Positions 1-64,000 of a DNA stretch of 64,000 nt are shown piece by piece. Origin of the DNA: Tribonema minus (lineage: Eukaryota > Sar > Xanthophyceae > Tribonematales > Tribonemataceae); NCBI GenBank assembly GCA_017506865.1, contig JAFCMP010000541.1:124001-188000 (forward strand), written 5' to 3'. Below the pieces are notes generated by a model. It searched no databases. It was not told the origin of the DNA and saw only the letters and a list, made by a program, of their open reading frames with translations. How positions within the stretch are numbered: the stretch's first letter is position 1; each line of letters starts with the position of its first letter. Both the position numbers and the translations under genes were made by a program.

Positions 1-299
1 GAAGCTCAGTTTGAAGTTCAAGTTGAAGTACAGGAGGCACTAGTTCTCCTTAAAGCAGACGATTTGCCCGCAGAGCAATAGACGAAGGAACTGGCGTAGA
101 ACATGCGTGCAAGGCTGAAGTTTCAGCCATGTGCTGCCTTTATCAGGGCTGTAAGGGTCAGCAACAGGCTTATAGAGCCAACACAGCAGTGGCTCTTTGA
201 CTGGATGGGCGCTGCCGAAAGCATCACTTTGACTCAAAGTTTTGAGGCTTTCAGTTGAAGTTTGGACTTCACCTCTGCCTAACGACGGTAGCCCTGTCG

Positions 300-870
300 C
301 GCAGGTCTGCCGACGCAGACTTGGAAACCACACTCTACGCTGCCAAACCTGATGTGGTCATGGCGCGCACACAACTCAAAATTGTGGAAGTTCAACTTGA
401 AGTTCTGGATATGCTTATTTCTTGTTTGAGGCTGGTAACGCTTACTGCCGTGTCGCTTGGGGGTCTGCTGGAGCAGAACTCAAAGGGACGGCGTCGCTCG
501 ATGCCACTGACCATGATGTGGTCAATGTGCACGCCAACTTCAAACATGAAGTTTCACCTGAGCTCTGACCCAACGATATTCAGCACTTGTTGCCCTGCGC
601 CCATGTGTCTGCAGGCGCGGAGCTTGAGGCCACGCTATTCCTCGACGCGGCCGATCCCGATGTGGGCAATGCGCGCGCCAACTCTTAACATGAAGTTTCA
701 CCTGAGCTCTGACCTACAATATTCCGCACTTGTTGCCGTGCACCCCTTGCCGTGCACCCCTGGGCCTACAGGCGCGGAACTTGAGGCCACCCTGTCCCTC
801 TAAGCAGACAATTTCGACGAGGTCAATGCGCGCGCCAACTTCAAATGTGAAGTTATAACTGAGCTCTGTC
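300..870 (+). repeat. Four diverged partial copies of the 925-1116 exon start
   Basis: Copies at about 300-370, 470-545, 605-705 and 765-865 resemble the acceptor and first about 65 bases of the exon at 925. Three of them diverge from the exon just after the GCGCCAAC stretch and run into a shared spacer (AACTTCAAA or similar, then an AAGTT..ACCTGAGCTCTG segment). One copy carries an in-frame stop, so they look like non-functional exon fragments. Nothing else recognisable lies in bases 1-924. Confidence 0.75.
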
Positions 871-924
871 CTAAACGATGTTCAATGCTGGTTTCACTAT
901 TGCCACACACACGCGTCTCCACAG

Positions 925-3900
925 GCGCGGAGCTGGAGGCCACGCTATCCCTCTACGCGGACGATCCCGACGTGGTGAAGGCGCGCGCCAACTCCGCCAG
1001 ACTGGTGCAGTCGCTCACCGCGGAGGACTCGCCGGCGCTACGCAAGGCCAAGGAGCTGGCGGAGAAGGCGCGCGCGCGGCTGGAGCGGCCCGCCGGCTGG
1101 AAGGACGCTGTGATAGGTGAGGGCGCCGAGCGCCTTTTTAGATGTCTGGACAGCAATGGATCAAGACAGTCCGCCAGCTGCGAGGCTCTGAGTGTTTGTG
1201 TTCCCAGATAATGCGTTTTATTGTGGGGACGCTGCGTTAGGTGAGGTGGGCAATGGCGCAGTAGCTGGGGTACATTCGCTGAGCTCACTGGAAGGACGCT
1301 GTGACAGGTGAGGTGGGCACGGCGCAGTAGCTGGGTGCGCTTCGTTGAGCTGCTTCAACTTCAAGGAGTAGGTTCAGGAGTGACTAAGTGCGTTGTTGAG
1401 TGCATGGGCCATGAGGAGGTTTAGGAGTGACAAAGTGCTTTGTTGAGTGCATGGGCCATGAGGAGTGCATGAGCTGCGTATAGTTGTGCGCTGCTGTGTT
1501 TGTGTCAGGCGGACGAGGGGCTGGGGGTGATGACAGTCGCTCCAGTGCTCAGCGGCGTCTTACTTAGCGCGAATCACTCAATGGTCTTTGGTGTGCGCGC
1601 TTGTCGGGGGGGGGGGCGCTGATTGTACGAGCGCCCAGCTGTGGTGCGATACGACATCACAATGTGCTTCAGAAAACAAAATGTACGCAGCGGCAGACGG
1701 GTAGCTCACGCGCAGGCTTTGCTTGCTACTGCTTGAAACCACTTTTCCCAAGTCGGTGCTGCTGCTTGGTAACATGCTGACTGTGATGGCTCTGTCCCCC
1801 GCTGTCGCTTCGCGCAGGCAAGGCGCGCGAGGCAGAGGTGGAGGGGCGCGGCCGCGTGGGCGATGTCATAAGAGCGGCGGCAAGGGAGGGGGAGCGGGCG
1901 CGCCAGGCAATCATGATGCTCAGAGGGGAGGCGACTGCAGCTACGGTATGCGCCAGTTGCATGTTGGCAGTACTTCTTTCTCTTGGCATGATTGGAAGGT
2001 CGGCTGCGTGCACGCGTCCCTGTGTATCTCACGCGTGCGACTCGCCATGCCTATGCTAAGGATGACCGGTATTGTCAAGCAGTGCGGCGGAGTATCTGTC
2101 AGCGGATGCAATTTAATGGGCAACTAGTGTAGCAGAGGTTCGCCCGATGACTGAGCAATGACTGTGCCTGCTGCGCCGTGCTTCATTCCTATGCTCAAGA
2201 TGCGGCAACCGATCTTTGCTCAAACTTCACGTCTCAGGGGCAACATGTCCTGTGCACAACGCTCTCAGGCCATATCACTGCCTCCAACAAAGCACCAACA
2301 GTGCATTCAATCGCACGTATTGTATTTGTTGTTGGCACGCTGCAGGCGTCCGACAACGTGCTGCGCTTCATGGAGAAGCTCGTGCTGGGCTGGATCGACA
2401 CGGCCGCCGCAGACGCCGCCGCCCTGGCCGATGCAACGGCAGTTACACAGACCGAAACAGCTCTGACACAGAACGGCGCTTTGCGAGCGCCGCCGCTGCC
2501 GCCGCTGTGCGCTGCCGATCTGGTGGAGAGGTATGAGGCAGGCGTGCTGCCGGCGGAGCTTGTGCAAGCATTGCTCAGGCGGGGGGCGAATAATGCAAAG
2601 GGGCTGTGGGCGGGGGCTTCCAGGGGGCTTGGGGGGGGGGGACGGGGGACGGGATGGTGGGGAGGGTGCGGCGCGTTTTGGAGGGGTATGGCAGCGGTGC
2701 CATGGGGTTGGATGATGCTGTGAGCCAGGTAAGGTGATTGTGGAAGGCATCAATCATCTGAAGACGATGTCATGTATTCGATATGGCACGATATATGAAA
2801 GGTCAGACGGCTGCGGAGGGTGCAAGGCATGCTGGGGGGGGGGGGGATGGCAGCAGGACGACCATGGGGGCTGGAGGGTGCTATGAACTAGGCGTGATGA
2901 CTTCTATATACATTTGAATGTGCTTGTGGTTAGCACAAAACGGAAGGGGTGCTTGAAGTGACGTACCGCATGTATGTGTGTATGTATGGGAGTTATACCA
3001 TGGGGTTGAAGATGCCTTGAACCAGTTCAAGTCAATGGTGTATGTAGCAAACCGCCACTGGGGTTCAACAATCAAAATATGATGACTGTTGTATGGCATT
3101 ACGCGACATCCATAGGATGGTGAAGTGGGCCAAATGTGAGCCAGAGATGCGCGAAAGCGGGGCCGCAGAATTGCAGGTGTTGTATATTACTATGCGCACT
3201 CTACACCATAGTAGTACCCTCTCTCACATCAAATGACAACATCCTCAACCAAGCCATCTGGTGGGCCTACTATGTGCAGAAGAGAGCGTCCAACGTTTCC
3301 TGGCCCGTTGCAGAAGTAAACAAACAGTTCGCAGCGCATTCAAGATATACACCTCGACACACTGTTGCGAGTGCTGCGCAAACTCTAACAGATTTGCCTG
3401 TACCCCCAACGGGGGGGCGGTTACAGGCGGTGGAGTACCTCAACTCTGCGGAGGGCGAGGCCGCAGCAGCGAGCCTCGTGAACTCTGGAGGGCGCCACCT
3501 GGCGGGCCTGCGGAGCACTGGTCACTCGGCAGCAGTGCGCGGCCTGCTGACGCGGCTTGGCGACCCCGCGCTCGAGGGCAGAATAAAGGCGAGCGTGGAG
3601 GGCATCGACGCGGACCGGTGGCTGGACATGGGGGAGAGGGCGCTCACGGACGAGGCGGCGCGCGCGGCGCTGCTGACGCGCATCAAGGTGAGCGCTGCCG
3701 TACAATGTCGTCGTGGCATTTGTGATGGTGCCGCAGAGTATGGCGGGTCGGGGCGGGGCCGATGACTTCAAGTTGGTCAACTGATGGGGGAGAGGGCGCT
3801 CGCAAACGAGGCGGCGCGCGCGGCGCTGCTGACGCGCATCAAGGTGAGCGCTCCCTGCGCGCTCAATTACGCACAGTAGCTGCTTGCCTCGAGTTGATAT

Positions 3901-6900
3901 ATCCTCCATCAATAGCGCATTGCTGCCCTGTGCCTGCTTGCACCTGTCGAGACCAATTTCACACCTAGTCTGAACGCACCACCTGTTGCACGACTTCTCC
4001 GTTGGCACTGCTCGCTGCAGGACGCGACGGTTGCATTTCTGCTGGAGTACCTGCCTACCCTGGAAGTGCCACCAATCAGCGGATCCAGTGCCAGCAGGTA
4101 AGCTCTTTCTGCTGCATGTACTCTGAAAGTACTGTTCACAAGATGTGGTGCATCGCAGTGTCTCACAAAGGTCATCTTGGCCCCAAAGTTGCTACCTTAA
4201 CTACCTATAATAATTATCATGCTTAGTGTACCTAGCATGCTTTGAACAAGCGGGTCAGGATGAGGGATAGGTTGATGTTAGCTTCTGTGCGGGCACATGC
4301 ATCCTTAGGTCTCAGCAGCGCTGTTTTGACACAGTGCAAACTGCCAGGTTTTGCAGCAGAGGAGGGCTGCAGCTGTCTACCAACATAAACATTACTTTTG
4401 TCTCCCCCTGTTCAGCTTGTTGAAGTTGTAAGTGAGTCATTAATTACTACAACCCCCGCGACCAACTGGCTTCGGCAGTTCTTGATTTTGAGCCAGCTTT
4501 GTGCATTGCCCCATGGCGGTCAACGTACACGCGCTTGCAGAACATGCTGGAGCCCACCGGCGCGGTTTGAGATCTGCAGGCAGAGGCAGCTCACGCTGCA
4601 GCTCGCATTGAAAGCTTTCTGTGACAAGAAAAAAATCGAGCCATGATGCAAGAATGCGCCAATGTTAACAAATGCGCCATGCTTTGATAGCGGGACGGCC
4701 GACATTCTCACGCTGACTGGAGGACCATGCGCTGTGCAGCATTGCTCATCTACGTGACCTCAGCAGCGGAAGTGCGTATGTCCTCCGCTGTCGCTGAGCC
4801 ACTCCCGAAACTGGCGTTCCCACTTCATTATCAAACGTCACGCACTCCTCTCAGATGCTTCTGCAACCCCCCCCCCCCCCCCCCAGCGTTGCCTACACCA
4901 TCGCCAACCTCGACCTCTCGGGCTTCCAGCTGCGCGCGGAGGACGTGGAGCTCGCGCTGCCCACCAAGGACGTGCTCGACGCACTGAGCGCTGCTGCAGA
5001 ACCGCATCCGAGCGCTGCCGCCGCCGCGCCGCAGCGCAGCGCCGCCGCGGGGCTCAGCGCCAGCAGCAGGTCGCCGCCGCGGCGCCGCCGCAGCGCTGCC
5101 GGCGCGCGTGTGCGCACGAGCCTTGGCGGCGGCGGCGGAGGCGGCGGCGGCGGCGGCGGCGGCGGCGGCAGCGGCATTGGCCCACAACCTTCAACGTTCA
5201 CCACAAGTGATCCTGCCACAGCAAGAACGGCGGGGGACCCGACTGTGCCAATGAGTGCTGAACGCAAGACAACTGCCGGCAGTGCCGGCGGTGTCGGTGG
5301 CGGCGCCGGCGGTGGCAGCGGCAGCGGAGGCGGCAGTGGCGCAGCAGCACCTCAGCAAGTGCTTGCTGCTGCTGCTGGTGGTGATGCTGGCAGTGACAAC
5401 GGCATCAGTGCTCGCAGCGGCAGCATCGCCGGTGCCGCCCAGGCGGAGCAGCCGGCAGAAGCGGCGGGGCGGCGCGACAGCTTGGGGCGACGGCGGCTGC
5501 GGCGAAAGAGTGCTGACACGCCTGTGAGTACCTCACCACCTACTTGGTTATTCAAACTTGACGAACCGGTGTGTGTGTGTGTCCGGGTTCGTCGTGCAGC
5601 GGGCGTTGGAGGTACTTTGAAGTATTTGCACATTCACGCCGATGGCGTCGGAGGGATCGGTGGTCGCACATTGCGCCTGTGCGCGCCTTTGCACCATATG
5701 CGGAAGCCGCCGGGCTGTTGACGTCGCTGCTTTGAGGAGCGGCTCCGCAGGTGCTGCTTGGCTGGACAGTCCCTGTGGCAGACAGCTGCGACTTTGCTTG
5801 TGCGTGAAACGCACACAGGCGCAGTCTGGTGAAACATGTTCATGCAGTCATGTAGGCATGGCTCATACTTCGAAGTAATTGATGGCTGGACGGCTGGCGG
5901 TACTCAATTGAATCAATTTGCAGTGGTTCGGAGCATCATCCCTCTGCCGGCTCGTCCGTACGCACGCGCATCTCGTCTGCCGCGCAGCGCGCGCGCCAAA
6001 GTCATCATTACTTGAAGTTTACAAATAGTTGAAATTTATTGGTGCGTCACCTCTGCACCAATGCACGTACACATGCGCGCATCGCTCATCAGCTGCGCTC
6101 GTCGCGTCTGCCCGTGCAGCCGGCGCCGGAGGTTTTTGCTGTGGTCGCGCGCGGCGTGCATGCGCAGTTCCGTCATCAATAGTTCAAGTTACTATAAATC
6201 ATTAAAGTTTGTCGGCGCATCACCGCTGCACCAGCTTGCACGTTCGTATGCGTGCACCTCTCCATCAGCTGTGCGCCCGTCAACTGCGCAGCCGGCGCCG
6301 GAGGTTTCTGCCGTGGCCGCGCGCGGTGTGCAGGCGCAGTTCCGCCATCAATAGTCAAAGTTTCATGAAGAGTTGAAGTACTTTTGGTGCGTCACCTTGC
6401 GCATAAAAACGCCCGTGCACACTGCTCATCAGCTGCGCCTGTCGCGTCTCCCCGCGCAGCCGGCGCCGGAGGTGTTTGCGGTGGTCGCGCGCGGCGTGCA
6501 AGCGCAGTTCCGCGGCATACAGTGGGCGGCCAAGCAAGAGACGTTTCCGTACGGCAGCGGCACCGGTACAGCAGGTGAGGGCGTAATGCGTACTGGTTGC
6601 TGAAGTACGGTAGTGCTTATGTTTTCAAAGTGTACCGCATAGGTGTACAGTAGGTTTATCGAACTGCATAGCTGTCCTGCACAGGTGGACCGCAGTGCGG
6701 CGCGTCATAGCTCTGCAAGACAGCTTATGTGTGCGTCAGAGGTTTGTATCGCTGTTGTCACTAGTCCAAGTATTGCAGTGATTCATCTGCTGTACCTCTG
6801 AAGCAGCTCGGTACAAAGTTCACGCCATAGCAGACCCAACAGGTCTTCTATGCTGTTTGAAATGTTGAAAGCACGCCGCAATTCCGCTGCCTTGACCAAG

Positions 6901-9900
6901 TGCCCCTGCAGTTTATTCAGCGCCGGCAGCCTGTTGCCGTTGTGTCTGCTTCAATTTATTTTGGGGCTTAAGGGAGTGCCGTCGCATGCAAATCGTCAGT
7001 GAAATGCATTCCTCTGAACTGCTGGACTTTGAACCAGTGTACTTCTGAAGTACTTGCCGTGTATTTGATTATCACGTCCTTCTCCTGCACCATATCCTTC
7101 AAAGCTACTCCTTGTTTTGTTTTTGTAAACAGCAGTGGTATGGTTTTCGTTGAATGTTGCACTTGCTGCCACTCCTCAAGTGCTGTGCAGCAGCCGCTCA
7201 CACTTCAAAGTACCAGCGCGTGCTACCGTGTTGCTTCCACAGCTGCTATAATCTGCTCGCGTGCTCGTCGCTGATGCTCAACGGTCTGCTCTTCCTTGTC
7301 TGCTGCCATCGCCGGCACTGCGCCAGACGCTATGGTAGTCAACGGCAGCGTGCGAATTGGCTTCAGCCTTAAGCGCGGTACTCTCGGCGGCGTCGAGGTG
7401 AGTCGCTCACTTGAACGCTGCTATGTTGAAGATGACGCTAATTACACAGATGGTGACGACTAGTACATCACGGACTTGGCTTGTGCCGGAAGCGTACAGT
7501 TCAAATTGCGACTGCAGCTTTTTTGCCTATCGTTGCGCAAGTTACTCAGAAGAAGAATCCATAATCCCAGGCTACTAGTAGTCGATTGTTTAATCAACCA
7601 CAGCTGCTGTGAGCCTATTTTGTGATTGGCAAGATTTCTGCCCTTGGAAGTTTCAGGCCGCCTCCCACAAGCGCTTGCCAAGTGGCACAGACCCAGCAAC
7701 GATTTGGAAGTTCAACTACTTTTGTGGTTGTGCCGCTGTGGCCATGCTGTACTACACTCTCACCGGAATGTTGGCGCTGAACGCCGTGCTGCCGTCATGT
7801 GTGATGGCAGAAACAGATGAGCAATGCCGACTGCGTCGAATCTGCGCCCACCACGTTACTTCAATGTTTGTGCAATCTGCTACCTGTTGTCCGACCGTAA
7901 CTGCACCCGCTTGCTGGTCATGTCGCGCCGCTGCATCAGCACTAGCATTCTGTCAGTTGTGAACTACCGCTGCACCGCTTGCTTGCCAGCCACTGACGTG
8001 CCACTTGCCAGGCAGGCACTGACCGCGTTTGCCGAGCTTTCATGACATTGTTCGTGGCCAGCCGCGGCACCACTTTTTCCAGGAGCTGCTGAGCCTCTGT
8101 TGTCTGCTTTGCAAAGCCGCCACTGTGTCGTCCGCGTTTGCCCTTTTGCCTGATAAGGGCCCGCTGCTGGTCATGGTAAGCCGCGCCATCACCGTCTTGT
8201 GTCGCCTACCAGCTAGCGCTCCGCTGCAGCTATGTGCCTGGCGTTGTTGGCCTACGCCACTGAACACGTGATGCATTTCGCTGCTGCACAACCAGTGTCC
8301 CTCCGCCAAACTCGTCCTACTGCATCGCGTGCTCCCCTCCCGTCCTTGGCGGAGCCGCCACTGTGTCGTCTGCTGAGCGGCTGATGCTCTGCTTGTTTTG
8401 TGCCGCCTTGTAGGGCCCGCTGCTGGTAATGTCGAGCCGCACCATCACCATGGAGGCGCTCACGGTGTCTGTCGCCAACACGCGTCTCGCGTGGCTTCTC
8501 AACCTGCTGGTGTCGCTCTTCAGCGAGACCATCAAGGTAGGTACTCCGTCTACTTGCTTGCATACATCCTTCGAAGTACATACATACATAGAAGGACGTA
8601 CATACACACACACGACACGCACCTCGCGTGGCTGCTCGACCTGCTGGTGTCGCTGTTCAGCAAAACCATCAAGGTGCTGACTACGTACATGTACATACAT
8701 ATGTTACAGCTGCTACACTTTCAGAAATCTGGTCTTTCGCACGATCCTCCAAGCTGAAGTGTGTGCTCGTAGCGCTGATAGTTCCTGGGGTGTACTGCAT
8801 GTGGAGCAGTCGGTGAGCAGTACGCTTTACTCTTTTCAATCAAGTCTTAGGCCTGTGTTTCCTTGCTTATAGCTACGCTTCCTATGGTCCTTTGCACATT
8901 TCTTGAGGCTCAAGTTTGTGCTCTTCATGCTGACGAGTCATCCATTGAACTCATGTGCAGTGGACAGCCAATTTCGAGCTATGTGCTCAAGCTAGGCTTT
9001 CTGGGCTATTTACCGTGGTCCTCAGGGCCAAGATTTGTGCTGTCCAAGCAACTATGTCCTGCATCGAACTACATGTTTAGGGGACGGTCAGCACTAGGCT
9101 TCTCTGTTCCTTAGGCCTATCCTTTCTCGGCTGCTATTTCAATGGTGAGTTGTACTCGCATTTTTTACAACACAAGCATGACGGTTGAAGTTAGGAAATT
9201 CGATGGCAATTCTGACAGTTAATCTTACACAAGCCTGGCAGTTGAGCATAGGACGCTGCGCTGGAAGTGCAACGGCGACTCCAAACAGTTATGCAACATG
9301 GCCGCCATGTGTACGTCTCGCATCACTTCATGGTCTATCCTGTGGTCACCTGCTTTGCAGGACTCTGTGGCAGAGTCAAAGACGTGCTGGATGATGATGC
9401 TTCCAAGCTCCTGGTTGCCGTCTGTAGCCGCGAACGACCTTGAATCAAACTACACCTCATCACGTGCATCTCACACTTGCACATTGAGCGATCTCGAAGC
9501 TGGTGGCCTCTACATCACGCGTCATTGCAGATTTTCTTATGCCGTAGCCTCAAGGGCACTTTGCAGGACGAGAGAATGCGTTCGAGCTTCTGCGTGCCAT
9601 CACCCTCACCCTAACCCTAACCCTTCGAGCTCATATCCTATAACCCTAGCCTAAGCCGATACGCCGCCGTATCACGCACTGCAGAGCACAAACCTCGCAG
9701 GACATTCGCCACTCAAACAAAAGGCAGCTTCTCAACTGATTGCTCTCTCACGACGCGCACGCGCCCGCAGGAGTACGTCTGCCGCAGCCTCAAGGACACG
9801 CTCGACAAGAACGCGTCCGAGCTCCTGCGCACCGGCACCGGCTTTACAAGCGCATATACCATCGCATCATAGATCGCAACGCACAGATTCTGCAGAATTC

Positions 9901-12900
9901 GCCACTGGAACAAACTGCAAACTTTCCACCGATTTCTCCCTCGCGACGCGCGCGTCGCTGCAGGAGTACGTCTGCCGCAGCCTCAAGGACACGCTGGACG
10001 AGAACGCGTCCGAGCTCCTACGCACCATCACCGGCTCTACAAGCCAAAATAACATCATATCATGCACTGCGGAGCACAAGCTTTGCAGCACTGCCAGTTG
10101 AAGAACAAAGAACAGTCGTTCAACTGTATTTCTCTCTCACGATGCGCGCGTCACCGCAGGAGTACGTCTGCCGCAGCCTCAAGGACACGCTCGACGAGAA
10201 CGCGTCCGAGCTCCTGGGCGCCGTCAATGGCTTTGCGGCGGGGTCGTGGCCGCTGCTGCTGAGCGCTGCCAAACTCGACGCGGCGCGCCTGCCGCCTGCA
10301 AGCGCCGCGGAGGAGGCGGTCGCGCGTGGCGAGCGCGCCGCAGCGCCTAAAAGCGGCGGCGCGCTGCGGCCGCCGCGGCTGCCGCCGCTGCCACCGCTGG
10401 ACGTGTTTGAGGGCGATGGCCAGGTGCGGAAGCATCGCAATTGCGAGTTTGCGAATGTGCGCTACTGCTGTATCTGTCAAGGCGTACTACTTGAAGCGGT
10501 ACATAGCGCCGCATAGGAGGCAATGGCGCGCAGCGAGCGCGCTGCGGCCGCCGCCGCTGCCGCCGTGGGCGTGTCTGAGGGCGAGGCCCAGGTGCGGAAG
10601 CGTCGCGATCGCGAGTTGCCCTACTTAAGCAATAGACTCACAAAGGCACAAGAGTGCAGCGCGGGCCTGCAGCTGCCGCCGCTGCCGCCGCTTGATGTGT
10701 TTGAGGGCGAGGGCCAGGTGTGGACGCGTCGTCATCGCGAGTTTGAGTGTGTGCACTACTGCTGTATCTGTCAAGGCGTACTACTTGAAGCAGTAGACAG
10801 CGCCGCTGCCGCCGCTGGACGTGTTTGAGGGCGAGGGCCGGGTGCGGAAGCGTCGCGATTGCGAGTTGCCTGCGTGCGCTGCCATACTGTTCGTACTTCT
10901 TGAAGCTGTAGATAGCCCCGCGGAGGAGGCGTTGGTGCGCGGCGAGCGCCGCTGCCGTCGCTCGACGTGTTTGAAGGCGAGGGACAGGTGCGTGATTGCG
11001 AGTTACCCATGCGGCTGCCGCCGCTGCCGCCGCTCAACGTGTTTGAGGGCGATGGCCAGGTGCGGAGGTGTCGTGATTGCGAGTTTGAGCATGTGCACTA
11101 CAGTACTGCTGTATCTATGAGTTTGTACTGCATGGAAGTCGCAGATCTCGCAAAGGCTTCAGAGCGCAGCGCTAGGCTGCTGCTGCCGCCGCCTCCGTGC
11201 GCAAGGGGCGACCGCCCACGCGCAGTCGTGTGCTGCTGCTGCGGCTGCTGCTGGTGCGGCTGCGTGAGCACCTCAACGGTCATTGAACATTTTCTCAGCA
11301 GTGAGTACTGGGACGTGCCTGCACCGCTGCTGCTGCGCTAGATGTATTAGAGCGCGGGGGCGCTAGGTGCAGAAGCGAAACTGCGCGTTGCCTGCACTTG
11401 TTCTGCTGCATGTATTCTTCAACGGTGATTTCTCAGGAGCTGGCAAACGCAACTCATAGCTGTGCACCTGCCGCCGGTGGACGCATTTGAGCAAAGGCTG
11501 GATGCAAAATCATCACGGTGTGCACCATCTGCCTCTCTACAGTATGTTACGGACTGGTGACTAGTGGACGGGTCTCGATGCAAATTGCTTGGAGTCGATG
11601 CGCTATGATCACTGTAGAGCAGTGGCAGGCGCACATAGGAGCGCAAGCAGTTGAGACACGTGTGCAATGGCGGCAAAAAACTGTCATAATGGGGAGCGCC
11701 TGATCGTAACGGCGAAGACGAAAGCGCATGAGTATCGGGCCAGCGAGCGGAAATGCACGTGCGACCTCATCTGCGGCTGCTGCCGCCTGTGTAGATGTGA
11801 GGGGCGGGTGTGATTTGGAGAAGATCGTATGTTCACTACTGTGACAGGGTCTTTACAAGATGCAGCCTTGCCAAGAAGCAATTGGGCGCATGAATGGTGC
11901 ACGCGAGCGCAGCATGCCGCTGTCCCCTGTCTACGCTGTGAGCAGGCATGCGGTGGGAAGGAAAGCTGAGATAATGCATTGAGTGCAAGTCCACAATAGT
12001 CTACTTCAATGAGCATACATCTGTGCGCGCATCCCAAATGGAACAGATTGTCAAGACGCCACGGTCATCTGACAGGCACCCCAAGGCTGCATTATGTGGC
12101 GAAAAGGGGACACACCAGCTACATACGCTTCGAATAGTTGACACTGTCTTGGAGAAGCTCACGTCTGCTGATCGCGCACCGCTGCTGTTTTGGTCTGCAG
12201 TTGCGCGGGTTGATTCCGCAGGAGTTCAGCTTGGTGCTTGAGGAGCAAGGGCCTTTGGGCATGCAAATAGACATTGTGGAACTACCCGGGGGCGGCAGGC
12301 GTCTGCTGGTGGCAGGCCTGGTGCCGGGGGCTCAGGTGATCACAATGATCAATTGCACTTCAAGCTCAGTGACGAAAAATATGCCGTAGAGCAGGGAATG
12401 CTGCTGGTGCCAGGCCTGGTGCCAGGGGCCCAGGTGAACACAAACTTCAGCTATAACTTCAAGCTCAGGAACAGAAAATATGCGGTAGAGCAGGGAATGC
12501 TGCTGGGGGCGGGCCTGGTGCCGGGGGCCGAGGTGAACACAAACTTCAATTGCAACTTCAAGCTCAGTGACGAAAATATGCCGTAGAGCAGGAAATGCTG
12601 CTGGTGGCAGGCCTGGTGCCGGGGGCGGGGGCCCAGTTGAACTTCAATGTCAGTTGCGACTTCAAGTTCAGCGGCAACATTTGTTTCTAATTCAGATTTT
12701 TCTTATTTGCAGTAGAGCATGAAATGTTCTTGGCATGGGCGGCCCCCCGAGTAGATTAGATGTGTTAAGGGTCAGGGTGAGGTACGCTTACATGCCCTGT
12801 GCGGAGCCACTCACAACACCGCAGCAGGAGCAGTGCCCACAGAATCTGCCCAAACTGCAGGCAACTTTTGGATGCTGAACCCCCCGGTACTCTGGAGTTC

Positions 12901-15900
12901 AAGGTATATGCATGGTTCAAAGCACTCTTCTCCAAAGTGGGCATGTACTTCTTTGTCACGTACTACTGTTAGGGCCGTCCAGTGCTGAGAACATGCTGCA
13001 AAGTGCCAGGGGCAAGCGGCCAGCGGGCGGTGGTGTATTGTGCATGCTCTGAGCGTAAAAGCTACCACGACATTGTGGAGTGACATGCGTGCTCCGGCAG
13101 CGTCAGACTGGGGCACGGGCTTAGGCAGTGAAGTGTTGCAAAACAGCGATGGCAGCGTTCACGCGCCTTTGTTAGTAGTTCGGGTCGGCAAGACCCTGCG
13201 GTCCAACACCGGAGCAGAAAGCCATCGCTAACACTGCACTTCGTTGCTCGGAGGGGCAGGGGCGGGCGACACGGGAACCGGGCGTGTGACATCTGCTCTG
13301 CTACCGGCTGCTGCCGGCCGCCGTTGACGCTGACCCTAACCCCAACCCTATATCGTGCACTCTGGCGGAGCGCGCCAGCCATTACTCAGCCTGATCCTTA
13401 CCCTATACCACCCTGCGCTCAGGCGGAGGGCAAGCTAATCCTTGCCCCTGTTGACCTCACTACTTGATAACCCTACTACTCCGTGTACTCGGGCAGAGCG
13501 CCAGCTAACCCTTGCCCCTACCCTAACCCTAACCCGAGCACTCACAGTGAGAGCGCCAGCAGCCAGTATTCAACACATTAACTTCAACCCTACTCCCCGC
13601 ACTCAGGCGGAGCGTCAGCTAGGCTCCGCTGCCTCAGAGGTGGTCGGCAGCGAGCTCGTGGGGCTTGGGTCAGAGCGGCTCGACGACAGGCCGCTTGAGC
13701 ACTGCCTCACGCTGCTGCGCGACGCGCCGCGGCCGGTCAAGATCGTCGTCAGGCGAGTGCTCCGTGATTTTGAATTGGCAGGTGTACTTTGAAGTGTAGT
13801 CTGAAGTACTTGGCTGAGTATTTGTCGGTGTGAGGTATAACAGATTTTTTTCTGGGTGTGTGGGGCTATAGGACGCGGTCAGGCGAGCGCCCAGCGGTGT
13901 GGATACTTCACCTATGAAGTAATGATGTGCTGTACGACTTCACAGACGCCCCTCAGCCAGATGCATGCGCCCTGAGCACTGCCTCATGCTGCTGAGGGAT
14001 GCGCCGCGGCCGGTCGAGATTGTGGTCAGGTGAGTGCTCTGTGGCATTGAAATGGCAGGTGTAGATTCAAACACTAGTTTCAGGTACTTGGTTGAACGAA
14101 TATTGCCGGTATTTGTGTGTTTGATGGCAGGTGTATGGTAAGTTACTTGGCTGGATATTCATCAGTAATCATCAGTGCGATGTTGAGTGTATGCCGCGCC
14201 GGGTAAAAGCCATGGCCACGCAAGTACCCAAAGGGTTGTGCAATCTTCAATGATGAAGTACATATTCGCTGAGGCCCGGTATCGCCAACAATCGCACGCA
14301 CGTGAATGCTGATGCCTGTGTGTTGCATTGTGCTGTTTGCTGCTGCGCGCAGGCGGTACCTGCCGGAACGCTTGGAAGACAACAGTCAGGCAAGTTGCGC
14401 TGCTTCCACCATCTGCAGCCTTGTGGCATGTCACGGCTTGCTTCAAACCATCTCGCATCGTTAGTGCCTGCACGAGTAGCCCAAGGAAGTCATGTAACCA
14501 GAGACCCGAACTGCATTGTGTTTTATTTTACCAGTATGCGTTACTAGACACTCTCAGCACCAGGCGTGCAGGCAGTTGCGTGGCGACGACCGCGTGTACT
14601 GAATACATGACCGTTCGGTTGTGCCAGTGCAATTCACGCGCTGTGCCTCTTAAGTGCAGATCGGAGCCCAAATGCGTACCGATCATGCGTATCGCAACGC
14701 TGCTGGCAGCCATGTGCACCTGCAGTGCGCAGCATCCTGCTGAAGCTACCTACTTTCTCTCAACCTCACACTTCGTTTGCCGGGCCCCCCCCGCGCCCCC
14801 CCACCCCCACCCCCCCCACCCCCTCTCTCTACAGACACCCGCAGATGTGATACGAGTGTCATTTACGGACCAGAGCCTGGGCCTACGCTTCAAGCCAAGC
14901 CCGCTGCACGGTCCCACCGCCACGGAGATTGCCGGGTTTGCGCGCGCTCCCGACGGCACGGAGCGTGTAGCGGAAGCGTGTGGCCAAGTGGCGCCTGGTC
15001 AGGTGCGTGGCAGATGCGTCAGAGGGTGTTTGTGAACATGAAGTTTGTATGAACCCTGTGAGAACCATGTGTGAACTCTTGCGCGCTCGCGGCGGCACGG
15101 AGAGAGATAGCTGACGCGTGCGGCCAAGTGGCGTCTGGTCAGGTGCGTGTCTCACGCGGCAGAGGGTATTTGTGATCGTGAACTCTGTGTGCTAGTGGAC
15201 TCTGTGCAAATTTTGTGGCTTGCCGTGTCATCCAGTCTCAGTGGTGGGGCGATGAGTGACTCGAGGCTGTATTGCGCACAGCTCACGTACGTGGTCACCT
15301 TGTAATCTACTTCAACAGCGGCGGTGTAGACGCGATCATGACCCTTGCAGACTGTTCCACCTCCACTCTTGGGATTGGCAGTGGTTGATCACAAGTATGT
15401 GGGTGTCACATGCTAGGGTCAGGGTTATCAGTGTAGCACAAGTAGCAATATAGCGCAAGTACGAAGGAGGTTTTGCATCTGATTAAGGGTCAGGGCTCAT
15501 AGTGATGACGTAGAGCGATATCTTGTTCACAACAATGCAGCGGCGACTTTTACTGAGCAGCTGTGCATGGCCCACTGCAAGGCTTGCGTACCTGAAAATA
15601 TGTGGCATGTTTGTGGCCTGTTTGACACATGCCGAGGTTTGTAGATCAGTGTGGGCAGCGGCGCATGGCCAGCAATAAGCAGCAGCAGCCTCTTGCACTT
15701 GTCTATTCAGAGGCCATGCTTGAGAGGCCATGCTTGAGCAGAGATGTCACTGCGTCATGATCAAACATTCGCTTTACCAGAACATGTTGTTTGCTCTGTC
15801 CTGAAGATTTGTGTGGGGGCTTCATGCGGACGTTCATCGTGTGTCTGGCTACATTACAGTACTACATGTGGTCATCTTGAAACACTTGTGGTTGTAGTTA

Positions 15901-18900
15901 CCATAAACTTTTCATTTGGATCCGTTCGCCATCATGTTATCTGCCAGGCCCCAATTGCGTGTTCACCAAAGCTTTGCGCATGCCATTTTCACTTGATGTT
16001 GCAGGTTCTCTGGGCCATCAACGGCAACAGGGTGCTGGGAGTGGCATTTCAACAAGTCGTCCAGCAGCTCAAGGGCCTACCAAGGCCTATCGAGGTTAGT
16101 ATAACTGATACGTGTACGTATATTCTTTGTTCTACTACAGCGCCATATGCCTTTTGATGATGTCTCTCGGCTTGCATTAAGAGATTTGACAGCAAGACAT
16201 TGATTCCAATTTCAACAGGGCGCCACATAGTCTAGAAGTACTTTGCAGCAGGTCATTCGGCTTCTTGCGTCCATGTAGGCGGAGCACACCACGGTGTTGG
16301 AAGAGGGCGTAACTGCGCCTCCCATGCCATTTATTAAAAATTAATGTAATTTGTCCATAATTTGTCCACAGCAGCGCGCCACTTACACTCCGCCAGCTAT
16401 ACCTGAGCGCGGCCCCGCGCCGTACTGTTGCCGCCTCCGCCGTTGCTGCTGCAGCAATCTTAGCTCGTGATTTACTCGTGATCAACAATATGTAGGTGTG
16501 TACGCCTTTGCCTTCTCCTTGGCACCAATTCTTGCCCGCCCAGCAGCGCTCCGCAGCAACTTCACATTCAACTGCATGTCCCCCCTTCGGTCACCATACC
16601 CGCCGTTGCATCGCCTCGGCCATCACCAGTGACTTCGCCGCCTCACACGCGTCGTCACCATTGCCGTCGCTGAGCGCTGCTGCAGTTTGCGCTGCTGGAC
16701 GTCCCCGATGTCCACGTGGAGTTCACAGCGCCGCCCCTGGACCTGCGGCTGCAGTACATGCAGGGGCACATTGTGGTCATCGACATTGTCAAAGTGGAGT
16801 CCCCGCTCTGCGAGAAGCTGCAGGTGAGCGAGCGCGCGTCAAATCTGCTGCCCTTGAACACTCTAGAAACCTATAGCGTACGTCACAGCATGGTGTATAG
16901 TCTTCATGGCGTAAAGTCTTCATGGCGTGCGAACTGCTGCCGCGTCTGCGTGCGCAGCAGTGCCACATGCTCCTCGCCGTCACCAATCTGTCGCTGCCGT
17001 CGCCGCATCACCAGTACGCGTGCAAGCAAGCCTCACAATCAGCGCTCACCACCGCCGATCTGCGCATCGGCGGTCTGTGCGCGCCGGCGCTGTGCGCTGA
17101 GGGGTTGTCGATATCACGCGTCTCGATACCTGTACGCCACTGGGTGTCATACTGAGTGCCGTGCAGGTACCGAGATGCGTCGTATCGTACTGCACTGGGT
17201 GTCGTACTGAGTGTCGTGCAGCCATCGAGATGCGTTGCATCGACAACACCTGGGCGCACACCGCCCCATGTAGCGTCCGCCGTTCTGATGAGGAATCGCC
17301 GTTGCCGCCCAAGCGTCCGCCATTCCTGAACCCTAGCCCTAACCGCAAGAGGCATCGCCGCCGCCGCGTCTGCACACGCGCAGGAGGGCCATGTGCTGCT
17401 GACGGTCAACGGCCTGTCGCTGCCGTCGCCGCACGGCAAGTACGACAAGGACGTGGCGATGCTCAGCGCGCCCACCATGTACCCCCTCAAGCTGCGCTTT
17501 GCACGCGACAACAGTGCCGCCACAGGCGCTACGCCCCCGGGCTCGCCGGGCAGCGACAATGGTGATGCTGCTGCGGCGACGGCGGCGGCGGCGGCAGCTG
17601 CGGATGGGTATATGGGGTCCGGCTACGTCACGTCGTACAAGAGGTGGGGGCTGTGACTGTTTCGCGCGCTCGCGCACAGAGGTAGCGCATGGCCTTCAGT
17701 GTGAAGTTTGAGGTGGAAGTGCATGGACGTGTGCAGCGCGGGCAGCGCATTGGTAAACGTGAAGTGGCTGAATCCAGCAGGACTTGTTATTGTTCCATTT
17801 TCCCACTCGAGGACTTCGATTGCTCCGAGGCAGCAGTTTGATGCGGCGTGTTTCGCTTGGCACGCACTTGACGCAAGTGATTTTCAAGTATGCTTGAGCA
17901 TCTCTGGTGCGTCACCATGGACAGCACTCGGATAGGCTTATTTGTTAATGTACAAGAAGCAGGCATACAGGAGGCTGGCACCCTGCTGCTCGGTTGAACC
18001 AGCAACAGCACCTGGTTTCAGCTGCTTTGATGAGTGCTACATAGTTTTCGGGTGTAGCTGTACTGTGCGCAGACTTGAGCAACAGGTTTGTGATGTTGCT
18101 TTAATTTCTGTCTTGACTTGAGTTGGCAAAAGTAAAACAGCTGGCAGGTGCAGGGTAAGACCTTCTTGCTGTGCAAGGCTGTACTTGTGCTTTACCGGCT
18201 GTGATTCTGTGGAAGTGAATTTATGGCAATGGTGCTGGGTTACGACACCTGCAAGTGCTGCCGAGCAGGATAATGGCAACACATTGGTAGCATTCGTTGT
18301 GACCTTTCAAGATCTTTGTCTCAGCTGTCATCACAATTCTTCTACCTCTTGCGTAACGCACAGATCCATGGGCCGAGCGGTGGAGGTGACGGTTGCAGAT
18401 CCTGAAGACATGGCAATGGCATTTGAGAAGGGCAAGGATGGGCGCCCGCGCATCAAAGCACTTTCCCTGGTGGACGGGCCCGCACGCCACAGCAATCGAG
18501 TGCAGGTACGTGCGTCAATATGTTGGCCATGAGGCTGTAGCAACTGACCGCCAGTTAGTATGATGCCGTGCAGATGCTGGTCGACGCTTTCTGCGTAGCC
18601 CGAATTGCAGGTGCTGTATGCATGCGGTGATGTAACGTAGGCATCACGAATAGTGCTCCTTGTTGTTTCCAGGTGCGCACAACTGAGCGCTGCTTCCACG
18701 TCCCTCAAACAGAATATTCACTGCTGAACTTTGTGCTTCCCAGTACTTTACCTGACTTGCATTTTCTCAACATGCACCTCTGCATGTGACATGTCACCAT
18801 ACATACTGACGCCATGTGCCTCACACTTTGCGGTTGAACTCCCTATGTCAGGTCGGCATGGTTCTCATGGCAATCAACGGCGTGCCGCTGAGCAAGAAGG

Positions 18901-19007
18901 CCAACACGTGCGCATCGTGCCGCCAGTTGCTAGCGGCAACATCGTATCCGGCGACCATTACATTCCGCAACATGTCTGCCTTCCTGGCCGCAGCACAACG
19001 CCTGTAG
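925..19007 (+). CDS. HAM1/BPI-like (TULIP-type) lipid-binding domain protein with four PDZ-like modules, 5' partial
   Basis: Exons: 925-1116, 1818-1945, 2346-2728, 3427-3687, 4021-4097, 4887-5523, 6460-6574, 7327-7397, 8414-8536, 10160-10423, 12222-12335, 13607-13752, 14353-14389, 14835-15002, 16005-16094, 16686-16823, 17384-17643, 18364-18505, 18852-19007 (TAG stop). About 1167 residues are visible. The first exon starts inside a codon, so the gene begins before the window. The N-terminal half resembles fungal HAM1-like proteins: helical leader, then EYLPTLEVPPISG, YTIANLDLSGF, ARGVQAQFRGIQWAAKQETF, VRIGFSLKRGTLGGVE, and a helix with RLAWLLNLLVSLF. This order matches the TULIP-like family that binds lipids at membranes. 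The C-terminal half has PDZ-like modules at exons 12222-14389 (loop GPLGMQI), 14835-16094 (SLGLRF), 16686-17643 (LLTVNG) and 18364-19007 (LMAING). Every other exon joins in phase; exon 2346-2728 is one base short of a whole number of codons. Donors at 13753 and 14390 are GC. Lipid transfer or membrane-scaffold function is inferred. Confidence 0.72.
1117..1817 (+). other. Intron of the HAM1-PDZ gene
   Basis: GTGAGG donor after 1116 and acceptor before 1818, phase 1. It holds short degenerate repeats of the donor-side sequence (about 1280-1330: GGAAGGACGCTGTGACAG then GTGAGG), that is, echoes of the preceding exon end, and a pair of about 60-base repeats around 1375-1465. No gene was seen. Confidence 0.6.
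2685..3035 (+). repeat. Three copies of the exon-3 end and donor region
   Basis: The segment ending GATGCTGTGAGCCAG at 2728 (taken as the real exon end, followed by GTAAGG) recurs in degraded form ending near 2890 (GGTGCTATGAACTAG) and near 3020 (GATGCCTTGAACCAG). Each copy is preceded by a CCATGGGG-like block. They are downstream echoes that keep the donor side. Confidence 0.6.
3783..3856 (+). repeat. Downstream echo of the 3427-3687 exon end
   Basis: About 60 bases at 3785-3843 repeat the exon end (GAGAGGGCGCTC ... GCGCATCAAG) with few changes, followed by the same GTGAGCGCT donor. The exon start is not repeated. Confidence 0.85.
4866..5175 (+). repeat. Homopolymer C tract at acceptor and low-complexity Ala/Ser/Gly coding insert
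   Basis: A run of about 18 C immediately precedes the AG acceptor at 4885-4886. The exon that follows encodes the conserved YTIANLDLSGF segment and then a long Ala/Ser/Gly-rich stretch, including a (GGC)n run at about 5124-5168 coding for polyglycine. It probably forms a disordered loop inserted in the lipid-binding domain. Confidence 0.8.
6112..6355 (+). repeat. Two upstream echoes of the 6460-6574 exon
   Basis: Copies at about 6112-6180 and 6283-6353 carry the acceptor CAG, CCGGCGCCGGAGG and the GTCGCGCGCGGCGTGC block, and end at GCAGTTCCG, where they run into an ATCAATAGT spacer. They keep the acceptor side and lose the exon end. Confidence 0.85.
7905..8205 (+). repeat. Upstream echoes of the 8414-8536 exon
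   Basis: A clear copy at about 8157-8200 (GGGCCCGCTGCTGGTCATGG then AGCCGCGCCATCACC) and a weaker one near 7908-7945 resemble the acceptor and first 40 bases of the exon at 8414. The remainder of the exon is absent. Confidence 0.7.
8617..8676 (+). repeat. Downstream echo of the 8414-8536 exon end
   Basis: About 55 bases repeat the exon end (CTCGCGTGGCT ... ACCATCAAG) followed by GTGCTG in place of GTAGGT. It is preceded by a tandem of CATA/CACA-rich bases. Confidence 0.8.
9769..10040 (+). repeat. Two upstream echoes of the 10160-10423 exon
   Basis: Near-perfect copies at about 9771-9838 and 9962-10028 include the acceptor GCAG, GAGTACGTCTGCCGCAGC and about 50 further exon bases, then diverge after GAGCTCCT. 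A CCCTAA tract at 9605-9660 lies just upstream of the first. Confidence 0.9.
10525..11070 (+). repeat. About five downstream echoes of the 10160-10423 exon end
   Basis: Copies of the CTGCCGCCGCT, ACGTGTTTGAGGGCGA.GG block end at about 10590, 10720, 10840, 10989 and 11060. Most keep a CAG/GTGCGG-like donor. The spacers repeat a segment with GTACTACTTGAAG. None contains the exon start. Confidence 0.85.
11071..12221 (+). other. Intron interior, HAM1-PDZ gene
   Basis: Rest of the long intron after 10423. Apart from degenerate continuation of the preceding repeats to about 11500 I see no exon, RNA gene or mobile element. Confidence 0.5.
12385..12640 (+). repeat. Three downstream echoes of the 12222-12335 PDZ exon end
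   Basis: The block CAGGCCTGGTGCC.GGGGC recurs ending near 12434, 12533 and 12632. The spacers are tandem (AACTTCAAGCTCAG, then GAAAATATGCCGTAGAGCAG), giving a unit of about 100 bases. Only the exon end is repeated. Confidence 0.85.
13325..13606 (+). repeat. Upstream acceptor echoes interleaved with CCCTAA tracts
   Basis: Four copies (near 13355, 13415, 13485 and 13538) of the acceptor and first bases of the exon at 13607 (GCACTCAGGCGGAGCG type) alternate with CCCTAACCC-like tracts. The real acceptor is preceded by ACTTCAACCCTACTCCCC. Confidence 0.8.
13960..14040 (+). repeat. Downstream echo of the 13607-13752 exon end
   Basis: About 60 bases repeat CACTGCCTCA.GCTGCTG through GGCCGGTC.AGAT.GT.GTCAG and end in GTGAGTGC. 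The real exon ends in the same bases but with a GC donor (GCGAGTGC). Confidence 0.85.
15065..15150 (+). repeat. Downstream echo of the 14835-15002 exon end
   Basis: Copy of the GCGCGCTCCCGACGGCACGG to CTGGTCAG block with several substitutions, including an in-frame stop, followed by GTGCGTG as at the real donor. Confidence 0.8.
16935..17040 (+). repeat. Upstream echo of the 17384-17643 exon
   Basis: The sequence GCCGCGTCTGC..GCGCAG followed by a degraded CCACATGCTCCTC..CGGTCAACGG-like block and CTGTCGCTGCCGTCGCCGCA matches the acceptor and first 70 bases of the PDZ3 exon at 17384. Confidence 0.7.
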
Positions 19008-19739
19008 TGCCCCTTACGTCCGCGTTTTTGACGGTGGCGTGGTTTGTGTTTTGCTCCATACTTGTCGTGCATGTGTCATACCATAATACAGCGGTGTCCC
19101 CCAGTGCAACTGGCCTGTTGAATCGTGCTGCTGTTGGTTTGGTTTGAAGGTAGGGCTGCCTCGGTCTCTTGTGCCCAATAGTCGACAGAACACAAGGAAT
19201 GGTTGGCGCTACAATCTGCGCTGCCAACATTATTGTAGACTCTTGGTGCCATGCACACACAAGCCATTAGCACCGCACGTGGACCTGCAAGCCGGAGGGC
19301 CTCAAGAGTGCGTGTTGTGATGCCAGTGCTTCATCACAAATACTTTCGGTGCAATGTTTGCGTATGCAGACGCACCATGAATCAGATGCAAACGCGGCAT
19401 GGCATGGCATGAACCAAGGCAAACACACAACCGCGAGCAGAGGGCAAAACAACACAAACAATTGGTAAAAGGCTGGAATATCAGACAGTGCTGCAGCACC
19501 GGCGAGCGAAATGCATTACGTAGCTGCCCTGGAAGGCACGTGCATAGGCAGTGCTCAACTATTGCTGTGTGTTTGCGTGCATGATGCGGACCAGCGTGCC
19601 TTCTTAGTGCAGGGGCAGGCAAGCCTTGTTGCCATTTCTGCCTTGCAGGCTGTGTGTCCTTCTTATGTCGATCGGCCCCCTCTTGCATATATCGCATACT
19701 GACAGGAAACAAATTACTCCAATGTAATCATGTAATCGT
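19008..19739. other. Intergenic space between convergent genes
   Basis: The HAM1-PDZ gene stops at 19007 and the cyclophilin stop codon is at 19740 on the opposite strand, so this 732-base stretch holds two 3' untranslated regions. No further gene or clear repeat was seen. Confidence 0.6.
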
Positions 19740-22700
19740 CTAAATCCTCTTTGCGTTTGTGATGTAGCTGAGGTTGGGGAACTTGTCTTTCAGGTAGGCA
19801 TTGCCACGCGACTGAATGGCGTTTTGGTCGGGTCCCTTGCCCCTCGGTGCACCTTCCCCTGTTCAGCAAGCACACAGTCAGCGCCAAAGCATATTTTGAG
19901 TATCAATGATCATTACAGTGGAAGCAGTGACTAGGGGGATGGGGGTTGATGTAGGATAACTTCTGATGGTGAGGGAGGTGACTCATAATAACATGCGGAC
20001 CAGAATCCCCACGAAAATCTGATTGCACCGCTGGAAAGCCCCACTTGTCACGCGTTGATTGAGCAGGTCCACATGTCTCTATTGTTCGATGTTAACGCAA
20101 TAGGCCAAGCCCTACCTCAAACCCTAGCTAATGCATGCACTAACTGAGTCTCTCTGCCTGCAACTCGTGAAGTTCAAATTTTAGAGACGATAGGTGCATT
20201 TGAAAGGCCTGGTCAAGCCCGACAATCTGAGCTATTGAGCACAGTCAGGGAAGGGGGACCACTGGAGATTTTTCAAAAGGGGTTGCTCATCCCCCTAGTC
20301 ACTGCTTCCACTGTAAGGATCACATGCTATAAGTTCAAGCAGCCAAGATGACTGCAGTACGGTACAGTGCGGATTGTGGCAGAGGCACATGCTGACTTGC
20401 ATACACCAAAGTGGAAGGACTTTTGTGCGCCATCGCGTGGCAGGATGTAAATGGAGCATCTTGGCTGCATGAATTAGATAGAGCCTTGTTACTCTGCATA
20501 GAGGGGAGTAAAATGTGGCCATTGCACAGCGCGCAATTAATACAGCATCATCCACGCTGTGCACGTGACTCGAAACAATGTAAGACAGAGCTCATCCCCT
20601 GCATAGGAAGACTGTCATATGACTAAAGCACAAGCAGTATACTGGTGCGCATGCCCGTCTCAAACCATGTGCACAGTAGATGCCAGCACTGGTGCCCACA
20701 GCAGCATCAACATGTCATTTGTCCAAACGATTCGTGGGTGTTCATTGCGTGCTCTGATGATGCCGCGCAAGCAGCTTGAACTCAGCTGTGCTAGTGATAA
20801 TCGTGGTGTGTTTGGGTGGTAATCAAGCCTCTGCGTGCTCTTGCTTTAACTTCAATTGCGAGCATGACAGCACCAACGCACTGTCTGTCGGCGACGATAT
20901 GGTGGAGATGTGGCCTAGGTGTGGTGGGAAAAAAGAGTACAGCACGGAGGCTTCCCACGTGGTCCCCCACCGTAGTACTAGCTCCGCTCAAGGGTGCTTA
21001 ACTTCAGCGATCGGACGAGAGCTGGTGCTGTCACCATGATATGGCCGTACCCAAAGTGGAACACCAAATACCTCTTGCAGTGTGCCAAAGCCAACACGTA
21101 GGGTGAATAGTCATATTTGTCATCAAATGTGAATCAACAGCAGCCTCAGTGCGCAATGGCTGGAGGCTGCAGAACTTGCACTATGCCGTCCCCGCAAAAA
21201 AACAGCGATGCATACCGTAGTCAGCGTAGAGCGAGTCCACAGTGTCCATGCCCTCAACGATTTCCCCTATGGGGCTGAAGCCCATCTTGTCCAGGAATGC
21301 GTTGTCGCCAAAATTGATGAAGAGCTGGCTGGTGCGGGTGTTGGCGCCGGCGGTGGCGAACACCACGGTGCCTGCACAAGGAGCAAATAACAAGCGGCTG
21401 GTGCTCAAAGCTTGTTCGCCAAAGTTTCGTAGAAGGTTTCGTTGCGAGCTTTGCGCACAACGCGACAGCATTTATGCTCATGCACCTGTGCACACCTCAC
21501 CGTAGCAAAAGTTCTCAATGCAGGTGCTCAGTTCGGTCCGCCAGGTTAGCCACGACGCCGCTTTTCGCACTTCTCGTGTGTGCACGCATGCTGGTGCCTT
21601 ACCTATGGCGGTACGGTTGTACATACTGGCTAGGTAGCGTAGCCCGTGCTAGTTTTCACCGTCTACAGCATTAGTGCCAGATTTGACCCTCCCCAAACTG
21701 TGCAATGCGGTGCGGACGCCCGACGAATCGCGGCACACCGCTGACGCGTACTGCGCTGTCCTTCGGCGCCACTGCCGGAGCGCGCTGAGGCGCGTGCATG
21801 TCGGACGCACGGCAGCAGCGCTCAACAGCAGCAGCGCTCACCGCGCTCGTTGCTCTGCGTCACGCGGTCGTCGAGCACTCGTGAGGGAACCCGGCAAGCA
21901 CAACGGAAGCAGCAGAAGCGGCGGCGGCAGCAGCGGCGCATGACGGCGGCGGCTCTGCCTGCGGCCGGGCTGCCGCTGCTGCCACAACCTCGCGCCGCCG
22001 GCCGCTTAGCAGGGCGCAGGCTTACTTGCACAAGCGTTGCAGCAGCAGCATCGCTCAACAGCAGCAGCGCTCACCGCGCTTGTTGCTCTGCGTCACGGGG
22101 TCGTCACGGATCGCCGACGCGCGCCACTTGGCGGAGACCTGCGGGTCGCCGCTGATGCCAAATTGCGCCACGAAGCCCTTGAGGACGCGGAAGAAGCGGA
22201 CCTGAACGGGGGAGGGGCGGGGGCGCGAGAGCAGCAGCGGTAGCAGTGCTGAGCACATGATGTGGATGTGATGGCACTGGTTGGCTTGTGGCCAATGACT
22301 GCAGCAGCGACGACCACGGTCGTATTGGTGGAAGGCACTTGAGGCTAACCACTCCTTGTCACTTAGACGTCTACGATCGTTTGATTCGCTTCTATGAGTG
22401 TTGTGGGCCATTCGGAGGCGCCGAGTTGCCATGCGTCATTCAGGCGAGAGCGGCAGGGGCGGCTGCAGACAGCTGCACTGAGGAGCAGTCAGCCCCAGGT
22501 GCGCTGCTTCGAACGCAGCTTGCCTCTCAGGGTATACAAGTATGTGACAACAAATCGTCGGCAAGGAGCCTGGTTGAATTTGCATTTATGTAAGCAAGCT
22601 GAGATGTAAAGCTTGGAATGCCCAGGAAGAGTCTCGAGGGATAGGACTCGAGGAGACTTTCAAAAGCTTGACCCTAAACCCAACCCTAGCCTAAGCCTAA

Positions 22701-25371
22701 CAATGAGTCCGGCCTCGGGCTGACCGTGCAAATGCGACTGGAGACAGCTGGCGAATGCTGCAAACGCACGGCTACGGCGCCCTTAAGTTTCAGTACAGGG
22801 GGAGTGGCCACACTGGTCACCCCCCCCCCCCCCACGGACTTCGATTGACTCTTCAGGTACACAGCAAGTCGCTCCATGCGCCTGCTTTCCTGCGAGTGCG
22901 TCTGCATGATTTTAGGGGACTTGAAGTGCGTAGCGCTGCATGCCGCCCAATAACGCAACCCGCACAGAGACGTCGCCTGAGGCATTGCTGACAAGACAGA
23001 TTCCAGGCGCAGGCGGCCAGAGCAATGCTGCTCAGCATGTTCAAGAAAATGCTGGACAATTTTCCTCACATCAGTGAAGAAATCGCTGTCGACGAGTTCC
23101 AGGACCCGCGTTGCCCCCTTGGGCGCCCAATCCAAACTCTTACGAGTAACAGAAGGAAGCCAGAATTCTCTAGTCAGCTGTGAACAAAATGCTGAGTGAC
23201 GCGAATCACTTTCAATTATACGCTTGAGCTTTCTCCTCGCATCTGTGAAAAAGTCGCTGTCGAAAAGCATGTTCAAGAAAATGCTGAAAAATTCTTCTCA
23301 CATCTGTGAAAAAGTCGCTGTCCACGAGCTCCAGGAACCGCGCCGCCCCCTTGGGCGCCCAGTCCGGGTGAACCTGCATCACAAACGTCCCCTGCTTGCC
23401 CGGCGCCAGTTCCACCTGCGACACAGAATTTGACAAAAGGTGTCAAAAACTGAGGTTCAGAAGTGAGGCGCGTTTGATTGACAGAGGCGTGACAAACGAG
23501 CATTGCTTTGAAAGAAGGCACTTGACGGGGCTGTTGAATGATTGAGAGTTGGTGGCGGGCCGCTGTGCAGGAGGAGAACTGCCATTTGAAGGTACTCAAC
23601 ACATACGTTGTTGCATGATTGAGAGCTGGTGTGCAGGGGGGGAGGCGACCAAAGGGGCCATCCGAATTGAGGCTCTGGGCAAGCGCACAATTCTTGCCAA
23701 GCGCACAGGCGGCGCTGCTTAGAAGCAGTGATGCACGCCTGCAGTTTATGGGTAGGTACTTCTTGAAAAATATGTCTTAGGGTTAGAGTTAGAGTAAGGT
23801 TAAAAAGATAAGATAGCCTAACCTTACCCCTAACCTAAACCAATCTTTAACCCTATCCTTAAGTCTATGTATGGGTATTACCTATGGAGCCTGTGCGCCA
23901 TGTTCTATTGGTGCCCACCGGCACCTAGACTCACATGCAAGAAGACAAACCAATGACAAATGATGGCATATAATCTACTATAGTCTTATCATCCTGAGTA
24001 TATCTGTATGGTGGACTGTACGTCGTTGGCAGCGTGCTGACAAAGTATTGCATGCTTCTATCATCAACTAATCTCGTGCTGGCAGGGTGTGTAGGTAGTC
24101 TAGTGACGCCCTACATCACAGAGCATAAAACTCACTTGAAGCACGCAACGGGGTTATATGACAAGACTCTAGTGTCATCACAAACACTTCATCCAGGGCT
24201 GGCGACAGTAGCAAAAGTGACAGTCAGAATGCGATGAAAGCGTACTAGAAGTATATCTGCATATTTGGGTGCATGAGAATTTGAAGGCCACTTCCATAGG
24301 AATGGAGACGATACAGGAAATTCACGCCTTCAACAGCATGCTTAGGTGCTCCCCGAGCAAGTCGATGATTGGGTGTGGCGCAGCATGTCATGCGACGCAC
24401 GCGATTCACTGATGGATGAGACCTCATTCATTATACATTCATCGGTGTAATTTTGCAGCCCTCCGGGCTCATCAGCATCACCGGAGCCTGCTGCATATGT
24501 AGAAGTGGCAAAACTTATTGGATATCGTTATTGAAAAAGGAACATTTTTTGCTTCACGGCCCGTGAAGTTGACGGCCCAATTTTCAAGTGATCACCAAGA
24601 ATCATCTGCACTTGATGTCGTTGTCGCTGCAAAGTCGTGCAAGTCAAGTTTTTTGGTACGTGTGAACCTGGTGGTAGTTTCGAGCACAAAAACTGAGACG
24701 CAGCTATTGCAGAAAACATTTTGTGTAAGCTCTAGTATTGGGTCTCATTTTGCAATCCAGTGTGGTCAGACTTGATCCCACGCTTGTCCCATCACAATCC
24801 ACTGCCGTAAATGCGTTTAGTCGGTGTTGCTGACCAGGTGTCCATGACTCAAGACTAACATACAAGTAAGATGTATTTGATAGGTGCTGCTTCTGCAATC
24901 TTAGTCTCCTTGCCCTGGTGATTGCAGTGAATCTCACTGCGCCGACGCATGACACACGACATTCTGACATGCTTATAATTAGATGTCTAAACTTTGCATC
25001 AGGCCTCCCGAAGTTCCAATGCTGCTGATGCGCAAAGCAGCACAATGCCTGCGATATGTCTACACTTCCATGAGAACGAAGGTGGCCGCATGCATCGCCA
25101 TATTCGCTTTGGTGTTTGGATTTACCTGGAATTGCACTTTGGGATCGCCTTCAGCAAAGGCCCCCTTCGGTGCCGCGGCGACGCCCACCCCTGCGGCAGC
25201 ACCAACTGCAGCATCGTGCACGAACTGCCGCCTGTCCATGCCAGCAGAGCCGCTCTCCGCTGCCATCCGTACCGCTGAGCTATTGGCTAGTCCTCGCAGC
25301 GAAGGGCCCAGGGTGAAAGCTCCCACGGTCGCCAGCACCACCAGCGGCAGCACATACTTCAGGAGCAGCAT
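19740..25371 (-). CDS. Thylakoid-lumen cyclophilin-type peptidyl-prolyl cis-trans isomerase (complete, five exons)
   Basis: Exons in coding order: 25371-25126, 23415-23302, 22201-22075, 21371-21216, 19858-19740 (TAG stop); lengths 246, 114, 127, 156 and 119 give 253 residues with perfect phase. The enzyme catalyses proline cis-trans isomerisation. The leader has a hydrophobic ER signal ([16 protein letters not shown]), an AF/T junction with a Ser/Arg-rich transit segment, and MDRRQF followed by a hydrophobic Ala-rich stretch ending AFA, a twin-arginine lumen signal. The mature part runs [73 protein letters not shown] and [15 protein letters not shown]. The Arg, Phe and Gln of the active-site RV..GF.AQ motif are present; the usual Met is Val. 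An in-frame ATG at 25428 exists upstream, but 25371 starts directly at the signal peptide. Intron 4 contains a MITE; introns 2 and 3 contain exon echoes. Confidence 0.92.
19916..20313. mobile_element. Tc1/mariner-type MITE, about 398 bp
   Basis: The left end reads TA then CAGTGGAAGCAGTGACTAGG, continuing into GGGATG. The right end is its exact reverse complement, CATCCC into CCTAGTCACTGCTTCCACTG, then TA. The inverted repeats are at least 26 bases, flanked by TA on both sides, the target duplication of Tc1/mariner elements. The interior shows no transposase frame, so the element is non-autonomous. It sits in intron 4 of the cyclophilin gene. Confidence 0.88.
20320..21215 (-). other. Remainder of cyclophilin intron 4
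   Basis: Sequence between the MITE and exon 4. No conserved frame, RNA gene or repeat was recognised. Confidence 0.5.
21810..21885 (-). repeat. Echo of cyclophilin exon 3 end and donor
   Basis: On the minus strand this repeats the exon end GACGCAGAGCAACAAGCGCG (with changes) and the GTGAGCGCTGCTGCTG donor side of exon 3. It lies 3' of the exon in the sense direction and lacks the exon start. Confidence 0.85.
22283..22405 (+). repeat. Dispersed repeat family A, copy 1
   Basis: About 120 bases beginning TTGGCTTGTGGCCAATGACT and containing GCAGCAGCGACGACCACGG and TTGATTCGCTTCTATGA. Related copies lie at 49289-49405 and 52454-52538, all in plus orientation although this one is in a minus-strand gene. 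No coding frame is shared. Confidence 0.8.
23035..23270 (-). repeat. Two downstream echoes of cyclophilin exon 2 end
   Basis: At about 23053-23131 and 23228-23265 the minus strand repeats the exon-2 end (coding [11 protein letters not shown] in the real exon) and a donor-like GTGAGG or GCGAGG. A spacer with GTTCAAGAAAATGCTG recurs beside both echoes and again beside exon 2. Both lie on the 3' side of exon 2 and lack its start. Confidence 0.88.
23774..23866. repeat. Head-to-head telomere-type inverted repeat
   Basis: A TTAGGGTTAGAGTTAGAG arm is followed within about 30 bases by a CCTAACCTTACCCCTAACC arm and more CCCTAA-like units, so the two orientations face each other and could form a hairpin. 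It lies in cyclophilin intron 1. Confidence 0.8.
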
Positions 25372-26359
25372 GATTCGGCCGTTCCGTCTCTGCCTTGCTG
25401 GTAAGAGCTGGCCGTAAGCGTCGTACATGCAACTTTGACCTGCACTTCAAGAAAGTGGGTTGAAGTTGAGTGAGAAGGTTGAAGTTGTGGTTTGAAGTTA
25501 AGCAGCGACAGTGTGTGTGGGCACAGGTGCGCAAATCGGATCGCTATCTGTCTTCATGCAACTTGCTCTACTACTCCAGAATAAACGTTTCCAATCTTCC
25601 TGGAATCCTGGCCAGGCTTGGCCTGCCAACAAAACCTCAGACACCAGGCGTTGAAGTTCAGCTGGCACTATTGTGCAATGTGCTACCTACCACCATCCCA
25701 CTGCTAATATGATAATGTGCTTGTTGTCGAGACACGTCACCAGCGACACAGGCCATCGTAGCGTGTTCACAGGTCATGTTTTGGTCTTGTCTGGGCGACA
25801 AACCACTGATGACACAAAGACAAGAACCAGGCCGCAAGATGTCACTGCATGCAGAACTGCTCAGCAAGCAACCCTGTTCAACAAGGCCCATACCATCATT
25901 ATTGACTGTTGTGGTGACCATTACGAGCCCAATGCATCTGAGTTGAACCGCAAGCGGTGTTCATTGCACTCATTCCATGAAAGTGCTCTGAAAAAGCAGA
26001 CTCTGGTCATGCGCGTCACTTGACATCCAGGGCTCGGGAGCTTGTGCTGCCCCCTTACAACCCCTCAATGTTGTGCAGCCTCATGGTCGGTGAGATTATT
26101 GAGGGCCAAATGGCCAGCTTTATAACTGCCGTCTCTATCAAGTCCGTGCGCTGTGTCACGCATCGCCGCAGCTCTGCACGTCACCGTGGCGATGCGCAGG
26201 GCGCGCGGATGAGTGCGCAGCGTCTCGCACAGTGCGCCTGCGTGCCGTGCGCCGCACCGCAGACTGCACACGCGCATGCTGTGTGCCGCGCGCACGCAAC
26301 CCCTGGTGATCGCCCTTGTGACCGAACGCCACCACCCATCCTCCAAAGAGCATTGCGCA
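25372..26359. other. Intergenic space between cyclophilin start and SDR stop
   Basis: It holds the upstream region of the cyclophilin gene (reading leftward from 25372) and the 3' flank of the dehydrogenase gene. TTGAAGTT clusters occur at 25443-25500. No further gene was recognised. Confidence 0.5.
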
Positions 26360-27314
26360 TCAGTTTGTGATCCAGCCGTTCTGCGTGAAGCCGCCGTCGA
26401 CGCACACGACCTGGCCCGTGATGTACGACGCGCCGCGCATGCACAGGAACGCCACGAGCGCGCTGACCTCCTCCGCCTCCGCGATGCGCTTCATGGGCGT
26501 GCGACTCAGAATCTCCGCGTACTGCGCGTGGCGCGAGAATGGACGGATAGATGGGCGCGACGGCGCGTGAGCTCTACGTTTAAGGACGTAGGCCACGTAG
26601 CGGCATTGATAGGACGTGCGTGCAGCATCGAACTGAAGCGTCTTGAAAGTTGAAGTACATGAGAAACCTGCTCTCAGCCGGTTTTGAACTTCAAGGACAC
26701 AGCGGCATTGATGGGCCGTGCAGTCCGGAGTTGAAGCGTATTGAAAGTTGAAGTACATGATAAAATCTGCTCTCAGCCTGTCCTCAAGCCGTCCGCCCCC
26801 GCGAGGCTCCTTCAATTGGGGTGCAGAGGAGCACCTCTGCGCGCCGTGACTAAGGCAGAATATCGAACAGCACAGACAAGCACTGAAGCAAACGTCATGC
26901 ATGGCGAACACAACTTGCTGCTACAAAATGCAGCTTCCAAGATTTTGGCGCATTGTAACACTCAACTGGTGACTTGTGCTGGCTGCTCTGCTGTCGTGAA
27001 CATTTGCTTTGTACGCAGTGTACAGCCTGCTCGCAGCAATGACTTTGCTTCTGTGCAGTGTACATGCTGCTGTGTGATGCTCGCAGCAGAAATATTCAGC
27101 GCGTATACCTTGCATTGGCGATAGTGTTCCAAGATGCCCAATGGTGGTCAAGTTGCCACAACAAGCACTCTTACATTGTACTTTGTATTACTTATTGCTT
27201 AGAGCATAAACGAGCCCAGATGGTTCATGTTCAGCTTGCCAGACTTGAGAAACTGTCGTTGTACTTACTGACAGTCATTTCTAAACGACATCGCCTGATT
27301 GCGCTTCTCTGCAT

Positions 27315-27370
<56 letters not shown>

Positions 27371-30300
27371 GCGCGTGCGCATACACACGCACACACCTTG
27401 ATCTTGTCCTCAAACACAGGCGATGCCAAGGGGGTGTTGGTGTACCTGTCGACAAGGGCGCAGCGACATGCAGGTATGGTCGTTAAACGTCAATAGATTA
27501 TACCTAAAATAAGGGTTGTGGTTGTGCTTGACCGCTGCGCACCTCACGAATAGGGCACGCTGCAGGTTTGTGCTGGCGCATTACGTGCAGCGAGGTTAGG
27601 GTTAGGGATAGGGTTACTTCACAAAAGCAAACCCTAAGAATGCATAGAACTCTTGGCGTTCCTTGGGGCATTTATAACTACAAGCCCACGAATGCTTCAC
27701 AAAACTGACACTTAGCAGCAGCTGCAGCGCTCACGGATAAGCCATCACAGCCTGCGCCAAGCGCTGCGGTTGCATGCAGCACGCTACATCTAACTTTTGA
27801 GAGTTCGGTGCAACTATTTGAACTTTGAACTGAACATTCTGGTAAGTGGCAGCCCACAGCTACCAAGTGCACATGGAGCCGAGCAGGCACGCACTTTGAG
27901 TTTCAAGTCGCACCCCGACGCCAGTCAGTTTGCGCCAATCCACTTTCTAGCTCAACAGTCGCATCCTGCACCGCCTGGTGCTGCGAACCGTCAAGCGCAG
28001 ACACTCTCAATGGCACTCCCATAATCAGCACAAAATGCCCGTACACCTGCTGCTACGTTGGCAGTAGACACCGAAAAAAAACCCAACGGGAAGCCTGAAA
28101 ATTACTGTGACCGCCAGTTCGGAAGAACAAATTATGTGAAGCAGAAGAAAACCATTGAGCACTCAGGCAGCGCTGAGCCGTTTCACAGAATTCAGTGCAT
28201 ATGGCCTCAAAGGTCTACAACTATGGACGGGCCCTCCGAAACCATGGCTTGTGATGTAACCCATCAGCTGAGAGAGTGACAACTATGTCATTACGACACT
28301 CCCCCTGGCATTGCATGTGAATGAGGGCGAGCACGCACCATTACGTACGGCATTTGACCAATGCTGCTCCCAGCAGTTTCAGGTCATCAAGTGCTGATGC
28401 TTCACATCACAAGGCCACGGCTGCCGAGCGTACTTAGAGCATCAACATGGCTCAACGCAGCTGCCGCAAATGACACCAATATAAAGTTGGCACCGCGCAC
28501 AATGGCACTACGTTATCCACTGTGACCCTAGTGATGGCGGGCCATCACGCACTGATGCTCCGGATTACCACTACACCACTCACATGCACGCTTCAAGCAT
28601 GCATCATACTTCAAGTTAAGTATGGTGTCACTGAGCTAATATTTGCAGCAGGGGACCGTGTGCTGCGGGCACTCACCACGGCGCTGCCTACTTGAGAACG
28701 GCGCCACGCACCATAAGGTCACACAGTTTGCCCTAAACCCAGTGATCGCGGGCCATCACGAGCTGATGCTGCGCACTACTGCTACTTCAAGTCATACTGG
28801 CCATGTGTAGGTTGCACGAAAACATATTTGGCCACACAAATACGGCGTGTTTGATGCGTATGGGGACACGTCTTGAGCAAACCTCTAGATGATAACATGC
28901 TGCGCGAAGGGCGTATTTGTGGGGCATGTAGTGAGTGTGCTCGTCCACCACAAAAAGTGCACTTAAACTTTGAAATAAACTTCAAAATACCATGTTGTGC
29001 AACTTCAACGTGTGACGCACCACGGCGCGACGCAGTTGACGCGGATGCCGTCGCCCGCCCACTCGCACGCGCAGTTCTGCGTGACCTTGTGCATGGCCGC
29101 CTTGGACGCGGCGTAGGGCGTGCCTGCGCGCACGCAAGCATCAAAGGGGGCACAATAACGATCAGCGCATGTGGCTGCGCTACGGGACGTCAATGTGCTG
29201 ATGTCTTGCTCTGTGTAGGTGCTCCCTCACTAGCATGTGGCGGCAGCGTTCGCTGAACGTTTGGCATCACGCCCATGTCCAGTGCATGCTCCGCATGTGC
29301 AGGTGGTGATCAACGCCCTGCATGCTAACGTATGTGGCGCTGCTGTGCCCTCAATTAGGGTTGGGGAGAGGGTTAGGGGCAGGCACTGCCAACACACACA
29401 GCCTCGTGACGACACATCAACTCAGAGCAATGCTTGAACACTTGACAGACAAAAAGGTGCACTTGTGTAGTCCCAACAGCTCCAAGTGTTGGGTATATAG
29501 CACTCAGTGTTGGGTAAGCACTCTGCAGACAAACAAGCAGAGTGGAGTTTCCTCGGGCGCTGACCAGCGTCAACCGACGTCGCGGCCCCAATTTTTTGCC
29601 TTTGCGCACGCTGCCTCAAAGCGTGCTGAACAAGGAGTAGCCAGCTCCTAGCTTCTGCTGCTTAAGCCGCAGACGACCGTAGCATCGCGATAAACACCTC
29701 GTGATTCGCGCAATAGCAACTCGATGATCACCAGCGACTTCCAGACGCTTGCAGGCGCATCACTTCCCTACCCAATCAAGAGTGTGCAGGTGCAGCATGC
29801 TGAGCGCTGATGCTTGCCTGACTTGATTGACGTCACGCCGGCAACGGAGCCGATGTTTACGACGCTGCCACCACCCTGCGCCTCTTTGAGCAGCGGGTGG
29901 CACAGCTGCATCATGGCGAAGCACGAGTGGAAGTTGACCCTGAGCACGTGCTCGGCCTCCTCCGACGTGTAGTCGACAGTCTGCGGCGAGAGCGCGGTGA
30001 GCAGCATGCAGGCAACAGCAGCCGACGCGGGGTGTCAGCGGAAGCGTTGGGGTTTGCACATACTGTAGTTGAAAGCGGCAGACGCGAAGTGTCAGCGGCA
30101 GCATTCGGGTTTGCACGTGGGCAACAGCGACTGACATGCGAAGTGTACGAAGTGTCAGCGGCAGCATTAAGGTTTATATGCGGGTAACAGCAGCCGACGC
30201 AAAGTGTCGGCAGCAGCATTGGGGTTTGCACGTGGGCAATAGCAGCTGACGTGAAGTGTCAGCGGCAGCATTGGGGTTTGCACAAGGGCAACAGCGATCG

Positions 30301-33300
30301 ACGCAAAGTGTCAGCTGCAGCATTGGGGTTAGGAGGTACTTTCAAGGTGTTCACAGGACAGATGTAGATTCTGGTTGCAAGCTGAACATCCACCATTTGG
30401 GCTTTTCCGCGCCCTAGGGGGCAATTAATACTTCTAAGCAGTACAGTAAGGGTAAGGGCTATTAGTGGTGGGCAAGGGACCTTTGTACGCAGGGGGCTGC
30501 ACTAGGGGGGCACAACATGGAAGGCGGCAGACCTCGAGCCCGAGCTCAAAATGCGTTCAAGCTTAGAGGGTGTGCGGGGAGATTATTGCAAACACCATTG
30601 GTGGCGGCGCTCACCAGCACGTGATGTGAATTACGAGTAACAGCGTGAGACGCAGGTTTACATGTAAGAGTGCCGCCATAAATAACTGGGCATTGTGACA
30701 AAGCACGCAGTGAGGTCACGCCCTCAGCTCTCTGACAACATGTAGTCCAAAGCGTGTGGCAGTAATGCACACGTGGCAGCGAGTCGCAACAAATCACTCA
30801 TGTTGTACACAGGCCGGCGATACTCCCAGAGTACTTTTTGAACACCACGTCCTTTGCAGAGAGCAGGCCTCAAATGTATCACAATGGGCAGCAGAGTTGT
30901 AACCCACGGCCTCACACAGCTCCACAGTAAGTTCCTGCACGTATCCACAGCCAAAGGTGCACAATAGCATGGCAGACCGCACACTTGCAGTGCAGCAGTG
31001 CTCTGTTCAAACAAGGGGTGTAGATCCCCTTGGTTCAAACACTGGCCCCGTGGATTGCGCAAGCACGCTTATGCGTGAGATGATCTGATGCATGAGGTTT
31101 TAGGTACTTGAACCTGTTTGCTCCCTTCACACGGACCAATCGGCAACAGCATTCTTGTAAGCGAGACGGTCACATGCTGCCATGCAGCTCATGCTGTACA
31201 CGCGGCATACACAGTCAATTACGCGCATGGCCCTCCCGATACTGGTCACACCATTTTCCACAAGACCGGGGCAATGAGGCTTAGGCATATCGCTGCATGC
31301 ACTGTGATGGAGCATATGACTGCAACACGCTCATTGCCTTTAGCACGCTGGACGGTTACGGCAGTTTCCCTCCTCGGTACACAGACCACAACACAATCAC
31401 TCTCTACGTTACAACACACGGCAAGTGAAGTCGGCGACGCACCGCACGTCTGATGCTTGTCCCAACGTTGTTCACGAGAATGTCCAGCGACCCGCCAAAA
31501 GCCTCGCCAACCTGCACCGCAAGCGACATGAGATTGGTACAGCCAAATGCATTCGGAGTATGCAAGATATGATTCTTGTTTCGTCATCAAGCCAGCGCAG
31601 ACATACTGCAGTCCGCTGACACTCCTTGCACAGGTGGCATCTATGTGAGGTGCAGGAAGCCGCAGCCTGCAGTACACTGCAGTAAAGACGAACAGGGTGG
31701 ATTGCGTTCTGCCTGGGCGGTGGCTCATCAACAGTGCAATTGGAAGATTAAGCGCTGGCAGTTTTTTGTTTGCTTCCACACCCGGGACGCGCACTGTTCC
31801 CTGTGCGCTAATGCCGAGTGCAACTGCCGCCAAGCCGCCGCCGACAGGTTGCAACACTGCGCGCAGCCGCGCCTACTGCGCCACAAGCCACCCCATCCCG
31901 TGACAGCAGACACCGTGCGCTCGCGGTCCGGTGCCAGGGATGTGTCAGTGGCAGCTCAGCAGGGCATGCATCGGCGCGATGCGGCAGCCATGCGGACAGA
32001 CCATGTTGGATCGTACTGCCCACAAAAGAGTTAACGCAGCAAGGACTGCCCCCTGAACTGCGCGTTGCGCACCAGCAGAGAGCGTCACGACAGCCCACTC
32101 CACGCACCAGGAGGTACCAGTGGCAGCTCGTCACGGCTAGCGCCCGAGCAATGCGACGCCCACACGCGCAATCCACTTTGTAGCATACTGCCGCCAAAAG
32201 AGTGAACACAGCAATGACTGCCCCCTGGACTGCACATTGCGCATCATCGCAGAGCGCTACGAGAGCGAGCGAGGGCCCGCTGCGTGCAGCATCCTGAGCG
32301 CTGCCGCACCTTCTGCAGCAGCGCCGCCCTGTCCTCAGCGCTCGACACGTCGGCGACGCTCCCGTGCACCTTGAGCCCCTGCGCGCGCCACTCCGCTAAG
32401 CACTGCTGCAGGTCCGCGTCGCTGCGCGCGCACGTGTACACCTGCAATGGCGTGCACACGCACGGAGTGCTGAAATGAGCACTGCTTTGGTTTGCAGTCA
32501 GGTTGCACTTCAAGTTGTGCGCTTGACGCTGCACTTCCCCTGGTGGTTTTGTTCGAGATCTGTTCCAGATCTGTTCGAGGTCTTTGAAGCGTGAAGACAC
32601 AGCGATGCTGAGCTGGCACGGTCCAGGTTTTCATGCTGACTATATAATGGCACTCCTTATCAGCACACAGGGTCTGTGTGTCACCTTTCAGCTGCCGCAT
32701 TGGTACGATGTGCTAGCCTGTGCCGTGATTGGTAAACGGAGACGCAGCCGGTTCAGCTCTCAGCATCACGTCGCGTGCGCGCGAGGCGGCTGTGCGCAAC
32801 CGGCTTGACAGTGTGCTATGGCTGCGAGGCAGGTGCATCCTTGCGAAGCACATATGTTCACGTCACATGCATACCGCACAACGGCGTGGTGCGGCGTTGT
32901 TTGTGTGCATCTGTGCACTTTAAAGGCAGCACCGCTCCGCGCTGCGGGTGCCGTCGGGAGGGAGCAAATTGCGGTAAGAGGGGGGGGCGGCGCAGCAAGC
33001 TACACAATGTGCACAGACAGTACGCTTGCGAAAGTGCTGAGCACTGAATTATTTTCACCCATGCAGCAACAGCACATATGCAGCCGCTGTGCTTCGTTGC
33101 AACTACATGCGGCTGGGTCAAACCTGCACCACAGCTTTCATTGACGCGACGTTGCCAATTCGGACCATCTTGATCTGAAGCAAATTGACCTTCTTGCAAT
33201 CTTCCACCACGAACAGATTATGGTTGCTTTAAATCAAAGGCGAGACGATTGTTTTACATCGGAAGCGGGTGCTAAACGCCTTGAGCTATGCATCTCTCCA

Positions 33301-33897
33301 TGATGAAGCGCACACCAGCAACATCACCTCTGCTCCCAGGTGCGCAAGCTCCACAACGATGGCATTCCCAATCCCTTTCGTGCCCCCCGTAACCAGTGCC
33401 TTTTGGCCGTCCAATCGCCATCTGCTCTTCATCGCCTCCTGCCATACAGTGAATGTCAACGTGATCGCTTTTGGTCAGCAGACTGCACAAGTGATGGCAC
33501 GGGGCAACAGCAGCATTGCCTGCCCAGTTCACAGCAACAATGCGTTCATGAGCGCCTTGGCTATCAAGAAACAGCACGCACTTGAACACAGGCTGCAAAC
33601 TTCAAAGCTTTCCACGCTGATCATGTCTGAGGTACATGTTAAGAGGTTGACAGCTATTGCATCATACTGCTCATTGAAGCCACTTCCGTATTTATATCAG
33701 ACTGTGGGCATAGCGAACTGTGAACGCATGTGGATGCACAAAACACAGTGATCATGTGACATGATCATGGCTGCACACGAGTTCTGACTCAGCCGTACCG
33801 CAGCAGCCCAGCTCGATGCAGCAGCGGCGGCCATGGCAATGAGCACCAGCAGTGGCAAGAAGCTGGAGCGCGGAGTTCGGCTGGTGCTGTATCTCAT
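26360..33897 (-). CDS. Tropinone-reductase-like short-chain dehydrogenase with N-terminal signal sequence (complete, eight exons)
   Basis: Exons in coding order: 33897-33799, 33438-33328, 32441-32310, 31511-31443, 29980-29818, 29123-29021, 27445-27397, 26521-26360 (TGA stop). Lengths sum to 888, 295 residues, all junctions in phase. It is an NAD(P)-dependent oxidoreductase of the classical SDR fold: TGGTKGIG cofactor loop, NNVG, catalytic Ser in NIGSVAG, YAASK with Tyr and Lys, then [12 protein letters not shown] and [10 protein letters not shown]. The order and spacing match plant tropinone-reductase-like enzymes; the substrate cannot be told. Exon 1 encodes a hydrophobic signal-like leader ([20 protein letters not shown]), so the protein enters the secretory or plastid route. 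The intron after 29818 has a GC donor (GCAAGC). Exon 7 is only 49 bases and its donor runs straight into a (GT)n tract. Confidence 0.92.
26570..26790. repeat. Tandem duplication of about 110 bp in SDR intron 7
   Basis: Two copies of a unit with AGCGGCATTGAT, a GG.CGTGC block, GAAGCGT.TTGAAAGTTGAAG and CTGCTCTCAGCC lie side by side. The unit contains the recurring TTGAAGT motif and no SDR exon. Confidence 0.75.
27315..27396. repeat. (CA)n microsatellite abutting the exon-7 donor
   Basis: About 25 CA units on the plus strand followed by CACACGCGCGCGTGCGC-type repeats up to the exon at 27397. In gene sense this is a (GT)n tract that begins at the 5' splice site GTGTGTGCG. Confidence 0.9.
27594..27622. 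repeat. Telomere-type tract in SDR intron 6
   Basis: TTAGGGTTAGGGATAGGG on the plus strand, that is CCCTAA in gene sense, about 150 bases before the acceptor of exon 7. A related tract lies at 29355-29383 before the acceptor of exon 6. Confidence 0.8.
27623..29020 (-). other. Bulk of SDR intron 6
   Basis: A pair of diverged repeats around GTGATGGCGGGCCATCACG (28530) and GTGATCGCGGGCCATCACG (28742) is visible, each a short palindrome. No exon, RNA gene or mobile element end was recognised. Confidence 0.5.
30005..30335. repeat. Minisatellite of about 55-60 bp units in SDR intron 4
   Basis: About six degenerate units with the core GAAGTGTCAGCGGCAGCATT followed by GGGTTTGCAC and GGGCAACAGC. It starts just before (in gene sense) the acceptor of exon 5 at 29980. 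Confidence 0.85.
30362..30415 (+). repeat. Dispersed repeat family B, copy 1
   Basis: The block GTAGATTCTGGTTGCAAGCT through GGGCTTTTCCGCGCCCT is about 50 bases long and recurs at 50351-50405 with about ten changes. Confidence 0.7.
31910..32285. repeat. Degenerate tandem repeat of about 160 bp in SDR intron 3
   Basis: Copies of a unit with CAGTGGCAGCTC, GCGATGCGGC-like and GTACTGCC.CA(A)AAGAGT..ACGCAGCAA.GACTGCCCCCTG are repeated two to three times between exons 4 and 3. Confidence 0.7.
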
Positions 33898-34910
33898 GAA
33901 ACAAGCGTCGTCTTGTTCAGACGAAAGCTCAACTCTGACTTCAACATTTTATTCCCGAAATTGTTGTTGAGGTTTACAGGCACCACCAGTTGTCCTGGCA
34001 CCCCCCCTCTACATACCCCCAATAGGGGCTAAAAGGGAGGGGCCTGGGGGACAACCACCACAGTTACCTGATGCACCGCCTGTGCACAACCACCACATAG
34101 TACCTGACGCATAACTTGGCAGGTCGACAAGACACCTTCCATAGAAACCACATTCGAAACAGTCACCAACGGTGACTCACCATCCAGGACTAAGGAGTGG
34201 ATGACTCGTAATGAGTGAGAATATGTCGGCACTCCTGATGTTGGAATCTGCAAGGGCCACTTGAAAGTGCTGTTGGTCCAGCCAACCGCAAGCAAGCGCA
34301 AACACATGTTCATTCTGCTTGAAGGCGGCAACTGTAGAGTCACATGACTGGTCATGTATGACAGAATTGTATCCCTGGTGTCAGAGCCTGGGTGTCCAGA
34401 TGGCATATGTGTCCATAGGCATGTCATTTCCAGGGCCCAGAGAGGGGCCACGTGTCTAGGTTGAGCCTGCAGTCGAGTTGTGCACAGCAAGACGTACCTG
34501 TCAACTTGCGAACAAGAGTTGTTGCAATATACGCATTACAACAGCAAAAACTTGGTATTGTTGAGGCATGGATTAATCGATTGCTGCAGATTGCATGTCC
34601 AAAATCCACGTACAAATGCAGCACGGAACCGTGAAGACATCTTGCAGAATCAAGCATTGCATGACAGCACAGAATGCGGAATGGAAAAATCAGCAAACAA
34701 TGCAGAAATGAAACAATAGGCATCAAACCTGGACGTGCCACAAGAGCGTTGTTTTATCATATTTCAATTAAAATACCTGAAGGAAGAACAAAGAGGGCAG
34801 GAACGACACAACATAGAGTAGTACTAGTGCAGCTGGCCGCCCTGCAAAGGGGTGTCAGCCTGTAAGCTGAAGTTGCTGGGGCAAACTGCTGTTCAACCTC
34901 CCTGCTGCTG
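33898..34910. other. Intergenic space between SDR start and glycosyltransferase stop
   Basis: Upstream region of the dehydrogenase gene and 3' flank of the glycosyltransferase gene, both on the minus strand. It contains a short tandem repeat (ACAACCACCACA, about 34050-34105) and an unsupported 153-codon frame at 34029-34490. Confidence 0.5.
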
Positions 34911-36155
34911 TCAACCCACTTCCTTCACAGCTTCACTTTCCAGGAAGTTGCCCAGACTGATGGGCACTTTGACTTCCCTGAATGCTCTCTTCCATGGGAA
35001 GTCCAGGCCGGAGTCTTCCTCCCAGCCCGGAAATTCCTGCAGCAGCTGCCAGAACTTGCCATGCATGAACACGGTGCTGCCGACCCTGCACTGGCGCATC
35101 TTATTATCGAAACGCAGGGCCGATGCCTCATTAAACCTGTCATCCAGGTGTGTGTAATTGCTGTAGATCTGATTGAGCCAGTCCTGGTCTGCATACCTCA
35201 AATCTGCCATGGCGCTCTTGTTGGCATTCAGCTCTTGGAAAACGCTCATGTTGGGCTGTACCACAAAGACGCCGGTGTTGCAAAAACCCTCGCGTTCTCC
35301 ATTTTGCCCCTGATCCAATACTGCACAGAAAGTAGATCCCACCGGGCACGCATCGAGGATTCTGTCGGGCTGGCTGCAGACGACGATGTCGGAGTCCAAA
35401 TAAACGATGCGAGAGTACTGTAACAGTGTCCAGACGTGGAGCTTGGTGGCCACATCGTTGTATGCTGGCCACGCCGGATTCGGCACCGTGAACTTCTCCA
35501 CCTCCGTGACGATCGCGCCCGCTTGCGTGAACAGCGCCCGCTCCGCTGGCGATATCTCTGGGGTCACGAGCACCACTACGTCGTACGCCGTTCGGTGCTC
35601 CACGAGCAGCCCGTGAAGCAGCGTGAGAACGTTGGCGAGCCCCCGCTTCCGCTCTTCCGCCGAGACATGGTCCAGCTGCATGTGGAGCGTCACATACGCG
35701 TACTCTGAGCGCTGCTCCACCAGTGCCTGCGCTGACGAGCAGTGGGGTGAAGCCCTGCTGCCGGGCGGTTCGCTGACTCGGAGATGCTCGCTAGTGGCCG
35801 CCGCCGCAGCCCTGCTCTCTCGCTCGCTGGCCGCGTGAACCAGCGCCGTCAGGCCGTCAATGTTCTGGCGCGCGGCGGCGAGGGCGGCCTGAGCGTCCGC
35901 AGCCGCCGCCGATTGAGTTCCGAGGTGACTCTCCGCAACACTGTACTCAACCGTCTCAAACTGCGACTGCAGCGCAGTGAGGCGGTCGCCGAGCGCGGAG
36001 AGCAGAGCGGCGTGCTGCGTCGCCGCCGGCGTCGATTCCGAGGGCTTGAAGTTGAAGTCTGCCAAGTCCGCGCGGTCGACAGCGAGCATGAGCAGGCCGC
36101 CGCCAACAGAGACGCCCAGGAAGACAGCGGCGGCGAGCCTTGCCGTCTTGGTCAT
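34911..36155 (-). CDS. Type II membrane glycosyltransferase, family 8 (glycogenin-like fold)
   Basis: A single uninterrupted frame of 414 residues (TGA stop). GT8 enzymes transfer a sugar from a nucleotide sugar with retention, here probably in the Golgi lumen. The start MTKTARLAAAVFLGV is chosen because it places a hydrophobic anchor at residues 5-24; the frame is open 48 codons further upstream, but that part is Pro/Arg-rich. Residues about 50-120 form an Ala/Glu/Gln-rich stem, likely coiled coil. The catalytic domain starts near YAYVTLHM and shows VVLVTPEIS, PAYNDVATKLHVW, VYLDSDIVV (DXD metal-binding motif), GFCNTGVFVVQPN, YADQDWLNQIY and HGKFWQLLQEFPGW. There are no introns, unlike its neighbours, and the second half is less GC-rich than the stem region. 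The donor and acceptor sugars are unknown. Confidence 0.93.
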   Translation of the reverse strand: MTKTARLAAAVFLGVSVGGGLLMLAVDRADLADFNFKPSESTPAATQHAALLSALGDRLTALQSQFETVEYSVAESHLGTQSAAAADAQAALAAARQNIDGLTALVHAASERESRAAAAATSEHLRVSEPPGSRASPHCSSAQALVEQRSEYAYVTLHMQLDHVSAEERKRGLANVLTLLHGLLVEHRTAYDVVVLVTPEISPAERALFTQAGAIVTEVEKFTVPNPAWPAYNDVATKLHVWTLLQYSRIVYLDSDIVVCSQPDRILDACPVGSTFCAVLDQGQNGEREGFCNTGVFVVQPNMSVFQELNANKSAMADLRYADQDWLNQIYSNYTHLDDRFNEASALRFDNKMRQCRVGSTVFMHGKFWQLLQEFPGWEEDSGLDFPWKRAFREVKVPISLGNFLESEAVKEVG

Positions 36156-39100
36156 GCTGCCGAGAGGCGCGGTGCTGCGGTGCGCGCGGCGGGGGGGGGG
36201 CAATGGCGTCAGCGATGCCTGCGCGTGGCATCTGCATTCAACAGTGGCCTGCCGCCGGTTGAAGCACTTGCGGGGCGGACAGTGGGCTTGAAATGGCATT
36301 TGGCGTTTGACATTGCTTTCTTTGACTCACTTTGAAGCCAAACCGCCTTGTCGGTTCATAAATGAGCACTTGAGCGGTATGCAAACTTGTGGCGACTCCG
36401 CACGCGGGGTGAACAGCTAAATCTCAACTGTATTCGAGGTATGATACATGCACAAGCTGCACCCGTTTGTACCGGTGATCACATACCACAAGTCACAAAA
36501 GCGTTACTTCTTGAATGCTTCAAGAATCAGTCTAGCAGCATCACACTGTGGCAACAAGGACGTTCAAGCAATCTCAATCCATACCCAGTCAAGCGTGGTG
36601 GCAGGTGCGATCCCAGCGTAGGGGGAAGTGGTCACTGGCTGAAAAATACCATTTCAATTGGCTGTGCACCTCTTGCTCATGGCTGTATGCAGCCGCTGCA
36701 GGCCGTCTGTAGCCAGAAAAGTCAGACACTACAATGTGTACTACCAGCATGCTTTGGCCACTTGTGCAATGCCGCACGCGGTGTGCTCTCCTCAGGCGCC
36801 GTAAGATTCCAACATGCCTCATCTGGTTCAAGGCGCACTTCCATAGCCTACTAGTAGTATGCACAATACCATGCACTTGATTCATTGCAATAGACACTAG
36901 CCATAGGGCAGCTAATGGTGAGCAGTGTATGCACTTCCCACGTCAAATGGCTAGCCGTACTACATAGTAAGCTGACCACAACGCAGTGCTCGACCCAAGT
37001 AGCTAGGTTTCACCACATCAGGTGCTGACATAATGATACTCATCGCAAGCCTAAGGGTCTCCAGGGTATGGCGGCTCTTGTGGTGACTCTGGCTTGAACA
37101 CTAAGCTGAAAAACGTATGTACACTTAGCAGGGCAGCCTCCCCTTCTGGAGTGCCAGCCTGAGGATGCCACACTGCGGCCCTCGTTATTTGGCGTGTCCC
37201 TTCTGAATCAGTCAGTGAGCGCGACGAACACGCCTGAAACTTTTACCCACGCATGTCGAGCTAGGCCGCAGTGACCACTTGATTGCGAATTCGTCAGGGT
37301 CTACATGGGCCACACAACTTCTCTTGAAGGTAGCACGGGTAGTAATCCTGAAGGGAGTAAACCAAATGGTTTGGAGTTCTCACATGGAATTATTATCATA
37401 ATGATACATTTGGCCATTTAGGCGAGAAAATGGCACCTGATTCCCGCAGAAACCAACACGCGCGGTTCGTACCAAACCCACTCTGTGGTGACTCTGGCTT
37501 CACCACTGAATTACAAAGCTTGGCAATGAAAAGACTGAATAAGGCAGCCTCCGGGGCGCCCCCTTCTGGCCCTGGGGAACCAACGTACCACACTCTGGGC
37601 TGCACGTACAGCGCGCTAGTCATCTGCTTGGAAAATGCTCTGCACATTGTCATGCTATGCACTGCACATTGTCATGCTGATGTCTCAGTTGTCCGACACA
37701 TGCGTGCAGTGCACTACTGTCAATGTGTCACGGTGCCTGCCAGTGAGTGCAAACTTTGAACCCTCACAAGCTCATGTACTGTTTATCGCGTGGATGGCTG
37801 AAGTCTGAGCATGTGCATCAATGATACGGGAACTGTCTGAGAGTTGAGACACCAACTGTTACGGTGGTCCAATCAGTGTAGTACACACCTGCGTGCGGCC
37901 CTGGTCCTGGTTGTAAATGCGCTGTTGGTGTGTCTGTGGCAGTAGCCTGTGCGTGGGTCACCGACTGGACCTGATGGTCATTGAAAGCGCCACAAAGACA
38001 TGGAATTATTGGTCAGAACACCATGAAGGCCGCAGAGAAGCACTTCTGCTGCTTCAACAGCGTGTGTCACAAGCCGATGTAGAGTTTTGGAAGTTGAAGA
38101 ACCTGCATCTGATAATGATTCATCTGTTGGTTAAGAATCATAATGGCAATCACTATGGCTTGCACTTGCTAGGTCGTATATAATGCTTCAGCAGGTATGC
38201 ACCTCTTATTTGCGGCGAAGCAGAAGCTGTCATTACCCGAAAATTCTAACTTGCTGATGTGAAAGGGATGCCTGGCCCAGTACATAGCCTACTACTACCT
38301 AAGGTCTGAGCAACCTGGAGCACTACAAATTTGACAACACCGTCAGTCCATCATGTTCTCCTGGCAATGATTTGAGTCTTTAAGTCCCTGATGACTCATT
38401 CGGAAGTTGGCACGACACGAATCAATCGTTGACTGTTGTTGTGAGTCCGACTGACTCGGAGTCATCAATCAACTTGAAGTTGGCATGGCATTAATAACTG
38501 TAACAGTTGCACACTAAAGCAATAGCGTTCAATAAGTTGGCCCAACATTCAACTGTTGCACATTTATTATCATGGCGCAATCGCTTATTGTGAATGCAAG
38601 ACCATATGAAAACAACGTAGTATGTCAGAATAGGGGATTGCCCTCCGAGGGCCTCGTCCCAACCTCCACAGCCTGAGCCTGAGGTACAAACTTTAATGGC
38701 TTGCTTGTACTGGCCTTTCACTTCTTGTGATAGGCCCTTTCTTGTAGACGAGGGACCCTTATGGGCGCGATACGTCTGAACTCTAGGCATGCACGATTCT
38801 CTGCACTACTGGTCACGGTGAACCTGGGCTCGATGATTTTGCAGTGGGTACATGCATGTATGCATGCTACCACAATCGTTCACTAAATTCAACAACTGGG
38901 GGGTAGTTGTCCTCCACCCTGAATGCTGGAGCTCATTCTGGCGCTGGCTCTGTTGTAACAGCGCTTGCGATGTTGCTGCACAGGAAGCGCTGATCGCTGT
39001 CAGCGTGTTCAACAGTGGTCAAGTTGGCGCTGCGCGTATCGTACTACTGCCGTCTCGACTTTCAGCACATGCATGAGTTGTGCATAATGGCTTGAAGTTT

Positions 39101-41660
39101 GCTGCAACAGACAAGGCAACATTGAGTGCGTCGCCAAAGCGTGGTGCTGTTGGATGCGCTTGACACGTTGATTTTGTAGCTCCGTACAGCGGCAAGGCAG
39201 ACGTCAACGTCAACGCCTGCAGCATGCGCACCCTCGCGTGATCGCAGGTTCAACGTCAAAAAGTGCCATTCATGTTGAGGTCGTGCAAGTATCCTTGTTT
39301 CCGAGGCAATGCTCGCAGCACGCGCTTACTCTCGTGATCGATGTGCCATCGGAAACAAGCACCAATTATGCTGAGGTGATGCGTGTGTTGTCGTTTCCAT
39401 GAAGACAAATTATTTCAAATCAGCTGGTGTTGACCCGCTTGATAGCGCAACTCGTCCCCGTTCAAGGCACTCGTCTCCATCTCTTTTGGATGGTGTTTTC
39501 TTGTACACTTCGGGGGCTGGCTGGCAGCAGCAATTCCTGCGTACTGAAGTGCACGGGCAGCAAACTACCAATACGTGTTCGCTGCAATCTGTAGCCTTAT
39601 TCCTGCGAACCACCGACAGCACAGACAGACAGACAGCTCGACAGCAGCATTGAAAATTCGCACACCTGAGAGCGCTCATGGCCTGCGGTCGTCGACGCCT
39701 CTCAGTAATTCCCGTCCGCGACGTGCTGCCCTAACTTCGCTCCGGCTGAACAATGCTGAAGGCCCCGCTTTGCCTGCCTCCAGCTGAATCAGGCAGTCAG
39801 TCTTGGGCAGTCTTGTTGACCACAGACAGCTACCGCGCCACCTTTCGCGCGCTACGCTACGCGCTACGCTTTTGCTGGCTTTGAAGCGTTGTGCTCAATT
39901 TTTTCACACAACCAACTTAATCAACTTCAATCCTGAGATTGAACTTTAAACACACCGAAAAAAGAAGAAGTGTGTGTGTGCCACACAAACCGGTGTGTGG
40001 ACACTGGAAACTCGACAGGCGGTTGCCTAAAACGAAGCAGTGGAGATTGCACACACGCTCACAGTGCGACTCTGCGGTCCTTTTAGCGGGAAGCCTTGCG
40101 GGAGCCACTTTTCGCCTCATTTTGATACACCGACAATCACCAAGCACGGCATGCGCAGGATCGCTCTGCGACAGCTTTGTCAAGATCCAGGCAGTGACAA
40201 ATAACGGACAGCATCGAATGCCTGTGGTACACGCACAGCATGTACGCAGACCATCACTGGTGCTACCCCGCGTGCCAAAGTTAGCGCGGCAGAAGCGGCG
40301 CCGTCCGGGTGACAGCATATGATGGTGGCGTTGGTGGTGGGCGCCGTGTTGTGTGGTGTTGATAACATAGCTGACACTATGAAGGGGCTGCAGTATGGAC
40401 ACCGCAAGCACATTCTGGGCGCCACGAACATATCAGCTTGACCGTTTCAATTGTGTCTGGTGGGTGCAGGAGTGCTGCATGCCACAATTTGTAATGCAAA
40501 GAGCTCCAGAGTCCACAGCAAAGAAGCAGAACTCACCATTGCAGGCTCAGCTGATCAGGTGGATTACTGCAGGTCTTACTCTTGAGAGACTTCACTGTGG
40601 CACTGACAGGCGACAGGCCACACTGTGCAGTAACATGATGTACAGAGTAGGTGCATGCATGCATGCATCTCAGATTCTGCCAGAGGGGACACAGTATTTC
40701 AGCAGCGCTTGAGCAGTTCAAGGAATCTGATGCAAGTCGTGTTGCGATGGCCCAGATCGGATTGAATTTCCCTCTGACTGCATGGGAATATTATGGTGAA
40801 CTTGAAATCACCGATCATGCACGATGTGCTGCATTGTCACGTGTCAGATTCGGGCTTAACGTAATACTATGGTGATATTTTTTCATAGTAGTACCAGGTC
40901 CGTTAATAAAAGTACCAGGTCCTGCAGCCGTGGCGGCTAACTGTCTGCCAGTGCTGTCCCGTACCTCACATGGCAACGCAGCTCAGCAATCTTGAACATG
41001 CGTGCTCGTTACTACACTGCCACACTATGGCCGCCATAACTTCTTGTGTCGTTACATGCCATCACATCACATAACACAGTAGCGAATTATGTTGCATGTC
41101 ATTGCTACAAACCTGTCTCAGATTGAAATTTGTCCATGGCACCCGTGAACTTGTATTGGCAAGCCTCACTGCCAACAGAGGTCAAAATCCCGGTCGCATG
41201 CCATTGTGTCTGCAGTCGTTTCGTATGCAGCCCTATGCTTCAACATTTTAGGCTTATATGGTGCCCATGTACCTGCCCGACAATATCACCACAGTACACA
41301 TCGGCATGTTGGAGCTGGAGTACGGACGGCCGGCGTGTCTGTCGCAGTCCAAGTATTATTTTTACAATAATTTCCTCGTAGGTTCCTAGGTTCAAAGCAA
41401 TATGGCTGCCGACAGTTGCGTGCATGCCATCGAGCTTACTGAAGCAAGCAACGTCAGCTCATGTCATAGGTCTGCTCTTAGATCTGGTGCACAGCCACGC
41501 AGTGTATCCCGATCGCCGCCGGTTATGAAGTGCCTTTTCACATCTTACATGACTTCAGGGGGTCATTTTGAAGTTCCATGCTGACCAGGGATGTGCATCT
41601 GTTGCATGTCAATGAGGCTGAAAGTTCCACCAATGCTGGGCGTGTATCTCGCGCGTGCAT
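36156..41660. other. Gene-poor region
   Basis: About 5.5 kb without a convincing gene. Visible frames (for example 37917-38183, 39939-40322, 40651-40875) lack recognisable domains or matching splice partners. Part of it may belong to the upstream exons or introns of the gene ending at 43902. Confidence 0.45.
37050..37600. repeat. Pair of diverged direct repeats
   Basis: TGTGGTGACTCTGGCTT followed about 55-65 bases later by GCAGCCTCC and CCCTTCTGG occurs at 37078-37155 and again at 37491-37568. The copies differ by substitutions and small gaps. Origin unknown. Confidence 0.65.
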
Positions 41661-41991
41661 TGTCGGAAATGACGACTCAGCTAGAGCTCCATGACAAGAT
41701 GCCAAGCCAGGTAGCAAGGCAGCAGGGAGGAAGAGAGACTCCGGCTGGAGGACCGTGCTAAGGCGAAGTGAATATTGAGTGTAAGGTCGAGGTCGTGAAT
41801 AGAGCTGGCACGATAGAGCCAGCTATGTAGTGAGCAGTCCAAGCGACGAGTCTTATGCTTGTCACGAGAAGGTGCAACCTGCTCGTGCAACCTGCTCAAG
41901 TAAGGGCCAGCTAAGCCAGTCACGCCCCTGCCGTTACATGTCCTTGCAGTTACACGACTCTGCAGTTACATGAGAGCCTGCTAATCCGACA
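41661..41991 (-). repeat. LTR (3' in element sense)
   Basis: 331 bases, near-identical to 42972-43300. It includes a small internal difference where a GCTCGTGCAACCTGCTC segment is present in both copies with single changes. Confidence 0.88.
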
Positions 41992-42171
41992 CCCCCTCTC
42001 AGGCCGAAATGTGGGCTGCAGAAGCCGCAAATGAAAGTGCCTCTGCTGGGTCGTCTCATGGTAGTGCCCCCTCTGGGTGCTAAAACCCGAGATGAGATCG
42101 CTCCTGTTTGGAATTCTCCTGCCTACGCCATGATGGGCGCCTGCCGTGCAGTGACCAGCACGCGTCGACCT

Positions 42172-42427
42172 TGTGCCCCATCTTGCCGCAGTGGGTGCAC
42201 TTGTTGCGATTGGCGGCGGCGTGGAGAGCAGCCGCTCATGGGGAGATGTGCTTTCGCTCGTGGTGCGCCGTTGTTTTGCCGGTCATGACGTCATATGCGC
42301 CGACGACCTTGATCCAGGCAGAAAATTTGAGCTTCCAGGTTGTCCATGTCCATGCCTCGTTCTTGCCGTCGAAAGGCAGATGGGGGATCCTGGCAAGGTT
42401 GAGGCGCGAGTTGCTGATGTCTGCCAT
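42172..42427 (-). pseudogene. Copia-type gag fragment with zinc knuckle, interrupted by one stop
   Basis: From the ATG at 42427 the frame reads a gag-like segment with PFDGKNEAWTWTTWKLKF, then a TGA at 42236-42238. The same frame continues past the stop into CTHCGKMGHKVDAC, a perfect CX2CX4HX4C zinc knuckle at about 42170-42212. The rest of a polyprotein is missing. Confidence 0.8.
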
Positions 42428-42599
42428 GTTGCTGCTGATGCTGGTGCCGTCTGCGGGATAAGCTGTACTCAGGTCAGGCCGTGCCTATTCTGCGTGCTCC
42501 TGTGGATGCTCCGCGGTACTCTCCCTGTAGTTACTAGCTGCCGTCTGCGTGCTCCTTAGCCGATCAGCTGAATTCTGCAGCTCGTTGCTGTGGACTTGT

Positions 42600-42965
42600 T
42601 GACGCACTGAATGCCGTGCGGTCTTTGATCTCGCACTCGACCTGTGCGGCTCTGTTGCGTCGGACTTGGTCTCGCACTGAATCCGTGCGGGTTTGCTCTC
42701 GCAGGAAGCTCTGCGGGTTTGATCTCGCACTCGACCTGTGCGGCTCTGTTGCGTCGGACTTGGTCTCGCACTGAATCCGTGCGGGTTTGTTCTCGCAGGA
42801 AGCTCTGCGGTTTTGTTACGCCACTTTAACTGTGCGGTTTTGTTTACGCCACTTGGACTGTGCGGATTTGTTTACGCCACTTGTGCTGTGCGGATATGTT
42901 TACGCCAGGGAACTCTGCGGTTTGATAACGCACTGTGCTGTGCGGACCTGCCTAGGCTGTCGGTG
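42600..42965. repeat. Tandem repeats in the retrotransposon leader
   Basis: Two copies of a roughly 95-base unit (CTCGCACTCGACCTGTGCGG type) followed by shorter units of about 37 bases (TGTGCGG.TTTGTTTACGCCACTT). They lie between the 5' LTR and gag in element sense. Confidence 0.85.
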
Positions 42966-42971
42966 TGACCA

Positions 42972-43300
42972 TGTCGGAAATGACGACTCAGCTAGAGCTC
43001 CATGACACGATGCCAAGCCAGGTAGCAAGGCAGCAGGGAGGAAGAGACTCCGGCTGGAGGACCGTGCTAAGGCGAAGTGAATATTGAGTGTAAGGTCGAG
43101 GTCGTGAATAGAGCTGGCACGATAGAGCCAGCTATGTAGTGAGCAGTCCAAGCGACGAGTCTTATGCTTTTCACGAGAAGGTGCAACCTGCTCGTGCAAT
43201 CTGCTCAAGTAAGGGCCAGCTAAGCCAGTCACGCCCCTGCCGTTACATGTCCTTGCAGTTACACGACTCTGCAGTTACATGAGAGCCTGCTATTCCGACA
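42972..43300 (-). repeat. LTR (5' in element sense)
   Basis: 329 bases, begins TGTCGGAAATGACG and ends TATTCCGACA on the plus strand. The sense-strand sequence following it (GGTCACACCGACAGCC) is where a primer-binding site would lie; I could not assign a tRNA. Confidence 0.88.
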
Positions 43301-43308
43301 AATATCAG

Positions 43309-43330
43309 CAGCAGCAGCAGCAGCAGCGCT
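43309..43330. repeat. (CAG)n microsatellite
   Basis: Seven CAG units directly beside the LTR end, running into a CAGCGCTCACGG sequence. Confidence 0.85.
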
Positions 43331-43478
43331 CACGGGGCACAGCATGCATCACGGCTCAGCGCAAGCAGTGCGGTCAACAGCAGTGCTCAGCGCGAGCAGT
43401 GCTCATGTTGAAGGTGCATGTGATTGAGGTTGAACTTCCACCATGAACTTCAACCAATCGCTCGGTGTGTGCGCGCAG

Positions 43479-43902
43479 GTCCTGTGGAGGCATCACAGTG
43501 TTGATCATTGTGGTGAGGTCATATGAGCTCCAGCATTGCCCTGTGTGTGCTCGTTTGCTATATATTGCAGGAGAGAAACAGGGCCAGGTGGGCACCCTCC
43601 TGAAGAATGATGCCAGCATCCACTGGGCGTGCGACTGCTCCCCCGACATTGAGCATGTGGGGCACGCAAACGCGAAAGTGCACTGGCGCATTTTTGACTC
43701 CGAGGCGGCCAGCGAGGAGAACAAGGGCAAGCTCTTTCTCCCCAAACACCACGACAAGAACACTCGCTGCGCCAAGTCTGTGCATCCTACGCGTCTCGAG
43801 GAGTTACCTGCAGACCTGCGCACCAAAGACAGGTGGATCAAGTACTCTGCCGCCTCTGCGGCGCATGGTGCGTACAAGACTAAGATGTTGCTTGGCAGGT
43901 AG
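43479..43902 (+). CDS. Unrecognised protein, last two exons (5' partial)
   Basis: The exon at about 43571-43902 has an acceptor (TATATTGCAG) and an open frame ending in TAG. The 34-base exon before it, about 43479-43512 (acceptor GCGCGCAG, donor GTGAGG), joins in phase. The product ends with about 120 residues containing HWACDCSPDIEHVGH, KVHWRIFDSE, FLPKHHDKNTRCAKSVHP and DRWIKYSAASAAHGAYK. It is rich in His, Lys and Cys and has no hydrophobic segment. I do not recognise the family. Upstream exons would lie beyond the retrotransposon at 41661-43300, which would then be intronic. Confidence 0.55.
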
Positions 43903-44567
43903 AGGCGTACGCCAACTTCAGAGGCGGAGTCAGGTTTGACCAAAGGGTCTAGGAGGGGCGAGCCCCCCTTGCTTTGACAAGACGGGTGATGTGGGTGGGC
44001 TCACGGCCACAGTAAGGAAGTATGAAAAGATGACAGTGTGTGTTAGCAGACTTCGGTTCGGAGAATGACAGGGGTGGTTGACTGATGGTGCAACGGAGCA
44101 TTCCCTTTTTTGGGCTTCAAGATTGGTGCGGGGATGATGTGTCTGCAACACATCACATGAGACACGTGGTTGCAAGCACGTTCGAATCCGGCGTTAAGTG
44201 GCATTGCTGACAAATGAAAGTTGGTGGGTACCGCTTCGCTTTGCTTGAAATCATCGACAGGTGGGGCAGGCAGGGCGCATGCGCATTGCACATTGTTGAG
44301 TGTCACCGCGGCAGCAGCGTTGCCTGCGTTGTTAGCTTGCCACATGCGTGATAGCGTGCTTAATCCTTCGCTACCCAAGAACTTCAACGAATATCTTCAA
44401 CAGTGGATTTTTCCGAGAAGCAACTTTGAGCAGCCAGAGCGAGGCACGTGCAGCGACGCACCTGGAAGGGAAGCAAATCGCCCATGGCGGACGGAACTTA
44501 GCAGCACTTTCCCGGCGCATCACAACAGCAGCGGCACCTGTTTCTTGCAGCAAGGCAAACACGCGCT
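43903..44567 (+). promoter_or_regulatory. Upstream region of the macroglobulin-like gene
   Basis: 665 bases between the stop at 43902 and the ATG at 44568, presumed to hold a 3' UTR, promoter and 5' UTR. No TATA box or other defined element is clear. A T-loop-like GTTCGAATCC at 44171 is not part of a tRNA. Confidence 0.4.
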
Positions 44568-47500
44568 ATGATGCTTTGGCAACGCAGCGGCAGCAATGTG
44601 CGGAGGGCGGTCATGTGGATTCTTTGTGGGGGAATGATCGCGTGCCTGTGCGCCACGTTCTTTGTCCTGGGCACCCGATTCCAGAACAACCCTGTGGCGT
44701 ACACCCAGGAGCTGTACCCATCTGACTTCATCGCGCATTCGGATGCACAGTGAGTGAAATTGGCTCGCTGTGACTTTCAGCATCTAGCCGCACGCTGACA
44801 TGCTTCGTGCGCGCATCTTGAGATAGCGAATGGAGATCCACCAAGAACAGCTCCCAAACAGTCACAGAGGTAGTCAAAACAGTCACCGCGACCACCTTGT
44901 GATTGGGACTGTGCATTCTGGTAGGTTACCTATTGACCTCAAAATTCATCTAGTGCGGTTATCGCGATGGCGAGTGTCGCCATCAGTCCCATTGTGTAAG
45001 TCACTGCTGGCTGATGAGATGCATCTATGACACGGGTTGCCACAGGAGCCCGTCTGACAAGTAACCTGTTCTTCGAACCATTCTTGTTCACCTGAGACAG
45101 GGCTGCACACAAATTTCAGCCTGCTCAAGCAGCTTGCACAGACGTGGTCACTGCTTTCAAGTCAGAACAGTGCTTACGTGGTACCAGTATTGACCCTCGC
45201 AGCCAGAGGTTGCCAGGCTTTTTGTTAAATGCATGACGTTGCTTTCCGTACTGTAGCGCTGCGTGACAGTGTGAAGAGCAACTGCGAGTAAGTTGGGGAC
45301 AGGTGCAGCCGACTTAGCTGCAATGTATAGCCTGGGGCTGACGTTCAACAGGCTTACAGCATGTCAGAACCGCCATACAGTTTGACTGAGCAGGCAGGTG
45401 CAGGCGCAGTACCGACAATTCGATCTACGACAACTGCACATGACAGCAGCCAAGCTTTCGCCTGACTGCGTGAGCATTGTCGTCAAGACCCACCGATAAT
45501 GTCTGCCTCAAATTCCGTGAAGCACACAACTGTGCTTGTTGTGTGAAACTCTCGAGGTACTTTGGAAGTAGGTGCTTCAATGTCGACTCCAATGCCACTA
45601 GTCTGTGACAGCAGTCGTTGTGAGAGTACAAGGCAATCCGCTGCCTGTCGCACCTGGACTGCGTTGAAAAGCGTGCTGACACTCGGAGGGTGGGTCACTG
45701 ATGGAACGTGTTCAGTGGTGATGCGCTCAACAAAACAGGCGCAAACGGCTCACTGCGTTGTCATGCGTATCCGGCCTGTGGCCAATCGAGTCGCGTGAGT
45801 CATGCTGTGACGGGGTATATGGCGGCATCCATGCAGTTTGCGCGCACCTGTGTGACTCTCCGCAGTATGCAGCTCCCCATGCAGAGCTGCCCGCTCTCGC
45901 CCGCAAGTGCTGGGCCAATTGCTATTCACTCGTGAACTCAGGGCGACAGGCATCATTTGCCCAAGAAAAGGGTTATCACTCACCGAACTGTTGCTACGCC
46001 TCTGTCATTAAAGTTCGCCCTCGCGGTCTGCGATAGCATGGACACTGTGTGTGTGGGTCGATCATGGCAGATTCGAGCGCCGTTGTTTTCGGACCCATAT
46101 TTCATGAGGAGGAGCTCAATGTTCATAAACCTACGACAATGTTTTGCGCACCGCTTGCGGCACCCCCAGAAACGACCCTCCTCTGTGACACCACACACTC
46201 ATAAAGTACACATTCGCACGCTCCGGGCATGCTTGTACACATGCGTACATGATCAAACATGTCATTGCGTCCGCGTCATGAACCCCCTTCCGCGTGCTCA
46301 CGCGCGCTCGCATGCGCACACGCAGCGCCCATGACTGCATGCAAGATCACTGTATACACACGCGCGCAAGCACGGTGACCCTGCTGCAGGCATCATCGCA
46401 AGACGGACATGCATGCAGGAACGGGGAGTTGACGTACACATTTACAAAGCCACGGTGTCGGCGCCGTGCGCCTGCTCCCGCACGCTCACATTCCATGCCT
46501 TCATGTGCATATTCACGCAACATGTCATCGCGTCAACATTCGACGCCTGCGTGTACAGCATGTTCACGGTGTCATCACGCCAGGCATGGCGCACCCGCTT
46601 TCATCGTGCGTTAACATGTCATGCCTACAGACACATCTTCACGCTGCCATCACGTTGGCGTTCCGCGCCCGCATGTACATACATCTATATAATCTATACA
46701 ATATCGCGCTGGCGCCGTGCGCGCGCTTCCGTCGTACGCGCACATTCCATGCCTACAGGCGCATCTGTCATTGCGTCAGCGCTCCACGCCTGCATGCAAA
46801 AATACGATCACCAGCGTCATCGCGTCGGCGCGGTGCACCCGCAACCTTCGCTCACTCACGCTCCTCACGCTAACCCTAATCCTAAGCGTCTGCACACGTG
46901 CTGCCCCGGCAGCGTCTCCGCGGCCTCCACGGGACGTTATTCGCCCGTACGTACAACACATTCACGGTGTAATCACGCCGGCATCGCGCACCCGCTTTCA
47001 GCGTTCGCTCACATTCCTCACCTGTGCGTCCCGCACGTTATGTGTGCTGCCCCGGCAGCGCCTCTGCGGCCTCCATGGGGCACTCCCTGGAGCAATTCTA
47101 CGCGCGCTACTCCAAGATGCGCCACCAACCGCACATCTCCCTCGACAAGGTGCGCTGAGCGCTGGGGTGCGGCAGGGGTCACGGGGGGGGGGGGAGCGGA
47201 ATCTAGGGTTAGGGCTACAGTAGGGTTTGCCGCGTTTAGGATTAGGGTTAGGGTTAGCATTAGGATGAGGGCTTCACGCGCGCTACTCCAAGATGCGCCA
47301 TTACCCGCACATCACGCTCGACAAGGTGCGCTGAGCGCTGGTGTGCGGTAGGGGTCACTGGGGGGGCGGAATCAAGGGTCAGGGTTACAGTAGGGTTTGC
47401 CGCGTTTTGCATTAGGGTTAGGGTTAGCATGAGGATGAGGGTTTTACGCGCGCTACTCCAAGATGCGCCATTACCCGCACATCACCCTCGACAAGGTGCG

Positions 47501-50500
47501 CTGAGCGCTGGTGTGCGGTAGGGGTCACTGGGGGGGCGGAATCTAGGGTCAGGGTTACAGTAGGGTTTGCCGCGTTTTGCATTAGGGTTAGGGTTAGCAT
47601 TAGGATGAGGGTTTTACGCGCGCTACTCCAAGATGCGCCATTACCCGCACATCACCCTCGACAAGGTGCGCTGAGCGCTGGTGTGCGGTAGGGGTCACTA
47701 GGGGGGCGGAATCTAGGGTCAGGATTACAGTAGGGTTTGCCGCGTTTTGCATTAGGGTTAGGGTTAGCATTAGGATGAGGGTTTTACGCGCGCTACTCCA
47801 AGATGCGCCATTACCCGCAAATCACCCTTGACAAAGTGCGCTGAGCGCTGGTGTGCGGTTGGGGTCACTGGGGGGGCGGAATCTAGGGTTAGGTTTACAG
47901 TTGGGTTTGCCGCGTTTAGGATTAGGATTAGGGTTAGCATTAGGGTTAGGGTTCTACGCGCGCTACTCCAAGATGCGCCACCACCCGCACATCTCCCTCG
48001 ACAAGGTGCGCTGAGCGCTGGTGTGCGGTAGGGGTTACGGGGGGGGGGGAGTAGAACCTAGGGTGAGGGTTACAGTAGGGTTTGCCGCGTTTAGGATTAG
48101 GGTTAGGGTGAGCATTAAGGTAGAGGTCTCTGCGCGCTACTCCAAGAAGCGCCACCACCCGCACATCACCCTCGACAAGGTAAGTGCGCTGAGCGCTGGG
48201 TGCAGTCAGGATCACCGGGGGGGGGGAGGGGATCTAGGGTTAGGATGAGGGTAAGTTCCGTGTTTAGGGTAAGGGTTAGGGTCAGGGTTAGGGAAAGGCT
48301 GAGCGCTGGGGTGCCGTCAGGATCACCGGGAAGAGGGGGGGCGGGAAATTATGGTTCGGATTAGGGTAGGGCTTGCCGCGTTGCCTGCTGCTAGAATTTG
48401 CGTCAGGGCCAGCTTGTGGGGGGGGGGTGTTTCTTGACGTGTCGTAGGCACAGCCCTCTTGCAAACGCCTCGCAAGTCCCGAGCTTTCAATTTCAACTTG
48501 CGATTGTTTGTGCGACGTGCTCGTCGTCACGGTGTCGCACGCCCGGCACCGCGCCCCCTGCGCTACACGCTCACGTGCTCGCCTCGCGAACCCTTGAGTT
48601 AGGGTTAGGGTCAGGCTGAGCGTTGCGCAGCGCTCAACTCGCCTGCCAGCCCGCCCCCCCACTCATTCTGGTGCGCCCTCTGAGTCATGCCCTGTCGATC
48701 AGAAGGTGCCTGACCCTAATCTTGATCCTATAACCCCAACCCTAACCCCAATGTCGCTTTCATCGCTGAGGTTAAACCCTAACCCTAACCCAGACGCTGT
48801 TGTCATTCAGCTCAGACGCGTTGCACTCTGCACTCGTGCCCAACGCCATCAAGCCTCGCTCTTTGCTGCTCTGCGCTGGCCGCCCATTCGGCCCTTTGAG
48901 AACTCCATTGCGCAAAGGCCCCTTTCACTCGCTGCTAGGGTTAGGGTAAGGATTAGACAGGTGTAGGGTTAGGGTCAGAGTGACGCTGTAGCACGCGAGC
49001 GTCAGAGCATGCACTGCTGCCATGCTTATGATTTTTTGGAGCTTGGGGGAGCGTTAGGATTATGCCGTAGCCTGTGAGCGTCAGCGCATGTGCACTGCTG
49101 CCATGCTTAGGATTATGCTGTAGCCCGTGAGCGTCAGGGTGATGCTGTAACATGTGAGCGTCAGCGCATGTGCACTGCTGCCATGCTTAGGATTATGCTG
49201 TAGCCCGTGAGCGTCAGGGTGATGCTGTAACATGAGAGCGTCAGCGCATGTGCACTGCTGCCATGCTGAGCGCTGTGTGCTGCGCGCTATTGGCTCGTGG
49301 CCAATGACTGCAGCAGCGGCGACTACGGGCATTGGTTCAAGGCACTTGCGGCCAACCTCTCCTTCTCGCCTGAGCTCTGCAATCTTTTGATTCGTTTCCA
49401 TGAATAGTTCTGCTGTAGCCCCCCGTGGGCGTTAGGGTGATGCTGTAGCACTTGAGCGGCAGCGCATGTGCACCGCTGCCAATCTTGGTGTGATGCTGTC
49501 GCGCTTGAGCGTCAGCGCATGTGCACTGCTGCCATGTTCAGGGCTACGCCGCAGCACGTGAGCGTCAGCGTATGAGCACTGCTGCACCGCTGAGCGCTGT
49601 GTGTGCTGCGCGCTGTTCGACGATGACGCAGGCCGTCTACCGCCCCGGCGACACGCTGTTTGCGCGCGCGGTGCTGTTGGACGTCCAGCGTACCCCTAAG
49701 AGTTAGGGTTAGGGTTAGGATTAGGGCTGTAGCACGTGAGCGTCAGAGCATGTGCACTGCTGCCATGCTGAGCGCTCTGTGCTGTGTGCTGCACGCAGGC
49801 TGTCTATCGCCCCGGCGACACGCTGTTTGCGCGTGCGGTGCTGCTGGACGTCCTCGACAGGAGCGTCCAGATGAGCACGCGGCGCGCAAATCGCCAGATC
49901 AGGTGAGCGCTGCCACGCTGCACAACTTCCTGTCTGTGACATGCCGTTGCTGTCATGTTGAAGTACAAACTACAGCAACCCACACCCTCACTTAGGTTTG
50001 TAGCATGGCTTCTGCCGATTGGGCATCACGCTGCTGCGCCTTGGCGCGTGCCATCTGTTGTTGCTGTAAACGCTGTTGCACCGCACAACTTTCTGTCTGT
50101 GACGTGCCGCCGCTGCTGTCGTGCTTGAAGTACAGCAACCCACACCCTGGGGACTTGAGGTTTGAACCATGGCTTCTTCCGGTGAAGGACTGCGCTGCTG
50201 CGCCTTGGCGCGTGCCATTTGTTGTCGCTGTGAAGTACTACCAAGACACAATCGTGCTTGCGTGCGTGCATGTGTTGTCTATGTGCATGTGCAATGGTAG
50301 TTCAGAAGTGATTGGCGATGCGCATTGAGACACTTGGCCTCAAAGCAAGTACATTTAGATTCTGGTAGCAAGCTTGAAATCAACGATCTGGGCTTTTCGC
50401 GCCCTGATCGAGTTTTGACAAGAAGCACAATATGAAGTGTGCGTTTCATTGCGATTCCCCTGATACCAGTAGTTCGTAAAAAGTGTGTCATGAAGATTGG

Positions 50501-53500
50501 CCGAGCGACTACATAGCATCATGTGCAATGCAGCAGCACCCGGAATCGCCACAAAAATTGTCAGGCGCAGGGGAGCCTGGAAGGGCTGTATCCTCTCACA
50601 ACCGCCCTCTATACACTTCCCTGACTGCCGGTTAGTATTGCTAGTTATTTCAGCACGGAAGCGCTGCGACTGTACGGGTTGACAGTTAGTGAGCTTATCT
50701 AGTAGCACAATGCTGCAGTGCAAGTCCCACTCCAGTGCATCAATCTTTGGCAGTGTGGTACCGTAACCTTTGGCAGTGTGGTACCGCATGGAACAACTTG
50801 TTCTACCGTGTAAATATTATGTGTTGTGCCCTCACAACGACGCTTTGCTTGTGATTCAGTTGGACACCCTCTCGACTTCAAAAGGTCATTCTACTGTTTT
50901 CTACTTGATGTCGAATTGCACTACAGCAAATGACCCTCCCGTGCTGCGCTTAGCGAGGGGGGTTCGCCACGCTCGCAAAGCGCGAGAACGGCACTGCGCA
51001 GGCATTCCAAAATTGCAGAGGTGCGTGTATTGTGCATACATGCAGACAGAGCTCAACACAGCTGACAGGCAGATCGCTAACGCCCCCCGCAGTGTGGACA
51101 TGATTCAGCCGGACGGGAGCGTCGCTCACATGCACTACGAAGGGGAGGACATGAAGTCGCCTGTCACCGGCCACGGTCCGATTGCGCAGCAGCACGCGGA
51201 TGCGTGCGTCGCATATATGCGGCGCCTGCCAGACGATTTGCCAGGTCAGTTGGGGGGATGAACCTGCCATTACTCTAACTTCAACTGCAGGCGGCGTACC
51301 TGCTTGCCCTACTCCTGCCAGGTCAGCGGGGGGGTGGACTTGCCATACCCCTTACTCGAACTTCAACTGCAGGCAATATTCGTGCATGCCTCACTCGAAC
51401 ATCGACATGCCTGCTCGAGGGTCGGCAGATAGCAACTTGCGGCTGCCTGATGGCTCGCCCCCCCAGTACAGCATGGGTATACGTGCATACCCTTCTCCAA
51501 CATCAACTATAGGCAGCATTTTCAAACGCAAACTTCAATAGGTTCGCCAAACGATGTGCCATGTCAGTCACCGGGCGCCAGCGCAGGAGTACACATGTAT
51601 GCCTCTTTTTCAAGCCACAAGCGCAGTGAATGCCTGCACCAGTGCACAATGAGTGCTTTGGTGCTGAGTGGTGGTGCTTCAGCTTGACCTCAGTGCGTAC
51701 TGTACTGTTGAAATGGGTGAGTACTGTTCTTTATAGTACTGTACACTGTACTGTACTGCTGCGCACATCACATGTTCATGATCGCAGCCTCTGCAGTCAT
51801 AGTGCCGGCGGTAGCCGTTTCTTCCAGCACTGCGTTTATCGCTGCCTCGCCTGCAGTACTAGCAGCACATACATGCACTGCTGAGTGTTGGTGTTGCGCC
51901 CCGTTGTCATGCGAGCCTGCACTCGGGCCTGGATGACTGTCGGCACCACGGTCGCCAGCAACGCTTACAGCAGTGCGCAGAACAGACAATGATCACATGA
52001 GTCGACACCGCTGTTGGTCCTCTATGTGGATGATGCGCCAAGCATATTTGCAATTGCAGGGTCTTTTCTAGACACATTTACGTTCGGTTTCTGCAGCAGC
52101 CGCTGATTGCCCGTGTCCCACTTGCGTGCGTGCAGCCGGCGAATACAAGTTGAGGATCACGGACTCCCACGCGATGGACTTTGTCCGCGCGACGCGATCA
52201 TTTCAGGTACGTACTTCTACTTCACTTCATTGATGAAGTAGGCAGTTGCGGGTACTCAAAGCCTGACGACAGCAACACGATTACTTGAGTCATGTACTTC
52301 AACGATGAAGTAGGCACTTGGGGGCGCTCGAAAAGTGCACATGTCAGGAAGCTTTGACCGTGGACATCGCGTCAAGCGACGAGATCATTCGACGAATGTA
52401 GGCATGATTGTTGCCAGGTCTTGCTATTAGTTGCTAATTTATACTGTGGCATTGTTGGACTCGTGGCCACTTGCTGCAGCAGTGGCGACCACGGTGCTTG
52501 GTGGAAAGCTGGCGGCTAACCACACCTTGTCACGTTAGGCTGCTGCGGGCGTATGCTGCGATGACGGCAGGGCTCCCTTGAACGCGCATGCTTGCCCTGT
52601 TAAGAGTTAGGGCTGGTGTTAGGGTTAGACGCCTCAGACGCTGCCCCTTGCACTCTGCCGCCTCGCTCGCCAAGCGATCAATGACCCCCCCCCCCCCCCC
52701 CCAGCTGATCTTCACGCAACTCCGCTGAGCCTGCTGCGCAGGTGCGCGCCTACCAGCCCCCGCGCCTGGCGGTGCGCGCGCGTCTTGACAGGATCAGCTA
52801 CGCGGCCGGCGAGGCCGTGGGCGTGGCGCTGTCCGTGGAGCGCGCACAGGGCGGGGCAGCGCTCGGCGCAGACGTAACTGTCGTGGCGCGCATCGACGGC
52901 CACGAGGTCTACCGCAGCGAGCCGGGCGCCATCAAGGTGAGCTGTCTGTCGCTTGCTGGTTGTGGTGAAGAAGGAGCATGTTTATGTTTGGAGTGTGATG
53001 CAGAGTGTGAGCGGGCTTAGGACGAGGCAGCGCTCGGCGCGGACGCAACTGTCGCAGCGCAGGCCACCAGCAAGTTTTGGTGGACCCTCTCCAAATGGTA
53101 TCATGTGCGCCCGTTGAGTGTTGGTCAAGCTTTAGCAACCACACAAAAGAGCGTGTGATGAGTTTCCAGAATGGTCGTGGCAGCAATCATGCAAGTTCGC
53201 TAATCCCGATGCTCGTGGCTAGGCAGAGCGCAGCGCTGCGCTCATGTACGTGTCGTCGTGCAGATTTCTGGGCGCTGCCGCAGCGTGCCGCCCCTGTCAC
53301 ATACTAAGCCCCTTCTGAACTTGCATTCAGATGTACTAGCAGTGGGTCAGCCCCAGTACACAAGGAGGTATTTCACTCGGACCGAGTGTTCGTACACGCC
53401 GCGCGCAGCATTCGTTGGTGTGCATTCAGTCACAGTAGCGTGCGTCAGCGTCAGGCAAGCACTCAGCGGGGCAGGGCAGCGCTCGGCCAAGACGTAACTG

Positions 53501-56500
53501 CCATAACTGCTGCGTCTCGCGCAGATGAGTGAAAAGGCTATCACAGGACGCCCCATGTGCTTTCAAATCAAGCAACTCCTCTCGTGCCATGCTGTGCCAC
53601 CGCCATGATGTGCCAGGGCAGTGTGACACTGCTCTAACCCTGACCCTAACTCTAACCCTACCCCACACCCCATCGGGCACCATCACTCGCCGCCCATTTT
53701 CTCCCACTGCATTGTATTGCAGGTGCCCGCCAGCGGCAATGTCAACGCGGTGGTGCCGCTGCCTCAGTCATGGATGGCTGGAGTAGGCTTGCTGTCGGTG
53801 ACCGTTACAGATGGCGGCACCGTGGACACCACCACCGTCGCGCTGCCGCTGGTGGCCGCAGCGCTGGATATCAGGTGACTTGAAGTTGAAGTTTGGTGAC
53901 ATCAGGTGCCCCGCAGGCAACTGGTGTGTCGTTGGCGTGCTTGCTTCGTTTTGCAGTGGCAGCTTGAGATGGTGATGCTCGTCGGGCGCCAGTGGAATAA
54001 ACGTCGCCACCTCGCAGTGCTCCAACACAGCTGCTGCACTCCAATTCGTGATGCGCGCTGCAGAGGCCGCTGAACAGCACGCGATTTCAAAGCACTCCGA
54101 GTGGAAGTGCTGCATCCTTGAAGTTGACATCCATCAGACGATGGCGGTATTCACATGTGGTATATTGCGTCATCACCGCTGAGCACTGTGCGACAGGCTG
54201 CTCGATTGTACAGCTCAAGTGTTGCCTTAGGGTTACGGTTAGGGCTAGGTCTGTCCCCGCCTCGTTGTCTGAGTCATCACGCCAGTACTGCTTCTGGCCC
54301 GTGCCACCTCCCCATTGTAAGTCGTGAGGCGACCCGTCTTAGCCTGAGGATTTGCATCAGGTTTTGGCCTAGGGTCCGAATGACGTCCAAGGTAGGCCGC
54401 AAACAGTGATCATCCACCTGTGCTCATCAGCACATATGTCGCGCATCCACTTTGACCACCAGGCCGTCCAACGTGATCAACTACCTTGGCTCAGGTTGCA
54501 CACTTGCCGCGCACGCCATATGGCACCCCCATCTCTTCACCATGCGCGACGCCGCTCGCGCCACCCCCTGATCCCCCCCCACACCCCCGGCCTGTGTTTT
54601 GCTGCTACCCCCCCCCCCCCCCTTCCCTGCCTCACCTGTGCGATGCCACTCGCCCCCCCCCTTCCTGACCCCCCCATACCCCCCTGCACCCCCCAGCGTG
54701 TACCCCGAGGGGGGCGACCTGGTGGCGGGCGCGCCGTCGCGCATCTACGTCAGCGCTCAGCAACCGGACGGCTCGCCTGTGCGCGCCGCCGCAGACGTGT
54801 GCGAGGCCGTCGTTGGTGGCGGCAGCGGCGGCGCCTGCGTGGCGTCTGTCGAGACGCTGCACGAGGGCAGGGGCGTGTCAATGTTGTTCACGCCGGCGAG
54901 CGGCAAGGTGCGCGTGTGTGTGCGCTGCGGTTGAGCGTTGTGGCGAGGGGCGCTGCGGAGGCGCGCTGCTGCTGGACAATTCCTTTATGGGTACTTGATT
55001 TACTGAGCGGATTCTCTGCACCTGATGAGTGCGAAAACGTGGAATGCGCGCTGTCGAGGGCCGTCGCGAAGGCGCGCTGCTGCCGGACAATTTTCTTTCA
55101 TGAACACCAGGTACTACGAAGATTCTTTGCGTTTGAAAAGTCCCCTGAGAGTTGAATAGTCCTCTTGACATATAATTACAAGTTTTCCACGCTTGATTTG
55201 ACGGTGTACTTTAGATCCTCTCGCTGCCTTTTTACGCTCTCCTTTTGCATTGCTACGCTGCGCGGTGCATCGTCTAAGAGGCTGGTGCAGTGAACAACAT
55301 GTGCTTCAATAGGTATACTTCTCGAGAAGTATGTACATATGCAGCGAGAGTTGCGTTGAGACGCTGAGCAAGGGCAGCAGCAGCAGCAGCAGCAGTGTTG
55401 TGTCAGTGCTCTTCGCGCGCAGCCCACCTCGTTTGTACATTTTCTCCAGCTGAGCCGTCGCAGAGACAAGGAGCGGAAGTTGTCGTCACGCATTGTGCAG
55501 AGTCGGCTTGAAGTTAGAGGCTGCCCGGGGGCGCCTTGCATCAATCAGCAGCCGGCCTGTGCAGCGAGTGTTGGTCAAAGCTGCAAGCCACAGGCGCGGC
55601 AGCTGCGCGCTGCCAAAGCCGATAGCGCAAGGTGCACGTGGCCCAAACCTGTCCACTGCCACGCTCTTGCCCGTCTCTACCCCCTCTGCAGGCCTGCAGG
55701 CCACATGGCTAGCCAGCCAAGGGCTGCAGCGACCTCACTGCGCCGTTGTTGAGGTTGAGAAGTGTGTGCCTACCTGCCCATCATTCCTGCCATCGCCACC
55801 TCAGTCGCTCAACAAGTGTGACTCAGAGGGTGACTCTACCTCTGTCTTCTTGTCACATCTGCAGTCGTGCGTGCTGAGAGTGGTACGCCCCACGCAGCAG
55901 GAGGTGACTCTCCCTGATGTGAAGTCTCGATCAACAAGTATGACTCAGAGTCTGACGCTACCTTTTGCTGTGTCACATCTGCAGTCATACGTGCTGAGGG
56001 TGGTGCGCCCCACGCACCAGGAGGTGACTCTCCCCGACGTGAAGCCGCAGGGCGCCACGCTCCACGCCCTCAAGCCCTACTACAGGTATGCACTCGGTCA
56101 CTTGCAGTGGGCGACGAGGCGTGCGAACTTCGCTGCGCAAGGGCCTGTTGAAGTAGCTCTACAAGGGCTTGAACTCAGTGACGCTGTCTGGAACACGGGC
56201 GCTGTAGAGCACGGGGTCGCGCAGCTTGCAAAACGCCTTGAGCGCCTATGTGGCCATTCTGTAAGCATATCTCGTGCTGAGTATACGTCTTCGAACCCTG
56301 CGCGGGGTGTCACAGTGCTTAATTGTGAAAAGTGCAAGAACGCCTCTCCCCCCCCCCCTGCCTAAGTCTGGCACGCCGCTCTCAGACTTGTGGCACCGGT
56401 GCGTAGGCTACAGCGCTCGCCTCGCATTTGCAGCCGTGCCGCTGCCGCCGCCGCAGCGCTCCTAGCCCGAGGTTTTGTGGCCGCCAGACACGCCATCGCC

Positions 56501-59500
56501 GTCGCGCTGCTCCCTGTTGCTCACGGTTTTAGTTGTGGCGGGGGTACGTGGTGCTCATACCACTCACGTCGTGGTGATGTTGAAGAATAGCTGCTGCCAT
56601 CACTCGCGTCGTACCACTCACAGCATGGCCGCCAGCAGAGTGACGGCGTGTCGACTTGGAGCCGGGTGTTTCCATGTTCGTCCTCGACCGTGTCATGCGG
56701 GCATGAAGGCAGCAGCGCTCCACACGATAGCGTCCCGGTACCAGCGCGCCGCTCTCATGCAATCAGGTGGCGAGAGCACTTCAGAGGGGTATACGACCGG
56801 TCCATGCTCACTGCTGAGGAATAATAGGGTTGTCACTGAGGTCAGCGGCGCGACGCCGATGAGGCATTCACATTCAGCCCTCTCTGCACATCCCTCGTGG
56901 ATCATCCACACACTGAATACGCGCATGCGAACGCACTCTGTGGGCGCGTTTCGCGCTGCCAACTCTAACCCTAACCCTGCCCCTCACCTTATCGTCAACG
57001 CTGTGCGCGTGCAGGCCCAACGAGAGCGTCGCGTTTGCGGTGGCGTCGACAACGGAGCGCGTGCTGCGCCTCACGCTGTACAAGCGCGAGGCGGAGGTCG
57101 CCAGCGTCGCGCTGCGCGTCAGGTGAGTTGTTGAACTTGAGATTTTGCTGAAAAATTGAGATTCCCTGAAGTTGAGATTTGCAGTCGGAAGCTTGAAGCC
57201 GGCGTGCGATTTTTTCCTAGGTCCGCATGCTGCCTGACGTGTGAACCCTTCTGTGCTCCGTCCTACTGTGGTACGCCTTCCCTGCTTCGTCCTACTGCAT
57301 TACAGTGTGTGTGCAATGAGAGGTCTGGCTCAGTGAACGCTCCGTTGTGTGCTGCGCTGGCGATCTGCTGGGACCCCGTTTCACTTGCTGAGCAAGGGCT
57401 GATGCGCTGCGATGTCGCGACCGCATATACTCCAATACAGAAATGTCTAGATCCATTTCTGGGTCTGTGTGGAGTGCGGGTGCGTTGGCCTGCTCGCCGA
57501 CCCATTTCAGCTGCCCTGGCCGTCCGCTTGCCATCCGCTGCCAAACACGGCCAGGTGACGAATGTGCTCACAGAATCTGCACGAGGCCCCACGGCATGCA
57601 GTTCAAACCTTTCTTTGTCGAAAGCCATGCACCAAGACCAAGACATGCATTGCACTTGTGTCGACAACACCTGGTGTCGTACAGGCACCATGACCCGTGC
57701 ATGGCACTTGCGTAGACAACACCTAGGTACCAAGACCGGTGCATGTCACTTGTGTCGACAACACGTAGAGTAGACGCACAGGACATGACCGCTGCACAAA
57801 GATTAGGGTTAGTGTTAGACTGCTACTGCAGCGTACTCAGCCCTGAGGCCTGCACGCGTCCTGCCCTTCTCGCGTCCACCCCCCCCTCCCCCCCTCTTGC
57901 GAAGCGTACTCTGTGCTGAACAAATACTTCAGAAGTATAATTATTCGTGTAAATGAACGCCGCATAATTACTGAGCATTGCTGAACCGAGCACTGCTGCT
58001 GAAAGTGCTGAGCGTTGCTGGGCTGTGCGCTTCGCAGGGCCGGCGCAACTCCCACCACCTTTTGGGAAGTTTTCACACCTACTTGATGTTTTTTGTCGTT
58101 GTCTGGCTGCGAAACACACAGGGCAGCGCCGCTGCAGAATGCTTCTGCCGCTGAGCAAACCCCTAATGTTGCTGAGCTGAACATTGCTGCCTGACACATT
58201 GCTGAGCACTGCTGAATGTTGCGGCCCGCGCTCCTGCACAGAATTGGCGCAATCTCCACCACCTTTGAAAAGTTTTCACACCTACTTGATGTCTTTTGTC
58301 GCTGTCAGGCTGTCTGAATGTGCCAACAAAACCATACTTTAAAGTATGTGTTGTTAAACAACAAAAGCGCTGAACATTGCTGAACACCGGTAAGCTGAGC
58401 ACTGCTGACATTGGCGAGCATTGCTGGGCTGCGCGCTGCGCAGGGCCGGCGTGACCCCGCCCACGTTTCGCCTGCTGCCGCTGAGCAACCCCCTGGCGGA
58501 GGGCGTGCTGCGTGCGACGCACACTTGCGACGCGCGTATTGTGTGTTTACAAAACCATACTTGTTTTGACAAAAGCGCGCTGAAAAATGCTGAGCATTGC
58601 TGAGCTGAGCACTGCTGACATTGCTGAGCATTGCTGGGCTGTGCGCTGCGCAGGGCCGGCGTGACCCCGACCTCGTTTCGGCTGCTGCCGCTGAGCAACC
58701 CCCTGGCAGAGGGCGTGCTGCGTGCGACGCTGTACGATACAACAGGCACGCCGCTGGCAGAGAGGCTCGTCTTCAGGGAGCCCGCGCACAGGTGAGCGAG
58801 AACAAGTTCAAGATCAACTTCAAACTTGAAGTTCAATTTGGGTATTTCTGTGCGACGCCGCCACAAAAGCGCCGCTGGCAGAGATGCTTATCGTCAAGGA
58901 GCCTGCGCACAGGTGAGCGAGGGCAAGTTCATTGAGTGCTGACGTCCTTGAGATCAACTTCAAACTTTAAATTTGATTTGCGTATTTCTGTACGATGCGG
59001 CAACGGGCGCGCCGCTGGCAGAGAGCCTCGTTTTCAAAGCCCGCGCACAGGTGAGCACGTGTGCGTGTTTGAGCGCTGATTGGGTTGAACTTCAAATTGG
59101 AAGATCGATGAGACGCACGATGACGGCACGGGTGCGCCGCTGGCAGATAGGCTCGTCGTCAGGGCGTTCGCGCACAGGTTAGGCTGAGCACATTCATCGC
59201 CCAACATGTATTATTCATTTATTTTTGTTGTTCAGCAACATGTCTGCTTGCGCTCACAGCCTCCCCACCCCCCCTCTCAGGCTGTCGGTGGCCCTGGTGC
59301 TGAGCGATGCCACCGATGTCGGCGCTCCGCACGAGCCGCGCTTCGCGCCCGGCAAGCGCGTGCGTCTCACCGCGCGCGTCTCGCACGCCGCCACGGGCGC
59401 GCCGGCGGCAGGCGCGTCCGTGGGGTTCGCCGTTACGGACGTCCGCAGCGCTCAGCAGGTGCCAGCGCGGCGCCTGCCGCCACGCCTGCCCGCCATGGCC

Positions 59501-62500
59501 CTCCTCGAGACAGGCGAGTGGACTGTTGAACTAGTGTTTTGAAGTATGTGGTTGAAGTAGTGGTTGAAGTAGTGCCAGGGGGCCTTGCCGCTGAGAGTGA
59601 GAGAACTGTTGAAGTAGTGTTTGAAGTAGTGCAAGGGCGCCTGCCGCCGCGCCTGCCCGCCATTGCCCTCCTCGAGACAGGTGAGCGGACTGTTGCATTG
59701 TTTGAAGTAGTGGTTGAAGTAGAAGGGGGCGTGCCGCCGTGCCTGGCAGGCGTGGCCCTCCTCGATACAGGCGAGCGAGATATTGAAGTATAAGTTGAAG
59801 TACGTGGTTGAAGTGGTTCAAGGGCGGCTGGCAGGCGTGGCCCTCCTTGAGACAGTCGAGCGACCTGTTGAAGTAATGTTTGAAGTACGTGGTTGAAGTG
59901 GTGCAATGGGGCCTGCCGAGCCGCAGTCGAGTCGCAAAGTGCGGTTGACGCTATGAAAACACGAGCTCAGGTAGGGGCAGGTACCGATGGTGGAAATGGT
60001 CTGTACTTAACCTAGCCGTGACGTCTGCAGATGCATGCGCTCAGAAAAGCTGTCGCGCCTGCCTGGCGGGGCCCTCCTTGAGACAGGCGCGCAAACTGTT
60101 GAAGCACATTTTCAGCTATGCAAGTGTGCGTTGCCGCTAGCTGTCCATGACGCGACAATGCTGCGATATGGACACTGGATACTGAATCATGCTGCTTACA
60201 GCCTTCAGCTCGTCACCTCCTGAGACCATTGCTCGAGGTCATGGAGAGCGCTTCAGACCATGCACCAACGGCATGTATTCATGTCCATGACAGGCGTGCA
60301 GTGCGCAGGCGCCTCTGTCCCTGTCAATCGATTGTGATCCTTTGCATGGCAGAAAGGCAGGTAGGTATATATCTTGCACATGTCAATGGTCACTGCAAGA
60401 GCACACTAATAAGTACTCGACTACAACCACCGGGAGAAGCGCAATGCAGCCACATCTGCTGCGACTGGCAGCCAGCCCGTCTCTCGGTTTTATCGTGCTT
60501 GAGCTGACAGCGCTGACAGTCACGCTCATGCAATGCCCTGCGCCAATGCCCTGCGCCTCTAGACATTTGTTTTTCACAAGTCCCTCCCCCCCCTACATGT
60601 ACTGTTTAAACAATGACATCAGAGGTCGAGCAGCTCTTGGATGCTGGTGCATACCTACCCTGGGAAAGTTCCGCGGACGAGACCGGCGCCGGTGCCGAGA
60701 CCGTTCCTCGGGAACAGGCGCTGGACCTCCTGCTGGGCACGCAGGGGTGGCGCCGCTTTGTCTACAGCGGAGATTTGTTGAAGTATCTGGAAGATGGCGT
60801 GGAGGCGGAAGATGTCACGGCTCAGCAGGATGCGCTGAGGCAGCAACGCGAGGTGATCTACAGTAAAACTAGTTTTTTTTCATTGCTTGTTGCAGCCATT
60901 TTCAGTGGTACTTCTGAAGTATGAGATTTGTTGACGTATCCGGAAGGTGGCGTGGAGGCGGAGGGTGTCACGGCTCAGCAGGATGCGCTTAGGCAGCGAC
61001 GGGAGGTGATGTAAAAATTGCAATTTTTGGCTTCTTACGGCTATTTTTAGTGGTATGAGATTTGTTGAAGTATCCGGAAGTTGGCGTGGAGGCGGAAGAT
61101 GTCACGGCTCAGCAGGATGCGCTCAGGCAGCGACGCGAGGTAATAAAAAAATTGTCATGTTCTCTTGCTTCTTGTAGCTATTTTTAGTTGTATCGGTTCT
61201 ATTGTAGAACGAGACAAGCCCTTTGAACTCTATTTATAAAGCAAATTATACGGCCACTTCTTTAGATGTTCATTCACTGTTGCTTTTTGTAGCTATTTCC
61301 AGTGGTATCGCTTCTATTGCAGAACAACATACACCTGTAGAGTTCTGTAGAGCGAAGTATACGGCCACATTTCAGGTGCTCCTGTTTGGGATGACGGCGG
61401 CACGCTCGCGGGTGGTAGGTGCCCCTAACCCTAACCCTAACCCTAATGAGCGCATGCGGTTTAGCGTGCTGCCCGTTGCGTAGCCCTGCCCCTGCTACAT
61501 TTCCGCTTCGCAGGCACAGGCGGCTCTGCCGTCAGCGAAATGACCCACCGGCGGAGGAGGAACTGAGCACTGCATCCGTGCGCGGCCTGCTGCAATTTGC
61601 GCAGCAGCACTGCCGCCCTCGCTGCGTGCCGTTCCACTGCATGTCTCCCCCCTGTGTGCCGCTCCACTGCGCCCCCGCAGACGAAGTAAGAACTTCAAGA
61701 CCCTGTCGCCGTCTGCAGCGTGCTGTGCGCGCAGCGCTCCCGACGCTCAAACCTGCCCCCCAAGAATGCGATGCGTGCGCTTGCAGGCGCTGCCAGAAGA
61801 TAGGTATTGCATCAGCTGGGTCGTTCGTGCGCCGTGACCTCAGTGCTCACATCTGGGCAGAAGCCCCCCCCCCCCCCCCCCCCTGTGTGCGCAAGCTCAC
61901 TCCCCCCCCCCTCCTGTGTGTGTGGTGGCAATGCTCCGCAGGCCCTGCTGGGGGTGGGCGCGCACCCCTCCGGGCGCGTCGAAAGGGGCTGGTCGAGCTC
62001 GTGGATGACGCCAGACGACACCCCGCCCGCCGCGAATGAGACGGCGGTGAGTGCAGCAGTGCTCAGCATTGCGTCATGCTTGCGCGCGGTGTTGTCGAAA
62101 AGAGTGCCTTGTGGCTTCCTGAAGGGGACAAGTAGTGGCGTTATGTAGCGGACGGGTGGAGAAGGTGAGAGCCGCAGTGCTCCACCGCTGTTCACCCTCA
62201 TGCGAGCGTTTTAGATATGTAAAGACCTGAAGGTGCTGACTTGATAGCGCCATGTTGATTGCGTGTTGGCATTCTGCCCACACCATGTTGAAGTATCATG
62301 TTGAAGTCTCAGGCATCAGGCCCCTGCCCCTTACCTACATGCCCGTCAGCCTCAGCGCTCAGCATGTCGTGTTTATGGCAATATCAGTGAACCTGATAAC
62401 GACCCTGGCTCCGTCAGTGCAAGCTCAAGCGTCGGAATCTTGCAACCCCGACCGCAGCCCTGACATCAGGCTCGGAGACTGCCCTTGGTTACGCATTAAT

Positions 62501-63601
62501 TTTGGATGCTGATCCATTCATCAGGTGCTGCAGCGCAGCGTCCTCGCTGCTGAGCCGTACTTCGAAGTATACTTTAAGTCTTCAACTTGCGCTTGCAGCG
62601 TATGACCGCATTCAACCCTCAAACCACGCTGACGCTCCTCGCGCCGCTGCCACGGCGGAGCGGCGGCGCGCTTGCCGTTGTTAGCATGCCACTGACAGCG
62701 CCACGTCCTCTCCCTTCGCGTCGCCACTTCGAGCCTCGCACCGCGCGCGTCGTACTGATCAATCACCTGGCACCGCAGCGCCACGGTGAGCTTTGAAGCG
62801 CCGCTCGCTGTGCGCGAGTCGCGCGGCAACGGCTGGCAGCAGCGGCGGCAACTGCTGCTGCGTGATGGCAGCTGCGCCGCCCTGTCACCCCTGCTCTCGC
62901 GCTTATGTACACACCAAAGCTGAGCACTGACCTCGTCCGCGACGCTGCGCGCAGGACGCGGTCATGGCCGGGGGCTACGGCGGCGCCGCCGCCGCCGCCG
63001 CGCGCGCGTGCCGCCGCCGCCGCCGGCGCTGGACCTCGAACAGCTGAGCGCTGCCCTGCTGGACGCGCCGCCGCTACCCGTCTCCGTGTACAGCTCGAGC
63101 ACGAGCTCGTCGCTCGCGCTGAGCGGTTTCGGGGGCCAAGTCGTCTGCGGCCCCAACGGCTGCCCCGAGGGCGTAACGTCAACGCACAACGAGGACGCCT
63201 GGTACTACTCAGACGACAACTGGTTGGTTCACAAGCGCCCGGGGGCGGTGCCGTACGCGGAGGCGGCGGCGGCAGCGGCGGAGTCTGCAGGCGGTGGCGG
63301 CGACAGCGGCGAGGGGGAGGAGGAGGGGGGTGAGGCAGCGCTCAGCGCAGCGCCGCCGTCCTCATCAGCGGCGCTGCTGCTGTCGTCGCCGTCGGCCGGG
63401 GTTTCCGGCGCGGAGGGGGACGGCAGCGCTGCCGCGGTTGAGGGGGGTGACGCGGGGCCGACGCCGTGGGACTCTAGGATGGACGCGGAGCAGGCCGTGC
63501 GGCGGCGGCGGTCGCGCTTCCACGGCGACCTGGAGACGGACGTGCCGGCGTGGCGCGCCTTCGCGCAGTGGAACTACAGGCGCATGTACGCGCACACGCA
63601 G
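44568..63601 (+). CDS. Alpha-2-macroglobulin-like (MG2-domain) membrane-anchored protein, 3' partial
   Basis: Exons: 44568-44749, 47059-47149, 49799-49902, 51093-51244, 52136-52206, 52742-52936, 53723-53874, 54697-54907, 55985-56085, 57015-57122, 58654-58791, 59281-59513, 60623-60852, 61376-61414, 61536-61685, 61942-62046, 62599-62785, 62955-63601. About 1030 residues, all junctions in phase; exons from 61376 to 62785 are less certain. Residues about 14-36 (AVMWILCGGMIACLCATFFV) form a signal anchor. DKAVYRPGDTLFARAVLLDV is a classic MG2 start, followed by LPAGEYKLRI, VYPEGGDLVAG and HEGRGVSMLFTP. The segment FAPGKRVRLTARVSHAATG to GFAVTD resembles the bait-region domain, and LLLGTQGWRRF is typical of bacterial-type family members. 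The last exon is Gly/Ala/Ser-rich and ends RRMYAHTQ, just before the expected thioester-domain part, which lies outside the window. A protease-trap or surface role is inferred. The donor at 59514 is GC. Confidence 0.85.
44750..47058 (+). other. First intron of the macroglobulin-like gene
   Basis: It holds a degenerate periodic stretch at about 46250-47000 with repeated CATGCCT.CA, GCGTC..CG and GCGCCGTGCGC segments, and an upstream echo of the exon-2 acceptor near 46905 (GCTGCCCCGGCAGCGTCTCC then GCGGCCTCCA). A CTAACCCTAATCCTAA tract lies at 46868-46885. Confidence 0.6.
47096..48190 (+). repeat. Tandem array of seven exon-end units of about 180 bp
   Basis: The end of exon 47059-47149 (TACGCGCGCTACTCCAAGATGC to CTCGACAAG) with its GTGCGCTGAGCGCTG donor side and an intron segment containing TTAGGGTTAGGG is repeated about every 165-180 bases: ends near 47149, 47323, 47494, 47669, 47838, 48006 and 48180. 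Only the first copy has the exon start. The copies differ by a few bases each. Confidence 0.93.
48191..48985 (+). repeat. Telomere-type tracts in both orientations
   Basis: TTAGGG-type tracts at about 48234-48297, 48597-48616 and 48938-48976, and CCCTAA-type tracts at about 48713-48792, all interrupted by unique sequence. They lie in the intron between exons 47149 and 49799. Confidence 0.8.
48985..49595 (+). repeat. Degenerate minisatellite of 50-115 bp units
   Basis: Repeats of GTGAGCGTCAGCGCATGTGC followed by ACTGCTGCCATGCT and GGATTATGCTGTAGC. Two near-identical 114-base units lie at about 49030-49255, and looser copies continue to 49590 and again at 49735. Confidence 0.85.
49289..49405 (+). 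repeat. Dispersed repeat family A, copy 2
   Basis: It begins ATTGGCTCGTGGCCAATGAC, contains CTGCAGCAGCGGCGACTACGG and GGCACTTGCGGCCAACC, and ends TTTGATTCGTTTCCATGA, paralleling 22283-22405. Confidence 0.8.
49626..49725 (+). repeat. Upstream echo of the MG2 exon fused to telomere repeats
   Basis: CGCAGGCCGTCTACCGCCCC and the following 40 bases match the exon at 49799, but after GGACGTCC the copy breaks and runs within about 15 bases into GTTAGGGTTAGGGTTAGGAT. It keeps the acceptor side only. Confidence 0.85.
49990..50250 (+). repeat. Tandem duplication of about 160 bp
   Basis: Two copies of a unit with CTGTCTGTGAC.TGCCG, a TTGAAGTACA block, CAACCCACACCCT, GGTTTG.A.CATGGCTTCT and GCGCTGCGCCTTGGCGCGTGCC-like sequence downstream of the exon ending at 49902. 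Confidence 0.7.
50351..50405 (+). repeat. Dispersed repeat family B, copy 2
   Basis: TTAGATTCTGGTAGCAAGCT through GGGCTTTTCGCGCCCTGAT, matching 30362-30415. Confidence 0.7.
52454..52538 (+). repeat. Dispersed repeat family A, copy 3
   Basis: TTGGACTCGTGGCCACTTGC, GCAGTGGCGACCACGG and GGCTAACCACACCTTGTCAC match the first 85 bases of the copy at 22283. Confidence 0.75.
53015..53510 (+). repeat. Two echoes of the 52742-52936 exon
   Basis: At 53020-53062 and 53463-53512 a GCAGCGCTCGGC..(G)ACGTAACTGTCG-like block from the middle or end of the exon recurs, in a spacer with no other similarity. Both are downstream of the exon. Confidence 0.6.
53635..53672 (+). repeat. CCCTAA tract before an acceptor
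   Basis: CTAACCCTGACCCTAACTCT then AACCCTACCCC lies about 60-85 bases before the acceptor of the exon at 53723. Comparable tracts lie before acceptors at 57015 (56965-56985) and 61536 (61422-61447). Confidence 0.85.
55838..55935 (+). repeat. Upstream echo of the 55985-56085 exon
   Basis: A roughly 120-base unit (TCAACAAGTGTGACTCAGAG, CACATCTGCAG and about 60 exon bases to GATGTGAAG) is directly followed by the second unit that leads into the intact exon. Confidence 0.92.
58000..58545 (+). repeat. Upstream echoes of the 58654-58791 exon
   Basis: A long copy at 58434-58530 carries the acceptor GCGCAG, GGCCGGCGTGACCCC and about 80 exon bases. Shorter copies lie near 58035 and 58236 (GCGCAACTCCCACCACCTTT). 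All lack the exon end; the spacers are GCTGAGCATTGCTG-like repeats. Confidence 0.88.
58845..59180 (+). repeat. Three downstream echoes of the 58654-58791 exon end
   Basis: GCGCCGCTGGCAGAGA through CGCGCACAGGTGAG recurs at about 58870-58917, 59009-59053 and 59133-59180. The spacers contain AACTTCAAACTT-type sequence. None has the exon start. Confidence 0.9.
59530..60100 (+). repeat. Four downstream echoes of the 59281-59513 exon end
   Basis: The block GCCTGCCGCC.CGCCTG..CGCC to GGCCCTCCTCGAGACAG recurs ending near 59680, 59769, 59853 and 60088, each followed by a GTGAGC-, GCGAGC- or GCGCGC-like site. The spacers are dense in GGTTGAAGTAGTG. Confidence 0.9.
60925..61145 (+). repeat. Two downstream echoes of the 60623-60852 exon end
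   Basis: TGGCGTGGAGGCGGA.G.TGT to CAGCGACG.GAGGT recurs at about 60947-61008 and 61083-61142, each preceded by TTGTTGA.GTATCCGGAAG. Only the last about 80 exon bases are copied. Confidence 0.92.
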
Positions 63602-64000
63602 GTGCGCGCGGGGGGGGGGGGGGGGGGGGGGGGCTTTGTGCCTGGTCAGGCCGACCGGGCCGCAAGCACCTAGCTTATGTACTGTAGAGCAGGTGAAGGA
63701 TGGCGAGGGTTTGTAGCAGCGGCTGCAGCGGCGGTGACGGGGGGCGGCGATCTCGGCAACAGTCGCGGCAATGGTGGCGGGGGGCTGGCGGCGGACGCGC
63801 TGTGGCGGTTTTAACAGCAGTGTAACAGGCGCGCGTGTGTGCTCGTTTGCGTGCTCGTTATGCACGTGCAACTGCCACAGGGGGGATGCTCCTGCCAAGG
63901 CTGTCGTTCGTTGCCCCGTAACCGCACATCTGGGGGTCGCTCTCACCCGGAGCTGGCACCGCAAGGACGGTGCTGTGTTGCATACTCCACATGATGTTTT
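63602..64000 (+). other. Start of the next macroglobulin intron, with a long G run
   Basis: The GTGCGCGC donor is followed by a G-only run of about 24 bases (63610-63633). The rest to the window end shows no exon; the conserved thioester-domain part of the family is not present here. Confidence 0.55.

Follow-up and report, generated by a model that had tools for sequence, protein, structure and literature searches.

Partial, polarised exon copies in the introns of Tribonema minus and their probable origin by local direct duplication

The window, the whole 64,000-nucleotide stretch of Tribonema minus DNA analysed here, carries the following genes:
1-19 kb, + strand: gene 1, weakly PDZ-like (match under the Pfam cut-off)
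about 21-25 kb, - strand: cyclophilin gene
26-33 kb, - strand: short-chain dehydrogenase (SDR) gene
46-64 kb, + strand: MG2/alpha-2-macroglobulin-like gene

In the cyclophilin and FtsZ models an AF-type motif comes after an N-terminal hydrophobic leader, and a TTAGGG array stands at one of 16 contig ends sampled. We take these features to be consistent with a secondary red plastid; a green-algal origin, which base composition had first suggested, was dropped on these grounds.

Many introns of the window contain partial copies of the adjoining exon, here called echoes. The echoes, their source exons and related pieces are as follows:
520..840, +: tandem pair of echoes upstream of acceptor 925, with 69-70 bp from the exon start; both retain a decoy AG
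925..1116, +: exon, acceptor with upstream echoes
3427..3687, +: exon, donor with downstream echo
3784..3855, +: echo of the final 60 bp of exon 3427-3687 with the donor; identity 94%; unique 84-bp spacer
6003..6345, +: tandem pair of echoes upstream of exon 6460-6574, acceptor 6460; exon part 53-54 bp
8156..8193, +: echo at acceptor 8414; first 36 bp of the exon; AG only
8615..8675, +: echo at donor 8536 (exon 8414-8536); last 59 bp of the exon; GT only
9518..10036, +: three echoes upstream of acceptor 10160; exon part 67-75 bp
10160..10423, +: exon with ladders at both edges
10525..11116, +: five echoes downstream of donor 10423; exon part 41-66 bp
12401..12671, +: three tandem echoes of donor 12335; unit about 98 bp; GT lost in one
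13973..14095, +: echo downstream of donor 13752 (GC in the source, GT in the decoy)
15081..15191, +: echo of donor 15002; exon part 61 bp
16936..17018, +: echo of acceptor 17384; exon part 61 bp; spacer 341 bp
21812..21872, -: echo of donor 22075; exon part 31 bp; identity 95%; unique 172-bp spacer
22075..22201, -: cyclophilin exon with donor 22075
23034..23133, -: echo of donor 23302; exon part 64 bp
23302..23415, -: cyclophilin exon with donor 23302
46898..46933, +: short echo of acceptor 47059, absent from the original prediction; exon part 21 bp
47059..47149, +: MG2-like exon; donor 47149 starts a six-copy ladder
47276..48292, +: six-copy ladder of donor 47149; unit about 170 bp with TTAGGG-like stretches; 48-54 bp of exon and a decoy donor in each
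49553..49686, +: echo of acceptor 49799; exon part 55 bp
49687..49730: echo-to-source spacer with telomere-like TTAGGG repeats
52838-52889, copied at 53009-53060, +: exon-interior copy without splice site, MG2-like gene region
55805..55924, +: tandem echo of acceptor 55985; exon part 60 bp
57971..58520 (57971-58065, 58361-58520), +: upstream echoes of acceptor 58654
58654..58791, +: MG2-like exon with echoes at both edges; bacterial homologues support the exon
58850..59182, +: three echoes downstream of donor 58791
59636..60103, +: four echoes downstream of GC donor 59513; site lost in one
60923..61192, +: two echoes downstream of donor 60852; exon part 83 bp
333-377, 7906-7941, 9364-9422, 58141-58164: other exon-only pieces without splice site

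A first ab initio gene-finder run over-split the exons of the window. Exons were taken from a stricter run combined with reading-frame checks and, where possible, homology checks. Where the runs disagreed, edges 925, 6460, 10160, 13752 and 59513 were given the coordinates of the original prediction or of the first run, a choice that may have inflated the echo count. One edge was placed at 2561 by the over-split run, at 2685 by the stricter run and at 2728 by the original prediction, and the echo near 2728 was left out of the 31 echo-bearing edges counted below. Gene 1 has no useful homologue; its least certain edges are 2561, 5523 and 18973.

The original prediction named 22 edges with echoes (9 acceptors and 13 donors). 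We compared 150 bp on each side of these edges with their own 1.6-kb flanks by BLAST. A clear junction-spanning copy (E<=1e-3) was found at 18 of the 22, which bears out the presence of partial exon copies in the adjoining introns. The clear copies belong to seven acceptors (925, 6460, 10160, 17384, 49799, 55985, 58654) and 11 donors (3687, 10423, 12335, 13752, 15002, 22075 and 23302 on the minus strand, 47149, 58791, 59513, 60852). Three edges were weaker. At 8414 and 8536 the copies consist of exon plus the AG or GT alone, and at 13607 the match is just 32-36 bp long. Edge 2728 gave no BLAST match in its own flanks; its local alignment scored above 300 of 300 doublet shuffles, as did that of edge 8414, and edge 13607 beat 299 of 300. 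The same edge test gave no match against unrelated 3.2-kb stretches (0/294) or against the edge's own flank reversed (0/98). Chance is excluded as the origin of the echo set. Five short inverted matches lie near 4 of the 22 named edges, and none of them spans a junction.

The count was then taken over 107 exon edges in 11 genes. Direct copies were present at 31 of them, and the pattern reaches beyond the window. Among eight further loci, L031, L033 and L035 were counted, whereas L032, L034, L036, L037 and L038 were excluded because their exon edges could not be fixed; local direct duplications are present in all five excluded loci. L012 (FtsZ, nearly intronless) was also excluded from the count. 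The carbonic-anhydrase-like locus L002, excluded because its exon edges are uncertain, has one acceptor echo and a 130-bp inverted match at a doubtful donor. Echo incidence is patchy: 31 of 73 edges in six genes carry echoes, compared with 0 of 34 in five others (SDR, XRCC3-like, alpha-tubulin, beta-tubulin and FtsZ). All 12 edges checked in the SDR gene of the window were free of them.

At the 31 echo-bearing edges, every counted copy is either an acceptor with the exon 5' part, lying upstream, or an exon 3' part with the donor, lying downstream. No copy lies on the wrong side and none is inverted. The predicted polarity holds at 31/31 edges of the counted set, but not for the five exon-only pieces listed above. 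This geometry rules out intron gain by AGGT duplication; the counted copies do not show an intron that opens with sequence of the downstream exon and closes with sequence of the upstream one. A fixed exon breakpoint was also considered. The longest copied exon part is 33-83 bp at the first 16 window edges, which looked non-random, and 9-89 bp at all 31, and this wider range led us to drop the idea.

No complete or near-complete copy was found within 3 kb of the modelled exons of the 11 genes, in agreement with the claim that complete duplicate exons are missing. The longest exon part copied anywhere among the 31 edges is 89 bp, and a whole-exon copy with both splice sites, the hallmark of exon duplication, was found within that distance in none of the 11 genes. 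Complete or wrongly oriented copies outside the window, which the original prediction named as evidence against it, likewise numbered zero at the counted edges. The duplicated segments and the exons are of similarly short length, so that 2.1-4.3 complete copies would be expected, and the probability of finding none is 0.09 to 0.006 by the length used. Their absence is only mildly surprising and is no proof of selection, although it leaves room for genuine selection. The polarity had been offered as evidence that the intact exon is preserved. It does not serve as such, because a direct flanking duplication that spans one junction leaves the copy on that side, with that splice site, anyway.

Local duplications are overwhelmingly direct. 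In 197.6 kb surveyed, pairs within 600 bp were 160 direct and 3 inverted; pairs belonging to one ladder are interdependent, and thinning leaves 114. Within 5 kb, the ratio of direct to inverted was 86:1 in the window and 52:8 in ten other loci summed. Window matches beyond 5 kb were 4 direct and 1 inverted. Direct duplications were found in 10/10 loci taken at fixed places. Copy-to-copy distance is mostly 77-420 bp, with a median of 171. Copies in ladders abut head to tail (units of 157, 193, 99 and 170 bp), and many other pairs are separated by a spacer. In some close pairs the gap between the copies is 2 or 6 bp, or the copies share 3 or 12 bp (L002, L003, L031, L007), as end-joining can leave them. 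The prediction of tandem duplication stands as to duplication beside the exon, with the intact exon retained, but many pairs, high-identity ones included, have unique sequence between the copies.

The spacers could point to copy-and-paste, in which a nearby template is pasted into the intron by polymerase-theta templated insertion or as an introner-like mobile element. A gap of more than 3 bp was present in 27 of 33 pairs at least 88% identical (non-neighbouring ladder members included), and in 13 of 15 tested pairs the spacer resembled neither adjoining flank (both z <3). However, this process predicts inverted copies, which make up 3 of 163 pairs, and wrong-side copies, of which the 31 edges have none. 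At 15 of these edges the spacing exceeds the exon length, so that a pasted copy was free to land on the wrong side. We consider copy-and-paste unlikely.

The original prediction had introns lengthening by junction duplication. In the 10 genes and 105 edges compared (the one-exon delta-tubulin-like L033 was omitted), 30 of 105 junctions were duplicated versus 173 of 728 intron positions (Fisher p = 0.28). Exon interiors (>=45 bp from an edge) lay in a local duplication at 22 of 219 positions, and 6 of 728 intron positions lay in an inverted match. Stricter criteria had given 16/50 edges versus 76/298 non-coding positions in genes 1 and 3, 22/212 positions in 24.5-45 kb, and 3/25 exon midpoints. 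Growth by local duplication is therefore upheld, but junctions are not a special substrate. A stronger form, in which introns lengthen mainly by repeated junction duplication and selection for the intact exon sets the polarity, could draw on the 31 of 107 echo-bearing edges, on the low probability of zero complete copies and on a stratified junction/intron odds ratio of 1.5. A small excess of this kind is also expected if pairs anchored in an exon decay more slowly. With pooled rates not differing, direct duplications in all fixed-place loci and selection unnecessary for the polarity, this form is improbable.

We measured how far the echoes have diverged from their sources. Divergence was 14.8% in the intron part and 8.7, 7.5 and 17.2% at codon positions 1, 2 and 3. 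With edges resampled, the ratio to intron divergence was 0.54 (95% 0.41-0.68) for positions 1+2 and 1.15 (95% 0.87-1.46) for position 3. Constraint on the exon alone predicts 0.5 and about 1. Judged by these ratios, the echoes look like neutral fossils, with constraint acting on the true exon alone; coding constraint on the copy finds no support in the 0.54.

The splice dinucleotide is retained in 36 of 38 echoes, where neutrality predicts 28.7 from overall identity, or about 32 if the echo alone mutates at 8% per base. This is somewhat above expectation and compatible with some maintenance. Because ladder echoes are not independent, the 38 correspond to about 16 events. As the original prediction anticipated, decoy splice sites are produced: 32 of 38 predicted decoys (12/12 acceptors and 20/26 donors) have scores exceeding the 10th percentile for real sites.

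The gamma-tubulin gene has echoes at 7 of its 11 edges. The dinucleotide is kept in 8/8 assessable echoes, and 3/11 are unaligned at the site. Divergence was 5.9% at position 1, 3.7% at position 2 and 14.6% in introns. The ratio for positions 1+2 is near 0.33, below the expected 0.5, and counts against neutral decay in this gene. Without its echoes, the gene matches known gamma-tubulin across the modelled length with one extra residue.

These data bear on whether echoes are functional, as alternative or poison exons or as decoys that regulate splicing. The strength of the decoys, the retained dinucleotides and the fact that the gene finder, run without homology, called some echoes as exons would fit such a role. 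Divergence at codon positions 1 and 2, roughly half that of introns, fits one unconstrained copy instead, and the gamma-tubulin model without echoes aligns to its known counterparts. We regard a function as very unlikely. An assembly artefact (misjoined reads or an unresolved satellite) can yield very local direct copies, but divergence from the source is 5-30% for most copies, the differences track codon structure and the same duplication type occurs on many contigs, which makes this explanation extremely improbable.

We therefore consider it probable that small direct duplications arise everywhere and that some happen to catch a junction. Many local duplications of roughly 30-300 bp, nearly always direct, hit introns and other non-coding DNA irrespective of exons. 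The copies abut or flank a unique spacer, and some would later grow into ladders. When a duplication covers an exon edge, one copy remains joined to the exon and the other is stranded in the intron, and so the stranded copy necessarily retains the splice site of that edge. Afterwards, purifying selection would act on the true exon while the stranded copy decays neutrally. The duplications probably originate when staggered breaks or paired nicks are repaired, their ends being filled in and filler sometimes added. Simple fill-in expects abutting copies, and the spacers in recent pairs count against it. Exon-definition splicing would favour the intact exon, and the decoys would be ignored, since in a half-exon the partner site and part of the exon are missing.

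Paired nicks or staggered breaks give rise to short tandem duplications with filler. These share with the echoes direct copies from tens of bp to a few hundred in length and filler or microhomology at the joint; the telomere-like and TTGAAGT-like content of the spacers here, where a break origin would apply, is additional. Gao and Lynch (2009) are cited for internal gene duplication and for intron creation. In-gene duplication is common to both, and the partial, polarised and apparently silent copies here seem a different outcome. Reed and Maniatis (1986) reportedly found that, among competing splice sites, those with truncated exons lose. Their constructs paired near-identical sites with one exon truncated; the echoes would be a natural counterpart, known from genomic sequence and with up to six repeats at one edge. 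Another study shows duplicated splice sites in use in constructs (PMC8724738).

Two cases of intron gain are also related. A report on the potato RdRp gene describes a new intron made by tandem duplication over an intron-exon boundary, with RNA-seq support (PMC4974935). That single case yielded a further intron together with additional exonic sequence, whereas here 31 edges carry many intronic copies, next to acceptors and donors alike and partly in ladders, and the gamma-tubulin protein shows no sign of change. In the Rogers model (Hellsten 2011, as described in PMC3443670), an exonic AGGT is tandemly duplicated to give a new intron. It shares tandem in-gene duplication that multiplies splice sites; here existing introns lengthen and none is newly implied. 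No genome with polarised partial exon copies was reported in the literature searched, a coverage that excluded most subscription journals.

Each echo is a mutation anchored to its surviving neighbour exon; since the source survives beside it, one pair gauges both neutral and constrained change and records intron growth. How the spliceosome chooses between a true site and a nearly equal copy nearby could be answered at many edges with RNA reads from one organism. For annotation there is a warning, as homology-free gene finders mistake echoes for exons. More tentatively, exon definition may filter mutation, in that near exons half-exon duplications alone survive, because the spliceosome cannot define a half-exon whereas a complete one would be spliced in. 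On this reading the genome would hold a vast natural splice-site competition, with up to six near-perfect decoys at one edge and ladders even in gamma-tubulin, whose function is apparently kept, and spacers with telomere-like or TTGAAGT-like content would be traces of the repair behind the duplications. If that filter exists, splicing mode and intron growth would be linked in a directly testable way.

The partial exon copies that the original prediction placed beside named exon edges (exon-intron junctions) were found again in a direct search. All 22 edges served as queries, each with 150 bp to both sides, against the 3.2-kb neighbourhood of that edge. A junction-spanning copy, here called an echo, was clear at 18 of them; copies at edges 8414, 8536 and 13607 were weaker, and the shuffle test was the sole support at edge 2728. 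In the same edge test, unrelated stretches gave 0/294 matches and the edges' own flanks reversed gave 0/98. A further five copies come from exon interiors and carry no splice site.

Exons were taken from a small gene finder; reading frame and, where available, homology served as checks. Several exons of the 46–64 kb gene align, in order, with bacterial MG2-domain proteins, and solved structures match the minus-strand cyclophilin and short-chain dehydrogenase (SDR). Gene 1 (1–19 kb, plus strand) has only a PDZ match under the curated cut-off, and its edges were therefore judged by frame and splice signals; some were fixed with the coordinates of the original prediction in view. The named matches of the MG2/alpha-2-macroglobulin-like gene (46–64 kb, plus strand) are bacterial, the best at 37% identity in Planctomycetota, and would allow a bacterial origin only as a possibility, the searched database being seemingly mostly prokaryotic. 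The cyclophilin model and the FtsZ model of locus L012 open with a hydrophobic leader and then an AF-type motif (for cyclophilin at window 25189–25428, minus strand), which suggests targeting to the secondary red plastid of an alga. Just past the last well-supported cyclophilin exon lies one RNA gene:
20934–21052, minus strand, 5S rRNA gene (Rfam RF00001, 105.9 bits)

Echoes were also counted in a wider set of 11 genes. To avoid genes chosen for the pattern, tubulin-family places came from a domain search and were fetched before repeats were inspected. Further genes were those recognisable in the window and the fetched loci; five fetched loci and a carbonic-anhydrase-like locus (L002), whose exon edges could not be fixed, were left out. 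Echoes occur at 31 of 107 edges (14 acceptors, 17 donors). Incidence is uneven, at 0/34 edges in the SDR, XRCC3-like, alpha-tubulin, beta-tubulin and FtsZ genes versus 31/73 in the remaining genes. Gamma-tubulin (L031) is the most telling case beyond the window, with echoes at 7/11 edges and a ladder of successive copies, period near 170 bp, downstream of the exon ending at 5752. Without the echoes, its modelled protein of 231 residues aligns end to end with one residue extra. The reported lack of complete copies held here: no complete exon copy lies within 3 kb of any exon of the 11 genes, and none of the 31 echo-bearing edges has an inverted copy.

Polarity is likewise without exception, with 0 wrong-side copies at these 31 edges. 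It had been taken as a sign that the intact exon is preserved; for this, geometry suffices. A direct flanking duplication over an acceptor necessarily leaves the extra acceptor and exon start upstream, and one over a donor necessarily leaves the extra copy downstream. Polarity is thus a sign of duplicates that flank the event and no evidence for selection. It does argue against pasting of copies into the intron, since copy distance exceeds exon length at 15/31 edges, where the other side was reachable, yet 0 copies landed there. The missing complete copies are weaker evidence than they seem: 2.1 are expected from observed segment lengths (probability of none 0.09) and 4.3 with copy distance as the unit (probability of none 0.006).

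The idea that junctions are a duplication target found no support. Introns were sampled in steps of 61 bp, and exons at positions 45 bp or more from an edge; a local duplication covers 173/728 intron positions, 30/105 junctions and 22/219 deep exon positions (junction vs intron, p = 0.28; stratified odds ratio 1.5). A modest junction excess is expected anyway, because selection preserves one of the two copies, so that such a pair can be recognised for longer. Genes whose introns are rich in duplications mostly have echoes: gamma-tubulin has 37/66 intron positions duplicated with echoes at 7 of its edges, and the XRCC3-like gene 2/56 and 0/9. Exceptions are cyclophilin (2/5 edges despite 2/28 positions) and SDR (0/12 edges despite 13/99 positions). 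We read this as exon edges caught up in a general duplication process.

Within the window (C538:124001–188000; genome 158 Mb, 554 contigs), repeat pairs at most 5 kb apart are direct in 86 cases and inverted in 1, which makes the finding one about a single event class, local duplication in direct orientation. A milder direct excess was found in 10/10 other 10-kb stretches, one from each of ten contigs at a set position (sum 52 direct vs 8 inverted). Pairs at most 600 bp apart number 160 direct and 3 inverted in 197.6 kb, tubulin-family loci included. The median copy-to-copy distance is 171 bp (5–95%, 77–420 bp; 114 pairs left after thinning). One direct repeat of 331 bp (41661–41991 and 42972–43300, 1.3 kb apart) is, at 98% identity, a closer match than most local copies. 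Long reading frames near-identical on two contigs (L003 ~8585–9895, minus; L008 ~4568–7135, plus) are probably a mobile element.

Ladder units abut head to tail. Many pairs, high-identity ones among them, have unique spacer between the copies, unlike either neighbouring flank in 13/15 tested pairs. More than 3 bp separate the copies in 27/33 pairs of at least 88% identity, some being non-neighbouring ladder members; four close pairs have a gap of 2 or 6 bp or an overlap of 3 or 12 bp. Spacers and ladder units contain in places TTGAAGT-like sequence and telomere-like TTAGGG (49687–49730; 47276–48292). Such spacers, gaps and overlaps would fit staggered breaks or nicks repaired by end-joining with filler.

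TTAGGG-like repeats are scattered over introns and spacers (window 47209–49721, 9609, 13521, 61423–61441). The motif is probably the telomere repeat, because L024, one of 16 samples from contig ends, is an array of TTAGGG. TTGAAGT/ACTTCAA is over-represented: the window has 85, of which 3 are exonic, and 9/10 other loci have 4–12 per 10 kb; about 1.2 are expected at even base composition by our arithmetic. Non-coding occurrences are closer to exons (median 240 bp) than random positions are (400 bp), partly because ladders carry the motif. Examples in the window are:
25444–25492, TTGAAGT/ACTTCAA
58817–59893, TTGAAGT/ACTTCAA
12357–12659, TTGAAGT/ACTTCAA

Divergence was measured for 38 echoes, which belong to 16 edges in the window. 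It is 14.8% in the intron part and 8.7%, 7.5% and 17.2% at codon positions 1, 2 and 3. With edges resampled, the ratio to the intron is 0.54 for positions 1+2 (95% interval 0.41–0.68) and 1.15 for position 3 (0.87–1.46). Free mutation of both intron copies and the echo, with the true exon constrained at positions 1 and 2, would give ratios of one half and about one. In gamma-tubulin the positions differ by 5.9/3.7/18.2% and introns by 14.6%; the order is as in the window, but the ratio is lower, near 0.33, and the differences behind it are few, with 13 at positions 1 and 2. Judged by these patterns, the echoes look on the whole like neutral fossils.

Decoy splice sites (AG, GT or GC within an echo) are retained in 36/38 echoes. 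Overall identity predicts 28.7/38, and mutation of the echo only, at about 8% per base, predicts 32/38 by our arithmetic; copies within a ladder are not independent, so the retention is not read as maintenance. The decoy sites are certainly not purged. A scoring model derived from 53 acceptors and 52 donors places 12/12 decoy acceptors and 20/26 decoy donors above the lowest tenth of real sites (4.1 and 6.4 bits). Random AG and GT in 30–46 kb have 90th percentiles of 5.4 and 3.1 bits, so at this threshold donors stand out strongly from random sites and acceptors weakly. GC-AG introns are frequent, with 5/52 modelled donors and 2/6 donors in gamma-tubulin:
window 13752, GC donor
window 59513, GC donor
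window 29818, minus strand, GC donor
L031 890, GC donor
L031 2838, GC donor

The cell may avoid the decoys because each comes with a truncated exon and lacks a partner site across it; exon definition should then favour the intact exon. In the literature searched, with most subscription journals outside its coverage, we found no report of a genome with such echoes. In potato, an intron-exon boundary was duplicated and a new intron arose (PMC4974935). Intron gain by AGGT tandem duplication is a published model (PMC3443670). The Tribonema minus echoes differ in their density, their presence on both exon sides, their ladders and their apparently silent fate.
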